Assembly (NCBI GenBank): GCA_016215605.1
Contig: JACRJB010000067.1
Coordinates: 124,001 to 188,000 of the forward strand
DNA length: 64,000 nt
Source of the DNA: Rhodopseudomonas palustris
GTDB lineage: Bacteria; Pseudomonadota; Alphaproteobacteria; Rhizobiales; Xanthobacteraceae
Direction of reading: 5' to 3'
Position numbers and translations under genes: made by a program. The notes under the pieces were generated by a model. It was not told the origin of the DNA, ran no database searches, and saw nothing but the letters and a program-made list of their open reading frames with translations. How positions within the stretch are numbered: the first letter of the stretch is position 1; each line of letters starts with the position of its first letter. Positions 1 to 64,000 of this stretch are shown here, piece by piece.

Positions 1-1410
1 TGAACGGCGATAATCGTCCTCGATCCGGATGATGTCGTCCTCACCGAGGTAGCTGCCGGTCTGCACTTCGATCAGTTCCAGCAAGATCTTTCCGGGATTT
101 TCGAGCCGGTGAACCGCGCCCATCGGAATGTAGATCGACTGGTTCTCGTGGACGATCTTCGTCATGTCGTCGACGGTGACCTGCGCCGTGCCGCGCACCA
201 CGATCCAGTGCTCGGATCGATGGTGGTGCTTCTGCAACGACAGCCGGCCGCCGGCCTTCACGACGATTCGCTTGACCTGATGACGCTGGCCGTTGTCGAG
301 CGACTGATACGAGCCCCACGGGCGATGAACCTTGAGATGATCCTCGGTCACCTGCGGCGCCGACTTCTTCAGCCTGGCGACCAGCCGCTTCAGGCCGTTG
401 GCGTCCTTCTGCCGCGAAACCAGCACGGCATCCTCCGTCGCCACGACGACGAGATCGTCGACTCCTTCGAGCGCCACCAGCGTGCCATCGGTCGACACGT
501 TGCAGTTTCGGGAATCTTCGAACACCGCCTTGCCCTGCGCGGCATTGCCGTGCTCGTCCTTTTCCGACAGCTCCCAGACGGCGCGCCAGGAACCCACGTC
601 GGACCAGCCGCAGCTCACCGGCACGACCGCGGCCCGGCGGGTCTTCTCCATCACCGCGTAGTCGATCGAGATCGGGGTGGCCGAACCGAAGGCGGCCGGA
701 TCGAGCGTGACGAAGCCGAGATCCCGACCGGCGTTGGTGACCGCATCGGTCACGGCCTGCACGCTTGCGGCATCGACTTCCCGATACTCGTCGAGCAGCA
801 CGGAAGCCTTGAACATGAAGTTGCCGCTGTTCCAGAAATAGCCGTCGCGGACATAGGCTTCGGCGGTCACAGGGTCCGGCTTCTCGACGAACTGCACGAC
901 GGAGCGAACCTTGCCGATCACCGCGTCACCAGGCCGGATGTAGCCGTATTCGGACGCGGGCCGTTCGGGTGCGACACCGAACGTCACGATCGAGCCGGCC
1001 TCCGCGGCGGCACGCGCTTCGCGGCACGCCGCCACGAACGCCTCGGTATCCCGAACGACATGATCGGCCGCCAACGCCAGCACGATCGCGTCGGCGTCAC
1101 GGGTCTGCGCGAAGGCCGCACCGGCGACGATCGCCGGGCCGGAATCGCGCCGCGCCGGCTCCAGCAGCACATCGGCCTCGATGCCGATTTCCGCGAGTTG
1201 CTCGAGCACCATGAACCGGTAAGCGGTGTTGGTGATGACGATGGCGCGGCCGAACAATTCGGGATCAGAAACGCGCCGCAAGGTTTCCTGAAACGTCGAT
1301 CGCTCGCCGAACAGCGGAAGAAATTGCTTCGGCCTCACCTCGCGCGAGGCCGGCCACAGCCGCGTGCCAGCGCCACCGCACATGATGAGGGGAATGATTT
1401 GGTTCTGCAT
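1..1410 (-). CDS. manC: Mannose-1-phosphate guanylyltransferase / mannose-6-phosphate isomerase, 3' end outside window
   Basis: Bifunctional cytosolic enzyme of GDP-mannose synthesis: mannose-6-P isomerisation plus transfer of GMP from GTP to mannose-1-P. The protein opens with MQNQIIPLIMCGGAGTRLWP, the nucleotidyltransferase signature, followed by a VRPKQFLPL segment. The C-terminal cupin-type isomerase part is visible near the window edge (QSIYIPMGAVHRLENPGK, then SYLGEDDIIRIED). There are 470 codons before the edge, about the usual full family length, so only the last few residues and the stop are missing. The ATG at 1410 is the obvious start, preceded by a GGGAAC-type ribosome site. It diverges from the GDP-sugar genes that begin at 1600 and would feed both gmd paralogues and fcl. 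The long open frame on the opposite strand is only its antisense. Confidence 0.95.
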   Translation of the reverse strand, partial: MQNQIIPLIMCGGAGTRLWPASREVRPKQFLPLFGERSTFQETLRRVSDPELFGRAIVITNTAYRFMVLEQLAEIGIEADVLLEPARRDSGPAIVAGAAFAQTRDADAIVLALAADHVVRDTEAFVAACREARAAAEAGSIVTFGVAPERPASEYGYIRPGDAVIGKVRSVVQFVEKPDPVTAEAYVRDGYFWNSGNFMFKASVLLDEYREVDAASVQAVTDAVTNAGRDLGFVTLDPAAFGSATPISIDYAVMEKTRRAAVVPVSCGWSDVGSWRAVWELSEKDEHGNAAQGKAVFEDSRNCNVSTDGTLVALEGVDDLVVVATEDAVLVSRQKDANGLKRLVARLKKSAPQVTEDHLKVHRPWGSYQSLDNGQRHQVKRIVVKAGGRLSLQKHHHRSEHWIVVRGTAQVTVDDMTKIVHENQSIYIPMGAVHRLENPGKILLELIEVQTGSYLGEDDIIRIEDDYRRS

Positions 1411-1599
1411 TGCCGTTCCCGATTGCCACCTAGCCGTTCGCGGCGCGCACCATACCCGTTTTCTTCCGAAACGCCAGCATGGCGGTCCCGCTTTCGCGGC
1501 ACCGCAGCGGCTAAAAACGCCTTGAAAGCCAATGCCTTCGCCCCAAAACGGGGAGTTTGGGCTTGAAAACCGACCAGCGCTCCCCTAATGGCTTGGGCC
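1411..1599. promoter_or_regulatory. Divergent intergenic region between manC and the gmd-like gene
   Basis: The 189-bp gap separates outward-facing genes and must hold promoters for both. I see a short CCCC/GGGG dyad (1541-1544 with 1550-1553) but no convincing -35/-10 pair. No coding sequence is supported here. Confidence 0.4.
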
Positions 1600-2634
1600 A
1601 TGAGCCAGCTCCCCGTCAAAAAGCGCGCATTGGTGACCGGCGGAGCTGGACAGGACGGCTGGTATCTCATCGAATTGCTGCGCCAGAAAGGCTATCAGGT
1701 CGTCGCGCAGTCGCGCCGCCGGATCGACCCGTCGCTTCACGGATCCGAGGTCGCGTGGCGAGCCGGTGACCTCACCGACAGCAGCTTCCTGGAAGACCTG
1801 CTGAATGAGACGGCGGCAGACGAGATCTACAATCTTGCGGCGGTGTCGCGCCCGGCAATCTCATGGGACATCCCGCTCGAGACGGCCCACCTCAATGCCC
1901 TCGTCCCGCAGCAGATTTGTGAATTCATCCGGCAGCGCGCGCCGGACTGCCGGCTGTTTCAGGCATCGTCCTCGGAAATCTACGGCGACTCCCTCTCCAC
2001 CACCCAGGACGAGGAGACCCGTACCAACCCTCTGTCGCCCTACGGCATTTCGAAGGCCTACGCGCACCAGATCGTGGGCGCGTACAGGCAGCAATACGGC
2101 CTGCATCTGTCGTGCGGCATCCTGTTCAACCACGAGAGCCCTCGCCGGCCGCTCAACTTCGTTTCGCAGAAGATCGCACACGCCGCCGCTGCGGTCGCCC
2201 TCGGCTTGACCGAGACGCGTGAGCTCGACGAGCGCGGATTGCCGATCCTGGCGCAGGGCAAGCTGTCGCTCGGCGACATCAGCGTGCGACGCGACTTCGG
2301 TTTCGCCGGCGACGTGGTCGAGGCGATGCACCTGATCGTCCGGCACGACAGACCGGCGGATTATGCGGTCGGTACCGGCGAGGCCCATTCGATTGCTGAT
2401 TTCTGCGAAATCGCATTCAAGGTCGCCGGCGTCGACTGGAAGGACCACGTCGTCACCGACTCGTCACTGGTCCGCAAAGTGGACAGCCATTTTACACGCG
2501 CCGACCCGTCCAAGCTGAAGTCTGTGCTTGGCTGGCGGAGCAAAGTCGATTTCGTTGGGCTGGTAGAGATGATGGTTCGGGAGCGGATGCGCCTGCTCGA
2601 AGGCGAACCGCTTCCAGCCGGGACTATTGATTGA
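1600..2634 (+). CDS. GDP-mannose 4,6-dehydratase paralogue (SDR family)
   Basis: Extended SDR enzyme of 344 aa, probably a GDP-sugar 4,6-dehydratase. It keeps a degenerate Gmd signature set: a GGAGQDGWYL nucleotide-binding loop, [21 protein letters not shown], the YGISK form of the catalytic Tyr-x3-Lys, and [12 protein letters not shown]. The Gmd motif that is [12 protein letters not shown] in the second copy (60944) reads LGDISVRRDFGF here, so it is a diverged paralogue. The start is placed at ATG 1600; an in-frame ATG at 1588 is possible. It leads a forward run with a GT4, fcl and a GT2. Substrate is unproven: GDP-mannose is the default, but because the island also makes GDP-manno-heptose, a role like the heptose dehydratases DmhA/WcbK is possible (inference). 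Confidence 0.8.
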   Translation: MSQLPVKKRALVTGGAGQDGWYLIELLRQKGYQVVAQSRRRIDPSLHGSEVAWRAGDLTDSSFLEDLLNETAADEIYNLAAVSRPAISWDIPLETAHLNALVPQQICEFIRQRAPDCRLFQASSSEIYGDSLSTTQDEETRTNPLSPYGISKAYAHQIVGAYRQQYGLHLSCGILFNHESPRRPLNFVSQKIAHAAAAVALGLTETRELDERGLPILAQGKLSLGDISVRRDFGFAGDVVEAMHLIVRHDRPADYAVGTGEAHSIADFCEIAFKVAGVDWKDHVVTDSSLVRKVDSHFTRADPSKLKSVLGWRSKVDFVGLVEMMVRERMRLLEGEPLPAGTID

Positions 2635-2688
2635 TAGACATTTGGTCGTCGCCGCCGGTCTCGGCTGCGATCCTGTTGGGGGATCCTG

Positions 2689-3876
2689 ATGCACATCGGG
2701 TTCGATGTTTCACAGACCGGCGCTGGCAAGGCAGGCTGCGGATATTTCGCGCACGCCTTGATCGGCGCCATGGTTTCGGTCGCCCCGCAGCATCGCTACT
2801 CGCTGTATCCGAGCTTCGGCGATTTCTATTTCGATCCCAAGATGCCGCTGGCCAATCCGTATCGTCGCAAGGGGGTCGCTTACGGTCCGCGCCATCTGAC
2901 GCGTGAATCGGCGCGGTCTTTCTGGCTGCACGACGATCTGGAAGCAGCGCTGGGGCATCCGGACGTCATTCACTCGAACAATTTCTGGACGCCGGTGCAG
3001 ATCCGCGACAGCCGGCTGATCTACACGCTGTACGATACCGGCTTCGCGGTGGATCCGGACTGGACCACGGAAGCCAACCGGATCGGCTGTTTCGAAGGCA
3101 TGTTTCGCAGTTCGATCGCGGCCGACTGGATCGTCGCGATTTCGGAATCGTCACGGTCCTGTTTTCTGAAGATGTATCCGCATTTCGATCCGGACCGTAT
3201 CCGCGTGATCTATCCGTGCTCCCGCTTCACCGACACCGGCCAACAGGGCGTCATCCCGGCGGCGGCGAAGGCGCTGGCGCCAAATGGTTTCTGGCTCAGC
3301 GTCGGCACCATCGAGCCGCGCAAGAACCAGCGGCTGCTGGTCGAAGCCTACGCCCGCTATCTCAAGGCGGGCGGGACGCCGATGCCGCTGGTGCTCGCCG
3401 GCGGCAAGGGCTGGCTGATGGACGACTTCGTCTCCCACATCGCCGCACTCGGCGTGTCCGACCAGGTGATCCTCACCGGCTACGTCAGTGACGACGAGAT
3501 GATCTGGCTGTACCGGAACTGCTACGCCAACATCTATCCGTCGCTGTTCGAGGGCTTCGGGCTGCCGGTGCTGGAAGGCATGCAGTTCGGGGCCGCGACG
3601 ATCTGCTCCAACACCACATCGATGCCCGAGGTCGCCGGCGACGCCGCGATCCTGCTGTCGCCGCAGGCCGCCGAGCCGTGGAGCGCGGTGATGCTGGAAC
3701 TCGCCGCCGATCCGGCGCGCAGAGCCGGCCTGCGCTCGTCCGCGCAGCAACGCGCCGCGCAATTCGATTGGTCGCGCAGCGCCGGCGAGCTATTGGCGCT
3801 GTACGAGCAAGCCATGGCGTCGCCGAAACGCACGATGCGGCCGTCCGCCCGAACACCCGAACGCCTCTCTGCCTGA
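2689..3876 (+). CDS. Glycosyltransferase family 4
   Basis: A 395-aa GT-B fold retaining glycosyltransferase, probably at the cytoplasmic membrane face, adding a sugar from a nucleotide donor. The N-terminal domain begins [20 protein letters not shown]. The C-terminal donor domain contains [15 protein letters not shown] and the E-x7-E motif in [13 protein letters not shown], followed by MPEVAGDAA, all typical of GT4. The ATG at 2689 has a GGGGGA ribosome site 6 nt upstream. It lies 54 nt after the gmd-like gene and 17 nt before fcl, consistent with one transcript. Donor is unknown; GDP-mannose or GDP-6-deoxyhexose is plausible from the neighbours. Confidence 0.9.
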
Positions 3877-3893
3877 GTGAAAGTCAGCACGAC

Positions 3894-4853
3894 ATGTCGA
3901 AGAACGCCCGAGTCTTTGTTGCCGGTCACCGCGGAATGGTCGGGTCGGCGATCGTCCGCAAGCTGAAGGAACACGGTTACACCGACATCGTCACGCGCGA
4001 TCGCAACGAACTCGATCTGGTCGAGCAGTCGGCGGTGCGGGATTTCTTCGCCACGGCCGGGATCGACCAGGTCTACATGGCGGCCGCCAAGGTCGGTGGC
4101 ATTCACGCCAACAACACCTATCCGGCCGACTTCATCTATCAGAACCTGATGGTGGAGGCGAACGTCGTCAACGAGGCCCACCGATCCGGCGTCACCAAGC
4201 TGTTGTTCCTCGGGTCGAGCTGCATCTATCCGCGACTGGCGCCGCAGCCGATGTCCGAAACCACGCTGCTGACCGGCGTGCTGGAGCCGACCAACGAGCC
4301 TTATGCGATCGCCAAGATCGCCGGCATCAAGCTGTGCGAGAGCTACAACCGTCAATACGGCACCGACTATCGCAGCGTGATGCCGACCAATCTGTACGGG
4401 CCCGGCGACAACTATCACGCCGAGAACAGCCACGTGATTCCCGGCCTGATCCGCCGTTTTCACGAGGCCAAGCAGTCGAACGCGCCCGAGGTGGTGATCT
4501 GGGGCACCGGCTCGCCGATGCGCGAATTTCTCTATGTCGACGACATGGCCGAGGCCTGCATCCACACCATGGAGCTGGATCGCGAGACCTATGCCAAGAA
4601 CACCCAGCCGATGCTGTCGCACATCAACATCGGCACCGGAGATGATCTCACCATCCGCGATCTCGCCACGCTGATCGGCGAAGTCATCGGCTTTCAGGGC
4701 AGGATCGCCTTCGACCCCACCAAGCTCGACGGCACGCCGCGCAAGCTGATGGACGTCAGCCGGATGCGCAGCCTGGGCTGGGCGCCGCGGATCGCACTGC
4801 GCGAAGGTCTCGGCCTCGCCTATGCAGACTTCCTCGCGAGCATGCGACGCTGA
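3894..4853 (+). CDS. fcl: GDP-L-fucose synthase
   Basis: Converts GDP-4-keto-6-deoxymannose to GDP-L-fucose by epimerisation and NADPH-dependent reduction. The 319-aa product opens with [19 protein letters not shown], the Fcl/WcaG nucleotide-binding loop, followed by [27 protein letters not shown], the catalytic YAIAK and [13 protein letters not shown], all hallmark Fcl segments. Length matches the family (about 310-325). The reading frame stays open upstream to 3678, but that part is antisense-like overlap with the GT4, so ATG 3894 is chosen. The stop overlaps the next ATG as TGATG. Its partner dehydratase could be the paralogue at 1600 or the canonical gmd 57 kb away at 60944. Confidence 0.95.
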
Positions 4854-5614
4854 TGGCCACCGCGGCCGTCGCCACAATCGCGATCCCCTCCTACAATCAG
4901 GGGCGCTTTCTCGAACAGACCCTGACCTCGCTGTTCGAGCAGGAGCTGCCGATCGAGGTGATCGTGGCCGACGCCGGTTCGACCGACAACTCGCTGCAGG
5001 TGATCGAGCGGTTCGCCGATCGGCTCGCCGGCTGGCGTAGCCACCCCGACGATGGCCAGGCCGCCGCCATCAATGAGTCCATCGCTCGAGGTCGTGCGCC
5101 CTATGTCGGATGGCTGAACAGCGACGACCGTTTGATGCCCGGCGCGATCGCCCGTCTGGTCGCGGCGCTGGAGCAACATCCCGATGCGCCGGCAGCCTAC
5201 GGCAAGGTGTGGAATTACGTCGAGGCGACCGGTGCGCAGAAGCCGGTGTGGGTCGAGCCGTTCGACGAGCGCCGGCTGGCGCTCCGCTGCATCGTCTCGC
5301 AGCCCGGCACGCTGATCCGGCGCAGCGCCTGGGAGACCACGGGCGGACTGGACCAGACCCTGCACATGGCGCTCGATTACGACCTGTGGTGGCGTCTCTA
5401 CAAAAGCTTCGGCCCGCTGATTTTCGTCGACGACTTCGTCGCGATGAACCGCGACCACGCCGACACCAAGACCAACACCCGGCGTGCCCTGCACTACCGC
5501 GAAGCCATGCGCATCGTGCGCAAGTATCACGGCCATGTGCCGTTGAAATGGTGGCTGCTGCAACCCTATGCGGTGTGGTGGCGGGCCGCCGCCAACAAAT
5601 TGCACTCGGCCTAG
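4853..5614 (+). CDS. Glycosyltransferase family 2
   Basis: A 253-aa GT-A fold inverting glycosyltransferase. It starts with an IPSYNQGRFLEQTL segment, has VADAGSTDNS, and carries the metal-binding WLNSDD motif near residue 85, as in WcaA-like enzymes of O-antigen loci. The central FDERRLALRCIVSQPGTLI and the LDYDLWWRL segment match the acceptor-side pattern of this subfamily. The ATG overlaps the fcl stop by one base, so translation is probably coupled. There is no membrane segment, so it should act at the cytoplasmic face. It resembles the GT2 at 59979 (WLNSDD and MDYEFWLRL there), so the two are probably paralogues in the same pathway. Confidence 0.9.
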   Translation: MATAAVATIAIPSYNQGRFLEQTLTSLFEQELPIEVIVADAGSTDNSLQVIERFADRLAGWRSHPDDGQAAAINESIARGRAPYVGWLNSDDRLMPGAIARLVAALEQHPDAPAAYGKVWNYVEATGAQKPVWVEPFDERRLALRCIVSQPGTLIRRSAWETTGGLDQTLHMALDYDLWWRLYKSFGPLIFVDDFVAMNRDHADTKTNTRRALHYREAMRIVRKYHGHVPLKWWLLQPYAVWWRAAANKLHSA

Positions 5615-5625
5615 CGGCTCAGCGG

Positions 5626-7467
5626 ATGGCCGCAGGCTTTCATCTTCTCCTGACGGTGAAGTTGGCGGCAGCGGCCGCAGGCCTGAACGCAGCGATCTTC
5701 TGGTTCGGCGCGGCGAGCGCTTTGACCGTACGTCTTGCCGGCGGGAGACCTCCGCCGGGGTCGGCATTTCTGTTCGGGCTGGGCTTTGCCGAGCTGATTG
5801 TCGGAAGCTGGATCTGTTTCCATCTCGACATAGGTCTGCGCACCGGCTTTGCGCTGATGTGCGGCGCGAGCTTGGTTCTTCCTGCGTCGGCTGCGGCGCT
5901 TGCGGGCCGCCGCGTGGCGTCGTGGCAGACCCTCGCGCCGGCGCTGCCGAGCCGCTTCACCGTGGTCGCCTTCCTGGTCTGCGCCCTCGCCTTCTCCGGC
6001 TTCATCACCGCGGCGCTGACGCCCGGCGATCTCGCGATGGTGCTGAGGGGCAACAACGATATCCACATGTACGCGAAGGTCGCCGACGTCCTGCTCAACT
6101 ATGCCGGCGGCCCCGGCAACATTGTCGGTATCGATCTCCGGCCGCCGGTTCAGAGCGACGTTTTCGGCGCCTACGTCTATCTGGCGCTGGCTGCGTTTCT
6201 GACGCAGCAGCCCACCGTCAGCATCACGTTGATGCCGCTGATCGGCGCGGCGGCGCTGATCGGGGCATCGATCGCGTGGATCGCCGCACGCATCATCCGC
6301 CTGCCTGCGCCTGCCGCCATTGTGCTGGCGCTGTGCGTGCTGTTCACCGGGCTGTTTGCCGAGATCTCCTTCAACTATTTTCTGTCGCAGCTGATCAGCC
6401 GGGCGTTGATGCTGACAATGCTGATCGCGCTGCTGCAGGCACACCAGAGACGTTGCCTGTCGCTACCGATCTCCTTCACCATCGGCCTGGCCATCCTGAT
6501 CGGCATCCAGACCAGCTATCCGGCCCTGTTCTTGTCCGATCTGACGATGTTCGCCGGCATCTACGCGGGCCTTCAATGCATCGACGCGCTCTCGCGCCGG
6601 CGAAGTGCGGTGGTCTGGACGCTGTTTGTCGCGGCGTTGAAGTCCGTCGGCGTCACCGCCGCGATCTTTGCAACCGTTGCCCTGCTGTTTCCCGATCGGG
6701 TCTCACATGCCTTGCAACTGATCCGATCGTTCAGCGAGGTCGATGTCGGCGGATGGCCGATGGATCTCGTCAGCCCATTGATGCTGTCGGGTCTCGGCGT
6801 CGGGTGGACGTTCCCGTCGCTCGCCGGCTGGCCTGCGGTGCAGTTCGCGGTGCTGGCGGCGATGGTCCTGGCCGCGACCGTGCTGGTGGCCCGCAAGCGG
6901 GACGCGCCTCAGGATCCCCTACTGCTACTCGGGCCGATGGCGCTCGGCGCGCTGTTGCTGGCGCTGTATGCGGTCGCCTGGCTCCGCTTCGGTCAATCCT
7001 ATCGGCAATGGAAATTCGCCGCCTCGTACAGCCTTCTGCTCGGCTTTGCGGTGCCGGGGACGGCGCTCGCTTTGCTGTGCGCTCCGCTGCTGGCACGTTG
7101 GCGCCGGACCACGACTGCCGCGATGACATTGGGTCTGGCAGCGATCCTGGCCGCGAATTGGCACTTCAGTCGACACTGGCACGACAATGAGGGCCACTTC
7201 CCGCTGGACTATTTGACGATCGCCAAGATCGACTCAATGCCGGACCTTCGCGACGTGGTGATCGACCTGCCCGAATTCGGGATGCGGATGATGGCCGCTT
7301 CGCTGATCCGCCACAAACGCGTCGGCCTGACCGGACTGACCTACTATGGCGCGGGCGCCCCGCCACCTTCGCCGATCCCTGACGGGATGCGCGTGCTGCG
7401 CCTGAAGAGCGCCGCCCGCCCCGGCGACGAACCGCTCGGCGAGTTGTTCGTGCTGTCCCGCCAGTGA
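5626..7467 (+). CDS. Large polytopic membrane protein, GT-C-like, function unknown
   Basis: 613 aa, about a dozen hydrophobic segments, ending in a short soluble tail. No family is recognised with certainty. After the first membrane segments, an outside-facing loop carries NNDIHMYAKVADVLL, that is D145-x3-Y149-x3-A153-D154-x-L156, the layout of the first-loop acidic motif of GT-C enzymes such as ArnT and PMT. This makes a polyprenyl-phosphate-sugar-dependent glycosyltransferase the best guess. ATG 5626 is chosen because the frame upstream of it runs through the GT2 gene; it lies 11 nt after that gene, so it is probably co-transcribed. The gene is convergent with the next one, with only 8 nt between them. 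It could instead be a polymerase or flippase, but its layout differs from both. Confidence 0.6.
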   Translation: MAAGFHLLLTVKLAAAAAGLNAAIFWFGAASALTVRLAGGRPPPGSAFLFGLGFAELIVGSWICFHLDIGLRTGFALMCGASLVLPASAAALAGRRVASWQTLAPALPSRFTVVAFLVCALAFSGFITAALTPGDLAMVLRGNNDIHMYAKVADVLLNYAGGPGNIVGIDLRPPVQSDVFGAYVYLALAAFLTQQPTVSITLMPLIGAAALIGASIAWIAARIIRLPAPAAIVLALCVLFTGLFAEISFNYFLSQLISRALMLTMLIALLQAHQRRCLSLPISFTIGLAILIGIQTSYPALFLSDLTMFAGIYAGLQCIDALSRRRSAVVWTLFVAALKSVGVTAAIFATVALLFPDRVSHALQLIRSFSEVDVGGWPMDLVSPLMLSGLGVGWTFPSLAGWPAVQFAVLAAMVLAATVLVARKRDAPQDPLLLLGPMALGALLLALYAVAWLRFGQSYRQWKFAASYSLLLGFAVPGTALALLCAPLLARWRRTTTAAMTLGLAAILAANWHFSRHWHDNEGHFPLDYLTIAKIDSMPDLRDVVIDLPEFGMRMMAASLIRHKRVGLTGLTYYGAGAPPPSPIPDGMRVLRLKSAARPGDEPLGELFVLSRQ

Positions 7468-7475
7468 ATTTCGAA

Positions 7476-9629
7476 TCACGCGGCCCAAAGCCGGCGGCCA
7501 GATTCGGTTCGGACGACGCGCCTGACCAATCCATCGCCGAACACGATCACCAGCAACAGCCCAGCCACGCCGCAGGCGGTCAATGCCCAGATCAGCCATG
7601 GAATCTCGTAGGTCACGACGATGGGCTGCCGAAGATCGGTTGTCCGAATGTTCAGGCGATAGTTGAAGTCGACCCAGGCCTTCAGCGGCGCCCCATCCTG
7701 GCGGGCAACGAGAAACCGGCTGTAGACCATTGGAACTTCGACAACATAGCTGCCGGACGCACTCGGCTGGTAGTTCCCGACAAGATCCTGCTGCACGGAA
7801 AACACCCGTTGCAATCCATGGGCTTTTGAGCGCTGCACGGCGTCCGCATAGACGTAGGAACGACCTGGCCCCTCGATGAGATAGGCGCGATCAAGATTGA
7901 ACGCGACCTGATGAATGCTGACGGGAACGCTACGCGAGAAACCGACGCGAATCCTCGCAGCGGCATCTGCCACAGGCAGCACGATGTCGAACTGTTCGCT
8001 GTCGATTCGCGTCGCATCTTCCGGAATGGTCGGTTTGGATACCCCTTTGTCGCCCGGCGGACCGAGCCAGACGTCATAGGGCAGTTCGACTCCCTTGACC
8101 GTTCGTCCGACCAGACGCAACGCGAGAGGAGAGCTTTGCGCAGCCGTCGTCTCGCGCCATTTTTCGATATCGATGTCGTTGAGGGCAATCAGCCCGCCGT
8201 TCATGAGAACACGAAATTCCTCATTCACGTAACGCGGAAACGTGTGGAAGGCATTGACCTCCCAGCCCTTGAGATACTGATCGTCAGTGAAGCGAAACAG
8301 CGGCACGGGATAGCTGATGACGACCCATTGACTTGCCGTCATCAACGTCAGCAGGGCGGCGGTGGTCTTCCATCCGGGCCTCCAGCGCACCAGCATCAGC
8401 GCCAGCGCACCGGCCAGGCTCAGGAACGCCAGCGTTCGAAACGATATCTGTGTGGCGGTGAAGGCCTGAGGCAACAGCGAATAGGCGAACTTCGGCGTAT
8501 AGGTCAGCAGAAAATAGGCGACGAAGAGCGCAGCAAGGATCGCAGCAAAAGCTCGGCGACCGGGCCGCGCCAGCCAGACCGCAACAAGCACTGACGGTAC
8601 GGTCCACCAACCGACCGTGAAGAAGAACGAGGTTTCATTGCCCAGCAGCGAGAACCTTCGCGGCCATCCGAAGATGCCACTGAGGCTGGAGAAATCCTGC
8701 ACGAAACTGTCGGTCACCTGCGCGGCAAAGCTGGTGTCTTTGAGACCGAGATAGGCCGGCATCCATTGCCAGGCGGTGATGGCCAAGCCGAGACCAAGAC
8801 CGAGCGCCACACTGCCGGGGGCGAGCAGACGCGGCGCGAGTCTGCCGCCGTCGCGGCGGCGAGCGACAACGGCTGCAACGAGGCCGAACACGACCGCAAG
8901 ACCACCAAAGAAGGCGCCATGCAGCAGGAAAATGTTGTGGGCGAGCGCCATGGCGCCGATGCCGAGGGCCGTCGCGACAACAGCCGCCCGATAGCGTCCG
9001 GTCCAGGCGCAGGCAAAGCCGAGCGCCATCATCGGCAGCAATGCGTGCGAAACGCCTTCGGCGACCCCGCCGCGCGCATAGATATTGCTGATCAGCCAGG
9101 GAGACACGAGGTAGGACCAACTGGCCAGCAGCGCCAGATTGCGTCGCGCTCCGAGCAGCAAGGCCGCCACATAAAGGCACAACGCCCCGACCGCGAAGCA
9201 GAGAAGGAGAACCCAGCCGAGCGCCTCCGGTCCCTTGATGCCTGCGCTCAAGAAGGGATAGGCGAGCGCGCTCGGCAAGAACGCGTAATATTGAAAGACC
9301 GGTGCATCGGGAGTCGGCGGCGTGCCGTCGACGGTCCCGCCGCCAAGCTGAAACTCACGCGGGAACTCGACAAGCCGTGGCGGAAGCTGGCCGTGATCGA
9401 GCGCGATCTTGAAATTCATCGCATAGCTGACTGCGGGCGGAAAATCGGCGCCCGCATAGGTGCGCCAGAGAAAACCGCCATAGAGCCAGAAGCATCCGGC
9501 CAGCAACGCTGCGACCGCCCAGGCATGGTGATTCTCGTTGCGGAGGCTGGCGACGAGCTGCGACGCAGATTGCACAACGCGATTCGGCAAAAGCCGGCGG
9601 TTCCACCCGGAGGAGTTGTTCTTTTCCAT
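7476..9629 (-). CDS. Large polytopic membrane protein, PTPS-related/GT-C-like
   Basis: 717 aa with many transmembrane segments in residues 37-460 and a soluble, beta-rich C-terminal region before a final membrane segment (WLIWALTACGVAGLLLVIVF). The first outside loop has YAGADFPPAVSYAMNF (D62), and further conserved-looking polar positions are LVSPWLISNIYARGG and LAHNIFLLHG. This arrangement resembles the bacterial membrane proteins grouped as 6-pyruvoyl-tetrahydropterin-synthase-related, a misnamed GT-C-like family. ATG 9629 follows an AGGAG site. It is convergent with the preceding forward gene. Its role is inferred only from context: it lies among glycosyltransferases in a polysaccharide island, so transfer of a lipid-linked sugar in the periplasm is plausible. 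Confidence 0.6.
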   Translation of the reverse strand: MEKNNSSGWNRRLLPNRVVQSASQLVASLRNENHHAWAVAALLAGCFWLYGGFLWRTYAGADFPPAVSYAMNFKIALDHGQLPPRLVEFPREFQLGGGTVDGTPPTPDAPVFQYYAFLPSALAYPFLSAGIKGPEALGWVLLLCFAVGALCLYVAALLLGARRNLALLASWSYLVSPWLISNIYARGGVAEGVSHALLPMMALGFACAWTGRYRAAVVATALGIGAMALAHNIFLLHGAFFGGLAVVFGLVAAVVARRRDGGRLAPRLLAPGSVALGLGLGLAITAWQWMPAYLGLKDTSFAAQVTDSFVQDFSSLSGIFGWPRRFSLLGNETSFFFTVGWWTVPSVLVAVWLARPGRRAFAAILAALFVAYFLLTYTPKFAYSLLPQAFTATQISFRTLAFLSLAGALALMLVRWRPGWKTTAALLTLMTASQWVVISYPVPLFRFTDDQYLKGWEVNAFHTFPRYVNEEFRVLMNGGLIALNDIDIEKWRETTAAQSSPLALRLVGRTVKGVELPYDVWLGPPGDKGVSKPTIPEDATRIDSEQFDIVLPVADAAARIRVGFSRSVPVSIHQVAFNLDRAYLIEGPGRSYVYADAVQRSKAHGLQRVFSVQQDLVGNYQPSASGSYVVEVPMVYSRFLVARQDGAPLKAWVDFNYRLNIRTTDLRQPIVVTYEIPWLIWALTACGVAGLLLVIVFGDGLVRRVVRTESGRRLWAA

Positions 9630-9736
9630 TTTCGCGGGAGGGCTCCATCAAAATCGCCTCCACACGATGTCCCATCGCAACCTCGACTTCAATCTTCCGA
9701 TGAAATTTTCGCCCTTGCTACTATTGTCGTGTGTTC

Positions 9737-11734
9737 TCAGCGCCCCCCGATCACCGCCAGGAACGACGCGGCCGATTCCTCCAGCTTGCGGCGCATCTGC
9801 GCGGAAGCGGCGGCTTCGCGCACCAGGTCCGGCCCGGGTGCCAGGCTGGCGTCGATTCCGGCGACGGCCTCGGCCAGCGATGCCGGGTCCTGCGCCGCAA
9901 AGAACACGGCCTCGCCCTCGATCTGCTCGCGATGCAGCGGGATGTCGGACACGATCATCGGCCGTCCAAGCGCGCGAGCGTCCTCGATCACCGTGCTCCA
10001 GCCTTCGAACAAGGACGGCTGGATGATCGCGCAGGCCCGGCGAAACAACTCGAACTGCAGGCTGCGCGGCAGCACGCCGACCAGGCGGAGATGGTCGCCG
10101 AGCTCGAGCTCGTCGATCAGCGCCAGCAGGCGTTGCTGATATGGATCGGAGGAATTGCGCAGATCGCTGCCTGTGCACACGAACGTGACGTCGCAGCCGC
10201 GATCGAGCAGCAGCCGCAGCCCTCGGAACAGCGTCTCATGGTCCTTGTGCTGCCAGAACTGATTGGGCGTGTAGTAGAAGCGGTCCGGCAGCCCCAGATC
10301 CGCGAACTGACTGCTATCCGCCGCATCCGCCAGATCGTCCGGCTCGGTGTGAAAATGCCAGACGTGGCTGTGGCTGCGCGCGTCGGGATAGAACTGCGCG
10401 AAGTGGGATTGCGCGTCAGCGCTCGAGAAGACGATCGGAACGTCGCGCACCGAGAGCGCTTTGATGTCGCGATCGCGCGCCACCAATTCTTCCTTGGCGA
10501 AATAGCCGGGCCAGAACCGGTGCTGAAAATCGGGAATCCAGTAGATCGGTCTCGGCACCGTGGCCATTCCCCAGGACGGGTACAGCACGGGAAAAGTCCA
10601 GTCGATCGCGTCGAATAGTCGGCTGCGCCGGTCTGAAGAGGCAACTTCGTCGCCCCGGAGGTAGCGACGCAGCGCGGGCGTCGCGGCGATCGGATTCTGC
10701 TGCGTGTCGAAGACGCCGATGACGGCCTCGCATCGAGCGAGCTCCTCGACGATGTCGCGAAAGCCGGACCGCTCCGCCCAGTCGTCCATCACGACGACGA
10801 CAAGCCGCGGGCGCTGCGCCTTGGGCAGAACCGACAGAATACGCGCAAAATTCAGCAAGTAGATTTGGCCGCCGAGCCAGCCGGTGCGAAATTGCATGGC
10901 CGGCAGACAGATCGTAGGACGCCGCGCACGCGGACCGCGCAGCTCGCGACGGGCGGGAAAGATCGCGGCGAAGTCATCGGCAGTCCGCGCCGAGACGAAA
11001 TCCGGATTGACGGCAAGTGCGCGCGCGAACGCTTCCCTGGCGCTGACGACATCGTTGAGCGCCAGCTGCGCCACGCCGAGCCAGTATTCGGCTTCCGCGA
11101 CGTTCGGTGTCGTCTTCAGAACGGCTGCAAAGACATCGCGCGCCCGGCCAGCGTCGCCGTTCACCAGCAGCCACTCACCGTATCGCAACCCCGGTTCAGG
11201 GTAGCCACTGAGTTCAAAGGCGCGCTGATAGCATTTTGCCGCCTCCTCGTCGTGGCCGAGCCGCGCCTCGGTCTTGCCGAGTCCCAGCACGGCGCCAGCA
11301 AAGGTCGGCACTACGTCGATCGCCAACTGATAGTAGTCGCGCGCATCGATCTCGCGACCTTCGGCTGATGCCAGCTCAGCCAGGCAAAACGCAGCTTCCG
11401 GATGCGGTGGGTTACTGGCGGCCGCTGCCAGCAACGCCGCGACGCCCTCCTCCTCTCGCCCGAGCCTCCTGGCAGCGATGCCAATGCCGTAGTAGCCTTC
11501 AGAGGTAAATCCTCCGCTGGCGACAACCTGCTGGAAAAGCTCGATCGCGAGCGGGAGCTGATCGCTCGCGAGAGCCTCCTTGGCGCGACCAAGAAGCACA
11601 GAGAGTTCGTCGAGCCTGGAGGCCTGGGCGACTTCTTCACGGCTCACCGCGTCGGCGGCGACCTCGTCTGCCTTCCGGGAAGAACTTAACACGGCGCGCA
11701 ACGTTCGGGAGACGCCTTCGATCCATCGTCGCAA
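9737..11734 (-). CDS. TPR-domain / glycosyltransferase family 4 fusion
   Basis: 665 aa. Residues roughly 41-240 form tandem TPR-like helices (for example SEGYYGIGIAARRLGREEEG and AEAEYWLGVAQLALND). Residues about 265-660 form a GT4 domain with YWIPDFQHRFWPGYF, YYTPNQFWQHKDHETLF and the donor-site SLFEGWSTVIEDARALG, the variant of the GT4 E-x-E motif seen in some O-antigen transferases. The TPR part may dock the enzyme to other assembly proteins. The start is TTG 11734, supported by AAAAGGGG six bases upstream; no in-frame ATG sits close by. It lies 19 nt downstream of the epimerase gene, in the same direction. Acceptor and donor are unknown. Confidence 0.85.
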   Translation of the reverse strand: MRRWIEGVSRTLRAVLSSSRKADEVAADAVSREEVAQASRLDELSVLLGRAKEALASDQLPLAIELFQQVVASGGFTSEGYYGIGIAARRLGREEEGVAALLAAAASNPPHPEAAFCLAELASAEGREIDARDYYQLAIDVVPTFAGAVLGLGKTEARLGHDEEAAKCYQRAFELSGYPEPGLRYGEWLLVNGDAGRARDVFAAVLKTTPNVAEAEYWLGVAQLALNDVVSAREAFARALAVNPDFVSARTADDFAAIFPARRELRGPRARRPTICLPAMQFRTGWLGGQIYLLNFARILSVLPKAQRPRLVVVVMDDWAERSGFRDIVEELARCEAVIGVFDTQQNPIAATPALRRYLRGDEVASSDRRSRLFDAIDWTFPVLYPSWGMATVPRPIYWIPDFQHRFWPGYFAKEELVARDRDIKALSVRDVPIVFSSADAQSHFAQFYPDARSHSHVWHFHTEPDDLADAADSSQFADLGLPDRFYYTPNQFWQHKDHETLFRGLRLLLDRGCDVTFVCTGSDLRNSSDPYQQRLLALIDELELGDHLRLVGVLPRSLQFELFRRACAIIQPSLFEGWSTVIEDARALGRPMIVSDIPLHREQIEGEAVFFAAQDPASLAEAVAGIDASLAPGPDLVREAAASAQMRRKLEESAASFLAVIGGR

Positions 11735-11753
11735 TTGCTACCCCTTTTGCGTC

Positions 11754-12731
11754 TCAGGTACGCGCGCCAGCGGCGCGGGTGGCCTGCTCCGCGTGCTGCT
11801 CGCGCAACCACTCCGCATAATTCGAAAGGCCACGCCGCAAAGGCGTAAACGCCAGGCCAGTCGTTTGCAGCAGTCGAGCAGGATCGGCTCGCTGATGCGC
11901 AGGATCTCCCGGTCGTGTCAGTCCGTTGAATTCGATCTCGGCCCGCACACCAAGCGCCACGGCAAGCTCTCCGGCAAGGTCTCGTATCGAGGTCGCCACA
12001 CCGGTTCCGATATTGAACGTCCCCGTCGCGTCCGGCAGCATTGCCAATCGGCAGATCATTGCGGCCGCGTCGGGAGCGAAGACAAAATCCCGCGCTTCCC
12101 GGCCGGTGCCGCCGAGCTCGATGCGACGTTGTCCGGAAAGCAGACGCTGCGCCAGCTCCCACAGCAGAAGCTTGTGTTGCAACGGCCCGTAGACCGAGAA
12201 AAGCCGCGCAATCACCAGTTCGAGTCCGGAATGGCGAGCCTGAGCACGGCACAGCTCTTCGGCGAGCCACTTCGTCTGACCGTACACCGAAATCGGATCG
12301 GCCTGCGCATCCTCCGCCAGACCTTGCTCGCCGGCGTCGCCGTAGATCGCCGCGCTCGACGGATACACCAGCCGCGCATTGGGGGCAGAACCAGCCAGGA
12401 ATTCGAGCAAGACCCGCAAAGAATTGACGGTCCGCGCAATGTCGGCCTGCGGATCCGCCGCGGCCTGGCCGACCGATCCACTACCAATGGCGTGAAAAAC
12501 CGCGGCAGGCGCGCCGTGCCGGTCAAAACCCTGCCTCAGCAGCTCCTCGTCGAATTCGCCGACTTCGACCGCGGCAAAGCCATGGGTGCGAAACTCGGCT
12601 TCGGCGATGGGCCGCCTCGCAAACCCGACCACCTCGACGCCATCGCGCGCGAATTGCCGCGCAACATGCCGACCGAGAAAACTGGTGGCGCCCGTGACCC
12701 AGACGGAGGTCGTTTCAGCCGGAGCGACCAT
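11754..12731 (-). CDS. NAD-dependent nucleotide-sugar epimerase/dehydratase
   Basis: Extended SDR of 325 aa. It shows a VTGATSFLGRHVA Rossmann loop, VYPSSAAIYGDAG, the catalytic Tyr-x3-Lys as YGQTK, and RLFSVYGP, typical of UDP-sugar epimerases and reductases. The start is placed at ATG 12731 (MVAPAETTSVWV); the frame is open upstream to 12935 but that stretch has no domain content and covers the divergent promoter region. It heads a two-gene reverse unit with the TPR-GT4. The precise nucleotide sugar cannot be told from sequence alone. Confidence 0.85.
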   Translation of the reverse strand: MVAPAETTSVWVTGATSFLGRHVARQFARDGVEVVGFARRPIAEAEFRTHGFAAVEVGEFDEELLRQGFDRHGAPAAVFHAIGSGSVGQAAADPQADIARTVNSLRVLLEFLAGSAPNARLVYPSSAAIYGDAGEQGLAEDAQADPISVYGQTKWLAEELCRAQARHSGLELVIARLFSVYGPLQHKLLLWELAQRLLSGQRRIELGGTGREARDFVFAPDAAAMICRLAMLPDATGTFNIGTGVATSIRDLAGELAVALGVRAEIEFNGLTRPGDPAHQRADPARLLQTTGLAFTPLRRGLSNYAEWLREQHAEQATRAAGART

Positions 12732-12935
12732 GGACGATCTCCTGCACGAGCGAGGGATCCGAACCACGTTTCGCCCGCTTCCGACTGACTGCGATAGGGG
12801 AGCACCACATCGAAAATTCGGCGGATCCCGTTTCAAATTGACGCAATTGATTGAAAATCGCGTTCTCTCCTTGTACTCCGGAGCGGCTCCGATTGCGGGG
12901 CTCCAACGAGCCTGAAAGGCAAGGGATTCGCCCAC
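12732..12935. promoter_or_regulatory. Divergent intergenic region, epimerase versus membrane protein
   Basis: The 204-bp gap is AT-richer than its surroundings, for example around 12835-12870. It should contain two back-to-back promoters. I could not assign boxes with confidence. Confidence 0.35.
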
Positions 12936-15167
12936 ATGCCGCCGCTATCCCCACCTGCAAATCTCACGGAAGCTTTGGAGCGGACAGCCCCCCACAAGAC
13001 AGTTGCAGAACGGACGGACGACGCGCCTCTCGGTTTACGCTCGGGCCGCCTCCCGTGGACGGCAGCCTCATTGTTCCAAGGCCTTAGCACCCACTCCCGG
13101 GTTTGGCTACTATTGCTTTTCACGGTCGAGGCGGTGGTCTTCTACGTCCAAATGGCGGACCAGATTGCGCCGTTCTTCCCGCTGAACTTCGATCAGGGGG
13201 GGTACGCGAACTATACCTACCAATTGTTCGAAGCGATCCGAGAGCGGGGCTGGAGCGCGATCGGATCGGTGATCACCGATCCACCCACGGCGACCGGGAC
13301 CGCGCTGATCATCCAGGGCGCCCTGCTGTCGCTGATCGGCGGTGCCAGCCGCACCACGCTGATCAGCATCAACCTGATCTATTTCATCGCGTTGCAGCTT
13401 GTCGTTTTGCTCACGGTGATGGCGCGCACCAAAAGTCTGCGGCTCGCGGGTATTGCGCTGGCGCTGCTGCTGGCGATGCGGACGTTCTTCAATCCCGCCG
13501 GGGGCATCTTCGACTTCCGGATGGATTTCGCCGCGCAGTGCCTCTACGGCATCTGGTGCTGCCTTCTGCTGTGGTCCAACCGACTCGCCGATCGTCGTAT
13601 TACCATCGCGGCCACGCTGGTCGCCATGCTGCTGGTGGCGACGCGCTCGTTCACGCTGATCTATTGCGGCTCGGTCCTGCTCGCACTGTGGCTGACTGCT
13701 CTGGTCGAGGCGCGGCGCGCGGTGGAGCCGTCCGTCCAGGCCGCGGCCAGACTTCGCGCCCGCAACACGTTCTGGTCCGGCGCAGCGCTCGGCGTGCTGG
13801 CGTTGCCGCTGATGTTCATGGCGCGGCAAAAAATCTACGAGAAATACGTGGTCGGCCACGTTCTCAACGACGAGAAATACATCCGCGCCGAAGAGATGAA
13901 TGTCTCCAACCTGTGGGAGCACCTGGCATTCTACCCGAAATCCGTGGCGATCGACCACATCGGACCGACCGCGGCGTGGCTGGCGTTGGCGTTGGTCGTG
14001 ATCAGCGTTGCGGCCGGCGTATTGCTGGCGCGGAGGGCCTCGCGCCGCACCGACCATCGCCGGCTCGCGGATCTCGGAGACATCGCGGCGTTGGTGCTGA
14101 CAATCCTCGTGCCGATTGCACTCTTGGCAGCCGACATCGCGAAATCGACGGTGGTCGGCGGCATCGTCGCGATCCCGCTGCTGTTGATCGCCACCTCGGT
14201 CATCGCCGCGCTGTCACCCTGGTTGTCGTCACCGACGAACGGTGTGTCGCAGAATGCAGGGCGAAACGGCGGCCACGTCCTCGGGACGGGTGTGACCTTT
14301 GCAGCGCTGACGGTCGGCGTCGGCGCCATGCTGCTGCACGCCAATGCCCGGCAACACGCATTGCCGCACAGCGACCTGCGGGCCATCAACACGTTGAACG
14401 AGGCGATTGCCGACTACGCCATCCGACTGAACCGGCCGGAACCGGCGATGTCGCTCGACCGCATCATCGACTACGTCAACATCGGCACCGTCGCCGTCTC
14501 CGCTTACGAACGCGACCGTGCCATCGTCAAGTTCCGCCGCGGCATGCTGGGCGACGATATATTCGCCGTGCCGCGCGATGAAGCGCTGAAGATGGCCGCC
14601 GACAGCGACATCCTGGTTCTCACCGATCCGCAGCGCGGACACGAAACGCCCTACCCGTTCAATGCCGGCATCAAGAGCTACTGGGACGATCTGCGCAAGT
14701 TCGCCAACGACAACATGGTGCCGCTGGTCGAGCGCGACATCGAGGGCATTCCGCACCGGGCGTACGTCAAGCCGGTGATCACGATCGGCGGATCGTCGGG
14801 CGGCTGGATCACCAGCGCAGGGCTGCTGCTGACCGCGAACGCCGCAGAACTCAGACGATGGCCCTGGATCCGGCTCGAAGGCGAAGCCCCTTACGACGTG
14901 CTCGGCGGCGAGCCGATTCCGCGGGCCGTCGTGCTGGGTGAGATGGACCAGCCCGGCACGGAACTGCCGGCGCGCCTGAACCGTCGCGGCAGTCGCTACG
15001 AAGTGGCGATCGACACACGCCCCGCCCCCGCCGGAGCGGATCAGATCCGGATCCGCCTGACCTTCGACCGGTTCTTCGTACCGAAGCTGCGTGGGATCAA
15101 CAGTGACACGCGCGAACTCGTGGTGTTCGCACCGGCGTCCACCGGGATGAGCGCCGCCGCGCCGTGA
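12936..15167 (+). CDS. Large polytopic membrane protein with C-terminal soluble domain, GT-C-like (paralogue of 18042-20183)
   Basis: 743 aa. A charged N-terminal tail (about 55 residues) precedes many transmembrane segments up to about residue 480, then a soluble domain of about 260 aa. The first outside loop reads PLNFDQGGYANYTYQLF: D86-x3-Y90, the same layout as in five other giant membrane proteins here. The soluble part has DSDILVLTDP, PYPFNAGIKSYWDDL and the end motif LTFDRFFVP, then GIN and TRELV. These are shared, often word for word, with the protein at 18042-20183, so the two are clear paralogues. No named family is recognised; a lipid-linked-sugar transferase is inferred. The ATG at 12936 is the first in frame; the GTG/TTG alternatives are not better. 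Confidence 0.65.
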   Translation: MPPLSPPANLTEALERTAPHKTVAERTDDAPLGLRSGRLPWTAASLFQGLSTHSRVWLLLLFTVEAVVFYVQMADQIAPFFPLNFDQGGYANYTYQLFEAIRERGWSAIGSVITDPPTATGTALIIQGALLSLIGGASRTTLISINLIYFIALQLVVLLTVMARTKSLRLAGIALALLLAMRTFFNPAGGIFDFRMDFAAQCLYGIWCCLLLWSNRLADRRITIAATLVAMLLVATRSFTLIYCGSVLLALWLTALVEARRAVEPSVQAAARLRARNTFWSGAALGVLALPLMFMARQKIYEKYVVGHVLNDEKYIRAEEMNVSNLWEHLAFYPKSVAIDHIGPTAAWLALALVVISVAAGVLLARRASRRTDHRRLADLGDIAALVLTILVPIALLAADIAKSTVVGGIVAIPLLLIATSVIAALSPWLSSPTNGVSQNAGRNGGHVLGTGVTFAALTVGVGAMLLHANARQHALPHSDLRAINTLNEAIADYAIRLNRPEPAMSLDRIIDYVNIGTVAVSAYERDRAIVKFRRGMLGDDIFAVPRDEALKMAADSDILVLTDPQRGHETPYPFNAGIKSYWDDLRKFANDNMVPLVERDIEGIPHRAYVKPVITIGGSSGGWITSAGLLLTANAAELRRWPWIRLEGEAPYDVLGGEPIPRAVVLGEMDQPGTELPARLNRRGSRYEVAIDTRPAPAGADQIRIRLTFDRFFVPKLRGINSDTRELVVFAPASTGMSAAAP

Positions 15168-15213
15168 TGCGCGGACAGCTCGCTTCCGTCACCGAGATGT
15201 CCGGATCGTGACC

Positions 15214-15342
15214 TTAAAACGCCTGGTACACGAACGGCGCGATCGGAAGCCAAACCCGGTACAGGTAATAGTTCGCGACGACGCCGACCAGCGCGCCGAT
15301 CAGCGCCCATTTCACGCATAGTCCCAGTGTGGCAGCTTTCAT
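15214..15342 (-). CDS. 42-residue membrane protein downstream of the SGNH gene
   Basis: A short gene whose ATG (15342) follows the TAG of the SGNH gene directly, giving TAGATG, and which ends in TAA at 15214. The product begins MKAATLGLCVKWALIG and has one hydrophobic helix (about residues 8-27) followed by NYYLYRVWLPIAPF. The precise junction, the plausible single-span topology and the position after an MBOAT-SGNH pair argue that it is real, as the third gene of the acylation cassette. It could be a small subunit that holds the SGNH protein and MBOAT together. No homologue is recognised by eye. Confidence 0.6.
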   Translation of the reverse strand: MKAATLGLCVKWALIGALVGVVANYYLYRVWLPIAPFVYQAF

Positions 15343-16500
15343 CTACTGCACCCAACCGTTGTTGCGGGAGGTCGCACGAACCCGATCTGCCAAACGCGGC
15401 GCGATCTTGGCAGCGCCGCTGACCGAGAGGTGCACGCGATCGATGTAATCGTCCTTCTCGAAACCCTCGCACGCCAACAAGGACGACGGACCGACCTCCA
15501 TCACGCGTTTCACCATCCGCTCCCGCATCGCCTTGCGGATGGCCTGGGTCTCCGGCGCGGCCTGCTCCAACAGCCACGGGCTGTTTTCGCACACGGCCAG
15601 CACCGCCGACTTGCGCACAACATCCGGCAGCGCCGTCTCGAGCGCGGTCCCCACCAACGTCCACTCGGGCTCGGTGGGCATTTCCGATATCCGTTTGATC
15701 AGTTGCAGCTCCAGCTCGCCGTTCCGATAGCGAAACTGCTCGGGCGGATCGATCTCGTTGTCCGGCAAGTCCTTGCGCGCCTGCCAGAAATGCCCTGGGA
15801 TCAGCGTCGAATAGACCGTGAAGACGTAGTCGTAGCCGATCGTGTTCCACAGATCCATGAAGTACAGATACTTGTTGAGCATCGCGCTCATCCGCTGCTC
15901 GGCATACCACGGCAGCGTCAGACGTTGGTCGCGCGCGGGCCAGTCGATCAGCATATTGCGCGCACGCGCGTCCCAGAAATAATACTGATACGGCGTGCTG
16001 CCGAGCAGCGTCACCGTCCCGCCCACGGCGATGTCGGACACGTAGACGACCCGATACTGCTCGCGAAGCAGCATTTCGACGGTCTGCTCGGCGATTCCCG
16101 AAACGTCGCCGCCGCGCATCGCCAGATTGATGACGCGGTAATTTTCGCCGAGATCACGCCGGAGATTGTCGGCGATCGTCTGGCCCTCGGGCTGGCCCAC
16201 GCCGTAAAACACCGAACTGCCGCCGATCACGACATTGACTTTGTTCTTGTCGAGCAGTTCGCGCGCCAGAGCCATGACCTCGCGCGCGGTCGGCTGGAAA
16301 AACGATTCCGGGCTGAGCCGGGTGTGGAACCGCCCGAAGTCACGGAAGATGTTCGATGACGAAGCCTTCCAGCCCACCGCCGCGCAGATCGCAAAGGCGA
16401 GCACTGCCCCCACCACGAACGAGGCGAAGCGCGCGGAGTTGCGGCCGCTTTCGTGGGGTGCAGCCTGTCTGTCCTGGGACCTGTCCGCCTTCCGGGTCAT
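15343..16500 (-). CDS. Membrane-anchored SGNH-type acyltransferase/esterase partner of MBOAT
   Basis: 385 aa with an N-terminal cytoplasmic tail and a single transmembrane anchor (about residues 26-44); the remainder should be periplasmic. SGNH features: VVIGGSSVFYGVGQ supplies the block-I serine (S95 or S96), and DRVHLSVSGAAKIA near the end supplies the Asp-x2-His pair (D354, H357). This matches the AlgX/AlgJ/DltD-like partners that take acyl groups exported by an MBOAT protein and place them on glycans. It starts 7 nt after the MBOAT stop, so it is certainly co-transcribed. Whether it transfers or removes acetyl cannot be decided here. Confidence 0.8.
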   Translation of the reverse strand: MTRKADRSQDRQAAPHESGRNSARFASFVVGAVLAFAICAAVGWKASSSNIFRDFGRFHTRLSPESFFQPTAREVMALARELLDKNKVNVVIGGSSVFYGVGQPEGQTIADNLRRDLGENYRVINLAMRGGDVSGIAEQTVEMLLREQYRVVYVSDIAVGGTVTLLGSTPYQYYFWDARARNMLIDWPARDQRLTLPWYAEQRMSAMLNKYLYFMDLWNTIGYDYVFTVYSTLIPGHFWQARKDLPDNEIDPPEQFRYRNGELELQLIKRISEMPTEPEWTLVGTALETALPDVVRKSAVLAVCENSPWLLEQAAPETQAIRKAMRERMVKRVMEVGPSSLLACEGFEKDDYIDRVHLSVSGAAKIAPRLADRVRATSRNNGWVQ

Positions 16501-16507
16501 CGCAATC

Positions 16508-17734
16508 TCAATGAGAGAACAATCGCAGCGTCATGTGGAACGCCTGATCGACCGGATAGAAGAACAGCAGCCATCCGATCATGACGAAGAGCATCGTTGC
16601 CGCCCAGCTGAATCCGCGCCAGGCGAGCCAGGTCGCTGCGAGCGCCGCCGGCCTGAAGGACGAGAACACCAGAGGCGGCTTTTCCGACAACAACCGCGGC
16701 AACGGCAAGGCGCCCGCAATCGCAAGACCGACGCCGTGGTAGACGCCCCACAGGGCGAAGTTCCATGCGGCGCCGTGCCACAATCCGCAAAGCGCCATGG
16801 CGATGAAGCCGTTCAGCGACTTCCGCATCAGCCCGTGCCGGCTGCCGCCCAGCGGGATGTAGATGTAGTCCCTGATCCAGGTGCTCAGCGAGATGTGCCA
16901 GCGACGCCAGAAGTCGGTGATACTGTGCGCGATATACGGCCAGTTGAAGTTTTCCGGCAGCCGGATGCCCATCATCCGCGCAAAGCCGATCGCCATATCG
17001 CTGTATCCGCTGAAGTCCAGCAGAATACGGAACGCGATCGCCACCACGATCCCCCAACGCACCGACAGCGGCAACACGTCGAACGACGCCTGCTGGCTCT
17101 GGATCCAGCTGGTCAGAACGTCACCGAGAAACTTCTTGCAGATGCCGATCGCGAGGCGAACCATGCCGGCAATGACGTCGTCGGACGACACGTTCCGGGC
17201 GCCGTGAGACAGCGAAACGGAGAACTGCCGATACCGCTTGATCGGGCCCGCGACCAGCGACGGCCAGAACGAGGTGAACAGAGCGAAGGTCAGCGGCGAG
17301 CGGATCGGCCGGTGCCCTCTCCGGATCTCCATCAGATAGTGGACGAACTCGAAGACGAAGAAGCTGACACCGAGCGGCGGCAGCGTCGGCAAAATGCCGG
17401 CCAACGCCTCCTCGCCGCTCTTCGCAAGGTCGGGAAAGGCGACGCCGATGATGCCCTGGAACAGGAAATGGGTATATTTGTAGAAGATCAGTGCGAGCGC
17501 GCAGACCGTGATCCAGAGCGCGCACAGCAGTCGATTGCGCGACAGCGCCACGAAATACGTGCCGACCGCCAGCACGATGATCGGCAGCACGCCTGCGGGT
17601 CCGGAAAAATGGACCTGAAACGTGACCGAGGCCAGCAGCAGCAACAAGCGGCGAGCTAACGGGATCGGCACCGCCCAATAGGCGATGAAGAACAATCCCG
17701 TGAAGACGGCGAATTGATGTGAAAAGAAGATCAT
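16508..17734 (-). CDS. MBOAT family O-acyltransferase (AlgI-like)
   Basis: 408-aa polytopic membrane enzyme expected to move acyl groups from a cytoplasmic donor across the membrane for polysaccharide O-acylation. Diagnostic segments are LDFSGYSDMAIGFARMMGI, FWRRWHISLSTWIRDYIYIP (with H280) and GLWHGAAWNF, whose His (H320) is the usual catalytic MBOAT residue. Length is a little under AlgI (about 470-520), mostly at the C terminus. ATG at 17734. It leads a three-gene cassette with the SGNH protein and the 42-aa membrane protein, inserted between two paralogous giant membrane proteins that are transcribed the other way. Confidence 0.92.
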   Translation of the reverse strand: MIFFSHQFAVFTGLFFIAYWAVPIPLARRLLLLLASVTFQVHFSGPAGVLPIIVLAVGTYFVALSRNRLLCALWITVCALALIFYKYTHFLFQGIIGVAFPDLAKSGEEALAGILPTLPPLGVSFFVFEFVHYLMEIRRGHRPIRSPLTFALFTSFWPSLVAGPIKRYRQFSVSLSHGARNVSSDDVIAGMVRLAIGICKKFLGDVLTSWIQSQQASFDVLPLSVRWGIVVAIAFRILLDFSGYSDMAIGFARMMGIRLPENFNWPYIAHSITDFWRRWHISLSTWIRDYIYIPLGGSRHGLMRKSLNGFIAMALCGLWHGAAWNFALWGVYHGVGLAIAGALPLPRLLSEKPPLVFSSFRPAALAATWLAWRGFSWAATMLFVMIGWLLFFYPVDQAFHMTLRLFSH

Positions 17735-18041
17735 ATGGCCTGAAGGACGACGCGGCGGCTTCAGCTACGGAGTACGGGGGCCCCTAATACCGGGGCCGCC
17801 TCCGGGCCGACCGCAAACCTCCGATTCCCCCCAAAAAGTCCGGTCCGACGGCGTTGCTGGCGGATACCTAGCACGCTGCACAAACCCGCGCCAGCGATAA
17901 GGCCTCTCGTGCGACGGACCAAGCCCCCGCGGCGCGACGCATCGCCGCGACGAAAATTCTGTTTGCAAAAGCCGGCAAAATGTGGCGATTGCAGCGATCC
18001 GGGCACCCTTTGCAACCCATTGACGAACACCGGCGGCGAGT
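17735..18041. promoter_or_regulatory. Divergent intergenic region with a stem-loop
   Basis: The 307-bp gap lies between MBOAT (reverse) and a giant membrane protein (forward). It contains a GGCCCC/GGGGCC inverted repeat (17779-17784 with 17792-17797, loop TAATACC) 45 nt upstream of the MBOAT start; this could be in the 5' leader. I see no credible gene in it. Promoters for both sides must lie here, but no box is clear. Confidence 0.4.
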
Positions 18042-20183
18042 TTGACCAATACGATTGCAAGCGGCAGGTCGCGACAACTGGACATGCCGCTGTTGCTCGC
18101 TCTGTTCGCGATCGAAGTGATCGTTTTCTATCAGCAGGTCGCGCACAACATCGCGCCGTTCTACCCGCCGAACTTCGATCAACTCTCGTACTTCCTGGCG
18201 ACCTACGATCTGATCGGCGATCTTCACACGCGAGGGCTGCGCGCCTTCTGGGGTGAATTGTTCCAGCCGAGTTCGGCGACCGGCACGACCTTCGTACTGC
18301 AGGGCGCGCTGATGTCGTTCGTCGGCGGCACCAATCGCACCGCGCTGCTGAGCCTCAACCTGTTCTACCTGCTGGCGCTGCAGTTCACCTTCTTCCACAC
18401 CGTTCGGGCTCGCACCGGCGACTCCCGCTTTGCCTGGCTGGGCACGGCGCTGCTGCTGGCGCTGGCGACCCTGTTTCTGCGGCTCGGCGGCGTGTACGAC
18501 TACCGGATCGATTTTTCGGCACTGTGCCTCTACGGCATCTGGGTCTGTCTGGTGGTCTGGTCCGAGACCTTCGTCCTCACGGCACGATCGCTGATCGTCG
18601 CCGCGATCGGGATCCTGCTGATCTATTCGCGCTTCTTCACCATCATCTACGTCGCCGCGGTCTATGGCGGGCTGTTGCTGGCGGCGCTCGTGGCGTTGTG
18701 GCTCAATCGATCCGCCGCCGACCGCGCCGCGGCCGGCGCCCGGATCCGGAACATTCTGATTTCGGGCTCGATCGTCGCGGCCGTCTGCCTTCCGCGCCTC
18801 TACCTGTCGCGCGAGGCGATCTACAATTACTACGTCGTCGGACACGTCATCGGTGAGGAAAAGTTCATCCGCGCCCACGAGCTCGGCATCTACACCTTCG
18901 CCGATCATCTGCTGTATTATCCGAGATCCATCCTGTTCACCCATGTCGGACCGTTCGCGCTGTGGATGTCCGCCGCGGTCCTGGTGATCGCGCTGATCGG
19001 CGCGGTGCTGATCGACAGGGTCGGACCAATCACGCTGATGCGGCGCGCCCGCGACTACGGCTTCGATTTTCTGGCGCTGGGATTCGCCACGCTGATCCCG
19101 ATCGCGATCCTGACCGCCAACGTCGCCAAGTCACCGGTGGTCGGCGGAATCGTCGCGGCGCCGATCGCGCTGGCGCTGGCGCTGTTCATCGCCGCGGTGT
19201 GGCCGCGGACCGAAATCGTTATCCCGGTGCCGGCGTTTCTGCGCCGGCGAATTTCGATGCAGCGCTCTGGCTGGCATCTGCCGGTCGCATCTTTCGTGGC
19301 GCTGGTTCTGCTGGTGATCGGGGTTGAGAACTTCGTTTCCAAGAGCCTCGCCTCGAAACCGCCGGCGTCGCAGATCGATCTCGAGCGCATCACCGAACTC
19401 GGCAAGACGATCGCGACCTTCGCCAAGGACTACGATCTGAAGGTCCCGACATTGTCGTCCGACCGCATCGTCGACTATCACAACCAGGGCACAGTCCGGC
19501 TGTTCAGCATCGAGCTGCTGCACCGCAATCTGAGCATCAATCCGCGCTTCGGTCACGGCGAATACGGGATCTTCGCGACTCCGAAAGAGAAGGCGCTCGA
19601 ACTGTTCGCCGACAGCGACATCATCGTCCTGACCGATCCGGTGACCGAGCGCTCCGTTCCCTATCCGATGAACGCCAAGATCAAGGAATACTGGGACGAC
19701 CTCGCGAAGTGGACCGCTGCAAATCGGGTGCTGATCTACTCGACGAAGATTTTCGGCATTCCCTACAACGTCTGGGTCAGGCCGCTCGCGAAACTGTCGG
19801 GCACTTCGGCCGGATGGGTCACGAGCGACGGAATCGAGCTGGAAGCCAACAGTGCGACGCTGGCCGAATATCCCTTCGTCGTCCTGGAGGGTAAGGCCGA
19901 CGTGTCGGTGCTCGGGGGAACGCCGCAGCCGACTGCGGGCCTTGTCGATCCCGGCGGCAAGCCTCCGAAACCTCTGCCGGCAACAATTACGATGACCGGG
20001 CAGACCTATCGGATCGTGATCGATACCCGCGGCGCCGTGCAGCCTTCATTCTGCCCGTCCAAGATCAAGCTGACGTTCGACCGCTTCTTCGTGCCCAGCA
20101 AGCTCGGCATCAATGCCGACATCCGCGAACTGGTGATCCCCACGCCGGACAAGCACGATCTGCTGCGGACCGCACCGGAGTAG
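18042..20183 (+). CDS. Large polytopic membrane protein with C-terminal soluble domain, GT-C-like (paralogue of 12936-15167)
   Basis: 713 aa with the same plan as the protein at 12936: early membrane helix, outside loop PPNFDQLSYFLATYDLI (D46-x3-Y50), about a dozen helices, then a soluble C-terminal domain with DSDIIVLTDP, PYPMNAKIKEYWDDL, GWVTSDGIELEAN and LTFDRFFVP followed by GINADIRELV. It lacks the long N-terminal tail of its paralogue. The start given is TTG 18042; ATG 18084 (MPLLLALF) is an alternative that would remove 14 residues. It is convergent with the next gene, 14 nt apart. The conserved soluble domain may bind the acceptor glycan (inference). Confidence 0.65.
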   Translation: MTNTIASGRSRQLDMPLLLALFAIEVIVFYQQVAHNIAPFYPPNFDQLSYFLATYDLIGDLHTRGLRAFWGELFQPSSATGTTFVLQGALMSFVGGTNRTALLSLNLFYLLALQFTFFHTVRARTGDSRFAWLGTALLLALATLFLRLGGVYDYRIDFSALCLYGIWVCLVVWSETFVLTARSLIVAAIGILLIYSRFFTIIYVAAVYGGLLLAALVALWLNRSAADRAAAGARIRNILISGSIVAAVCLPRLYLSREAIYNYYVVGHVIGEEKFIRAHELGIYTFADHLLYYPRSILFTHVGPFALWMSAAVLVIALIGAVLIDRVGPITLMRRARDYGFDFLALGFATLIPIAILTANVAKSPVVGGIVAAPIALALALFIAAVWPRTEIVIPVPAFLRRRISMQRSGWHLPVASFVALVLLVIGVENFVSKSLASKPPASQIDLERITELGKTIATFAKDYDLKVPTLSSDRIVDYHNQGTVRLFSIELLHRNLSINPRFGHGEYGIFATPKEKALELFADSDIIVLTDPVTERSVPYPMNAKIKEYWDDLAKWTAANRVLIYSTKIFGIPYNVWVRPLAKLSGTSAGWVTSDGIELEANSATLAEYPFVVLEGKADVSVLGGTPQPTAGLVDPGGKPPKPLPATITMTGQTYRIVIDTRGAVQPSFCPSKIKLTFDRFFVPSKLGINADIRELVIPTPDKHDLLRTAPE

Positions 20184-20197
20184 CAGGCGAGCCGACT

Positions 20198-22048
20198 TTA
20201 GTTCGGCGCGGCTTCGTTGCGGATCAGCAGGAACTGGCGCGTACGATAGACGATCTGGTCGGGCGCGACGTTGTCCAGTGCCGACACGATCCGGTACTTG
20301 GCAGGCTTCGGCTCCGGCGGCCGATGCGCGCAACTGTCGACGCCGACCTTGCACCCGGAAAAATACTGCCACGCCTTATCCGACCATTGCAGCGGCACGT
20401 CCGGCCCCAATCCGACGACCAGCGCAAGCCCGAATTGAGGGGCTTCGACGACATCGATCATCGCCGGATCGGAGCCGATCGCCTTCGCAAGTCCGTCGAT
20501 TTCCTGCTTGGTGAACTGATATTTCACCGGCGTATTGGGTCCCTCAAATCGATCCAACGCACCAATAAAGCGCGGCAGGTGTGCGGCGATGACCAACGCC
20601 GCCAGCGCGGCGCCCCCAACCGCCGCAGCCCGCGTGCGCCAGCGAGGAGCGTTCGGCTGCAGCCATGCGGTCTCGGCCACCGATATCAACCCGACCAGGC
20701 CCAGTGGATAGAACGTCCCGATCATCTGGAACACCATCGACCGTGCGCCGGCCAGATACAGCACCAGCAGGAGGAGCATCGGCCCGGCGATCAGGGCGGT
20801 GGCCTCTGCATTGCGCTGGACGATCGCCGCGACGAGCAACGCCACCCAGATCGCACCCATCAGCCACGTGAGTTGCAGGAGCTGCGCCTCGGTGAACAGC
20901 GACAGGCGCGCGCCCTGATGCTCGAGATCGGCGGCCCGGGCGAAGACGTAGGTCCAGGTGAGATCGTAGTTGGAGTATCCCAGCGCGAGCGGACGCGCGA
21001 TGACCCCGGACGCGGCGACGGCGATGAGGACGCCCAGCGACAGCAGCATCAGACTGTCGCGCGTCTCCAGGTGCAGATCCGGCCCGGCGCCCCGTCCGAG
21101 TTCGACGCGTTGGAAGAGGTGGCGCGCCAGAAGGTAGCTTACACCCAGCAGCCCGACGAACAATCCCAGCACCGGGCCCGGATACATGTGGCTCATCGCA
21201 ACAACGATCATCGCCATCGACACCAGGGCGAACAGACGTTGCTCCGACCTCATTCGGAACGCCAGAAAGGCAAGACCGGCGACCGCGAAAATGCCGGGGT
21301 AATCCAGGGCCTTCCCGAAATAGCCGGTCCGGCCGTAATCGAACCAGTGGCAGGTGACGAGCCCGACCGCCAGCAGCACGGCGAACAGTTTGGTGCGGCT
21401 GAACACCCCGACCATCGCGAGGATGCCGACCGTCAAGCCCAACGCGCAGGCGAGGTCATGCGCGAACAATCCGCTCAGGCCCGTCACCAGGGACAGCAGC
21501 GAGATCACCACAAAAGTGCCGAAGCGCGGATCGAGCGTGAAATGAAAGTAGGGAATCCACTGATAGGTGTCGAGATTGGCCGACATCCAGTCGAGCGGGC
21601 GGTGCGTGACCGGGTAGAGGCGCAGCCAATCAGCGGTCCATGCCCAGCCGGCATGGTCCGTACCGTCGTAGTACAGGATCGCGGGTCCGCCGAGGCGGTA
21701 GGACATGTACGTATTCATGGCGGTTTCAACCGCCGTCAGCACGCCGACAGACAGCAGCCACAGCAGCAGGTTTCGTCTGGCGGGCAAGGGTCTGCCGTTG
21801 ATCCAGAACATGTAGATCGACAGTGCCGTGCAGACAGCCGCCGCGAGAAGGCCCGCATAGGCCAAAGGCAGCTTGAGCATCACGTAAAAGAACAGCGACA
21901 GGAAGGCCAGCATCACAAGGCCCGCCCATGGCGCGATCAGGGCGATGAACGGACGCGTTCCATTGAACGGTGCGACGATGAACCAGCCGAAGACTGAGAG
22001 CGCAACGATCACCGCGAAAAGCAGCAAGAAGTTCTGCAGCAAGATCAT
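20198..22048 (-). CDS. Large polytopic membrane protein, GT-C-like
   Basis: 616 aa from ATG 22048; an in-frame GTG at 22084 would add 12 residues without hydrophobic content. Four helices precede the loop YYDGTDHAGWAWTADWLR, where D131-x3-W135-x3-A139-D140-x-L142 fits the acidic-aromatic motif shared with the other giant membrane proteins of the window. A second conserved-looking loop has YFHFTLDPRFG. The C-terminal 110 residues are soluble and contain the cysteine pair FSGCKVGVDSCAH, which could form a disulfide in the periplasm. No family is recognised by name. It stands alone, reverse, with 196 nt before it. Confidence 0.6.
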   Translation of the reverse strand: MILLQNFLLLFAVIVALSVFGWFIVAPFNGTRPFIALIAPWAGLVMLAFLSLFFYVMLKLPLAYAGLLAAAVCTALSIYMFWINGRPLPARRNLLLWLLSVGVLTAVETAMNTYMSYRLGGPAILYYDGTDHAGWAWTADWLRLYPVTHRPLDWMSANLDTYQWIPYFHFTLDPRFGTFVVISLLSLVTGLSGLFAHDLACALGLTVGILAMVGVFSRTKLFAVLLAVGLVTCHWFDYGRTGYFGKALDYPGIFAVAGLAFLAFRMRSEQRLFALVSMAMIVVAMSHMYPGPVLGLFVGLLGVSYLLARHLFQRVELGRGAGPDLHLETRDSLMLLSLGVLIAVAASGVIARPLALGYSNYDLTWTYVFARAADLEHQGARLSLFTEAQLLQLTWLMGAIWVALLVAAIVQRNAEATALIAGPMLLLLVLYLAGARSMVFQMIGTFYPLGLVGLISVAETAWLQPNAPRWRTRAAAVGGAALAALVIAAHLPRFIGALDRFEGPNTPVKYQFTKQEIDGLAKAIGSDPAMIDVVEAPQFGLALVVGLGPDVPLQWSDKAWQYFSGCKVGVDSCAHRPPEPKPAKYRIVSALDNVAPDQIVYRTRQFLLIRNEAAPN

Positions 22049-22244
22049 TCGCTCACACTTTCCAAAAGTCGCTCCGAGACTCACCCCAAGTCTCGGCCGG
22101 CCGCCTGCGTCATGCGAAGGCGGATCAATTCACTTTATCGCGGTTACGCCGTCAATACGAATACAATTGGATTAGGACGCGAGCGGCCTCGCATGGACGA
22201 TTGTACCAATCCGCGCCCCCGCCCTCGCGACGGGATCGGCCGCG

Positions 22245-22985
22245 TCAGGCCTTCGCCGGCTTACGGGCGATCGCCAGCGCAGAGACGCCGAATGGCGGCC
22301 GGAGGTACGGAGCCGTGGCGACGTCGGCCCGGAAAACGCCGTTCAGAATCCGATTGATCAGGGGCGTATTGATTTCGTTCTCGCTGCTGGGGTTGATCGA
22401 CGCCATTCGCATCAAACGGCGGGCAAGGAGAATCGGAACGAATAGAAGGTAGTTGAAATAATAGGACCGCTCGACATCGAGCGGCGTTTGCTCGACCCGC
22501 TCCAGCAATTGCTCGATACGATAGCGGCGCTTGTGGTGGGACCGATCGTCCTGCACGCCCCAAAGCGACTGGAACGTCGGAACGGTCAGGAGCAGGATTC
22601 CGGATGGTCGCAGCACCCTCGCCGCCTCACGCAGCGCCAAGGCATCGTCGTCGATGTGTTCGATGACGTCGGTCGCCATCACCAGATCGAACGTTGCGTC
22701 CGGGAACGGAATTGCACACGCGCTGCCCTGGGTGACGTTTCCGAGGCCTTTTTCCGCGCAGAAACGGATAGCGTCTGGAGACGGATCGATACCTGCAACG
22801 TTGGTATAGCCGAGGCGGCCCAGCAGCCTCAGATTGGCGCCAGTGCCGGTTCCGACATCGAGGATCGCAGCCTGACGCGACAGCCCGAGCCGATCGATCT
22901 CGGCGGCGAACAGATTGCGCCGCTGAACGAACCACCAATGGGTGGCTTCGACTTCCGCCTCGACGGCAACGGTTTGTGTATCCAT
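22245..22985 (-). CDS. SAM-dependent methyltransferase (class I)
   Basis: 246 aa from ATG 22985 (MDTQTVAVEAEVEATHWW). Motif I is ILDVGTGTGANLRLL; the post-I acidic residue is in VAGIDPSPDA; then FDLVMATDVIEHIDDD and ALREAARVLRPSGILLL complete a Rossmann methyltransferase. The THWWFVQRR opening is common in methyltransferases of polysaccharide loci, where they may act on sugars or lipid carriers. The later part (YYFNYLLFVPILLARRL) is hydrophobic and may touch the membrane. The frame is open upstream to 23036, into the asnB-like gene, but the ATG 25 nt after that gene's stop is preferred. Substrate is unknown. Confidence 0.85.
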   Translation of the reverse strand: MDTQTVAVEAEVEATHWWFVQRRNLFAAEIDRLGLSRQAAILDVGTGTGANLRLLGRLGYTNVAGIDPSPDAIRFCAEKGLGNVTQGSACAIPFPDATFDLVMATDVIEHIDDDALALREAARVLRPSGILLLTVPTFQSLWGVQDDRSHHKRRYRIEQLLERVEQTPLDVERSYYFNYLLFVPILLARRLMRMASINPSSENEINTPLINRILNGVFRADVATAPYLRPPFGVSALAIARKPAKA

Positions 22986-23010
22986 CGGCTCGCGCGATCC
23001 CGCGTTGAAA

Positions 23011-24876
23011 CTAGTGAAGACCGTAGCGTTCCACACTAGATTGGAACGTCAGCCACGACCAGAGCAGCAGCCGGTGGTCGACCCGCCCCTGCCTGTGTTC
23101 TTTCCAATTGCTCTCGATCCAGGCGGTCCTGATCCCACCGATCTCCGCGACGCGCGGAGCCTGCGGCATCTCGCGCAGCCATTTGCCGAGCGGCATCCCG
23201 AAGCCCTTCTTCCGGCGCGCCAGGATATCCGGAGGCAGCCATCCTTCGAGCGCCTTGCGAAGCAGATATTTGCGCTGGCCGTTGCGAAATTTCCAGATCG
23301 TCGGCAGGCGCCGGCAGAAATCGACCAGATCGTTGTCGAGGAACACCGCCCGCGTTTCGAGACCAAACCGCATGCTGGCGCGATCCACTTTGACCAGGAT
23401 GTCGTCAGGCAGATACAGGCTGGTGAAATACTCCAGCGTCCGCTCGACGATGCCCCCGGCGGACCCGCGTCGCCAGACCGACAGTGCATGGTCGTACAGC
23501 GCTTCGGACGGCAGCGGCTGTTCGAACATCTGCGGAAACTTCGCCGGCTCGACCGGCGCCATCCAGGCCGGATTCCACATCGCGGGTTGATAGGACAAGC
23601 CCTGCAAGGTGCGCTTGATCTTGAAATCGAGGCTCATATTGGCGTGCGAAGTCGGGAGGCGAGCGGCGGCCCGGCGCAGCACCGCGTGCATCCGTTGAGG
23701 CACGATACGGCTATAGAAATTGGCCGGCGCCAACGCCGCGAACGGATCGTATCCGGCAAACAGCTCGTCGCCCCCGTCGCCCGAGAGCGCGACGGTGACG
23801 TGTCGCCGGGTGAAACGGCTGAGCAGATAGGTCGGCACAATCGAGGCGTCGCCAAGCGGCTCGTCCATGGCGCCGAGGACCTCGTCGAGCAGCGTTTCCC
23901 CGTTTCTGTAAGACAGGATCTCTTCGTCGTGCCGGGTTCCAAGCACTTCCGCGACCTGACGCGCATAGGCGGACTCGTCGAAGGTCGGATCGTCGAAGCC
24001 GATCGTGAAGGTGCGAAGCTGGCCCGGTGGCAGCAGCCGCGCCGCACAGGCCGCGATTGCGCTGGAATCCAGTCCGCCGCTCAGGAACACCCCGATCGGA
24101 ACGTCGCTCATCAGACGGCGCTTCACCGACTGCATGAGCAGGTCCTGCAGCTGTTCGACCAGCAAGCCCTCCGGAGCGTCGACCAGCGAATCGTCCGGCT
24201 CCAACTGGAAACGCCAATAGGCGTGCTGCTCGAACGACAGATCGTCGAGATTGAGCTGCCCCCAGTGCCCCGGCTGGAGTTTGGCGGCGCCCTTGAACAA
24301 CGACTCATCAGCCGGAAAATAACCGCTGGCGAAGAACTTCTGGGCGCCGTCATGATCCATCGCCAATGCGAGACCAGGATGCTGCGCCAACGCGCCGAGC
24401 TCGCTTGCGAAGGCGAACAGGCCCGGCGCCCGAGCGTAGACCAGCGGCTTTTCTCCGAACCGATCGCGGGCCAGAAACAGCCGACGGCGGCGCCGATCCA
24501 GGATGGCAAAAGCAAACATGCCGTTGAGCCGGATCGGCAGGTCGTGGCCCCACTCCTCGTAACCGTGGATCAGAGCTTCGGTGTCGGAATGATCGGTCGC
24601 GAACACGTGGCCGCGGTCGATCAGCTCGCGGCGCAATTCGGCGTGGTTGTAGATTTCGCCGTTGAAGACGATGCCGACGCTGCCGTCCTCGTTCCACATC
24701 GGCTGATGGCCGCCATCGAGGTCGACAATCGCAAGCCGCCGGTGCCCGAGATGGACGCGAAGCTGATCGTCGTGGTGGAAGCCCTCACCGTCCGGACCGC
24801 GGTGTGCGAGACAGTTCGTCATCCGCGCAATGGCGTCGCGACCGCCTCGACCAGCGAAACCGGCGATCCCGCACAT
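23011..24876 (-). CDS. asnB: Glutamine-hydrolysing asparagine-synthase-type amidotransferase
   Basis: 621 aa. It starts MCGIAGFAGRGG, with Cys2 as the glutaminase nucleophile, continues with MTNCLAHRGPDGEG and FNGEIYNHAELR, and has the ATP-pyrophosphatase loop FLSGGLDSSAIAAC and SGDGGDELFAGYDPF. All are intact, so it should be active. In polysaccharide islands such proteins (for example WbpS-like) amidate sugar uronic acids rather than aspartate; a nonulosonic or hexuronic acid is the likely acceptor here (inference). It lies 3 nt from the DPM1-like gene upstream and 25 nt from the methyltransferase downstream, so the three should be one transcript. Confidence 0.9.
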   Translation of the reverse strand: MCGIAGFAGRGGRDAIARMTNCLAHRGPDGEGFHHDDQLRVHLGHRRLAIVDLDGGHQPMWNEDGSVGIVFNGEIYNHAELRRELIDRGHVFATDHSDTEALIHGYEEWGHDLPIRLNGMFAFAILDRRRRRLFLARDRFGEKPLVYARAPGLFAFASELGALAQHPGLALAMDHDGAQKFFASGYFPADESLFKGAAKLQPGHWGQLNLDDLSFEQHAYWRFQLEPDDSLVDAPEGLLVEQLQDLLMQSVKRRLMSDVPIGVFLSGGLDSSAIAACAARLLPPGQLRTFTIGFDDPTFDESAYARQVAEVLGTRHDEEILSYRNGETLLDEVLGAMDEPLGDASIVPTYLLSRFTRRHVTVALSGDGGDELFAGYDPFAALAPANFYSRIVPQRMHAVLRRAAARLPTSHANMSLDFKIKRTLQGLSYQPAMWNPAWMAPVEPAKFPQMFEQPLPSEALYDHALSVWRRGSAGGIVERTLEYFTSLYLPDDILVKVDRASMRFGLETRAVFLDNDLVDFCRRLPTIWKFRNGQRKYLLRKALEGWLPPDILARRKKGFGMPLGKWLREMPQAPRVAEIGGIRTAWIESNWKEHRQGRVDHRLLLWSWLTFQSSVERYGLH

Positions 24877-24879
24877 CCG

Positions 24880-25887
24880 TCAGTCGTCGCAGTTGACGGT
24901 GTCGCGCACCGAATAGGCGCGCCGATCCTGGGATTCGAAATAGGTTCGCGCCAGCATCTCGGCGACCAGCCCCAGCAACAGCGAGAGAATGCCGACCAGA
25001 AAGAACATCGCAGTCGCGAGCGGCAGCGGCGTCTGGATCAGCGAAACGCCGTCGACGAGCTTCAGATAGAGCGCGTAGACCCCCGAGATCATCGACACGA
25101 ACAGCGACAGCAGACCGAACCCGCCGAACACGTAGATCGGTTTGACCAGATGACGGTCGAGGAATTTCACGACCATCAGGTCGAGAACGACTTTCGCCAC
25201 CCTCTCGAGTCCGTAATTCGACTTGCCGAACCGGCGGGGGTGGTGCCGAACCGGAATCTCCGTGACCTTGGCACCCTGCCAACTGGCGTAGACCGGAACG
25301 AAGCGATGCATCTCGCCGTACAGCCGGACGCCCGTCATCACTTCCCGCCGATAGGCTTTGAGGGTGCAGCCGAAGTCGTGCAGATGAACACCGGTGACGG
25401 TCGAGATCAGCTTGTTGGCGACGTGGCTCGGGAAGTTGCGCCGAACCGCATCGTCCTTGCGATCGACACGCCAGCCGGCGACGACGTCGTATCCCTCGGC
25501 GATCTTCGCGAGCAGATTCGGAATATCGTCGGGATCGTTCTGCAAATCCGCGTCGATCGAGATGGCGACCTTGCCGGTGCAGTAATCGAAACCCGCCATC
25601 AAGGCGGCCGTCTGCCCGGAATTGCGCGAGAAGCTGATGATCTTCAGTTCCTTGCGCCGCGCGGCCACTTCCTTGAGCTCAGCAAGCGAATTGTCGCTGC
25701 TGCCATCGTTGACGGCGATGATCTCGAAGCTGAGATTCAGCCGATCCAACACGGCAAACAGCCGCTCCGCCAGGATCGGGATGTTGCCCTGCTCGTTGTA
25801 GATCGGGACCAGGATCGATACGTCGCACAGACTTGACGCAGCGACCGTGGCCGGGGCTCGCCCGAGCCGAGGGGCAATGGATGTCAC
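24880..25887 (-). CDS. DPM1/GtrB-like polyprenyl-phosphate glycosyltransferase
   Basis: 335 aa. A GT2 domain (VSILVPIYNEQGNIPIL, VNDGSSDNSLAEL and DADLQNDPDD with the metal-binding acids) is followed by GKSNYGLERV and two C-terminal transmembrane helices (about residues 250-315). This is the layout of enzymes that make polyprenyl-phosphate sugars on the cytoplasmic face (GtrB, ArnC, DPM1). I place the start at GTG 25887: it has AAGGA 9 nt upstream and lies 19 nt after the previous stop; an upstream ATG at 25947 would overlap that gene by 41 nt. Its product would be a donor for periplasmic GT-C enzymes. Confidence 0.85.
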   Translation of the reverse strand: MTSIAPRLGRAPATVAASSLCDVSILVPIYNEQGNIPILAERLFAVLDRLNLSFEIIAVNDGSSDNSLAELKEVAARRKELKIISFSRNSGQTAALMAGFDYCTGKVAISIDADLQNDPDDIPNLLAKIAEGYDVVAGWRVDRKDDAVRRNFPSHVANKLISTVTGVHLHDFGCTLKAYRREVMTGVRLYGEMHRFVPVYASWQGAKVTEIPVRHHPRRFGKSNYGLERVAKVVLDLMVVKFLDRHLVKPIYVFGGFGLLSLFVSMISGVYALYLKLVDGVSLIQTPLPLATAMFFLVGILSLLLGLVAEMLARTYFESQDRRAYSVRDTVNCDD

Positions 25888-25906
25888 GATCCGGTTTCCT
25901 TGCTCG

Positions 25907-26713
25907 TTAAGCGGGCCGCGAGCCGACGACGGTCCAGCTGTAGCCATGCCGATGATGCGTCTCGACGTTCACGAACCCCGCCCGCTTCAACAGCCCCTCG
26001 GCTTCCTGCTTCGTATAGTATTTCGCATATGCCGGGTTCAACTGATCATAAATTACGAGGTATCGCTTATCGCGATCGAAATGACCGATCACATGCTCGA
26101 CGTAGGCGCGCTTGGGCAACGGAATGAAACGGCAAGCCAGAATGTAGATATCGAGCATCCAATTGAGGACATGGCTGACGCCGGCCAACGCCCATTGCGG
26201 CAAACGCTTCGTCACCAGGCGCAAAGGCTGCACCAGCGACAGATAGAGGCCGTTGCCTTCCCAGGCATAGAGCCAGACGAGACAGCGGCCGCCGGGCGCC
26301 AGGGCGTTGAACGCGGCCCGCACGGTCGGATCCGGCTCCGGGATGTGATGCAGGACGCCCATACTGACGATCAGATCGAGATCCAGACCAGCGGGAAGTT
26401 GTTCACCGAGGATGTTCATCGCCACCACCCGCTCGCCGGCGGTGGCAAGATTTTCCCGTAGGACCGCATAGGCCTCCGACGGCTCGACGGCGACAACCTG
26501 CGCCGCCCCGGCCCCGAGCAGCATCCCGACGATGCGACCGGTTCCGCTGCCAATGTCGCCGACGCGCTTGCCGGCAAAATCCGACGGCACCAGGAACGGC
26601 GCGATCATGTCGGCCAACAAATCGACCGATCCATAATATCCGGAGTTATCGGTATAGGCGGTCCATTGCCGACCGAAATCTCGGATGGTCTGGGATTGGA
26701 GATCGGTATCCAT
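25907..26713 (-). CDS. SAM-dependent methyltransferase
   Basis: 268 aa. Motif I VGDIGSGTGRIVGML, then VVAVEPSEAYAVL, LIVSMGVLHHIPEPD and FNALAPGGRCLVWLYAWEG show a class I methyltransferase. The region TKRLPQWALAGVSHVLNWML and the C-terminal YYTKQEAEGLLKRAGF are of the type found in sugar or lipid methyltransferases of O-antigen loci. ATG 26713. It heads the reverse unit with the GtrB-like, asnB-like and second methyltransferase genes and is divergent from the acyltransferase. Its substrate is not predictable from sequence. Confidence 0.85.
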   Translation of the reverse strand: MDTDLQSQTIRDFGRQWTAYTDNSGYYGSVDLLADMIAPFLVPSDFAGKRVGDIGSGTGRIVGMLLGAGAAQVVAVEPSEAYAVLRENLATAGERVVAMNILGEQLPAGLDLDLIVSMGVLHHIPEPDPTVRAAFNALAPGGRCLVWLYAWEGNGLYLSLVQPLRLVTKRLPQWALAGVSHVLNWMLDIYILACRFIPLPKRAYVEHVIGHFDRDKRYLVIYDQLNPAYAKYYTKQEAEGLLKRAGFVNVETHHRHGYSWTVVGSRPA

Positions 26714-26991
26714 ATTGGCTGAGGCCTGCTCGACCCGTCATTCAAAAACGACGGCTTTTCCGGCCTTTCTCTGGCACAATCCCGGGCCTGAAGGAAGGGG
26801 CCCGGAAGCCCTGGAAAACGGCCTCAGCCGGGCGTTTTCTGCGGTTTTTTGGTCATCCGACACGCTCGCCGTGGTGCGAGGTTATTCAACGCGACAGTCG
26901 GCAAAACGACGCCTGGTCCGGTTGATCATTTGATGCCGGGCAAGGTAGGTTGCGCCCGGCGTCGAAGCCTTCGCATGGTTGGCAGGTCTGC
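26714..26991. promoter_or_regulatory. Divergent intergenic region with a GC-rich stem-loop
   Basis: The 278-bp gap holds a CCGGGCC/GGCCCGG inverted repeat (26782-26788 with 26799-26805, ten-base loop), about 70 nt upstream of the reverse methyltransferase start. Further along, a T-rich tract follows GTTTTCTGCGG near 26845. No gene is supported. Confidence 0.4.
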
Positions 26992-27738
26992 ATGAAATTC
27001 CCGTTCGTCTTCCGCAAGCCAGACCTCCCCGTCGCAGCCACCATCCCCGCGATCGAGCCGGAACCGGTTACAGTCGAGGCAATGCGCCCCCAGGTCGGCA
27101 AGGGAAGCTATGTCGACAAGACGGTCCACGTGCTCGGCTGGGACAATCTCCTGATCGGCGACAACACGTCGATCGGGGAATACACCTGCTTCAACATCAA
27201 TCTGCGCGACCAGCTGCGGCTGCGGATCGGCGACAATTGCTTCATCGGCCGCCGCAATTTCTTCTCGACCGGTGATTTCATCGAACTCGGCGATTACTGC
27301 CTGACCGGACCGAACTGCTCGTTCCTCAACGCCGGCCATGTCACCGACTCGCCGTTCGTGCCCTACATCGTGTCCGGGATCGAATCCTACGGCAGGCTCG
27401 AGATCGGGACCAATTGCTGGCTCACCAGCAACGTCACCATCATCGGCGGAGTGACGATCGGCTTCGGCAGCATCGTCGGCTCGAACTCACTCGTCACCGA
27501 ATCCATCCCGCCGCTGGCGATCGCGATGGGCATGCCGGCGCGGGTGACCAAGCTGTTCGATCAGGACGCCGGCAACTGGCGCAGCGTCAACGACTATGGC
27601 GTGTCGCCCGAAGAGGCGATCGCGCGTCACATCGCCCGGCTGCCGCCCGAGGACGAATTCAAGGCGGCGATGAAACAGAAATACCCGGAGGTCCTCGTCC
27701 CGCAGGTGGCGGCTGGACTTGCCGCCGGCGAGATCTGA
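26992..27738 (+). CDS. Hexapeptide-repeat (left-handed beta-helix) acyltransferase
   Basis: 248 aa from ATG 26992. From about residue 30 it carries imperfect hexapeptide repeats such as LIGDNTSIGEYTCF, IGDNCFIGRRNFF, IELGDYCLTG, then IGTNCWLTSNVTIIGGVTIG, which build a trimeric left-handed helix. It ends the helix with SIPPLAIAMGMPARVTKLF, a WbbJ/maltose-acetyltransferase type signature. It probably transfers an acetyl group from acetyl-CoA to a sugar. It is convergent with the LegC-like gene, so it could be the LegH step (4-N-acetylation) of the nonulosonic path, or an O-acetylase; the FemAB-like gene at 37795 is the other LegH candidate. Confidence 0.82.
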   Translation: MKFPFVFRKPDLPVAATIPAIEPEPVTVEAMRPQVGKGSYVDKTVHVLGWDNLLIGDNTSIGEYTCFNINLRDQLRLRIGDNCFIGRRNFFSTGDFIELGDYCLTGPNCSFLNAGHVTDSPFVPYIVSGIESYGRLEIGTNCWLTSNVTIIGGVTIGFGSIVGSNSLVTESIPPLAIAMGMPARVTKLFDQDAGNWRSVNDYGVSPEEAIARHIARLPPEDEFKAAMKQKYPEVLVPQVAAGLAAGEI

Positions 27739-27744
27739 GCGACG

Positions 27745-28968
27745 CTACAGCGACGGGCTGCTGGGAATATTGATCAGGCAGGCGTCGATCGCCTCCGCGA
27801 CCGAGAGGTCGTCGCGCGGGCAGTCCCGGAACATCGGCAGGCGGTGCATCAGGGTCCAGCACGGCCGGGTCTGCAGCCCGGCCTTGTTGGTCCGGTCGAG
27901 CACGACATCTCGCGCATCGCTGACCGCTTCGTCGAGCAGGAGCACGTTGAGCCAGTAATTGCTGGTCGCGAACGGCGGTTCCACGAAGCTTCGCACACCG
28001 CCGATGCCGGCGAACGCCTTCTGGTAGCGCAGCGCCAGCGCGCGTTTGCGGGCGAGAAAGCCGTCGAGCTGTTCGAGTTGCGCGCAGCCCAGCGCCGCGT
28101 TGAGGTTCGGCAGCCGGTAGTTGTAGCCGACCATGTCGTGGTCGAACCGCCAGCCGTTCTTCAATCGCGCCGTCGTGGTGAGGTGCTTGGCGCGTTCGGC
28201 CAAGCTCTTGTCCCGGGTCACGATCGCACCGCCGCCGCCGGTGGTGATGGTCTTGTTGCCGTTGAAACTGAGGACGCCGAGATCACCGAGACCACCCGCG
28301 GGACGCCCTTTGTAAGAGCTGCCAAGCGCCTCCGCCGCGTCCTCGACCAGCACGATGCCGAGGTCGCGGCACAGCTCAACCATCGGCTCCAGATCGACCG
28401 GATGGCCGTAGGTGTGCATCGGCATCACGACGCGGATCACCCGCCCCGTCGCGCGATTGAAGAAGTTGCTGCCTCGCCGTTCGCCGATGGTCGCGAGATA
28501 GCGCGTCAGTCGTGTCGGATCCATCCCCAGGGTCAGCCACGAGCTGTCGACGAAATGCGGCACGGCGCCGCAATACGCCACGGCATTGGCGGTCGCCACG
28601 AAGGTCAGCGTCGGGATCACGACCTCGTCGTTCGGCTGCACGCCGGCGATCAGCAAGGCCGCATGAATCGCCGCGGTGCCATTCACCGTCGCCACCGCGG
28701 AGGGCACGTCGACCCGCTCGGCCAGCATCTGCTCGAAGCGATCGACGTAGGAGCCGACGCTCGAGACCCAGCCGGTGTCGATACAGTCCTTGACGTAGTC
28801 CCACTCCCGACCGCCGAACGACGGCTCGTGGAGCGCGACGGTAGCGCCAGACGGCGCACCGGGAATCGCCGAGCGGATCGCCGCAATCACCGAACCGGCG
28901 ATCGCCTCGTCGCGCGCCGGTGTGCCGGCGACGCCCGCACTCTCAAGTCCGCTAGATGGCGTAGGCAT
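27745..28968 (-). CDS. legC: PLP-dependent nucleotide-sugar aminotransferase (LegC-like, DegT/DnrJ/EryC1 family)
   Basis: 407 aa, aspartate-aminotransferase fold type I. VNGTAAIHAALLIAGVQ, the VIPTLTFVATANA substrate loop, VEDAAEALGSSYKG and SFNGNKTITTGGGG with the PLP lysine K239 identify the DegT family. It should add an amino group at C4 of the keto sugar produced by the LegB-like enzyme next door, whose stop it overlaps by 17 nt. The opening VALHEPSFGGREWDYVKDC and DTGWVSSVGSYVD resemble LegC. Last gene of the long reverse nonulosonic operon. The symbol rests on the combination with LegB, NeuC and NeuB types. Confidence 0.85.
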   Translation of the reverse strand: MPTPSSGLESAGVAGTPARDEAIAGSVIAAIRSAIPGAPSGATVALHEPSFGGREWDYVKDCIDTGWVSSVGSYVDRFEQMLAERVDVPSAVATVNGTAAIHAALLIAGVQPNDEVVIPTLTFVATANAVAYCGAVPHFVDSSWLTLGMDPTRLTRYLATIGERRGSNFFNRATGRVIRVVMPMHTYGHPVDLEPMVELCRDLGIVLVEDAAEALGSSYKGRPAGGLGDLGVLSFNGNKTITTGGGGAIVTRDKSLAERAKHLTTTARLKNGWRFDHDMVGYNYRLPNLNAALGCAQLEQLDGFLARKRALALRYQKAFAGIGGVRSFVEPPFATSNYWLNVLLLDEAVSDARDVVLDRTNKAGLQTRPCWTLMHRLPMFRDCPRDDLSVAEAIDACLINIPSSPSL

Positions 28969-29980
28969 CGGAACGATACATCGACAGATTGGCAGGATCG
29001 GAGAACCAGGCGATGGTTTCTGTCAGACCGCGCTTCAGTCCTTCCAGCCCGGCATAAGCGGGCCGCCAGCCGAGCAATTGCGCGGCCTTGGAGGCGTCGC
29101 ACAGCAGACGCTCGACCTCACTGGCGGCCGGCCGGTGCCGCGCCTCGTCGTCGACGAACTCGATCTCCCGATCCATCAGCGACGCGATCAATCGCGCGGT
29201 GTCGCCGATCGAAATCTCGAAATTGGTACCGAGATTGACGGTCTCGCCGACGCTTTCCGGAGTTTCGGCGGCGGCGATGAACCCCGCCGCGATGTCCGCG
29301 ACGAAATTGAAGTCCCGGGTCGGGTGCAGCGAGCCGAGCTTGACGCGCGGACTGTGCGCGAGTTGCGAAATGATTGCTGGGATCACCGCACGGGCGGACT
29401 GCCGCGGCCCATAGGTGTTGAACGGACGAACCACCGCGACCGGCGTGCCGAACGAGCGATAGAACGACAGCGCAAGCTGGTCGGCGGCGATCTTGGTGGC
29501 CGAATAGGGCGACTGCCCCTGCAGCGGATGCTGCTCGTTGATCGGGACGGTCATCGCCGTGCCGTAGACCTCGCTGGTGGAGGTCTGGATGATCTTCGAG
29601 GTGCCGAGGTCGCGGGCGGCCTGCAGCACATTCAGCGTGCCGGTGATGTTGGTCTCGACGTAGCTCGCCGGCGCCACGTAGGAATACGGGATCGCGATCA
29701 GCGCGGCGAGATGCATCACCGTATCGCAGCCGCTCATGGCGTGTTTGACGAAGGCGGCGTCGCGAATGTCGCCGGCGAACACCTCGATCGACTGCTGGAC
29801 GTCGCGCGGGGCACGGTCCAGCCAGCCGCGCGTCCCAAGCGAATTGTACAGGACCAGCGCACGCACCCGATGGCCCCGGCGCACCAGCGCCTCTGTGAGA
29901 TGCGAGCCGATGAATCCATCCGCACCGGTGACGAGAACTGACGACAAAGCCGAAACTCCAGAATGACAAATGGCCGGCAT
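28952..29980 (-). CDS. legB: NAD-dependent sugar 4,6-dehydratase (LegB-like)
   Basis: 342 aa from ATG 29980. The Rossmann loop LVTGADGFIGSHLTEAL followed by VRALVLYNSLGTRGWLD is characteristic of LegB. TSTSEVYGTA, the catalytic YSATK, RPFNTYGPRQSARAVIP and PTRDFNFVAD complete it. It acts on a GlcNAc nucleotide (UDP- or GDP-linked) to give the 4-keto-6-deoxy product. The ATG overlaps the preceding stop as ATGA. A TTG 36 nt further in has a better ribosome site (CTGGAG), so the true N terminus could be 12 residues shorter. The PtmE-like enzyme upstream suggests the GDP version of the path. Confidence 0.87.
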   Translation of the reverse strand: MPAICHSGVSALSSVLVTGADGFIGSHLTEALVRRGHRVRALVLYNSLGTRGWLDRAPRDVQQSIEVFAGDIRDAAFVKHAMSGCDTVMHLAALIAIPYSYVAPASYVETNITGTLNVLQAARDLGTSKIIQTSTSEVYGTAMTVPINEQHPLQGQSPYSATKIAADQLALSFYRSFGTPVAVVRPFNTYGPRQSARAVIPAIISQLAHSPRVKLGSLHPTRDFNFVADIAAGFIAAAETPESVGETVNLGTNFEISIGDTARLIASLMDREIEFVDDEARHRPAASEVERLLCDASKAAQLLGWRPAYAGLEGLKRGLTETIAWFSDPANLSMYRSDAYAI

Positions 29981-31356
29981 CAGCCGGCGATGGCCTCGGC
30001 CTCGTTGCCTTGCCACAGCAGGCTGCGGCCGTCCCAATCCTTCAGCCGCTTCAAGGGCTCATCGTACAGCAAAAGCGAGTTCTTGTATGCAGGCCAGAAC
30101 CGCTTGGGAAACCACCGCTCGATGAACGCATCGTCCATCGGCTGCACGACGTCGATGTCGTAGAGATATTTCAGCGACAGGGTCGGATAGGACATGCAGA
30201 TCGGTTGGGATTGATGCAGAAGCCGCTTCGCGAGCTCGATCGGGTAGCGCTTGAACCGCGGATCGATCCGATACACCGCATAGTCGTTTTCCAGAGCTGC
30301 GGTGAGCGCCTCGTTGCGCGGCAGCGTTTCGCCCGGATGCGACTTGAGAATGATGGCGCTGCCGGTGGGCGCGCGCTCGCGCACGATGCTGCAATACATC
30401 TCGATCTCGCGTTCGAACGAGATGCACTCGCCTTCGGCGTTGTTCTCCGTGATCAGCAGGAATTTCGGCCGATCGCCGCAGTCAGCCAGAATGGCCTCGG
30501 TGTGCGCGAGAAATTCGGTGCAGCCGGCGGCGGCCTGATCGATCAGATCAAGCACCACAGATTTCGGGACGGTCTGCAGCTCGACGCCGCGCAGAAAGCG
30601 GCCGGACTGATCGACCGGCAGGATCAACCCCGCAATGTGCGGTTTGACGGCTGTGGTCCCGAACGGCGCCGGCGGCGGCTCAGGGACAACGACCGGCGCG
30701 GCGGTCTCTGCATCGCCCGCATTCGCGCCCGAAAACCAGTTCAACAGCCGTGCGATGCCGGACGGCTTCGCCACGGGCGCGGCGGGAGGCTGGGTCACAG
30801 CGGGAGGCGGCACAGGCTCGGGCTCGTCGTCGAGCCGGGGCGGCAGCGGCTCGCCGTTCTCGTCGACCGGCGGATAGCTGACTTCGAGGTGGTATTTGCG
30901 CTGATAGACGATGCCGAGGCCGTCGCCGAAGCAGATCCGTCGCGCGCCGGGATAAGCCTCGGCCAGCGCCCAGAAGAACTCGCCGACGACGTCGTGGGAA
31001 TAGTAAATCTCGTCGAAGCTCTCACTGCCGAGCCGGGCGCGCAGCTCGGACGCCGCCACGGCGGCGTCGGGACGGCCCATCACCCCGCTGAGCATCTCGG
31101 TGGTGATCGGCTGTGCGCTCACGACCTCGGGCATGCGCGACGACATCGTGGCGATTACGCCGAGCAATTGCTCGACCTGCGCCAGCTCGGCATAGGGCCA
31201 GTGCACCCAGACGCTGACGCGCAACGGCCGATCACCGTGCAGCGCCTTGGCGGCGCCAAGCGCGTCGATCAGATGAATCGGAGAGATCAGATAGGCAATG
31301 ATCTCGACCGGACGAACGGAACGGTTCGCGGAAGCGGGCGATCCGGTCTCGGGCAT
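29980..31356 (-). CDS. Polysialyltransferase-like glycosyltransferase with proline-rich insert
   Basis: 458 aa. It starts with IIAYLISPIHLIDALGAAKA, the N-terminal pattern of the bacterial polysialyltransferase family; it then has CFGDGLGIVY (acid-glycine motif, about residues 142-151) and LKSHPGETLP with the His-Pro pair at residues 340-341 typical of bacterial sialyltransferases (families GT38/GT52/GT80). A later MSYPTLSLKYL fits the Ser/Thr motif. Residues about 165-235 are an insert very rich in proline and charged residues, not expected in the family and probably a flexible linker. Position inside a nonulosonic-acid operon supports transfer of that sugar from CMP. It lies 4 nt after the radical SAM gene and overlaps legB. 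Confidence 0.72.
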   Translation of the reverse strand: MPETGSPASANRSVRPVEIIAYLISPIHLIDALGAAKALHGDRPLRVSVWVHWPYAELAQVEQLLGVIATMSSRMPEVVSAQPITTEMLSGVMGRPDAAVAASELRARLGSESFDEIYYSHDVVGEFFWALAEAYPGARRICFGDGLGIVYQRKYHLEVSYPPVDENGEPLPPRLDDEPEPVPPPAVTQPPAAPVAKPSGIARLLNWFSGANAGDAETAAPVVVPEPPPAPFGTTAVKPHIAGLILPVDQSGRFLRGVELQTVPKSVVLDLIDQAAAGCTEFLAHTEAILADCGDRPKFLLITENNAEGECISFEREIEMYCSIVRERAPTGSAIILKSHPGETLPRNEALTAALENDYAVYRIDPRFKRYPIELAKRLLHQSQPICMSYPTLSLKYLYDIDVVQPMDDAFIERWFPKRFWPAYKNSLLLYDEPLKRLKDWDGRSLLWQGNEAEAIAG

Positions 31357-31360
31357 CGTG

Positions 31361-32947
31361 TCAGCCAGCGGTCGCCAGGCTGAGCTTCGGCTCCGGCAGG
31401 TCCAGCGTCATGTGCGGCGCGAATCCGGGGTAGAGCGTCGAAGGCTTGCCGTCGGGGATGCGGTGGTTGATCCGCCAGATCTTCTCGTACTCGTCGATCC
31501 GCCGCCAGTTGAAGCTCATCATCATGTCGCGCAGGCCGACCAGCTCGATCGCGTTGAAGTTGTGGCAGATGATGGCGGACGATTTCGACGCATCGCCGAG
31601 ATCGAGAATGAAGCGCTCCAGATCACCCTTGTACTGCTGGAGAATGTGCTGGCGGTACATCGTGTACCACTCCGATCCGGGATAAGGCGTCGCGAAATGC
31701 GGCTTCACCACGATGCCGAGTTTCTGCCACGCGTCCATATCGGCGCGCAACGAGTCGAAGGTCTCGTTGGGAAAGCCGATGATCTGGTTCGGGATCGGCC
31801 GGATGCCGGCTTCCAGCGTCCAGAAGAAGCTGCGGATGTTGTTGGCCGGCGTGGCGCCCTTGCCGAGCGCCTTCATCACGCTCTGATCGAACGATTCATA
31901 GCCGTAGACCAGCTGCGAACAGCCGGCCTCGCGCATGATCTTGAGGATTTCCTGGGTGCACAGCGAGGCGTGGCTGGTGCCGCCCCAGTACACGCCGGTC
32001 CAGGTACCGTCCGGATTCTTCTTCGGCGCCAGACCGTATTCGTGCCACAGCCTGCAGATCTCCTTCAGCCAGGTGCGGCCGGAATATTGATCCATCGTCA
32101 TCAGGTTTTCGTCGATGAAGGCGATGAAGTCGATCTTGTAGGTGTCGTAGGCGTGCTTCACCATCTTCACGATATACTCGGGCGAGTGATATCGGATGGT
32201 CCGGGTGTAGCTGCCCTTGCGATCGAAGGCGACGTCGACGCCGCCGTCCTTGGCTTCCTCGTAGCGCATGTCGCCGGCGATGCCGAGATGGAAGCAGAAC
32301 TTGCAGACCAGCGAACAGCCGAGCGAGCCGTTGATGTCGAGCCGGCGCTGCGCCATCATTCCTTCTTCGGAATAGAGCGACTCGCTGTTCTTGAAGTAGA
32401 CTTCTTCGAGCGGAAACAGATCCCAGGCCGGATACGGCAGCACGTCGAGTTCCGGGATCAGCGCACGCATCGGGCTGAGCACCAGCTTGCCCTCGGCGTT
32501 GCGCGAAATGGTGCCGTTGCACTTCTTCCAGTCGCGATTGCCGGCGTCGATCATGTCCAGCATTTCGGGAAAGGTGACGAAGGCTTCGCCGATCACGCCG
32601 ACGTCGACCTCGGGCAGGAAGTCCATCATGTCCTGCGGCATCGAGGTGAGCACACCACCGCCGAGCGTGATCACCGCGCGCGGGCAGATCTCACGGGCCA
32701 TGCCGACGATTTTCTTGATCGCCCCATAGGCCGTGGTGATGCCGCCGAGCCCGATCAGGTCCCAGTCGTCGGCTTCCAGCACCTGCCGGGTGACGGCATC
32801 GCCCTTGCGCCACGCGTTTTCGTCGTAGACCTGGACGAGATGGCCTGCCTTGATCGCGATGGCGGCCAGCAGCGCCATGCCGTAGGGCACGTGACGCGGC
32901 ACGTCCTCTTCGCGAACCGTGGGGTTGATCAGCAGAACCTTCGCCAT
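31361..32947 (-). CDS. Radical SAM protein with N-terminal cobalamin-binding-like domain
   Basis: 528 aa. Residues 1-135 have the fold pattern of B12-binding domains (VLLINPTVREEDVPRHVPYG, GLGGITTAYGAIKKIV, ITLGGGVLTSMPQDMMDFLP, VGVIGEAFVTFPEML), but the usual D-x-H-x2-G is not seen; the matching place reads VYDENAWRKG. The radical SAM motif is complete: C211-x3-C215-x2-C218 in LGCSLVCKFCFH. Later segments FIDENLMTMD and YGYESFDQSVMKALGKG fit the barrel. Such enzymes can C-methylate, oxidise or rearrange; none of these can be read from sequence. Its place between the Maf-like and sialyltransferase-like genes suggests it alters the nonulosonic acid or its precursor. Confidence 0.85.
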   Translation of the reverse strand: MAKVLLINPTVREEDVPRHVPYGMALLAAIAIKAGHLVQVYDENAWRKGDAVTRQVLEADDWDLIGLGGITTAYGAIKKIVGMAREICPRAVITLGGGVLTSMPQDMMDFLPEVDVGVIGEAFVTFPEMLDMIDAGNRDWKKCNGTISRNAEGKLVLSPMRALIPELDVLPYPAWDLFPLEEVYFKNSESLYSEEGMMAQRRLDINGSLGCSLVCKFCFHLGIAGDMRYEEAKDGGVDVAFDRKGSYTRTIRYHSPEYIVKMVKHAYDTYKIDFIAFIDENLMTMDQYSGRTWLKEICRLWHEYGLAPKKNPDGTWTGVYWGGTSHASLCTQEILKIMREAGCSQLVYGYESFDQSVMKALGKGATPANNIRSFFWTLEAGIRPIPNQIIGFPNETFDSLRADMDAWQKLGIVVKPHFATPYPGSEWYTMYRQHILQQYKGDLERFILDLGDASKSSAIICHNFNAIELVGLRDMMMSFNWRRIDEYEKIWRINHRIPDGKPSTLYPGFAPHMTLDLPEPKLSLATAG

Positions 32948-32975
32948 ATCCGCCTCCAGCGGGTCGAGTCCGTTG

Positions 32976-34022
32976 TTATCGCGCGCCCGAAGCCTTCATG
33001 TCGGTCAGAAACTGGCTCAAAGGCTGGGTGCGGATGTGGTCGCCGAACAGGATGCCGCCCTCCGTGCAGTTGTAGGTCACACAGTCGGCATCTGCCGCGA
33101 GTTCCAGGAACGTCTCCCGGAACCAGTAGTAGGCCGGATCGGTGTAGAACTCTTTCTGCAAGTCCGGGTTGAACACTCGGATGTAAGCGCTATCGAGATT
33201 CTCCTCACCGATGATGTCGATCAGGTCGCGATAGTATTGGGTATTGAAGTACGGCGTCTCGGGATAATAGGAAAAATCGATCCCGGTCAAGGCCACGTGT
33301 TTCTTTTCGAGCACGGCGTGGGCGATCATGTAACACGAACTGCCGACATTCCCGCCGGCATTGATGCAGGGCATGCCGTTGGCCTCGAACAACGCCGCGG
33401 TCTTGCTGCCCGGAAGGTCGGGGTCGTCGAACATCGGGTTCCACCAGTAAATCTGCATCCCGATGTCGAGCACGCGATCGACCAGGCTCTTGGACGCACA
33501 GGTCGCCAGCGCGATCTTGATCTGCGGCCCGTAGGTCTCGAGCAGCGACATGATCTCGCGGTTGGTCTTCAGTTCGTCGGCGAACGCGAAGTCCATGTCC
33601 TGCCGGCGCCAATAATCGTCCTTGGCGATCTCCTCGTGGTCGAGGTCCGGCTGGCCGAACCAGCGGACCAGCCCTTCCTGCGGATCGACCGTCACGACCA
33701 GATCGGGAATGACGCCGTTGCGCAGCATGTAATACATCGCGCTGTCGGTCGCGACGAGCGCGCCCTTGTAGCCCGACGCCTTGATGGCCTCGATCGGATT
33801 GCGCCGCGGGATGCTCGGACCCGCGGCGATCACGATCGCGCTGTCGCCCTCGCCCACCGGTCCGCCGCGCAGTTCCGCGATCGACTTGCCCCGATGCATC
33901 ACCGCCTGATTGCGAGCGGCGTTCGCCAAGCCCTCTTCGCCAATCTTTTCGAGCGTCAAGCGATCCATCTGGGCGACGAACTTCATCCCGAGTTCGCCGG
34001 GCCCCTCGTACACGACTGACAT
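32976..34022 (-). CDS. DUF115 / Maf-like putative glycosyltransferase
   Basis: 348 aa. IVIAAGPSIPRRNPIEAI, GALVATDSAMYYMLRNG and VIPDLVVTVDPQEGL match the DUF115 core found in motility accessory factors (Maf), which attach nonulosonic acids to flagellin, and in the MptE pterin kinase. CINAGGNVGSSCYMIAHAVL and ALTGIDFSYYP are also typical. Only the DUF115 core is present; Maf proteins are usually longer (about 600 aa), so this is a short form. The location within the nonulosonic operon fits a transferase of that sugar. A 57-residue protein is encoded just upstream. No flagellin gene is in the window. Confidence 0.78.
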   Translation of the reverse strand: MSVVYEGPGELGMKFVAQMDRLTLEKIGEEGLANAARNQAVMHRGKSIAELRGGPVGEGDSAIVIAAGPSIPRRNPIEAIKASGYKGALVATDSAMYYMLRNGVIPDLVVTVDPQEGLVRWFGQPDLDHEEIAKDDYWRRQDMDFAFADELKTNREIMSLLETYGPQIKIALATCASKSLVDRVLDIGMQIYWWNPMFDDPDLPGSKTAALFEANGMPCINAGGNVGSSCYMIAHAVLEKKHVALTGIDFSYYPETPYFNTQYYRDLIDIIGEENLDSAYIRVFNPDLQKEFYTDPAYYWFRETFLELAADADCVTYNCTEGGILFGDHIRTQPLSQFLTDMKASGAR

Positions 34023-34039
34023 TTCGTTGCTATCCCGGC

Positions 34040-34213
34040 TCAGCTCTTAGGCTTGAATTCCCACATCACCTTCTTCTTCGAAACGAAGGCGATGCTGCCG
34101 CCGAGCCGCTTCAGCGCGGTCCGCTCGAACCGGTCCTCGAGCGTCTCCTCCGCCACTTCCGGCGCGACGACCTCGTTCTTGGTCTTGAAGTTTCCCTTCA
34201 ACAGGTCCGACAT
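34040..34213 (-). CDS. Small conserved-looking protein, 57 aa, unknown
   Basis: Begins MSDLLKGNFKTKNEVVAPE and ends KKKVMWEFKPKS; it is charged, without membrane segments. ATG 34213 has GAGGGG immediately upstream, better than the in-frame ATG at 34228. It lies 17 nt before the Maf-like gene on the same strand and 106 nt after the nucleotidyltransferase gene, so it belongs to the operon. The helical pattern EETLEDRFERTALKRLGG could form an amphipathic helix. It may be an acceptor or accessory peptide of the Maf-like enzyme; this is speculation. Confidence 0.6.
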   Translation of the reverse strand: MSDLLKGNFKTKNEVVAPEVAEETLEDRFERTALKRLGGSIAFVSKKKVMWEFKPKS

Positions 34214-34319
34214 AGCCCCTCGCTTCAAGGAGTTGCGGCGGCGCTGTGGGCAGCCCGACGCAACGGCAATAACCGTAGATTCTATCGACTATTAGGGGAG
34301 TTTGGACCCTGAGTCCACT

Positions 34320-35363
34320 CTAGCCGCCCCGGGCCAGGCGCAGGTCTTCAGGCCGCCCGACGTCGATCCACGAGTCTTCGGAATAGCAGACATTGACCGG
34401 GCTGCCGGCTTCCAGCAGCGACTCGAAGAGTTGGGTGATCGGGTAGTCCTCGTTGCGGGGGATCATCGCGATGATCGACGGGTCGAGGACGTACAAGCCC
34501 CGGTTGACGAGGTAGTCCATCGTCGGCTTTTCCTCGACCGCAATCAGCCGGCCGCCGCGCTCGGTGACGGTGCCGTAGGGGATCGTTACCTGATAGGGGC
34601 CGACGCTCATGGTGGCGGCGCAGCCGCTGGCGGCGTGCGAGTCCAGCAGCGCGCTGACGTCGATATTGGTGATCTGGTCGCCATTGAGCACCAGCAGGGG
34701 ATCCTGGAGGGTCGGCGGCAACAGCGACAACGGACCGCCGGTGCCGAGCGGCCGGTCTTCCCGCAGATAGCTGATCTCGCAGCCGAAGGCGGCGCCGTCG
34801 CCGAAATACTGCTCGATCGTCTCGGCCATGAAGTTGACGGCGAGAAAGATCCGGCAGACGCCGTGTCCGACCAGATGCAGGATGATACGTTCGAGGATCG
34901 GCCGCCCCGCCACCGGCACCATCGGTTTCGGCAGATTGTTGGTGTAGGGCCGCAATCGGGTGCCCTTGCCGCCTGCCATGATGACGGCCGCATTGGGCTT
35001 GAGCGTCATGCCGATCAGGTCGCGCAAGAAATGGATCGCGACCAGCCGGCCCTCGGCGTCCAGCACAGGGACGTGTCGGATGCTGCGCGCCTTCATCAGA
35101 TCGAGCACCGCGGCCCTGTCGACCTCGCCGGTCACCGACACGAACACGCGGGTCATGACCTCGCTGGCCGGCGACTCCAGCGTCAGCCCCCGCAGAAGCC
35201 CGCGACGAATATCGCCGTCCGTGATCAGCCCGACCATGCAGGCGTCGGCATCACGCACCAGGACGACTTCACGCATGTTCTGGTCGATCGCCTTCATGGC
35301 GTCGTGAATCGAACTGCGATCGTCGATGACGAGACCTGAAAAGCGCTCCGAGCTGGTTGTCAC
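34320..35363 (-). CDS. ptmE: CBS-domain sugar-1-phosphate nucleotidyltransferase (PtmE-like)
   Basis: 347 aa. Residues about 10-115 form two CBS motifs (VVLVRDADACMVGLITDGDI and VPVLDAEGRLVAI); from about residue 125 an NTP-transferase domain begins AAVIMAGGKGTRLRPY, with PKPMVPVAGRP and LVLNGDQITNIDV. This fusion is known in Campylobacter PtmE, a glucosamine-1-P guanylyltransferase that starts the GDP-linked path to legionaminic acid. The start is GTG 35363, overlapping the previous stop as GTGA. The CBS pair could sense adenine nucleotides. The stop is close to the small gene at 34213, with a non-coding gap of 106 nt. Substrate is inferred from the neighbours. Confidence 0.8.
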   Translation of the reverse strand: MTTSSERFSGLVIDDRSSIHDAMKAIDQNMREVVLVRDADACMVGLITDGDIRRGLLRGLTLESPASEVMTRVFVSVTGEVDRAAVLDLMKARSIRHVPVLDAEGRLVAIHFLRDLIGMTLKPNAAVIMAGGKGTRLRPYTNNLPKPMVPVAGRPILERIILHLVGHGVCRIFLAVNFMAETIEQYFGDGAAFGCEISYLREDRPLGTGGPLSLLPPTLQDPLLVLNGDQITNIDVSALLDSHAASGCAATMSVGPYQVTIPYGTVTERGGRLIAVEEKPTMDYLVNRGLYVLDPSIIAMIPRNEDYPITQLFESLLEAGSPVNVCYSEDSWIDVGRPEDLRLARGG

Positions 35364-36022
35364 GGCTTCCTTCCCTCGACAATCCAGTTCGACAGCCGGT
35401 GCGCCCGGCCGGCAACCGTGAGCTCGCTGAGGTCGAGTTGCAGCTCGAACCGGCCATACAGATCGCGGATCTGGGCCTCGTCAGAGAATCGGGCCAGGCC
35501 GGCATTCGCGAACGGGCCCTCGGTGATGCCGGTGAAGGTGCATGGTCCGACCTGCGCGCCCAGGCCGTCGCCCCAGCTCCCCGCCGCGGCCGTGAAGGAA
35601 AACAGCCGGCCGCCCGGCTTCAAGCGGTCGAACACGCCGTCGAGGATCCGTCGGGTGTCGTCCGGACTGTTGTGCTGCAGACAGGCGAGGTCGATCATGC
35701 AGTCGAAATGCGCGGGCGGGTACGGCAGGTCGATCGCATCGCCCGCGACCAGCCCGGCGGTGAGGCCCTCGGCGGCAAGCCGCTCGCGCAACCGCGCGAT
35801 GATCAGCTCCGAGCCGTCAATCCCTTCGACCGAAAACCCCTCGCGCGCCAGGAACCAGGTCGCCGCGCCGAACCCGCAGCCCAGGTCGAGGAACCGAACC
35901 GCTTGCCGATCCGGGGCCGCATAGTAATTCCGCGCCACGAAGCGGATCAGCTCTTCCTTGGGGTACTTGCCCCATTGCCGCGCAGCGAAGATATCGTCCC
36001 AGACGGGATCCCAAGCACCCAA
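35360..36022 (-). CDS. SAM-dependent methyltransferase
   Basis: 220 aa. FLDLGCGFGAATWFL (motif I), VEGIDGSELIIARL, FDCMIDLACLQHNSPDD and GVFDRLKPGGRLFSF define a class I methyltransferase. The start is TTG 36022: AGGAGG lies 5 nt upstream and the codon comes directly after the previous gene's TGA. A TTG at 36052 would overlap that gene. The stop overlaps the GTG of ptmE. It may methylate the nonulosonic acid or an O-antigen residue; no substrate can be named. Confidence 0.83.
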   Translation of the reverse strand: MGAWDPVWDDIFAARQWGKYPKEELIRFVARNYYAAPDRQAVRFLDLGCGFGAATWFLAREGFSVEGIDGSELIIARLRERLAAEGLTAGLVAGDAIDLPYPPAHFDCMIDLACLQHNSPDDTRRILDGVFDRLKPGGRLFSFTAAAGSWGDGLGAQVGPCTFTGITEGPFANAGLARFSDEAQIRDLYGRFELQLDLSELTVAGRAHRLSNWIVEGRKP

Positions 36023-36023
36023 C

Positions 36024-36740
36024 TCAGCCTCCTGCCCGACAAACGAAGACAAGCTGCCCCAGCAGGGCGCTCCCGGATTGCTTTCCGGTGGCGTAGTCGA
36101 ACGTGGATCTCGAAACGATGTCCAGGCCCGCTTCGCTCAAGAGGCCGCCGATCTCCTGCGGCGTGAACAGATGTCCGCTGCCGCGAATGGTCTTGTCGCC
36201 GACCTTCCAGTCGAACACGGTATCGCCGCGCCGGTCGTCGGGGCGCAGCGCGTCCAGCACCACCCGCGTCAACACGCGGCCCCAGCCATAGGCCGTCGCA
36301 TTGTGCCTGTTCTGGACGTCCAGAAACACCCGGCCGCCGGGCGCGAGCATGTCACGCATCCGGCGGAGCGCCGCGATCCGGTCCTGCCGGCCCTGCAGGT
36401 GGCCAAGCACGTTCCACAGGCAGGTGATCACATCGAACCGCATACCGTTGTGCGGCAGCGCTTGCGCCGCCACCTGCCAGACCTCCGTCGCCCCGAGCGT
36501 CCGGCACCGTCGCACCATCTCCGAGCTGACATCGGTCAGCACGACCGTCTCAATGCCGCACGCGCGCGCCAGCGCCATCGCGCGGTGGCCGTCGCCCGAT
36601 CCGACGTCGAGCAGGCTGCGCGCTGAAGCCGGCATCTGCTGACGAATGAAGGCGTCGACGCTGCCGAGATAGTTCGCGCGGCGTGCGGCGTAGTCCCGAT
36701 AGTCGGCGGCCATCGCGTCATACAGTTCGGCGCCGCTCAT
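36024..36740 (-). CDS. SAM-dependent methyltransferase
   Basis: 238 aa starting MSGAELYDAMAADYRDYA. LLDVGSGDGHRAMAL, ETVVLTDVSSEMVRR, FDVITCLWNVLGHLQ and MRDMLAPGGRVFLDVQNRHN show a class I methyltransferase of the SAM-binding sugar type. The ATG at 36740 overlaps the NeuB stop (ATGA). The frame is open far upstream, but that stretch is antisense-like read-through of neuB. Two methyltransferases side by side suggest two methylation positions or two substrates. Confidence 0.85.
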   Translation of the reverse strand: MSGAELYDAMAADYRDYAARRANYLGSVDAFIRQQMPASARSLLDVGSGDGHRAMALARACGIETVVLTDVSSEMVRRCRTLGATEVWQVAAQALPHNGMRFDVITCLWNVLGHLQGRQDRIAALRRMRDMLAPGGRVFLDVQNRHNATAYGWGRVLTRVVLDALRPDDRRGDTVFDWKVGDKTIRGSGHLFTPQEIGGLLSEAGLDIVSRSTFDYATGKQSGSALLGQLVFVCRAGG

Positions 36741-37786
36741 ACCAGACAATCCCAGGTGATCGGGCGATCCTCCTCGAGATCGCAAGCGAGCACGCGACCC
36801 AGCACCTTGTCGAGCTCGCCGGGATGGAGGCCATTGGCGGGGCTCTTGATCTCGATCATCTCGCGCGACAAACGGGTGCCGCGCGTCAGGCTGAAATTCG
36901 CGACCAGGCTCTTTCGGATCAGCGGCAGGTTTTCGATCTCGCACGGCATCGGACGCTTCACGCCGTCGCCGAGCGAGCGATGCGCCAAGGCCACTTCGCT
37001 GACCAACGACTTCAATTCGTCGGGCTCGAGCGAGGCGGCGTGATCGGGCCCCTCCATGCTGCGGTCGAGCGTGAAGTGCTTCTCGATCGCCACCGCGCCG
37101 AGCGCGACCGAGACGACCGCAGCCTGTGTGCCTTCGGAATGATCTGAGAAGCCGACCGGCAGACCGAACTCGCGTTTCAGCGTCTGGATCGCGCGAAGGT
37201 TGAGTTGATCGGCCGGCGTCGGATAGCTCGAAACGCAGTGAAGCAGAATGAGTTCGGGGCATCCCGACGCGCGCAACGCTTCGATCGCGGTGCCGACCTC
37301 CTCCAACGTACTCGCGCCGGTCGACAGGATCGCAGCGAGGCCGTGTCGTCCGATCTGCTGGAGGAACGGGATGTTGGTCACCTCACTGGAGGCGACCTTC
37401 ATCGTCGTGATCTTCACGGTATCGACCAGCATATCGAGACTGTCGAAATCGAATGCGGTACACAAAAACGGCATGTTGCGTTGATCGCAATACGCCTTCA
37501 GCTCGACGAGTTGAGGCCCGCTCAATTCCAGCGGCCGCGCGAGCTCGAGCTGATTGGTCGCCGTCGAGCCCGACTGCTCCTGATACGGCGCCATCGCGGC
37601 GAACCGGCTGACGGCCTTCTCGGTCTTGAACGCCTGAAACTTGACGATGTCGACGCCCGCCTCGACGGCGACATCCACCAACCGCTTCGCCAGAGCAGGA
37701 TCGCCGTTGTGGTTGACGCCGATCTCGCCGATGACGACCGGCGGATCGCTCTCGGCGAAACTGAACGAGCGGCTGAAGAAATCCAT
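36737..37786 (-). CDS. neuB: N-acetylneuraminate/legionaminate synthase
   Basis: 349 aa from ATG 37786 (MDFFSRSFSF), normal for the family. It condenses a 2-acetamido (mannosamine or 2,4-diamino-6-deoxy) sugar with phosphoenolpyruvate. PPVVIGEIGVNHNGDPALAK, VDIVKFQAFKTEKAV, ILSTGASTLEEV, LLHCVSSYPTP, VGFSDHSEGTQAA and EKHFTLDRSMEGPDHAAS show the NeuB barrel; the C-terminal SAF (antifreeze-like) domain starts about residue 285 (KSLVANFSLTRGTRL). Together with a NeuC-type hydrolase and the LegB/LegC pair the product is most likely legionaminic acid (LegI function), though sialic acid cannot be excluded from this gene alone. Confidence 0.93.
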   Translation of the reverse strand: MDFFSRSFSFAESDPPVVIGEIGVNHNGDPALAKRLVDVAVEAGVDIVKFQAFKTEKAVSRFAAMAPYQEQSGSTATNQLELARPLELSGPQLVELKAYCDQRNMPFLCTAFDFDSLDMLVDTVKITTMKVASSEVTNIPFLQQIGRHGLAAILSTGASTLEEVGTAIEALRASGCPELILLHCVSSYPTPADQLNLRAIQTLKREFGLPVGFSDHSEGTQAAVVSVALGAVAIEKHFTLDRSMEGPDHAASLEPDELKSLVSEVALAHRSLGDGVKRPMPCEIENLPLIRKSLVANFSLTRGTRLSREMIEIKSPANGLHPGELDKVLGRVLACDLEEDRPITWDCLV

Positions 37787-37794
37787 GACGGGCT

Positions 37795-38904
37795 CTATCT
37801 GCGGTACTGCGGAAGGAAGGTCGAGGCCGATTCCTGCCCGGTCGTCGCAATCTCGAATTCGCGCTTGCGGCTGCACAGATCGTCGTAGACCGACCTGTTG
37901 CGGATCCGGAAATAAGTATAGAGCGGCGCGCAGACGCTCGCAAATCCGGACTTGAACTGACGGAGTCCGTCCTCCTCGCGCCGGGTCACGCCGCCGCCGA
38001 GGAAACATCGAGCGTACCCCTGGCTGCGGGCCCAGGAGGCCATCTCGAAGAACATCAACGTATCGATCCCGATCCGACCGTCATCGGCGTTGGTGCCCGA
38101 GAAATGGTAGTACACGGTCTCGTAGCCATGAATCAGGATATAGGCACTGGCGACGCGTGCGCCGCGGTACCCGAAGAACAAAGACGAGCCGCGCTCGCCG
38201 AGCCAACGGATGGTGGTCGTGAAGAAATCCGGCGGGAAGCGCCAGCGCTGCGCGGCGCCGCGACGCTGCATGCTCGCCGCATAAAGCGCGTTCAGCGTTC
38301 GCAGGTTGTCCTCGGTCGGCTCGACCTTTTCGACCCGAACCTCGTTGCGACGGGCGAGGTTGATGCTGGCGCGGTGACCCCGGCGAAGCTTGCGCCACAA
38401 TTCCTCTTCGTCGAGCTTGAGATCGATGTAGTAGATATCCTTCTCGTGGACCGGCGACAGCTCTTCTTGGGTCAGCTGCAGTTGATGCTCGTTCAACACC
38501 GGATGCAGGCTGGTGAACTCGCTGGCGATCTGCTCGCGGTCGCACCATTCCGCCAGACTCGCCGCGAAGCTGCCATACAGACGTCGGGCGCTATCGGCGT
38601 CGGCGGCGTTGGAGAGCGGCCCCCCGAAGCCGTACGGATTGGCGAGGTCCGAAAACACCGCGGAATCCGCCGCGCCCTGGAGAAACGGCAACTGCCCGAG
38701 CGGTCGCCGCACATAGGGCTGCAAAACGAAATCGTCGCCCTCCTGATACACCGCCAGCAACGGCTCGAAACCGAAACAATCGCGATAGATCATGCCGTAT
38801 TCGGGCAGGAAATGCAGGTCGCGCAGATGCGGCGGCAGCGCCTCGATCAGGGCCGACCAGCGCTCGCGATCGCGGCCCTCGGCCGACAGGATCTCGAAAG
38901 CCAT
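37795..38904 (-). CDS. FemAB/GNAT-like acyltransferase
   Basis: 369 aa. A BioF2/FemAB-type double-GNAT protein: LRDLHFLPEYGMIYRDCFG at the start, KLRRGHRASINLARRNEV (typical basic segment), DFFTTTIRWLGERGSSLFFG, VASAYILIHGYETVYYHFSG and LMFFEMASWARSQGY. It may transfer an acyl or aminoacyl group to the amino sugar, perhaps the LegH N-acylation step, since it lies between NeuC and NeuB. ATG 38904 overlaps the NeuC stop as TGATG, and 8 nt separate its stop from neuB. Acyl donor and site are unknown. Confidence 0.8.
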   Translation of the reverse strand: MAFEILSAEGRDRERWSALIEALPPHLRDLHFLPEYGMIYRDCFGFEPLLAVYQEGDDFVLQPYVRRPLGQLPFLQGAADSAVFSDLANPYGFGGPLSNAADADSARRLYGSFAASLAEWCDREQIASEFTSLHPVLNEHQLQLTQEELSPVHEKDIYYIDLKLDEEELWRKLRRGHRASINLARRNEVRVEKVEPTEDNLRTLNALYAASMQRRGAAQRWRFPPDFFTTTIRWLGERGSSLFFGYRGARVASAYILIHGYETVYYHFSGTNADDGRIGIDTLMFFEMASWARSQGYARCFLGGGVTRREEDGLRQFKSGFASVCAPLYTYFRIRNRSVYDDLCSRKREFEIATTGQESASTFLPQYRR

Positions 38905-40076
38905 CAGGTCGACCTGCAGAGATACGGGCCCGAGGACGGCAGCCACTTCGCCGTCGTGCCGGCGTCGAGCCGAAGATGCAGCAGTACGTCGACGATGCGC
39001 TCCGCCGCGTGCCCGTCCCCATAAGGATTGCGGCACGCCTTAAGCCCCTCGCGGAAGGCGGTGTCGTGCAGCGCCCGGTTCACCGCGGCAACGATCTGGT
39101 CGGCGTCGAAATCGGCATCGATGATATTCTCGGATCGTTCGCGCGACTGCTGCCGCGTGCCGATGTTGACCGCAGCCACCGACAGCGAAGGCGCCTCGAG
39201 GAAAGCGCTGCTGGAATTGCCCAGGACCAGCGCCGCGGCTTTCATCAGACTGAGGTACCTTGCCGAGCCGAGATTCGGCACGATCCGCAGGAAGTCGTGG
39301 CCGCGCCAGGACTCCAGCACGTCGCGCATCGCGCGGCCGCCGGCATCGCTGTTGGGATAAGTGAAGACCACCTGATGCCCGAGCCGCGACAGAGCATGCA
39401 GTGTCACCTGCATCTGCCCGGCCCCCTGCTCGGCCTCGTCAGTGACGGGGTGAAGCGTTGCCAGAATGATGGGCCGTGCCGGGTCCAGACCGTATTCGGC
39501 GGCCAGTTCGGACAGTGGAATGAACTGCATCTCCCGAAGCACATCGAGGCCGGGCTCGCCGACAAAGACGATGCGGTCGGGCTGTTCTCCCATCGCGATC
39601 AGCCGCCGGGTGCTCGCATCCGACGTCGTCAGATGAAAATGCGACAGCTTCGAAGTCGCGTGCCGGACGGAATCGTCGATGGTACCGCTGCTGTCTCCGC
39701 CCGAGATATGCACGGCGCAGATGTTCATGTGCGCCGCCGCGATCGCCCCTGCCAGGATCTCGCTGCGATCTCCCGGCAGCATCACGATATCGGGCTGCAG
39801 CCGGCCGAGATGCTCCGCAATCGCAAAAGTGCCCAGCCCGATCGACTGCGCCATCGCCTTGCCGCTGTCCTCGCCCAGGATCATGCTGGCCTCGGACAGC
39901 GTGGCGAAATTGTCGCCGCGCACCTCAGCGAGGCTGGAGGCGAATTCGGGCAGCAGGTGCATGCCGGTGACGATCAGATGCAGGTCGAGCTGCGGCTGCG
40001 CCGCAATTGCCCGGTAGACCGGCCTCATCAAGCCATAGTCCGCACGCGTTCCGGTGAGGGCAACGATCTTACGCAA
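38904..40076 (-). CDS. neuC: UDP/GDP-N-acetylhexosamine 2-epimerase, hydrolysing
   Basis: 390 aa. MRKIVALTGTRADYGLMRP, MLPGDRSEILAGA, HISGGDSSGTIDDSVRHA, and LHPVTDEAE with VLGNSSSAFLEAP are the signatures of NeuC/LegG enzymes, which epimerise at C2 and release the nucleotide. A NeuC type (and no PseG) in a cluster with LegB/LegC points to LegG. The start is TTG 40076, with AAGGG 4 nt upstream; no nearby ATG is in frame. It is the first gene of a reverse operon that reaches to 27745, read from the 610-bp gap that also serves the ABC exporter. Confidence 0.92.
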   Translation of the reverse strand: MRKIVALTGTRADYGLMRPVYRAIAAQPQLDLHLIVTGMHLLPEFASSLAEVRGDNFATLSEASMILGEDSGKAMAQSIGLGTFAIAEHLGRLQPDIVMLPGDRSEILAGAIAAAHMNICAVHISGGDSSGTIDDSVRHATSKLSHFHLTTSDASTRRLIAMGEQPDRIVFVGEPGLDVLREMQFIPLSELAAEYGLDPARPIILATLHPVTDEAEQGAGQMQVTLHALSRLGHQVVFTYPNSDAGGRAMRDVLESWRGHDFLRIVPNLGSARYLSLMKAAALVLGNSSSAFLEAPSLSVAAVNIGTRQQSRERSENIIDADFDADQIVAAVNRALHDTAFREGLKACRNPYGDGHAAERIVDVLLHLRLDAGTTAKWLPSSGPYLCRST

Positions 40077-40686
40077 TGCCCTTGCCTATCGGTTCGCGTA
40101 GGCCGAGATTCTGCCCGACGGGACACGCTGCGCGGCCTGGAAACCTGCATGGCCGTCGACGTCGGCAGCTTCTGATTTCATCGAATACCCTGCCACTTTT
40201 GTCCCGTATCTGGTGCAAAGGTCCGTATATCTACGGCGAGCCTCAAAGTACGAGCGCGTGCAAAAACCGGGCATATTTGCCATAGTGTTGGGCTGGATTG
40301 CGAATCTTTGCCAAAGGGATTGGCTGGATTGCAAATCCTGGGGTCGAGCGATAACTTGCCGCGCAAATGGCAATTGCGGGCGCTGCATCTCCAGAATTGC
40401 CTGTTCCTTGCTCTGCCATACGAAAAGCCCGCCTGTCCATCGATAAGATTGAATTCGCCCCCGCGATGCTGTTCTGTTCCAGCTTGACTACCGCTGCGGT
40501 GCTGGACAGATTGCCGCGGAAATCGAAGGCGTTGCGGCGGTGTCCGCGCATCGTCGGATGGCTGAAAACTCTCGCAATGCCTACCCAATTTGGTCGGGAT
40601 GCTGCACCCGTTAGCGGTCCGGCTTTTGTCGTTGGGACCGGACCGGCGCAAACACGCGAGTGTTCTGCCCAAATCGAGTGTACTGA
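40077..40686. promoter_or_regulatory. 610-bp non-coding divergent region between neuC and wzm
   Basis: The largest gene-free stretch in the window. Short open frames occur in it, but none has a good start or domain. The composition is less GC-rich than the flanks around 40200-40400. Its most notable content is the duplicated dyad element listed separately. It must contain the promoters of both the nonulosonic operon and the exporter genes. I see no terminator or RNA gene. Confidence 0.6.
40291..40338. repeat. Tandem 16-bp direct repeat with internal dyad, possible operator
   Basis: GGCTGGATTGCGAATC at 40291-40306 and GGCTGGATTGCAAATC at 40322-40337 differ at one base and start 31 bp apart, close to three helical turns. 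Within each is a dyad, GGATT-N3-AATCC in the second (40326-40338, exact) and GGATT-N3-AATCT in the first (40295-40307). This is the geometry of two binding sites for a dimeric regulator. It lies about 215-260 bp upstream of neuC and 350-395 bp upstream of wzm. The binding protein is unknown. Confidence 0.5.
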
Positions 40687-41631
40687 ATGAGTGATTTGAA
40701 GATCGAGGCGACTGGCGATGGCGCCAAGCCAGAGGCGCTTTCCGGCGCCTATCGCGGCGAGACGAAGCTCGACGCAAACGTCATGACGGGCGCCGCAACG
40801 GCCGGCGCCGTCGAACGCGAGATCGTGTTCGACACGGGAGCCGTCAGTCAGAAATCATTGGCGGCGCGCGATATCATCGACGGTCTCAGCAACTTCCCGC
40901 TGTGGTCGATGATCGGATGGCGCGACATCAAGCAGCGTTACCGTCGCTCGACGCTCGGCCCGTTCTGGCTCACGCTCAGCATGGCCTTCATGGTGACCGG
41001 CCTCGGCCTGGTCTACGGCGCGCTGTTTCGAATGGAGCTGAGCAAGTATCTGCCGTTCCTGTGCCTCGGCCTGATCTTGTGGGAGTTCATCTCCAAGTCC
41101 ATCATCGAAGGAGCGAGCTCGTTCGTGCTGCTGGAAGGGTTGATCAAGCAGATCCGCCTGCCGCTGACGACGCACATTGCAAGCACGATCTGGCGTAACG
41201 TCATCGTTCTCGGCCACAACGCCGCGATCTATCTGGTGGTCGCCACCATTTTCCAGATCAATCCGGGCTGGAACGCTTTGTGGTTCATTCCGGCGTTTTT
41301 CGTCGTGACCCTGAACCTGACCTGGATTGCCCTCCTGCTCGCGATCCTCTGCACCCGCTTCCGCGACGTGTCGCTGATCGTACAATCGGTCGTGCAGATG
41401 CTGTTCTTCGTCACGCCGATCTTCTGGTCGCCCTCGCTGATGCCCGGCCGCACCATCCTCGTGCACGGCAACCCCTTCTATCACATGGTCGAAGTGCTGC
41501 GCGCCCCCATCCTCGGGGAGCCGGTTCCGCTCGACAGCTGGGTGTTCGTTTCGGTGATGCTCGTCGTCGGCTGGATCACGTCCTTCTACCTGTTCGCCAA
41601 ATTCCGCCGGCGCATCGCATACTGGCTGTGA
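40687..41631 (+). CDS. wzm: Polysaccharide ABC exporter, permease subunit
   Basis: 314 aa. ABC-2 type permease: a hydrophilic N-terminal tail of about 75 residues, then WSMIGWRDIKQRYRRSTLGP, the amphipathic helix typical of Wzm/KpsM, followed by six hydrophobic segments, and a C-terminal FRRRIAYWL. With Wzt it should export a polyprenyl-diphosphate-linked glycan across the inner membrane. ATG 40687. It is 4 nt from wzt. Because no Wzy, Wzx or Wzz is in the window, an ABC-dependent route is the best supported. The long N-terminal tail is unusual compared with the typical 255-265 aa. Confidence 0.92.
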   Translation: MSDLKIEATGDGAKPEALSGAYRGETKLDANVMTGAATAGAVEREIVFDTGAVSQKSLAARDIIDGLSNFPLWSMIGWRDIKQRYRRSTLGPFWLTLSMAFMVTGLGLVYGALFRMELSKYLPFLCLGLILWEFISKSIIEGASSFVLLEGLIKQIRLPLTTHIASTIWRNVIVLGHNAAIYLVVATIFQINPGWNALWFIPAFFVVTLNLTWIALLLAILCTRFRDVSLIVQSVVQMLFFVTPIFWSPSLMPGRTILVHGNPFYHMVEVLRAPILGEPVPLDSWVFVSVMLVVGWITSFYLFAKFRRRIAYWL

Positions 41632-41635
41632 CATC

Positions 41636-42394
41636 ATGAATCTGATCGAACTATCCGACGTCGGCGTCGATTTCGTCATCTATCAGGGCAGCGGCCGATC
41701 GCTCAAAAAGACGCTGCTCAACGCCGGCACCGGCGGGCGGCTGTCGCACGACGCGCACCATCGGACCTTCGTCAAGGCGCTGTCAGGCATCACCCTGTCG
41801 TTGCAGGCCGGCGACCGGCTCGGCTTGATCGGCGGCAACGGCGCGGGCAAATCCACCCTGCTGCGGGTGCTGGCCGGCGTTTATGAACCGACGCAAGGGC
41901 GGGTCCGGGTCGTGGGCAACGTGACGCCGCTGTTCGACATCAGCCAGGGCATCGACCCCGATGCGACCGGATTCGACAACATCGCCCTCCGGGCGGCCTA
42001 TTTGGGCATGTCCCGGCGCGAGATCGCCAACGTCATCGACGAGATCGGGGAATTCACCGAACTCGGCGACTATCTCGACCTTCCGGTGCGGACCTACTCG
42101 GCCGGCATGATGCTGCGGTTGGCGTTCGGTGTCGCAACCACCGTCAAGTCGGACGTGTTGTTGCTCGACGAGTGGATCGCTGTCGGCGACGTCGGCTTTC
42201 TCGAGAAGGCGCAGCAGCGTGCCTCGAGCTTCGTCAGCCGCTCCAAGGTGATGGTGGTGGCTTCCCATTCCGAACCGGTGATCCGGCGCCTGTGCAACAA
42301 GGTGCTCTGGCTTCGCAAGGGTGAGCTCGCCGCCTTCGGCGACGTCGACGAAATCATCAAGCAATACAATGCGGAGCAGAACGTCGCGGCCTGA
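41636..42394 (+). CDS. wzt: Polysaccharide ABC exporter, ATPase subunit, short form
   Basis: 252 aa. Walker A GLIGGNGAGKSTLLRVL, the signature RTYSAGMMLRLAFG, Walker B VLLLDEWIAVGD and the switch His in VVASHSEPVI are all present. It lacks the C-terminal carbohydrate-binding domain of long Wzt proteins, so recognition of a terminal chain modification is not expected from this subunit. ATG 41636, 4 nt after wzm. It is followed by a convergent reverse gene only 17 nt away. Confidence 0.93.
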   Translation: MNLIELSDVGVDFVIYQGSGRSLKKTLLNAGTGGRLSHDAHHRTFVKALSGITLSLQAGDRLGLIGGNGAGKSTLLRVLAGVYEPTQGRVRVVGNVTPLFDISQGIDPDATGFDNIALRAAYLGMSRREIANVIDEIGEFTELGDYLDLPVRTYSAGMMLRLAFGVATTVKSDVLLLDEWIAVGDVGFLEKAQQRASSFVSRSKVMVVASHSEPVIRRLCNKVLWLRKGELAAFGDVDEIIKQYNAEQNVAA

Positions 42395-42411
42395 GTCCGC
42401 GGCGAGCGGGA

Positions 42412-43059
42412 TCAGGTGACGTCGACGGCGGCGAGCATTTCCCGCAACTGCCGCCACTTTTCGCGAAACGTCCGGTCGTTCGGCTGCATCGCCTGCTCGC
42501 GGGCCTGACGTATCCGCGCAACCGCGGCGTCGCAGAACCGCTCGATCGTTTCGCTCTCCGACGGACTGTCCCAGGCGATGTTCACGACCTCGGGGCGAGC
42601 AAATCCGTCCAGGTCCCGGCCCCGTGCAAGCGCCTTCATGGTGGCTGCCGAGTCGCACAAGGTTGCCGAAGAATAGGCACAGGCCAGTCGCCGCTCCACC
42701 TCGAGCCGCGGCGAAGCCTGATCGGCCGCAGCAGGATCAATCGCCGCGAGGACCAGCTGAACGGTTGGGACCAAAAGCGGCGTCGTCAAGCCGCTGGACA
42801 CGAACACGTCTGCCTGAACGAAATCGCAGAACTTCTGCAGCAGCCCGGAATCTGCCGCAGCTTCGATGAAGCGATAGCTCGGAAACGGATAGGTCACCGC
42901 CCCATCGTGTGGCGGCGTCCCACCGCGATCCAGGATCACGGCAGTCGCGCCCTCTCGCGTCGCGATCGACGTCACCAGCTGTCTCGACAGGCGCGCCCAA
43001 CGCGCGCCGATGGCCTGAGGCGCCAGCTGTGACAGGACGCTGTCGATGACGATGATCAT
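42412..43059 (-). CDS. Small GT4-N-domain-like protein, possibly half a glycosyltransferase
   Basis: 215 aa. It begins MIIVIDSVLSQLAPQAIGAR and contains DVFVSSGLTTPLLVPTVQLV, which resembles the acceptor (N-terminal) domain of GT4 enzymes. No donor-binding half (no E-x7-E motif) follows, so it may be a truncated or single-domain relative; the C terminus (DRTFREKWRQLREML) is helical. It starts 4 nt inside the GT2 upstream, so it is coupled to it. Function is unknown. It might be a remnant, or a partner that forms a complete site with the GT2. Confidence 0.6.
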   Translation of the reverse strand: MIIVIDSVLSQLAPQAIGARWARLSRQLVTSIATREGATAVILDRGGTPPHDGAVTYPFPSYRFIEAAADSGLLQKFCDFVQADVFVSSGLTTPLLVPTVQLVLAAIDPAAADQASPRLEVERRLACAYSSATLCDSAATMKALARGRDLDGFARPEVVNIAWDSPSESETIERFCDAAVARIRQAREQAMQPNDRTFREKWRQLREMLAAVDVT

Positions 43060-44372
43060 GCCGCCCGCTCCTGATCGGTGCGCGCGGCGCGGGCAAGCCG
43101 GAGAAGGGCAGATGCCACCACGTCGTAGTGGTCGCCTCCAGGCAACTTCTCACCGCTCGCGCCGACGAGAGCTTCGACTTGCCGGGCGAGTTCCTCGCTC
43201 GTGCCGTAGATCAGCGGCGACTGCAGCTTTCGGGCGTACTGCTTGAACAGGCCATGCCCCTCCCGGACGCCCGGCATATTGGGGTCGGTCGAGACGCCTT
43301 GCGGATTCTGGTAGTAGACGACGTGCGGCGTGTTGATCTTGTAGAAGACCTTCCCTGCCGTCAGGCACCGCATCCAGAATTCATAGTCTCCGGCGGATTT
43401 GAAGGCGGTGTTGAACATGCCGACGTCGCTGTGCAGCGCCTTGCGCCACATCGGAGCGTTGTGCGGCGAATTGAAGTGCAGCAGGTTCAACGGGGTCACG
43501 ATCGGCAGATCGCTCTTGAAACCGAATGCGGCGACCTGATCAAAACTCAACGCGGGATCGAAGGTATAATAGAAGTCTTGGTAGGTGACATCGGCGAACG
43601 GCAAGCGATCCAGCGTCTCCGCCTGAATTTGCAGCGATGCCGGGTGCCGCAGATCATCCAGATTGGTGTTCGTCAGATATTCGCCGCGCGCCATCTCGAT
43701 GCCGACGTTCCAGGCGTCGTAGATGCCGATCCGATAGTCCATGCGCCGGTAGACGATATTCTTGAACCGTTGCTGGTACTTTCTGATCGTCTCGGCCTCG
43801 TTCTCCGGCGAATTCGCGTCGACTATGATCAGCTCAAATGCATCGCCGAGCGTCTGATTCATCATCGAGTCGAGGAACTTGTCGATATAGCGCCCGCCCT
43901 TGTAGAGGCTGGCGATCGCGCTGACGCGAATTCCGCCGGAACGGTTCACGTAGGGCGCGGGACATTCGAACGGCGGCGGCGGCTCGCCTTCCGTCGCCAG
44001 TTGTGCCGCCCGTGCGCGCCATTTCTCGGCGGTCAACCGTTCGGTGGTGCCCATGACGAGCACGTCGGTCGGGTCCTGCCGCGCGCAACCGGCAGCTTCA
44101 TCGTCCTTGGCTTTCCGATAATGGTTGTAAAAGATCTCGGCGAGCGTTGCTCGCGTCCAGCCGGACTTGCGGGCGAGATCGTCCCAGATCGCCAGTTCGG
44201 AGGCTCGAGCCCCATAGCCGACATAGACGTCGAACATGTCGGCGATGAAGTCTCGGGTCGGAGGAACGCCCAAGTCTCCGACCGGTAGCGCAATCTTGCG
44301 AGTGACCCGTGACGCCAGCGATCGGCCCCTGCGCAACAGGGCGGCGGCAATCGATCTAGGGCTGCGTCTCAT
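43056..44372 (-). CDS. Glycosyltransferase family 2 with N-terminal extension
   Basis: 438 aa. About 150 residues precede the GT2 domain, which starts IRVSAIASLYKGGRYIDKFL and has ELIIVDANSPENEAE, IGIYDAWNVGIEMARGEYL and the metal site NLDD, then ALHSDVGMFNTAFKSAGDYE and FWMRCL. The extension (FIADMFDVYVGYGARASELA, ATLAEIFYNHYRKAKDD) is helical and not recognised. ATG 44372. It is the first of two reverse genes and stands apart from the heptose chain upstream by 214 nt. Acceptor unknown. Confidence 0.85.
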   Translation of the reverse strand: MRRSPRSIAAALLRRGRSLASRVTRKIALPVGDLGVPPTRDFIADMFDVYVGYGARASELAIWDDLARKSGWTRATLAEIFYNHYRKAKDDEAAGCARQDPTDVLVMGTTERLTAEKWRARAAQLATEGEPPPPFECPAPYVNRSGGIRVSAIASLYKGGRYIDKFLDSMMNQTLGDAFELIIVDANSPENEAETIRKYQQRFKNIVYRRMDYRIGIYDAWNVGIEMARGEYLTNTNLDDLRHPASLQIQAETLDRLPFADVTYQDFYYTFDPALSFDQVAAFGFKSDLPIVTPLNLLHFNSPHNAPMWRKALHSDVGMFNTAFKSAGDYEFWMRCLTAGKVFYKINTPHVVYYQNPQGVSTDPNMPGVREGHGLFKQYARKLQSPLIYGTSEELARQVEALVGASGEKLPGGDHYDVVASALLRLARAARTDQERAA

Positions 44373-44548
44373 TGGGCCGGTCTGCTCAGGGTTTCGCGAC
44401 TCGCTAACAATCTACACAAGCCAATTCAACCGCCTGGAACAAGGTTAATTTCCTGGTACCCATCGCGGACAGCGGCTGTGACGATCGCGGCCCCAACCTC
44501 GGTCGACGTCGCCTGATTCCGGCTTCCGGTCCATACGACGACGCAAGT

Positions 44549-44582
44549 GGCGGGCGGCGGTCCGATTGGGCCGCCGCCCGCC
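44549..44582 (-). terminator. Strong hairpin just after the transaldolase stop
   Basis: A perfect 12-bp inverted repeat, GGCGGGCGGCGG (44549-44560) and CCGCCGCCCGCC (44571-44582), with a 10-base loop, lies 4 nt beyond the transaldolase stop. There is no U tract after it, so it may be a processing or stabilising hairpin or a factor-assisted terminator. It marks the end of the reverse heptose operon. Confidence 0.6.
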
Positions 44583-44586
44583 GATT

Positions 44587-45303
44587 TCAGAGCTTGAAGC
44601 CGGCGGCGATTGCGTCGTCTGCGAACATCTTGCAGGTTTCGAGCGAATAGTCGTCCAGGTTCTTGCCCACCAGCGACAGCTTCTTGAGGATGTCGTTGGT
44701 CACGGTGATGACCTGGCAGCCGATCGAGTCGGCGTGGAAGATGTTGAGGAGCTCGCGCGGGCTCGCCCAGATCAGCTCGGAGGCCGGCGCAACCTTGAGC
44801 ATTTCGACGGCGGCAGCCATCATCGGCAGCGGATCGACGCCGGTGTCCGCGATGCGCCCGGCGAACACCGAGACGTAGCTCGGCACGTTCGGATCCAGCG
44901 CAGCTACGACGTCACGGACCTGGGTCAGCGTCATCAGCGCGGTGACGTTGAGCTTGACCTTCTTGGCCGCCAGCTTCTCGATCAGCTTGTAGGTCGGCTC
45001 GCGCTTGGTGTTCATCACCGGGATCTTGACGTAGACGTTGTCGCCCCAGCTCGCGATCTCGAGCGCCTGACGCTCCATGTCGGCGAACTCGTCGGAGAAC
45101 ACCTCGAGCGAGATCGGCCGATCCGGAATCGCCTTGAGGATGTCGAGCGAGAACGCCTTGTAATCGGTGATGCCGACCTTGCGCATCAGGGTGGGGTTGG
45201 TCGTCAGCCCCTTGATGTACGGCTTGGCGTACATCTCGAGCATGCCGGCCTTGTCGGCGCCGTCAGCGAAGATCTTGACCTTCAGCTCTTCAATTTTCTT
45301 CAT
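44587..45303 (-). CDS. tal: Transaldolase-family protein
   Basis: 238 aa, short single-domain transaldolase/fructose-6-P-aldolase type. KIFADGADKAGMLEMY, YIKGLTTNPTLMRKVG and NVYVKIPVMNTKREPT (with the Schiff-base Lys) match the family; LNVTALMTLTQVRDVV and ITVTNDILKKLS follow. Located at the end of the GDP-heptose operon, it may supply sedoheptulose-7-phosphate, the GmhA substrate, from fructose-6-P and erythrose-4-P (inference). The ATG at 45303 overlaps the gmhB stop; a TTG at 45309 is an alternative. Confidence 0.85.
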   Translation of the reverse strand: MKKIEELKVKIFADGADKAGMLEMYAKPYIKGLTTNPTLMRKVGITDYKAFSLDILKAIPDRPISLEVFSDEFADMERQALEIASWGDNVYVKIPVMNTKREPTYKLIEKLAAKKVKLNVTALMTLTQVRDVVAALDPNVPSYVSVFAGRIADTGVDPLPMMAAAVEMLKVAPASELIWASPRELLNIFHADSIGCQVITVTNDILKKLSLVGKNLDDYSLETCKMFADDAIAAGFKL

Positions 45304-45841
45304 GTCCAATCTCGCTCTCGATGATGATGTTCAGCGCCTCTTGGGTCGAGGTGACCCGGTGATCATAGGTGGTCGGCTTCGGCTCGTTGTAGGACCGGTC
45401 GACGAAGATCGTCCGGCTGCCGGCGGCGATCCCCGCTTCCATGTCGCCGCGGCGGTCGCCGACCATGTAGCTCCGCGCGAGGTCCACGTCGAACGCCGCC
45501 GCGCCTTCGAGCAGCATTCCGGGGCGAGGCTTGCGGCACGCGCAGTTGTCGGCATTGTCGTGGAAGCAGACGAGGATCTTGTCGATCGACGGCAGTTCGC
45601 TGGCAATCAGACGGTTGATGTCGTCGACCGTCTGTTTCGACGTGGTGCCGCGTGCGACGTCCGGCTGGTTGGTCACCACGATCAGCCTGAAGCCCAGATC
45701 CTTGAGCCGCTGCAGCTGATCGCGCAGACCGGGATAGAGTTCGACGCTGGCGGCGTCCGCGGGGGGATACGGCTTGCCGTCGCGCACCAGCGGCCGGTTC
45801 AGCACGCCATCGCGATCGAGGAAGACCGCCCGCGACGTCAT
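45290..45841 (-). CDS. gmhB: D-glycero-D-manno-heptose-1,7-bisphosphate 7-phosphatase
   Basis: 183 aa HAD-IIIA phosphatase from ATG 45841. FLDRDGVLNRPLV carries the nucleophile and acid Asp pair, FRLIVVTNQPDVARG has the Thr-Asn motif, CFHDNADNCACRKPRPG is the zinc site of GmhB (Cys-x-His-x5-Cys-x-Cys), and YMVGDRRGDMEAG ends the core. All key residues are present. It removes the 7-phosphate from heptose-1,7-bisphosphate. The ATG overlaps the gmhA stop (ATGA). Confidence 0.92.
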   Translation of the reverse strand: MTSRAVFLDRDGVLNRPLVRDGKPYPPADAASVELYPGLRDQLQRLKDLGFRLIVVTNQPDVARGTTSKQTVDDINRLIASELPSIDKILVCFHDNADNCACRKPRPGMLLEGAAAFDVDLARSYMVGDRRGDMEAGIAAGSRTIFVDRSYNEPKPTTYDHRVTSTQEALNIIIESEIGHEEN

Positions 45842-46455
45842 CGCGCCGGCATAGCGGTCCCGACCGCTGACTCCCACTTGGTCTGGTTGGCCTTCAGCTT
45901 GGGGTGCGACACCAGAAGGTGCCAAACCACTGCCTGGAAGGCTTCCGAATGCGGCGTGACGTTTTCGGGATTGACGGTCGGCACGATCACACAGGCGTCG
46001 GCGACCTGGGCGGTGTAGCCGCCGTCACGGCCCACCACGCCGACGACCTTGGCGCCGACCGACTTGGCGTGCTGCAGCGCCGTCACCAGGTTCGGGCTGA
46101 TGTTCTTCTCCAGATTGCCGCCGCCGACGGAGAAGATGAACAGCATGTCCTTGGCGAGCAGCTTGCTGATCTTCAGCCACTCGACGAAGATCGTCGCCCA
46201 GCCCTCGTCGTTGGTCCGCGCCGTCAGCTCCGACACGTTGTCGGTGGGGGCGTAGGACTCGATCCCGACGATCTTGCGGAAGTCGTTCACCGCATGCGAG
46301 CAGTTGCCGGCCGAACCGCCCACGCCGAGGAAAAAGATGCGGCCGCCATCGGTCTTCACCTGCGCCAGCAGATCTGCCATCTTTTCGATCTGGCCCAGAT
46401 CCATCTTTTCGATGATCTGCACCGATTCCCGCATGTGTTGTTCAGCGTAAGACAT
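45838..46455 (-). CDS. gmhA: Sedoheptulose-7-phosphate isomerase-like SIS protein
   Basis: 205 aa. A SIS fold with FFLGVGGSAGNCSHAVND and FIFSVGGGNLEKNISP sugar-phosphate loops, and VVGVVGRDGGYTAQVADAC. The second loop differs from the classical STSGNS, as in some GmhA2 paralogues for capsule heptose. It should isomerise sedoheptulose-7-P to manno-heptose-7-P. ATG 46455 overlaps the hddC stop (TGATG) and has TAGGGGAG upstream. Function is supported by HddA, GmhB and HddC on both sides. Confidence 0.88.
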   Translation of the reverse strand: MSYAEQHMRESVQIIEKMDLGQIEKMADLLAQVKTDGGRIFFLGVGGSAGNCSHAVNDFRKIVGIESYAPTDNVSELTARTNDEGWATIFVEWLKISKLLAKDMLFIFSVGGGNLEKNISPNLVTALQHAKSVGAKVVGVVGRDGGYTAQVADACVIVPTVNPENVTPHSEAFQAVVWHLLVSHPKLKANQTKWESAVGTAMPAR

Positions 46456-47159
46456 CACTCTCCCCTAGCCCTGAAATAATCCGCCGTCTCGGCGAGACCC
46501 TTGTGGGATCCGATTTCGTAGAAACGCTCCTGAACCTCGTATCCTTCGAGCTGCCCTGATAGCGACAGCTCGTGATAGACATCGGCCAGGTCGAAATTCG
46601 TGTCCGCCGGTTGCTGCGCGAGCACATCGGCGGAAATCACGCCGAGTCCGTAGTCGATGTACTGCATCTCGGGCCGCGGCGCGCGCTTGTTGTACTCCAC
46701 CAGCGCGTTGTTTCGGAACAGGACGTTGCTCTTGTCCCACTGGTCCGAATTGCGCTGCACCGTCATCAGCGCCGGCTTGCCACAGGCCAGAAAGCTGCTC
46801 TCGACCGCTCGAAAATCAATCGGCAGATAGGAGTCTCCATACAGGACGAAAAACGACGAGTCCAGCAACGGCAGCGCTTTGCGGAGCGCTCCGCCGGTTC
46901 CAAGCAGCGTCGGCCAGTCCTGTGAATAGGCGACCGAAACACCATAGTCGCTGCCGTCGCCGACCAGATCCCTGATCTGCTCGCCCAGATAGCCGATGCA
47001 CATCACCACCCGACCGATTCCCTGCTCGCGCAACTGCGCCAGCTGGCGAACAATGAAGGGCTGGCCGGCGACCTCGACCAGCGCTTTGGGAATCGTTTCC
47101 GTGATCGGCTTCAGCCGCGTTGCCAGGCCGCCGGCCAGAATGGCGACCGGAAGCGTCAC
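46455..47159 (-). CDS. hddC: D-glycero-alpha-D-manno-heptose-1-phosphate guanylyltransferase
   Basis: 234 aa. The nucleotidyltransferase begins VTLPVAILAGGLATRLKP and has IPKALVEVAGQPFI, LLGTGGALRKALPLL and FVLYGDSYLPIDF. It transfers GMP from GTP to heptose-1-P. The start is GTG 47159, overlapping the hddA stop as GTGA; the longer open frame upstream is not coding. Order and function match the HddA/HddC pairs known in GDP-heptose loci. The size fits (about 230 aa). Confidence 0.9.
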   Translation of the reverse strand: MTLPVAILAGGLATRLKPITETIPKALVEVAGQPFIVRQLAQLREQGIGRVVMCIGYLGEQIRDLVGDGSDYGVSVAYSQDWPTLLGTGGALRKALPLLDSSFFVLYGDSYLPIDFRAVESSFLACGKPALMTVQRNSDQWDKSNVLFRNNALVEYNKRAPRPEMQYIDYGLGVISADVLAQQPADTNFDLADVYHELSLSGQLEGYEVQERFYEIGSHKGLAETADYFRARGE

Positions 47160-48136
47160 GAAAACAGAACCTTGGTGCCTTCGAAGTCGAAGCTGAAGCG
47201 GACCTCCTCGAGGCCGGCCTTGGTCATGGCGTGGCGCAGCTTGTTGCGATCGTTGGCGTAGAACAGCAGGAAGCCGCCGCCTCCGGCGCCGACCAGCTTG
47301 CCGCCGGCGGCTCCGTTCTGCATGCCGATATTGTACCACTCGTCGATCTGCGGATTGCTCATGCCACCGGAGCGCCGCTTCTTGTGCTCCCAATGCTCGT
47401 GCATCAGTTCGCCGAACTCGGTGGTCTTGCCACCCTCGAGCAGCAGCTTGCTCTTCAGACCCAACTCCTTCACGAAATGAAGGTTGTCGATCATGCCCTT
47501 GTCGCTGCTCTTGGTCTTGGTGTTCTGATCCTTCAGGATCGACCCGGCACTTCGCGAAAAGCCGGTGAAGAACAGCAGCAGATTGTCTTCGAGATCGAAC
47601 TTCGTATCCATCGAGATCTGCAGCGGAACGACGTCGACGCTGTCGTCCGGATTGAACGTGAAGCAGGTCAGGCCGCCACAGGCAGCGATGTACTGGTCCT
47701 GCTTGCCGATCGGTTCGCCGAGCCGGTCGATCTCGATCTCGCAGGCGAGTTCGGCGAGCTCCTTCGGCTCGATCTGCCGCATGCGATGAACGTACAGCGC
47801 CTTCAACAGGGCTGTCGTGAAACTGCCGGATGAACCGAGCCCGGTGCCCGAAGGGATGTCGGCGAGCGTGGTGATTTCGACCTGAGGGGTCTTGAAACCG
47901 AGGATCTTGATCGCTTCGCGGATGATCGGGTGCTGCACCTCGCCGACGGTGTCGACATGCTCAAGGTGCGAGTACTTGAGATAGATGCCTTCCTTGAACG
48001 GGCGCATCACGTTGACATAGACGTATTTGTTGATGGCTCCCGCGATGAGGAACCCGCCGTGCTCGCGGTAGTAGGAGGGCAAGTCGGTGCCGCCGCCGCC
48101 GAGGCTGATGCGGAGAGGACTACGCGTCGTGATCAT
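47156..48136 (-). CDS. hddA: D-glycero-alpha-D-manno-heptose-7-phosphate kinase
   Basis: 326-aa GHMP kinase. MITTRSPLRISLGGGGTDLP opens the fold, IPSGTGLGSSGSFTTALL is the ATP-binding glycine-serine motif, and GKLVGAGGGGFLLFY is motif 3. EPIGKQDQYIAACGG matches the HddA substrate region. It phosphorylates the anomeric position of manno-heptose-7-P to give the alpha-anomer for HddC. The ATG overlaps the end of the oxidoreductase gene by 17 nt. Confidence 0.93.
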   Translation of the reverse strand: MITTRSPLRISLGGGGTDLPSYYREHGGFLIAGAINKYVYVNVMRPFKEGIYLKYSHLEHVDTVGEVQHPIIREAIKILGFKTPQVEITTLADIPSGTGLGSSGSFTTALLKALYVHRMRQIEPKELAELACEIEIDRLGEPIGKQDQYIAACGGLTCFTFNPDDSVDVVPLQISMDTKFDLEDNLLLFFTGFSRSAGSILKDQNTKTKSSDKGMIDNLHFVKELGLKSKLLLEGGKTTEFGELMHEHWEHKKRRSGGMSNPQIDEWYNIGMQNGAAGGKLVGAGGGGFLLFYANDRNKLRHAMTKAGLEEVRFSFDFEGTKVLFS

Positions 48137-49121
48137 AGCCGGAGGTCCTGTAAATCTTGTCGATGATGGTGAGTGCCTCGACCGCGTCGCGGAGACCTGC
48201 GGAGGGCTGCCTGTTCAAGCGGATATCATCCCGGAACTCCGCGAATTCCACATCCCAGGAATTGTCGGCCATCGGAAACTCCCACGCAGTGGTTTCCGGC
48301 GGCCCCATCTCCGGCAGCATCTTGTAATAGGTCAGCCGCTCCAGCCCGTAGCTTCCGCCGAGCCCGTTGATATCGAGCTTGCCATCCCGGCCGTAGATTT
48401 CAAACGAAAACGTGTTCTTCCACTCGGTGCAGCTCGCGTGCAGGAACGCCACCTGCTTGGAGGCGGTCTTGAGCAGCAGGAAGCCATTGTCGTCGACCGG
48501 CATCTGCCAGAACATCGTGGCGGCATAGCCGTCGACCTCGGTGAAGTCGCCGAGAAACCAGCGCGACAGATCGATCAGATGAGGCCCCTGGTCGATCAGT
48601 TCACCGCCGCCCGACCGCTTCGGATCGGCGCGCCATTCCTTGTCATAGCCGACACGCCCGCCATGGCCGTACCGCGCCCGAATGAACATCAACGGTCCGA
48701 GAGCGCCGGACGTCACGATGTCATGAGCCTTCTGCAGAGCGCGATGATAGCAGTGGTTGAAGCCCACCCGGACCAGCACGCCCTTCGCGGCCGCAAGATC
48801 GATCAGGCCGGCAAGCTCCGAGGGATGGCGCGCCGCCGGCTTCTCCACCAGCACATGCTTGCCGGCTTCGATGGCGCCGCGCGTGATCTCCGCCAGCGTG
48901 TCGTGCAGCGTGGCGACCATGACCACCGAGACCGCAGGGTCATTGACTGCAACCCGCCAGTCGGTGACGGCCTTGCAGCCCGGCACCGTCGCGGCCAGCC
49001 GCTCCGCCCGATCCTGGGCGATGTCGGCGCAGACCACGAGGCGCGCTCCGCCGAGCGCCTTGGCGCGCTTGTGGCCGATCAGTCCGCAACCGATGATCGC
49101 TACGCCGAGTTGATCGCTCAC
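48120..49121 (-). CDS. Gfo/Idh/MocA-family oxidoreductase
   Basis: 333 aa from GTG 49121, which overlaps the SDR stop (GTGA); ATG 49133 is an alternative. GVAIIGCGLIGHKRAKAL is the NAD-binding loop, HVLVEKPAARHP has the family Glu-Lys-Pro, and GGGELIDQGPHLIDLSRWF the active-site Asp/His region. It probably oxidises or reduces a sugar nucleotide in the heptose chain. Possible substrates are GDP-heptose derivatives or a uronic acid; none can be assigned. Confidence 0.87.
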   Translation of the reverse strand: MSDQLGVAIIGCGLIGHKRAKALGGARLVVCADIAQDRAERLAATVPGCKAVTDWRVAVNDPAVSVVMVATLHDTLAEITRGAIEAGKHVLVEKPAARHPSELAGLIDLAAAKGVLVRVGFNHCYHRALQKAHDIVTSGALGPLMFIRARYGHGGRVGYDKEWRADPKRSGGGELIDQGPHLIDLSRWFLGDFTEVDGYAATMFWQMPVDDNGFLLLKTASKQVAFLHASCTEWKNTFSFEIYGRDGKLDINGLGGSYGLERLTYYKMLPEMGPPETTAWEFPMADNSWDVEFAEFRDDIRLNRQPSAGLRDAVEALTIIDKIYRTSGYDHDA

Positions 49122-49987
49122 CGGTCGCCCCATGTCTTGCCGCGATCGCGGCCCGTGATTCGTCGCAGCGTGTAGACGTCGCTGTCGTTGAGTTCGTCGA
49201 GATGCTGCGGCCAGTCTTCCCAGCGGTCCCACTGCGCCGCGATCAGCTTGCCGGTGATGCCGTTGCTCTCATCCGAGCCGAGGAAGACGCAAAGCTTGGC
49301 GCCGACTTCGAGCGGCGTTCCGCCCTCGTCGGCGATCTTCTTCATCCGATCGTAGAACGCCTGCCCGACCTTTTCGGGTCCCGCGGCGAGCAATTGATCC
49401 ATCATGCCGGTGTTGAGGGCGCCGGGCGCGATCGAATTGACGTCGATGCCGTCGTTCTTCGCTTCCAGCGCCAGCGACTCGGCGAACCGGACCACCGCGG
49501 CCTTCGAAGCGGCGTAAGAGGTGATCGCAGGCAGCGGATTGGTGGCGCCGCCGCCGGATACGTTGATGATCTTGCCACGACGTTGCGCCCGCAACATCGG
49601 CATCGCCAGCCGGCAGCAATACACCAGGCCGAGCAGATTGATCCGGATCGCGTCGACCCATTGCTCCCAGTCGACGTCCTCGATGTTGCCCATCGGGCCG
49701 TAGACGCCGGCGTTATTGACGAGGATGTCGAGCCTTGGAAACTCGGCGCGCAGCGTCGCGAACACCGTATCGACGTCCTTCGGCTCGCCGACATCGGCGA
49801 CGACCGTGACCACCCGGGCGCCGTCCGCGAGCTTCGGCCTCAGCAACTGCGCCTGCTCACGCAGCTTCTCGGCGCTGCGCGCGCACAGCAACACGCTGGC
49901 GCCGTTGGCGACGAAATGCTGAGCGATCTCAGCGCCCAATCCCTGGCTCGCGCCAGTGATCAAAGCAAATCTGTCGCGCAGCTTCAT
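49118..49987 (-). CDS. Short-chain dehydrogenase/reductase
   Basis: 289 aa classical SDR. MKLRDRFALITGASQGLGAE is the cofactor loop (TGxxxGxG), LDILVNNAGVYGP and INVSGGG follow, and the catalytic Tyr-x3-Lys is YAASK in SYAASKAAVVRFAESLAL. The C-terminal 60 residues (KLIAAQWDRWEDWPQHLDEL and onward) extend beyond the normal fold. ATG 49987 overlaps the dehydrogenase stop (ATGA). The extension with DWPQHL and DVYTLRRI is seen in sugar-pathway SDRs; the substrate is not identified. Confidence 0.87.
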   Translation of the reverse strand: MKLRDRFALITGASQGLGAEIAQHFVANGASVLLCARSAEKLREQAQLLRPKLADGARVVTVVADVGEPKDVDTVFATLRAEFPRLDILVNNAGVYGPMGNIEDVDWEQWVDAIRINLLGLVYCCRLAMPMLRAQRRGKIINVSGGGATNPLPAITSYAASKAAVVRFAESLALEAKNDGIDVNSIAPGALNTGMMDQLLAAGPEKVGQAFYDRMKKIADEGGTPLEVGAKLCVFLGSDESNGITGKLIAAQWDRWEDWPQHLDELNDSDVYTLRRITGRDRGKTWGDR

Positions 49988-51279
49988 CGGCCCTTGCCCG
50001 CCACGATGTAGTCGAGCCCCGGTGCGATCGCGGCCGATTTGGCGGCGTAGGCGTTCTGATCGATCAGCATCGGACGGCTCATGCCGGCGACCAGCCCCGC
50101 ATAGTCCAATTCGCGGAAGTCCGGCCATTCGGTCGCCAGCACGACGGCTTCGCTGCCCGCGAACACATCGCCGGGCGAAGCAACGATCTTGACGGACGAC
50201 GCCAGCGGCTCCGGCAGCGATTTCACCTTGGGGTCGAAGGCGGTGACGTCGGCGCCGTTCCTGATCAATTCCTGGATCACCTCGATCGCAACCGAGCGGC
50301 GGATCGCGTCGGTCCCGGCCTTGTAGGCGAGGCCGAGAATGCCGATCTTGCGGCCCTTCAAGGCGCCGAGCTGCTTCACAAGATGCCGGACGACCCACCC
50401 CTTGTGATGCTCGTTGCTGTCCAGCACCGCCGCGAGCACCGGAACCTGCGCGTCCTGCTGGCCGGCGATCGCCTTCAGAAACTGCACGTCACGGGCCAGC
50501 GTGCCGCCGCCGAACGCGGAGCCGGCCCGGACATAGGCCTTCTTGCCGATCCGCGGATCGAGCCGCAACGCCGCCTCGACTTCGCTCATGTCGGCCGAGA
50601 CGTTCTCGCACAAGGTCGCGATCTCGTTAGTGAACGTCACGCAGGTCGCCAGATAGGCGTTGAGCGCGTGCTTGACCATCTCGGCGGACTCGACCCGGGT
50701 CCACAGCAACGTATCGCAGAACGGCTTCAGCACGACCTCGATCACGTCGCGCGCATGCGCGTCGCGCACGCCGATCACGATCCGCTCCGACTGCGTAAAC
50801 ACGCGAATGGCGTCGCCTAGCCGCAGGTTTTCCGGCGAATAGGCAAACGAGACCTTGCGACCGCCAGCCACGGCGGCAAAGTCACGCTCCAGCAGCGCGG
50901 TGCTGCCGACCGGCACCTGCGACGAGATCAACACGACCGCGCCATCCTTCAGATGGGCAAAGGTGCCGCGCACGCGTTCGAGAACGTATCCGACATCGGC
51001 GACGTCGTTGTCGTCCACCGGCGTGTCGAAGTTGACCCACAACAAATCCGCGCTGCCGACGGCAGCTGCGACGTCGTGGGTGAATTCGAGCGTCTTGTCG
51101 CGCAATCCCTGCGCCACCATGTCGTCGAGCCCCGGCTCGAACAGCGGCGCTTTGCCGGCGCTCAGTTCGGCGACGGCCTCGGCGCTTTCCGCAAGACCGA
51201 TGGTGGAGATACCGCGCGATGCAAGGCACGCGGCCGTCACCGTGCCCAGGTGCCAGAGGCCGTAAACGCAGACTCTCAT
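49984..51279 (-). CDS. UDP-glucose/GDP-mannose dehydrogenase-family protein lacking the catalytic Cys
   Basis: 431 aa. VCVYGLWHLGTVTAACLA is the NAD loop, YSPENLRLGDAI and VKHALNAYLATCVTF (with K203 and N207) the usual mid-region, but the motif that reads FGGxC-x2-KD in the family is FGGGTLARD here: the catalytic Cys place is Thr260 (codon 50502-50500). Therefore the two-step oxidation to a uronic acid may not occur, or a different chemistry may be used. The C-terminal domain with GILGLAYKAGTDAIRRS is complete. ATG 51279 overlaps the epimerase stop. No frame damage is visible, so it is likely a functional variant. Confidence 0.85.
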   Translation of the reverse strand: MRVCVYGLWHLGTVTAACLASRGISTIGLAESAEAVAELSAGKAPLFEPGLDDMVAQGLRDKTLEFTHDVAAAVGSADLLWVNFDTPVDDNDVADVGYVLERVRGTFAHLKDGAVVLISSQVPVGSTALLERDFAAVAGGRKVSFAYSPENLRLGDAIRVFTQSERIVIGVRDAHARDVIEVVLKPFCDTLLWTRVESAEMVKHALNAYLATCVTFTNEIATLCENVSADMSEVEAALRLDPRIGKKAYVRAGSAFGGGTLARDVQFLKAIAGQQDAQVPVLAAVLDSNEHHKGWVVRHLVKQLGALKGRKIGILGLAYKAGTDAIRRSVAIEVIQELIRNGADVTAFDPKVKSLPEPLASSVKIVASPGDVFAGSEAVVLATEWPDFRELDYAGLVAGMSRPMLIDQNAYAAKSAAIAPGLDYIVAGKGR

Positions 51280-52232
51280 GAACGCGCCTCGAGAATCCAG
51301 GGATTGGCCTTCAAGTATTCCAGGGTCGCGAGCACGCCCTCGCGGATCGACAATTTGGGCGTCCAGCCCAATGCGCGGATCCGACTGCAATCGAGGAAGA
51401 TGAACGGATTGTCGCCGATCCAGCCGCGCTCGCCGCCGGTGTAGGACAATTTCGGCGACACGCCGAGACGTTCGCAGATCCAACCGATCGACTGGTTGAC
51501 CTCGCAATACTCGTTCTGGCCGAGATTGAAGATGTTGACCTTGCCGTTCGCCCGCTCGACCGCGATCAGGATCGCGTCGATGCAATCCTGAATGTACAGG
51601 TAGGACTTGCGCTGCTTGCCGTTGCCCAACACCTCGAGCGAGCTCGGATCTTCGCGAAGCTTGCGATAGAAATCGAACACGTGGCCGTGGGTGTAGCGCT
51701 CGCCGAGGATCGAGACGAAGCGGAAGATGAAGCCTTGAAAGCCGAAGCCCTCGCAATAGGACGCGATCAGGCCCTCGGCTGCGATCTTCGAATTGCCGTA
51801 CAACGAGGTCTGCACCGGGAACGGCGCATCTTCCGGGGTCGGAAACACCGTCGCCTCGCCGTAGACCGAACCGGTCGACGAGAACGCGATCTTCTTGATC
51901 CCGTTCGCGCGCATCGCCTCGAGCACGTTGAACGTCGCGATCAGGTTCTGCTCGATATCCTTGAACGGATGATGCGTTCCGAACCGGACGTCCGCGTTGG
52001 CGGCGAGGTGAAAGACGATATCGCAGCCCGCGATGGCGGACTTGACCTTGTCGAGATCCAGCAGGTCGCCCTCGACCAGTCGAAAGTGAGGCGACTTCTG
52101 CGCGTCATCGACGAAGCGGCGTTGGCCGGTGGAGAAGTTGTCGTAGCCGACGACGCTGTGGCCGTCCTTCAAGAGGCGATCGACCAGACTGCTGCCAATG
52201 AAGCCGGCGGCTCCGGTAACGAATGCCTTCAT
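51276..52232 (-). CDS. UDP-sugar epimerase/dehydratase (SDR, GalE-like)
   Basis: 318 aa. MKAFVTGAAGFIGSSLVDRL, FHLAANADVRFGTHHPFKD, FSSTGSVYGEA and YGNSK (Tyr-x3-Lys) make it an extended SDR of the WbpP/GalE type; FRFVSILGERYTHGHVFDF and RKSYLYIQDCIDAIL are typical. It begins 1 nt after the GtrA stop and is coupled to the dehydrogenase. It is near the head of the reverse chain of sugar-nucleotide genes. The sugar is unknown. Confidence 0.87.
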   Translation of the reverse strand: MKAFVTGAAGFIGSSLVDRLLKDGHSVVGYDNFSTGQRRFVDDAQKSPHFRLVEGDLLDLDKVKSAIAGCDIVFHLAANADVRFGTHHPFKDIEQNLIATFNVLEAMRANGIKKIAFSSTGSVYGEATVFPTPEDAPFPVQTSLYGNSKIAAEGLIASYCEGFGFQGFIFRFVSILGERYTHGHVFDFYRKLREDPSSLEVLGNGKQRKSYLYIQDCIDAILIAVERANGKVNIFNLGQNEYCEVNQSIGWICERLGVSPKLSYTGGERGWIGDNPFIFLDCSRIRALGWTPKLSIREGVLATLEYLKANPWILEARS

Positions 52233-52233
52233 T

Positions 52234-52686
52234 TTATTTACTCACAAAGACCCAAGCCCGCATGACTGTGAAGCTGATCGCCGACGAGGCTACGATTCCG
52301 ATGAACAGCGCTATCGAAGTATCGAGATGCAGAAGCGTGCGGGCACCATAGAACGCGCCCCAGTTGACGACGGTGGTCATACACAACAGCACGCCGAATT
52401 TCAAAACCTCAGCGCGGATCGCAACGCTGCTCTTGTGCAAAAACGTAAAGTATTTCGAAGCGACGAAATGCGCGGCGGCCGCGACGACGTAGGATACGAC
52501 CAGGGAGACGTATTCGCCGGCATGGCGCGACAAAAAATAGAACAGGACGATGTAGAGAACGTAGGACGAGACGCCGGTGATGATGAAGCGCAGCCCCTGA
52601 AGCGCCAACGCGGGCGCAGCGTCGAAAGCTCGCGCGGCGGCCGGCGTCTGATCGAATTCACTTCGACGGCGCAAGGAGAACAACAT
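52234..52686 (-). CDS. gtrA: GtrA-family small membrane protein
   Basis: 150 aa with four hydrophobic helices (for example FIITGVSSYVLYIVLFYFL and SIALFIGIVASSAISF) and a short cytoplasmic N terminus: GtrA/PF04138 layout, thought to flip polyprenyl-phosphate sugars. KYFTFLHKSS and WVFVSK are typical ends. It follows the GtrB-like gene by 36 nt and precedes the heptose/epimerase chain, so it belongs to the same transcript. It would provide donors on the periplasmic side. Confidence 0.88.
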   Translation of the reverse strand: MLFSLRRRSEFDQTPAAARAFDAAPALALQGLRFIITGVSSYVLYIVLFYFLSRHAGEYVSLVVSYVVAAAAHFVASKYFTFLHKSSVAIRAEVLKFGVLLCMTTVVNWGAFYGARTLLHLDTSIALFIGIVASSAISFTVMRAWVFVSK

Positions 52687-52722
52687 TACACCTGAGTTGT
52701 CGCTGAGCTTCGGGCGCTTCTG

Positions 52723-53697
52723 CTAAAAATTGATTTTCTTGTCAACGATAAACATCGGACGACGCTTGGTTTCATCGTAGATCCGCCCGATATACTCACC
52801 GACGACGCCCAAACCGAGCAGTTGCACGCCCGAAAAGAAGGTTACCACGAGAACAGTGGTCGAGAGGCCGGGCGTGAGCGGAACACCGAATACCCGTTGC
52901 AGGGCATAAAAGATGCCGACGAGGAAGCTCAAGCCGGCCAAGCCGAAGCCGGCCAGCGACATCACCTGCAGCGGACGGCTGCTGAACCCCACTAGGCCAT
53001 TGATGCCGATCCGCAGCGAGCCGACCAGCCGGTTGTAATTGCCCGTGCCCGAAAACCGTGCATCGCGATCGTACAGCACCGCAGCCTGCTTGAATCCGAC
53101 GAAGGCGACCATGCCGCGCAAAAATCCGTGGGACTCCGACAGCCGGCGGAGTTCCTCGATCACTCTGCGCGACATCACCCGAAAGTCGCCCGTGTTTCGC
53201 GGAATCTGCACGTCACTCAGCTTGTTGATGACCGTATAGCCGAAATGCGAAATGCCACGCTTGATGAGGGTTTCGCCCTCCCGCGAGGTCCGCATCGCAT
53301 AGACGACCTCGTAGCCCTCGGCCATTTTGGCGAGGAGCTTCTCGATCAGCTCGGGCTGGTCCTGCAGGTCGACGTCGATCACCACGCACTTGTCGCCCGT
53401 GCAGTGCAAGATGCCGGCCATCGTCGCGGCGGGCTGCCCGAAGCGCCGGGAGAACAGCAGCAGCTTGATCGACGGATTGCGTTCGATTTCCTGCAGGATC
53501 ACCGTTTCCGTATCGTCCGGCGAAGGATCCAGCGAGAAGATGATCTCGTAGCTCAGTCCGAGCTTGGCCATCACCGCTTCGGTCCGCTTCAAGAACGGCC
53601 TGATGTTGGCCGACTCCTTGTAGACCGGCACCACGATCGACAAGTCGACGGATTTGCCCAGATCGGGTTGCACGGGCGGCGTTACGGTCATTTCCAT
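52723..53697 (-). CDS. gtrB: GtrB/DPM1-like polyprenyl-phosphate glycosyltransferase
   Basis: 324 aa. SIVVPVYKESANIRPFL, EIIFSLDPSPDDTE, the metal site DVDLQDQPEL and RNTGDFRVMSRRVI show the DPM1/GtrB enzyme; two transmembrane helices lie at about residues 238-300. It would load a sugar on undecaprenyl phosphate for GtrA. ATG 53697 (a second ATG in frame at 53691). It heads the reverse chain gtrB-gtrA-epimerase-dehydrogenase onwards. The sugar is unknown. Confidence 0.88.
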   Translation of the reverse strand: MEMTVTPPVQPDLGKSVDLSIVVPVYKESANIRPFLKRTEAVMAKLGLSYEIIFSLDPSPDDTETVILQEIERNPSIKLLLFSRRFGQPAATMAGILHCTGDKCVVIDVDLQDQPELIEKLLAKMAEGYEVVYAMRTSREGETLIKRGISHFGYTVINKLSDVQIPRNTGDFRVMSRRVIEELRRLSESHGFLRGMVAFVGFKQAAVLYDRDARFSGTGNYNRLVGSLRIGINGLVGFSSRPLQVMSLAGFGLAGLSFLVGIFYALQRVFGVPLTPGLSTTVLVVTFFSGVQLLGLGVVGEYIGRIYDETKRRPMFIVDKKINF

Positions 53698-53853
53698 CGT
53701 CCTGTTACGAAAACTCGGAAGTCGGCCTCAAATCGTCTCGTCGCTGCGCATCTCTGGCTGAGGGTCGAAGCCGCCCGCTGATTGCACCGAAATAGCCGAA
53801 ATTGCAACGTTTTCGCGGCAAATTATGACGCGATCTCCACGCCTGAGCGCCGC

Positions 53854-56187
53854 CTAGGGTACCTCGGTGATGCGACCGGGAAATGCCTCATCCAAGGGGT
53901 ATTTGCCCTCGAGCGACGATATCAGCGGGCTCTCACCGAACCGAACCGGACCGCTCAGCTGAAGCGAGGTGGCCGACAACGGGAGGGCGGCTTCTGTCAC
54001 CGCCCCGTTGCAAACCAACCGGATATTCCTGTCGAAAAGCGACATTCGCAATTCGAGCTTCATCCGGTTTCCCCGGCACTCGCCCCCTGGAACCATTTTC
54101 ACGGGGGGATAGCCCCATTGGTCGTAACGGAACGTATTGGATTCTCCGAACTGCACGGTCAGCAAGGAGGCGTTCCCCGGTTGTCCTGAAACCCAGACCG
54201 GATACCAGTGGTCCGGCGCAGTCTCGTCGACAACCTCGAGGTCGAGCTTTCGATTGATCTCGATGCGCGTGTCCTCGATCATGCTGTTCAGCTCTGCCGC
54301 CGAGGCGGGCTGATAGATGAACACCCTCGAATTGGCGTACAGCTTCCTGTTCTCGAGGCCGGGATGCTGCTTCCAGCTCACGACCAGCGGAGCCGCGGCT
54401 GACTGGTTCTCGATCTGGCTCAGTCGTTTGGAGAACGCGACACCCACTGGATCGCTATGAACCGAGATCGTCGCGATCATCGGAATGACGCGGTTGTTCC
54501 GGGCGAAATATTCCAGCCAGGCGGTTCGATAGGAGCCCGAGTACATCTCGTTGTCGACCCAGAGCAGATAGACGTCACGCCCGCTGGTCGCGCCGAGCAG
54601 TTCTCTCACGTGATGAAAATCCGGATCAATCAACAGATTGGCGGCCCCCCGATGAGACTTCGCCACGGTTTCGGGGTTCGCTGAGGCCGACGCGATGCTG
54701 AAAACCAGGGCCGCATTCACGGCCGCAAACAGGGCGCCGAAAGCGTATGCGGGCAGTCTCCCAGGATTCGCCTGGAGTCGCTCACCAACTGCAATGATTA
54801 GCCAAAAAACGTACAGCGGCGCGACGCTGAGGACGAGTTTATAGAATTGATAGCTGTGGGACGACGCCTTGCCGAGCGCCAGGGGGCCCGCAGGGATCAG
54901 CATCAACAGGGCCAGAACCAGAAGGAAGTAGCTGAAACGCCGGCGCAATCGAACGGCCAAGGTGATCAAGGCGATGCCGATCAGAACGAGGCTCGCGACA
55001 GCGGCCACCGCCATGCCGGCCGGCTTGCCGACCTGGTTGCCGACCCACAGCCGCGCCATGCCCTCGGGGCGGTAGGCCCAGGGATAGATCATCCCCAGCA
55101 CGTCGCCGGATGTGGTCCGCGACATGATTGCCAAGGCCGAATGCCGGAAACCGAGATTGGCGAGGAACGCGACCAGCAGCGCGAACAGAAGCCAGAACGT
55201 CGCTCTGCCCGCCCGCACGGGCTCCACTGAGCCCACGTGCCACCCCAGACGCCCCGCCCAGAGTTTCTCGGTTTCGCGAGCGAGCGCGCAGACGAGCGCA
55301 ATCCCGAGCAAAATGGGAACAAGTTCCGTGTAGATGGAAGCGATGACCGCGAGCAGCAGCCCGGTCGGAATCGCCGGTCGCCACCCCGGACTTTCCACCA
55401 GTCGCCCGACCGCAAGCGGCCAGAGCACGAGGAAAGGCATGCTCATCGCCTGCGAGAAGAAACACTCAAGGTGCACCGTCGCCACTGCCGGCGCCAGCGC
55501 TCCCGCCGCCGCAGCGAGGATCGACACGTTCATCGAAGCGACGAAGCGTCGGGCCATCGCCAGCAGGGCGAAGAAGATCAGAAAGGGCGCCAACAGGATG
55601 GTCGCTCCGAAGGTCTGCTGCGCATCGGCGCCCGATGACGCGACCAGAAACGCATGCAGCACCGACTGGCCGATCCGATCCAGCTTGTAGAAATGCGCCG
55701 CGCGCAGGAAATTCGGCGTCGTGTCCGACGAACTGAACGGCCAATAGGCGAATAGTTCGGCCTGAGCGACATAGTTGAACATGTCGTCCCAACCGTAGCC
55801 GTAGTAATAGCTCGCGCCGAGCCTCAGCAGGCCAGCGCCATGGATCAAGTAAACCAAACCTCCTGCCGCCAATGCGAGGAGCGGCACCGGGCGCAAGGCG
55901 GCTCGGCGATGCGGCGACAGCAACACCACCAACCAACCGATCGCCGCGAGCGACCAGACCCCCAATGACGATCGTGCGACGGGAATGTCGAGGTAGAGCA
56001 AATTCTGACAGACGAGAATGATTGCGCCGCAACCGACGAGCGGCGCGAGGGCCCAGGCCGCCCACGACTCGACCTTGAGCTTCAGGGCCGAAGCCCCGAG
56101 GATCACGGCGGGCACGCCAACCGCAAAGCCACAAACCCATGCGACTGCAATGACACGTGCAGTCACTCCGACTTCCACGATCGACAT
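53854..56187 (-). CDS. Large polytopic membrane protein with C-terminal soluble domain, GT-C-like
   Basis: 777 aa from ATG 56187 with AGGAG 5 nt upstream; the open frame above it is probably not translated. Many helices, with the outside loop YYGYGWDDMFNYVAQAELF carrying D135-x3-Y139-x3-A143-E144. The last 230 residues are soluble and end in a beta-rich part. Further conserved-looking positions are HLECFFSQAMSMPFLV and YPWAYRPEG. Function unknown; GT-C type transfer is inferred from layout and from GtrA/GtrB next door. It diverges from the next large membrane protein. Confidence 0.6.
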   Translation of the reverse strand: MSIVEVGVTARVIAVAWVCGFAVGVPAVILGASALKLKVESWAAWALAPLVGCGAIILVCQNLLYLDIPVARSSLGVWSLAAIGWLVVLLSPHRRAALRPVPLLALAAGGLVYLIHGAGLLRLGASYYYGYGWDDMFNYVAQAELFAYWPFSSSDTTPNFLRAAHFYKLDRIGQSVLHAFLVASSGADAQQTFGATILLAPFLIFFALLAMARRFVASMNVSILAAAAGALAPAVATVHLECFFSQAMSMPFLVLWPLAVGRLVESPGWRPAIPTGLLLAVIASIYTELVPILLGIALVCALARETEKLWAGRLGWHVGSVEPVRAGRATFWLLFALLVAFLANLGFRHSALAIMSRTTSGDVLGMIYPWAYRPEGMARLWVGNQVGKPAGMAVAAVASLVLIGIALITLAVRLRRRFSYFLLVLALLMLIPAGPLALGKASSHSYQFYKLVLSVAPLYVFWLIIAVGERLQANPGRLPAYAFGALFAAVNAALVFSIASASANPETVAKSHRGAANLLIDPDFHHVRELLGATSGRDVYLLWVDNEMYSGSYRTAWLEYFARNNRVIPMIATISVHSDPVGVAFSKRLSQIENQSAAAPLVVSWKQHPGLENRKLYANSRVFIYQPASAAELNSMIEDTRIEINRKLDLEVVDETAPDHWYPVWVSGQPGNASLLTVQFGESNTFRYDQWGYPPVKMVPGGECRGNRMKLELRMSLFDRNIRLVCNGAVTEAALPLSATSLQLSGPVRFGESPLISSLEGKYPLDEAFPGRITEVP

Positions 56188-56376
56188 CACGCTCCTAAAG
56201 AGTTCGGGACTGGCGCTCCGCCGCCGGTTGTAAGGAATAGTCTTACGCTTCCGCCCGGCGGCCGAGCAAGAGACCACCGAGTTCCGGGAAAAAGAATCCG
56301 CGCCTGATGATCTCCGGCGCTTACGATTCCCACAGCCATGCAATAGAACGAAGCTCCCGAATCCGAACGAGTGCGC

Positions 56377-58599
56377 ATGCTTTCCGCCGTCCTGTCAGCG
56401 CCAGCCGTGTCAGTTGCGACCGCGCTGCTCGGCTTTTTCGTGATGATCTGGCCGGGATATGCCGTTCTTCATCTGCTCGGACTCGGCAGGCATCGCTGGA
56501 AGGCCGCACTGTTCGCCGGCCCTGCGGTGACTACGGCGATTTGGACGATCGCACTCTCGGATGCTGCCTGGGCATCCGTGCCATTGCGAGATGTCGCCAA
56601 CGTCGTCTGGCTGACCACGGCGATCGCCGCGGCGTCGGGTCTGCTGCTCGCGGTGATCTCGCGCCCGCAGCCCCTCCCCGCTACCTCGTCTGCGGAACCA
56701 TCTGTTCGATGGCTCTGGATTTCAGTCGTGACCATCCCGTTCGTCATCATGCCGTCCGTCCTGTGGTTCGGACTCGGTGACTTTGCCAATTCGACGATGC
56801 CGGACTCCTGGTCCTACGTCACCGTCGCCGACTACCTCGCTCATGTCCCGCGCGGCGCCGATAGCGGGCTGTCGCCGTTGCATCAATACGCGTCTCATCT
56901 GATGCATGTGCGCAACGCGTCGTCGGCCATTCTGGCCCAGCTTGCGGCCGGCTTCGGCGTCAAGGCCGATCAGACGATGGCGCTGTACTGCCTGCTACTG
57001 CTGTTCGCGTTTGCCGGCGCGCTGGTGGCCTTCGGCATGACGGTGTTCCGGCACACGCTTGCCATCCTGTATCTCCTCGTTCTCGCGGAATTCGGCTGGA
57101 CCGCGAACATCGTGTTTGCAGGTAACTTCGATCAGCTGCTGCTGCTGCCATTCCTGCCACTGATCGCGTCGCTGGCGCTGCGCGCCGGCAGTGGCGAGGC
57201 CCGTGTGGACACGGCCGGCCTGCTGATCGGCGTGCTCGCCGCGGCGGCATTTCTCGCCTATGTCGAACTCGCATTTGCCGCGCTTGCCGTCGCGCTTGCG
57301 TTTGGAATTGCTACGCATCAACGCCCACTGGCTTTGATCGGCCGGGGCCTGATCGTGTTGTGCCTCGCCACCGTTCTATTCCTCCTCCTGACGTGGCCGG
57401 CGTTGCCGCCGCTGCTGGCGATGCTGCAGCACCAGTTCGTATCGAGTATTCCAGGCTCGCGTCCCGGCGAGGGAATGTTCGGGGGACTGACGTCGTTCAA
57501 GAACCTGCCGGCTACGTTCTGGGCCCTGGGAGGCGAACACGGCAAACATTTCGGTTGGCCGATCGGAGCACTGCTGTTCGCGGCTCTTGCCATTGGCGCA
57601 GTTGTGGAACGGCGTCGATGGCTCGCCTTATTGGCGCTGGCGACGGTGCTCGCCGGAGTTCTCTATTTGATCGTCCATGAAGTTTACAGCTACGGCGCCT
57701 ATAAGCTGATCAGCGTCAATTTCTGGATGGTGAGCTTCTTCACAGTTGCCGGGGGCATCTGGTTGGCCCGCTGGCTCTCACGGCGGTTTCAGCGTCCGCA
57801 CCTCGCAGCCACCGCGCTTCTCGTCTCCATTGGCGTCGTCGCGCTCGACCGCACCATCGTGCAGGCTCGCCTGATAAAATTCACCGCCAACACGATCCAG
57901 CAGCGCCAATTTCGAGAGGCGCTCGACGTTGCGGCGATCACCGGTCAATCCCCCACGCTCCTCTCGGTGCGCAGCCCGCTCGCCAATCAATGGGCGGTGT
58001 ACTACCTGAGTGACGTTCCGTTGCTGGTCTCGCCATATCGCATCTACATGGCGCAGGCCCATGTGATCCCGTACATGGAGCGAGCCAGAAAGATCGATCC
58101 GTCCGCGATCAAATACATCCTGACCGATCGAGACGACGACCTGGCAGCACCCGTGTCGGGTGCCAAACGCATCTGGAACGGGCAGGCCTACAGCCTGTGG
58201 CAGATCGTCGACGAGAACTGGTCGGTGTTGACCGACGCCAAGACTCCCAACGGCATCGAGCCCGGCAGACTGGGGCTCGGCGGTGGAGCGACCGAATTCC
58301 TGACCATGACGGCGAAGCCCCACCTTGCGCACCTGACCGGCATCCTGACCGCAGGCCCCCAGGCGCCGGCCGGAGTGGACATTTTCGCGGCGATCTTGCA
58401 AGGTGCGGGAGTTGATCAATCGATTTCGTTGAAGCTTGGACCGATGCATCTGCCTATCGATCTCAAGGCAGGCCCCGGGTCTTTCGCCATCTCCCTCCCG
58501 CAACCGCCCTCCGACCAGATCCCGGCGATTGGCGACAAACCAGTCATCCTGTGGCTCAGTCACCCTCGGTTGGAAGGGACGGACAAGGATTCGCGTTGA
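56377..58599 (+). CDS. Large polytopic membrane protein with C-terminal soluble domain, GT-C-like
   Basis: 740 aa from ATG 56377; GTG 56371 is a near alternative. Helices are followed by the loop TMPDSWSYVTVADYL: D143-x3-Y147-x3-A151-D152-x-L154, nearly the same pattern as in the protein at 5626. After about residue 510 a soluble tail contains YLSDVPLLVSPYRIYMA and a beta-rich end (for example LTAGPQAPAGVDIFAAIL). It has no recognised family. It is followed, after 108 nt, by a GT4 on the same strand. Confidence 0.6.
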   Translation: MLSAVLSAPAVSVATALLGFFVMIWPGYAVLHLLGLGRHRWKAALFAGPAVTTAIWTIALSDAAWASVPLRDVANVVWLTTAIAAASGLLLAVISRPQPLPATSSAEPSVRWLWISVVTIPFVIMPSVLWFGLGDFANSTMPDSWSYVTVADYLAHVPRGADSGLSPLHQYASHLMHVRNASSAILAQLAAGFGVKADQTMALYCLLLLFAFAGALVAFGMTVFRHTLAILYLLVLAEFGWTANIVFAGNFDQLLLLPFLPLIASLALRAGSGEARVDTAGLLIGVLAAAAFLAYVELAFAALAVALAFGIATHQRPLALIGRGLIVLCLATVLFLLLTWPALPPLLAMLQHQFVSSIPGSRPGEGMFGGLTSFKNLPATFWALGGEHGKHFGWPIGALLFAALAIGAVVERRRWLALLALATVLAGVLYLIVHEVYSYGAYKLISVNFWMVSFFTVAGGIWLARWLSRRFQRPHLAATALLVSIGVVALDRTIVQARLIKFTANTIQQRQFREALDVAAITGQSPTLLSVRSPLANQWAVYYLSDVPLLVSPYRIYMAQAHVIPYMERARKIDPSAIKYILTDRDDDLAAPVSGAKRIWNGQAYSLWQIVDENWSVLTDAKTPNGIEPGRLGLGGGATEFLTMTAKPHLAHLTGILTAGPQAPAGVDIFAAILQGAGVDQSISLKLGPMHLPIDLKAGPGSFAISLPQPPSDQIPAIGDKPVILWLSHPRLEGTDKDSR

Positions 58600-58707
58600 T
58601 AACGATCCGGCTCCCGACGGCAACTGGAGGATGCAACCGCGTGGTGGGTTTGGCACCGCCCCGCGTGAGGTTCGTTGCCTGTCGAGCCGTCTACGGGGCT
58701 GAATAAG

Positions 58708-59982
58708 ATGGAAATCGACCAAGCCGACGGCAACCGCCTTCAAACGATCGTCGTCGATCTGACGCCCGTTCGCCCAGGGGGCGAGAATGGCGGCGCCAAG
58801 GTCTTCGTGCTCGAATTGATCCGGCGTCTGGGCGAACTCGCTCCCCAGACAGAATTCGTGTTGCTGACGCAGCGCGCCGCTCACGACGAATTGGCGGCGC
58901 TCGACAGCCACAACATCAGGCGTCTGGTGACCGTCGATCGCGCAAGCCTGCCCGCGGTCTTGCCGCTCGGTGGCAGGCTGTTTTCGGCGATCCAGCGCCG
59001 CCTCCCCAACCGCCTCCGCGGCTTCGCGGGTCAGTTCCGTTATCGCCTGGTGTCCGCGCTCAAAACGCGCCGAACGGGCGGACTGCTTCAGTCGCTCAAG
59101 GCCGATCTGCTGTTCTGCCCCTTCACCGCACCGACCTACTTCGATCCCGCGGTGCCGACCGTCTCGACCGTCTATGACTTTCAGTACAAGGCCTATCCCG
59201 CATTCTTCGAGCCGGAGGACGTCGCGAGCCGTAACCGGACATTTGTCGAGGCGGCCCGCAAGGCGACACACCTTGTCGCCATCTCCGACTACACGCGGCT
59301 GACCGCCATCAAAGACGAGAAGGTCGATGCCGACCGCATCTCCACAATCCACCTGCATGTCGCCGAACTCAGCCGCAATGCAGAGAGCCGAGATGATGGC
59401 GTGCTGGACAGGCTCGGCCTCGTCGCGAACCGCTATCTGATCTATCCGGCCAACTTCTGGAAGCACAAGAACCACGAGATGCTGCTGGCCGCGCTCGGCA
59501 TCGCACGACACGACGGCCTCGACAGCACCATCCGGCTGGTCTGCACCGGCGCCCCGGGAGCCCGGCAGGAGTTTCTAGCGCGCGCGGCGCGAGATCTGGG
59601 CCTTGAGGATCGCGTGATCTTTCCTGGATTCATCCATGAGGCGGAGTTGTGGGCTTTGATCACCCACAGCGCTGGGGTGATCTTTTCGTCTCTTTACGAG
59701 GGATTCGGCCTCCCTGTGATCGAGGCTCTGGCAGCAGGCGTTCCGGTCGCATGCAGCAACGTCACGTCGCTCCCGGAAGTCGCCGGCGATGCTGCGATCC
59801 TTTTCGATCCCCGGCGACCGGAGCAGGTCGCCGCCGCCATGCGGGCACTAATCGAAGATCGCGAACTCGCCGCAAGACTGGTCGCTGCAGGCAAAGCTCG
59901 CGCGGCGCTGTTTTCCGACTCGCGCGCGATGGCTCGGCAATATTGGGAGATCTTTGAACGTGTAACCGGGCCACGACAATGA
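58708..59982 (+). CDS. Glycosyltransferase family 4
   Basis: 424 aa from ATG 58708. TIVVDLTPVRPGGENGGAK is the N-terminal GT4 start; YLIYPANFWKHKNHEMLLAA, FSSLYEGFGLPVIEALAAG (E-x7-E) and [15 protein letters not shown] define the donor domain. The stop overlaps the next ATG (ATGA), so it is coupled to the GT2. It resembles WbcX-like mannosyltransferases by layout, but the donor is not determined. Confidence 0.9.
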   Translation: MEIDQADGNRLQTIVVDLTPVRPGGENGGAKVFVLELIRRLGELAPQTEFVLLTQRAAHDELAALDSHNIRRLVTVDRASLPAVLPLGGRLFSAIQRRLPNRLRGFAGQFRYRLVSALKTRRTGGLLQSLKADLLFCPFTAPTYFDPAVPTVSTVYDFQYKAYPAFFEPEDVASRNRTFVEAARKATHLVAISDYTRLTAIKDEKVDADRISTIHLHVAELSRNAESRDDGVLDRLGLVANRYLIYPANFWKHKNHEMLLAALGIARHDGLDSTIRLVCTGAPGARQEFLARAARDLGLEDRVIFPGFIHEAELWALITHSAGVIFSSLYEGFGLPVIEALAAGVPVACSNVTSLPEVAGDAAILFDPRRPEQVAAAMRALIEDRELAARLVAAGKARAALFSDSRAMARQYWEIFERVTGPRQ

Positions 59983-60842
59983 AGATCAGCGTCGTCACCC
60001 CGTCCTACAATCAAGGCGTCTTCATCGAACGGACGCTCGATAGCGTCGCCAAACAGACCGGCGGCGAGATTGAACACGTTGTGTTCGATGGCGGGAGTAC
60101 CGACGAGACTGTTGGAGTACTCGAGCGGTTTCGAGGTCCGCTGCGTTGGGTTTCAGAAAAAGACCGTGGCCAAACCCACGCCGTCAACAAAGGCATCGCC
60201 GCCACTGACGGCGAGATCATCGGCTGGTTGAACTCCGATGACGTGTATTTCGACGGCGCGATCGCCGCCGTCGTCGCGTATTTCGAGGCGCACCCTGAAG
60301 TCGACGTCTTGTACGGGATGGCCGATCATATCGACCGCGACGATCGCGCGTTCGAACCGTACCCAACCGAGCCGTGGAATTTCGAGCGCTTGAAGGATAC
60401 CTGCTTCATCTGCCAGCCGGCCACGTTCTTTCGGCGCCGCGTGATCGAGCGCCACGGTGCGCTGGACGAGACGCTGAACTACTGCATGGATTACGAATTC
60501 TGGCTGCGGCTGGCGAAAGCAGGCGTCCGGTTCGGCTATCTCGAGCAGCGGCTCGCGGGGTCGAGGCTGTACGCCGAAAACAAGACCTTGGGTGACCGCA
60601 TCAAGGTCCATGCCGAGATCAACGACATGCAAAAGGCGTTGTTCGGCCGGGTCCAAGATCGATGGATCTGGAACTACGCCCACGCCGTGACCGAACCTCG
60701 CATTCGGAGGGAGCAGCATCCTCGGCTGTTCGCCCTGTTGCTGCTGCTCTCCGTCAGCGCAGCGTCCCTGCGGTGGAATGGCAGCCTGTCACCAGGGGGG
60801 CGGAAAGGCGTCGCGGATTTGCGGCGGCGCTTGCGAATTTAG
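59979..60842 (+). CDS. Glycosyltransferase family 2
   Basis: 287 aa. ISVVTPSYNQGVFIERTL, VVFDGGSTDETVGVLERF and IGWLNSDDVYFDGA supply the GT-A domain with the Asp pair; MDYEFWLRLAKAG and LAGSRLYAENKTLG follow, as in WcaA-like enzymes. It resembles the GT2 at 4853. The last 40 residues have one hydrophobic stretch (LFALLLLLSVSAASL), perhaps a membrane contact. The ATG overlaps the GT4 stop. Confidence 0.9.
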   Translation: MKISVVTPSYNQGVFIERTLDSVAKQTGGEIEHVVFDGGSTDETVGVLERFRGPLRWVSEKDRGQTHAVNKGIAATDGEIIGWLNSDDVYFDGAIAAVVAYFEAHPEVDVLYGMADHIDRDDRAFEPYPTEPWNFERLKDTCFICQPATFFRRRVIERHGALDETLNYCMDYEFWLRLAKAGVRFGYLEQRLAGSRLYAENKTLGDRIKVHAEINDMQKALFGRVQDRWIWNYAHAVTEPRIRREQHPRLFALLLLLSVSAASLRWNGSLSPGGRKGVADLRRRLRI

Positions 60843-60943
60843 CCAACGCGGCGTTGATTTGGCCTTTCACCTAAACTAGAAGGCCCTATTGAGCAGATGT
60901 CGCCGGGGACTGGCCCCGGGGCGAGTTATTAGAGATGTGTCCG
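60843..60943. promoter_or_regulatory. gmd leader: weak promoter-like boxes and two stem-loops
   Basis: TTGATT (60854-60859) and TAGAAG (60877-60882) are 17 nt apart, a weak sigma-70-like pair. Overlapping it is a GGCCTT/AAGGCC hairpin (60861-60866 with 60880-60885), and a CCGGGG/CCCCGG hairpin (60903-60908 with 60914-60919) lies close to the gmd start. One of them may end the preceding transcript. Confidence 0.35.
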
Positions 60944-62035
60944 ATGTCGAATAAAACGGCTTTGATTACCGGGGTGACGGGCCAGGATGGCGCCTATCTC
61001 GCCGAGCTCCTGCTGACCAAGGGCTATTCGGTCCACGGCATCAAGCGACGCACCTCGCTGATCAATACCGACCGCATCGATCACATCTATCACGACCCGC
61101 ACGAGAAGGGGCTCGATTTCACCCTTCACCATGGCGACCTGACCGACTCGTCGAGCCTGATCCGCATCGTCGAGGAAGTGCAGCCGGACGAGATCTACAA
61201 TCTGGCCGCCCAGAGCCACGTCGCGGTGTCGTTCGAGGAGCCGGAATACACCGCCAACTCCGATGGCCTCGGCACGCTGCGCATCCTCGAAGCTCTGCGC
61301 ATTCTGGGACTCGAAAAGAAGTCTCGTTTTTATCAGGCTTCGACGTCCGAATTGTACGGCCTCGTTCAGGAAGTGCCGCAGCGTGAGACGACGCCGTTCT
61401 ATCCCCGTTCACCGTACGCCGTCGCCAAGCTGTACGCCTATTGGATCACCGTGAACTATCGGGAAGCCTACGGTATCTACGCCTGCAACGGCATTCTGTT
61501 CAATCACGAGTCGCCGCTGCGCGGTGAAACCTTCGTCACCCGCAAGATCACCCGAGCCCTTGCCCGCATCAAGCTCGGCCTGCAGGAACGGCTGCATCTC
61601 GGCAATCTCGACGCCAAGCGGGACTGGGGCCACGCTCGCGACTATGTCGAGATGCAGTGGCTGATGCTGCAGCAGGACAAGCCGGAAGATTACGTCATCG
61701 CGACCGGCGAGCAGCACTCGGTGCGCGACTTCGTCAACATCGCCGCGGCGGAAGTCGGCATCAAGGTCCGCTGGGAAGGCCACGGCGTCGACGAAAAGGG
61801 CTACAACGCCGAGACCGGCAGTTGCATCGTCGCCATCGATCCGCGCTATTTCCGCCCGACCGAAGTCGAGACGCTCCTCGGCGACGCGACCAAGGCGAAA
61901 GAAAAGCTGGGCTGGACCCCGCGCACGACCTTCGCCGAACTCGTCAGCGAGATGATGCTGGAAGACCTCAAGCTGGCCGAGCGGGACGAACTGGTGAAGA
62001 AGCACGGCTTCCGGTTCTTCAACCGCCACGAATAG
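60944..62035 (+). CDS. gmd: GDP-mannose 4,6-dehydratase
   Basis: 363 aa from ATG 60944 ([19 protein letters not shown]); an in-frame ATG at 60935 adds three residues. It has all Gmd hallmarks: [52 protein letters not shown], catalytic [25 protein letters not shown], then [16 protein letters not shown] and [16 protein letters not shown]. It makes GDP-4-keto-6-deoxymannose for fcl (3894) or another reductase. It is much closer to standard Gmd than the paralogue at 1600. Confidence 0.96.
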
Positions 62036-62118
62036 TCGCCGTCGGTCTGCGGCACCGGTCGCGCATTCTCGCCGGGTAAGAAGCCGCGCTTTGAGGCACG
62101 GCCGACAGGATCGTTTCC

Positions 62119-63270
62119 TTGCGCATTCTGCACGCCTACAAGATCTATCGGCCGGACATCGAAGGCGGCATCCCGGCGGTCATGTCGAGCCTCGCCGAGG
62201 CCGACGACGGCAATCAGCACAGCATCCTGTGCGCGCGACGATCGGGCGTCGCCCGCAAGCTGACGGTCGACGGCGTGCCGGTGGACGCCGTGAGCTCGCT
62301 GGGGACGCTGTTTTCGACTCCTCTGGCGCCCGCCTACATCCCGCAGCTGATCAGCAGGGCCCGGACGAGCGACCTCGTCATTCACCACGCGCCGATGCCG
62401 CTGACGGATGCCGCGATCGTCGCAGGCTTGCCGCCCGGCGTCGCCTTGATCGTGTATTGGCACGCAGAGATCGTCGGCTTTGCACTCCTCCGAGATCTGG
62501 TGTCGCCGCTGCTTCGGCGGGTGCTCGAACGGGCCGACCGGATCGTGGTGTCCGGGCAGCCAATGATCGACCATTCAGATTTCCTCAGGCCGCACGCTCA
62601 CAAATGTGCGGTCGTCCCCTATGGTCTGGATTTCGAGGATTGGCGGCAAATCGACGAGCGTGACCGGATCGAGGCCGAGAACATCCGACGCAGCAAGCCG
62701 CGCCATATCGTCTCGGTGGGCCGCCTGGTCGGTTACAAGGGATACGACGTGCTGACCCGGGCGATGCGCTCGGTCGACGCGGATCTGACCATCGTCGGCG
62801 AAGGCGTTCTGCACGACGAGCTTCGGCAATTGGCCTCGACGCTCGAGGTCGCGGACCGGGTGCATTTCGCCGGCCGGCTTCCCCGCAACGAGATCAAGCA
62901 GCTGTTTCACGCCGCACAGGTCTACGCGTTTCCCTCGGTCACCGTCGCCGAGGCGTTCGGCATCGTGCAGATCGAGGCGATGGCGAGCGGTCTGCCGATC
63001 GTCAACACCGACCTGGCCAGCACCGTTCCCGAGGTCGCACGGCACGATATCGAAGGGTTGACCGTCCCGCCCGGCGATGTCGATGCCCTGGCGGGCGCGC
63101 TCAATCGCATCCTCGACGACGCCGACCTTCGCGACAGGTTTTCTACCGCGGCCGTTCGGCGCGCGGCTGAATTCGACCAATCGATCTTCCGCGCGCGGAT
63201 GGCAGACATCTACGAAGATGCGACGCGTAGCCGCAAAACGGCGGTGCTGAACCAGCGGCGCGGTTCCTAG
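62119..63270 (+). CDS. Glycosyltransferase family 4
   Basis: 383 aa. LHAYKIYRPDIEGGIPAVMS is the N-terminal GT4 start; YGLDFEDW, VSVGRLVGYKGYDVLTRAM and SVTVAEAFGIVQIEAMASG (E-x7-E) are typical of WbaZ/WbdB-type mannosyltransferases and suit a GDP-sugar donor. The start is TTG 62119; no close ATG is in frame. The stop TAG overlaps the stop of the convergent methyltransferase in the shared bases CTAG. Confidence 0.88.
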   Translation: MRILHAYKIYRPDIEGGIPAVMSSLAEADDGNQHSILCARRSGVARKLTVDGVPVDAVSSLGTLFSTPLAPAYIPQLISRARTSDLVIHHAPMPLTDAAIVAGLPPGVALIVYWHAEIVGFALLRDLVSPLLRRVLERADRIVVSGQPMIDHSDFLRPHAHKCAVVPYGLDFEDWRQIDERDRIEAENIRRSKPRHIVSVGRLVGYKGYDVLTRAMRSVDADLTIVGEGVLHDELRQLASTLEVADRVHFAGRLPRNEIKQLFHAAQVYAFPSVTVAEAFGIVQIEAMASGLPIVNTDLASTVPEVARHDIEGLTVPPGDVDALAGALNRILDDADLRDRFSTAAVRRAAEFDQSIFRARMADIYEDATRSRKTAVLNQRRGS

Positions 63271-63989
63271 CCGTTGCGGCAGGTCGTACCGATGCAGAGA
63301 TTGAAATTGGCGACCGGAATTTTCAGCGGGAAGTAGCTGCGGTCGATCTCCGAAAATCGCTCGCCCATCAGCTGCAGGATTTCCTCCGGCGAATTGATGT
63401 GCTCGCGGCGGATCAGCCAGCCGTAAGGAAGCTTGTAGCGTGCCTTGAAGATTCTCTCGGCGGAGATCTTGCGCGCGACCTCGTAGGCCAGCCCCGGATC
63501 GCAAGGCAGCACCACGGAAAACAGGCCGCCCGGTTTCAGCACGCGCTTCACTTCGTCGAGGCAGGCCGGAAGATCCGGAAGATGTTCCAGCACATGCACC
63601 ACCACCACACGGTCGAAGAAGCCGTCCTCGTAGGGCAGATGCCTCTGGCAATCTCCGACGGCAGCCGTGACCTGCGGAAACCGTTCCATGATGGCATCGG
63701 CCATATTCTGGCGCAGTTCGATGCAGTGATAGTCCTGTCGCGACAGGTCCTCGAACGCCAGATGGGCGCCGATGCCCGCCCCCAGTTCAAGCGTCCGGAA
63801 ATGGGGCAAATCCGGCAGAAAACGCAGCGGATAGCCGTGATTGAACTTTTCGATCGCGCCGTATTTCTTCGGCAGAACTTCATGCCAGTGCCGCATGAAA
63901 TCATTGCTGATTTCGGTTTGCTCGGCATCCAGAGGGGGGACCATCTTGGGCCAAACGAAACGCGGCAGGTTTGGGACTGAAGTATCCAT
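63267..63989 (-). CDS. SAM-dependent methyltransferase
   Basis: 240 aa. TLELGAGIGAHLAFEDL is motif I; CIELRQNMADAIMERF and DRVVVVHVLEHLPDLPAC follow; EVKRVLKPGGLFSVVLPCD is the last core strand. The N-terminal MRHWHEVLPKKYGAIEKFNH and C-terminal INSPEEILQLMGERFSEID are not assigned. ATG 63989. It is convergent with the GT4 and may methylate a sugar of the O-antigen; the substrate is unknown. Confidence 0.87.
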   Translation of the reverse strand: MDTSVPNLPRFVWPKMVPPLDAEQTEISNDFMRHWHEVLPKKYGAIEKFNHGYPLRFLPDLPHFRTLELGAGIGAHLAFEDLSRQDYHCIELRQNMADAIMERFPQVTAAVGDCQRHLPYEDGFFDRVVVVHVLEHLPDLPACLDEVKRVLKPGGLFSVVLPCDPGLAYEVARKISAERIFKARYKLPYGWLIRREHINSPEEILQLMGERFSEIDRSYFPLKIPVANFNLCIGTTCRNG

Positions 63990-64000
63990 TCGACTCGACC

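Follow-up and report, generated by a model that had tools for sequence, protein, structure and literature searches.

The locus

The window (the whole stretch of 64 000 nucleotides that was analysed) includes a polysaccharide island with open reading frames for seven large membrane proteins of 613–829 amino acids, named here by their first coordinates (Table 1). The upper value is the longest frame of 53854 (53854–56343, 829 amino acids); alignment with a Tardiphaga orthologue suggests that the true start is the ATG at 56187, giving 777 amino acids. Judging from topology predictions, the loop layout of the set resembles that of 14 ArnT-type (PF13231) controls, the transmembrane topology and the outside loops (EL) being taken from a home-made script and the periplasmic side being a prediction. 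Compared with the ArnT/PMT_2 enzymes (PF13231; aminoarabinose and mannose transferases), the island proteins have longer EL1 and EL4. In 5626, 20198, 53854 and 56371, extra N-terminal helices precede a long loop that lies ahead of the remaining core, and the C-terminal domain is predicted to be periplasmic in three of these four proteins as well as in 18042. The gene next to the MBOAT acyltransferase looks SGNH-like by eye, and the pair is a candidate for periplasmic O-acetylation.

Table 1. Large membrane proteins of the island and neighbouring genes.
Feature	Coordinates	Strand	Length (aa)	Remarks
Membrane protein	5626..7467	+	613	GT-C-like loop layout behind additional N-terminal TM helices; motif D145-IHMY after TM4
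Membrane protein	7476..9629	-	717	PTPS_related (PF10131); GT-C-like loop layout; exact motif absent
Membrane protein	12936..15167	+	743	18042 paralogue (42% identity); motif D86-QGGY
MBOAT acyltransferase and neighbour	15343..17734	-		MBOAT PF03062, E 2.5e-28; neighbour matches 0 Pfam families
Membrane protein	18042..20183	+	713	11 predicted TM helices; motif D46-QLSY in EL1
Membrane protein	20198..22084	-	628	Extra N-terminal TM helices; motif D143-HAGW
Second GtrB-like GT2	24880..25947	-		PF00535, E 6.1e-33; C-terminal TM helices
ABC-2 membrane protein and ATPase	40687..42394	+		Candidate polysaccharide exporter
Nucleotide-sugar pathway genes	44587..52232	-		Epimerase, UDP-glucose-dehydrogenase-like, SDR, Gfo/Idh/MocA, HddA-like kinase, nucleotidyltransferase, GmhA-like SIS, HAD phosphatase, transaldolase
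GtrA, candidate lipid-linked sugar flippase	52234..52686	-		PF04138, E 6.1e-14; four predicted TM helices
GtrB-like GT2, candidate polyprenyl-phosphate sugar synthase	52723..53697	-		PF00535, E 2.2e-25; two C-terminal TM helices
GT-C candidate	53854..56187	-	777	Heads 12-gene minus-strand run; motif DD-MFNY
GT-C candidate	56371..58599	+	742	Divergently oriented from 53854; motif D145-SWSY

Sequence groups and family assignments

The seven proteins fall into five groups with no detectable similarity between them: 12936 with 18042, 53854 with 56371, and 20198, 5626 and 7476 on their own. The relationship between 53854 and 56371 was detected by hhalign (E 4e-5, compared with 0.33 for the reversed control). 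A single family for all seven was rejected, given that none of the other 13 group pairings fell below E 0.05 and one reversed control reached 0.032. MAFFT alignments of the four 4-TM types (groups A2, A4 and A5) line up the motifs, which does not by itself prove homology.

Scans of Pfam and NCBIfam agree with the original prediction that most of these proteins lack a named family: six of the seven lack any Pfam match, nothing in NCBIfam comes near the cut-off for them, and 5626 has no match in either at E≤1. The sole exception is 7476, which matches PTPS_related (PF10131) with an E-value of 1.5e-7 and 30.7 bits, compared with the Pfam cut-off of 26.4; PTPS_related we take to be a member of the Pfam GT-C clan. 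Relatives of 7476 were sought within the contigs compared, and a further PTPS_related member is located about 2.3 kb to the right of the window (locus L029). Membership in ArnT/PMT_2 (PF13231) was likewise considered and rejected, with none of the seven matched by this family at E≤1. A profile comparison with a GT-C family, run as hhalign against ArnT-type PMT_2, yielded no significant match for any of the groups: the best E-value was 0.017 (56371), in a comparison set of 14 relatives whose two halves find one another with an E-value of 2e-18.

When groups A1, A4 and 7476 were compared by sequence with solved structures, nothing relevant emerged, and no useful homologue was found in viral contigs (searched with group A1, 56371, 53854 and 20198) or in plasmids (18042, 56371 and 20198). 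One scan of genome contigs yielded a single locus, in T. robiniae (L006); weak genome matches (E 1e-4 to 1e-2, several in frames with stops) were left out.

A conserved gene run headed by a variable protein

The island encodes two GtrB-type enzymes and a GtrA, as the original prediction stated. The first of the GtrB genes (52723) immediately follows 53854 on the same strand, and both it and GtrA adjoin 53854, as in the three-component Gtr systems. Such systems glycosylate in the periplasm and combine GtrA and GtrB with a serotype-specific GT-C transferase; pentofuranose variants use GT136 (PMC11127046). In the island, 53854 is the first gene of a run in which GtrB and GtrA come next, followed by genes for a heptose-like sugar pathway; its 12 genes apparently form one operon and transcript that, as read from the sequence, could make and flip the sugar donor of 53854.

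The gene order of the run is conserved in two genomes of the Tardiphaga group, T. robiniae and G762, both of which also have the GtrA gene. In T. robiniae, the transferase candidate is only 46% identical, compared with 81% for GtrB. In G762, the position of 53854 is occupied by a similar-looking protein without detectable similarity to 53854; hhalign of the groups against this replacement gave a lowest E-value of 0.085, with a reversed control of 0.07. Thus, 53854 or a similar-looking protein heads the GtrB–GtrA run in three genomes.

The likeness to Gtr systems extends to the large GT-C-like protein beside GtrB and GtrA, the surrounding polysaccharide island, which also encodes a candidate ABC exporter, and the lower conservation of the transferase relative to GtrB. 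Unlike these systems, the island has more than one candidate transferase, drawn from sequence groups that are unrelated to one another, and its run includes the heptose-like sugar pathway, whereas no PRPP-type synthase or MATE flippase is present among those island genes that were annotated, which are part of the total. An 11-gene O-antigen cluster of Bradyrhizobium, considered as a link to bradyrhizose, could not be tied to the island from its description (PMC4743980). The literature search found no work joining GT-C glycosyltransferases with Rhizobiales lipopolysaccharide.

Fold and conservation of the 18042 family

Structure prediction was to decide on a GT-C core, and the outcome was mixed: the model of the 56371 type failed, but that of 18042, although of low confidence, retrieves GT-C enzymes, which occupy Foldseek ranks 1–8 and VIA rows 1–31. 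This low-confidence model points to a GT-C fold. The rows include the mycobacterial arabinosyltransferases AftA and Emb, which are also large GT-C enzymes; in contrast to the fold search, sequence search does not find them, and they come from different organisms and presumably act on different sugars.

The invariant residues of the 18042 family cluster in the outside loops. D46 of the EL1 motif D-x3-Y, in a loop predicted to be periplasmic, is shared by all six family members compared, which come from five genomes; D153-x-R155-x-D157 in EL2 and K363 in EL5 (18042 numbering) are likewise invariant in six sequences. An RxD in EL2 and a basic residue in EL5 are listed as GT-C features (PMC7801869) that are not required of every GT-C; both are present in 12936 and 18042. 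In 53854 and 56371, the second outside loop has no RxD, whereas an EL5 lysine (K445 in 56371) does not vary among five sequences.

The 18042-type family is patchy, being represented in at least 5 of the 381 genomes of the host family and in none of the 15 same-genus genomes listed; because only two candidates were scored per genome, further members may be missed. Such patchiness is expected of mobile serotype genes and would also fit the idea that some of the seven are silent, now functionless remnants of O-antigen gene shuffling. With all seven frames open and the presumed active-site residues of the 18042 family retained, we consider this very improbable.

The D-x3-aromatic motif

All of the proteins except 7476, six in total, fit the pattern D...[YW]...[AT][DEY].[LF], just as predicted. 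Its placement in an early outside loop holds insofar as all six matches fall within the first long outside loop, predicted by the topology script to be periplasmic, but in four proteins this loop follows predicted helix 4 or 5 rather than helix 1. Hence six of the seven have an acidic residue, within D-x3-[YW], in what is predicted to be the first long periplasmic loop.

The full pattern has a chance probability of 0.0004–0.005 in shuffled loops and 0.002–0.007 in whole-protein shuffles (six proteins). These values overstate its weight because the pattern was derived from the same proteins; moreover, given the homology within the pairs 12936/18042 and 53854/56371, the six matches amount to four independent ones. 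The core D-x3-[YW] is weak on its own, with a probability of 0.17–0.71 per shuffled loop. A post hoc pattern fitted to proteins in whose loops the core is common could be a chance feature, and the proteins could then serve as transporters or belong to the structure of export machinery. Conservation, judged on the orthologues of 18042, 53854 and 56371, is better evidence than the chance figures. The tail of the motif is not conserved, such that neither 53854 nor 56371 has a T. robiniae orthologue that fits the full pattern, but the aspartate and the aromatic residue at +4 are retained in all orthologues seen, at 46–53% identity (49% and 53% for 56371 in the two Tardiphaga-group genomes), and recur in the G762 replacement protein. 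Together with the retrieval of GT-C enzymes by the 18042 model, this makes the chance explanation highly implausible.

The original prediction looked for the motif aspartate at the donor site. Published work (PMC7801869) assigns this residue in GT-C enzymes to the acceptor or metal side of the active site, contrary to that expectation.

Proposed activity

The seven proteins are probably (at roughly three chances in four) inner-membrane GT-C-type glycosyltransferases that use polyprenyl-phosphate sugar donors to decorate a surface polysaccharide. The evidence for a GT-C assignment differs across the set: the low-confidence structure model for 18042 and, by extension, its paralogue 12936, the Pfam match for 7476, and layout and motifs for the other four. 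The predicted battery of periplasmic GT-C transferases is the preferred reading and has partial support, with 5626, 20198, 53854 and 56371 included by layout, motif and context. From this evidence we infer the activity, donor, acceptor and linkage of the seven, which are best read as new families of an already known kind of enzyme, with a predicted activity.

For these four proteins, another possibility is that they are other GT-C enzymes, such as polysaccharide polymerases or ligases acting on lipid-diphosphate oligosaccharides, so that only part of the set would be lipid-phosphate-sugar transferases. The proteins with extra N-terminal helices do not align to the 18042 family, the structure model of this type failed, and bacterial polymerases are described as highly diverse in sequence (PMC10920833). 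We nevertheless regard this as unlikely, considering the loop layout, in which a long loop comes ahead of the remaining core, the C-terminal domains predicted to be periplasmic in three of the four, and the presence of 53854 or a similar-looking protein at the head of the GtrB–GtrA run in three genomes; with zero Pfam matches at E≤1, the four also match no polymerase or ligase family of Pfam.

Under the preferred glycosyltransferase reading, a cytoplasmic GtrB-like enzyme would load a nucleotide sugar onto polyprenyl phosphate, GtrA or an equivalent would flip the lipid-linked sugar, and each giant protein would take it in a periplasmic cavity and transfer the sugar to the island polysaccharide or a lipid-linked intermediate. 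The EL1-motif aspartate would be the catalytic or acceptor-side residue, and conserved basic residues in EL3–EL5 may bind the lipid phosphate. The seven are proposed to differ in acceptor and linkage and would therefore act at different sites on one or several surface glycans, adding decorations or caps.

A more specific and rather doubtful extension is that the run 44587–56187 is a full route from primary metabolism to periplasmic decoration. An uncommon nucleotide sugar of higher carbon number, resembling a heptose or octose, would be made by the transaldolase, the SIS isomerase, the kinase, the phosphatase and the nucleotidyltransferase. GtrB would load it on the lipid, GtrA would flip it, and the exchangeable GT-C at the head would direct it; the enzymes would establish at least four new glycosyltransferase families. 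The transferase slot would be swapped between strains for an unrelated GT-C with the donor pathway fixed, so that serotype would change by exchange of one gene.

Implications

Periplasmic GT-C enzymes determine serotype and surface properties, and diverge at a pace that can put them beyond the reach of profile searches. In this one island, six escape Pfam and NCBIfam, and it is the loop layout, a small motif and the gene context that flag them as candidates. The conserved run of GtrB, GtrA and sugar genes, with its exchangeable transferase, is a compact system in which orphan GT-C enzymes may be paired with their donors.

Sequence families and their distribution

The most likely reading of the seven giant membrane proteins (named here by their window coordinates), with a probability of about three in four, is that they are periplasmic GT-C glycosyltransferases acting on lipid-phosphate sugars; confidence in this assignment is higher for 12936 and 18042 than for the other giants. 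The rest of the window (contig C51, 124001–188000, of a 5.8-Mb genome) is a polysaccharide island, with glycosyltransferases, epimerases, an ABC-2 exporter, an MBOAT protein, methyltransferases and a nonulosonate set. The seven reading frames that the original prediction described are all present (613–829 amino acids), and the motif it proposed, D-x3-[YW]-x3-[AT]-[DEY]-x-[LF], is found in six, 7476 being the one without it. The claim that most of these proteins lack a clear named family also held: the Pfam scan (E<=1) yielded no family for six of the seven, 7476 is PTPS_related (E 1.5e-7), and NCBIfam gave just two matches among the giants, to unrelated families and far under cut-off.

In BLAST and hhalign comparisons, 12936 is related to 18042 (42%), as is 53854 to 56371 (E 4e-5 across 332 columns, motif included), and the remaining 13 group pairings showed no significant similarity. 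With just these two related pairs, the giants therefore form five sequence groups, most likely at least four unnamed families and one PTPS_related protein. Within the bacterial family that includes both the window's genome and Tardiphaga robiniae (G088), the 18042 family is represented in 5 of 381 genomes, spread over four genera. Strong matches to 53854/56371 occur in 3 of 391 genomes and those at E<=0.01 in 8, five of these short and weak; neither search matched any of the 15 same-genus genomes listed. Among 100 genomes searched, 20198 was found in its own alone, and 5626 and 56371 each had two weak extra matches among 199 genomes.

Table. Features of the island and of related contigs
Feature	Position	Strand	Remarks
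MBOAT acyltransferase and adjoining 385-aa protein	15343-17734	-	between two giants
Nonulosonic-acid-like genes	27745-39036	-	also DegT aminotransferase, CBS + nucleotidyltransferase, MptE-like protein, B12 radical SAM
Dehydratase	28955-30037	-	PseB/LegB-like in appearance
NeuB	36740-38008	-	
Heptose-like sugar cassette	44587-52232	-	
Gene run, start	ATG of 53854 at 56187	-	53854, GtrB, GtrA, epimerase, UDP-glucose-dehydrogenase-like, SDR
Gene run, rest		-	Gfo/Idh, HddA-like kinase, nucleotidyltransferase, GmhA-like SIS, HAD, transaldolase
PMT_2 protein, GT-C-like, 671 aa	L027:4750-6765		own contig, left of window
PTPS_related protein, GT-C-like, 788 aa	L029:2314-4680		own contig, right of window
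Nine membrane proteins, 766-1115 aa	L023:2388-16844, L040:3254-19690, L042:2031-4922		Tardiphaga-group contigs

Motif, topology and conservation

The full motif is rare in shuffled loops (0.0004–0.005 per protein, for a pattern fitted post hoc), and D-x3-[YW], its core, turns up often by itself (0.17–0.71); conservation is the stronger test. Among six 18042-family members drawn from five genomes, D46, Q47 and Y50 are invariant. In T. robiniae, the orthologues of 53854 (46%) and 56371 (49%) keep the D and the Y at +4 with an altered tail, and the 56371 orthologue (53%) of G762, another Tardiphaga-group genome, keeps both residues.

Topology was predicted with a simple script made for this analysis, a crude one: 5626, 7476 and 12936 come out with the C-terminus inside. 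It assigns the motif loop of each of the six motif proteins to the outside, as had been proposed, and does likewise for the first long loop in 7476. The predicted layout begins with a long first loop (64–80 aa) and short second and third outside loops, replaced in 20198 and 53854 by one 30- or 38-aa loop, and ends with a 38–49 aa loop, a short loop and a C-terminal domain; N-terminal to this layout, three or four extra helices are predicted in 5626, 20198, 53854 and 56371. Fourteen ArnT-type PMT_2 controls (PF13231, seven genomes) run through the same script have the same loop order (outside loops EL1 41–50 aa and EL4 26–35 aa), with D-x3-[YW] in EL1 of seven of the 14. A loop rule devised post hoc, with control and giant layouts known, is passed by 12 of the 14 controls, five of the seven giants and one of 14 other polytopic ORFs (<600 aa). 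Among the nine extra Tardiphaga-group proteins eight pass it, and a Pfam scan of four of the nine put none over cut-off.

Invariant positions of the 18042 family concentrate in outside loops (30/135 vs 2/65 inside, p 1.8e-4) and include D46/Y50 (EL1), D153-R155-D157 (EL2), R197 (EL3), H268/E273/R277/E280 (EL4) and K363 (EL5), a set that appears active-site-like. For TMTC/GT-C enzymes, PMC7801869 reports that EL1 carries an acidic pair, EL2 an RxD and EL5 an Arg, with motifs also in EL3 and EL4; the first Asp is described there as binding acceptor and/or metal. The bias has the same direction in the 56371 orthologues (78/137 vs 15/55, p 1.6e-4) and the 53854 pair (102/175 vs 12/59, p 2.7e-7); it is not significant in a joint 53854/56371 alignment of five sequences (18/137 vs 4/55, p 0.18).

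The gene run headed by 53854

We infer that the run from 53854 to the transaldolase is one transcript. Its order is maintained in T. robiniae and G762, in both of which GtrB is separated from the epimerase by a methyltransferase-like gene and a GtrA. The T. robiniae versions of the nine sugar enzymes are 64–93% identical and that of GtrB 81%, compared with 46% for 53854 and 49% for 56371. In G762, the position of 53854 is occupied by a 786-aa protein without detectable similarity to it, with the same layout and DDTFSY in EL1. A transferase that changes fast or is replaced, beside donor machinery that stays conserved, fits three-component O-antigen modification (PMC11127046). The same paper reports that GT136 was founded by a GT-C that resembled no known family.

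The heptose-like cassette falls far below the NCBIfam cut-offs for its kinase (HddA, 157 vs 600 bits), isomerase (GmhA, 50 vs 209) and nucleotidyltransferase (HddC, 78 vs 300), and its transaldolase reaches the cut-off (TIGR02134); judged from these matches, it is perhaps a new higher-carbon sugar pathway. The 385-aa neighbour of the MBOAT protein has no Pfam match and looks like an SGNH/AlgJ-type partner.

On the glycosyltransferase reading, the giants would be fresh examples within an already known enzyme type, and the most interesting part is the gene run with its exchangeable transferase slot.
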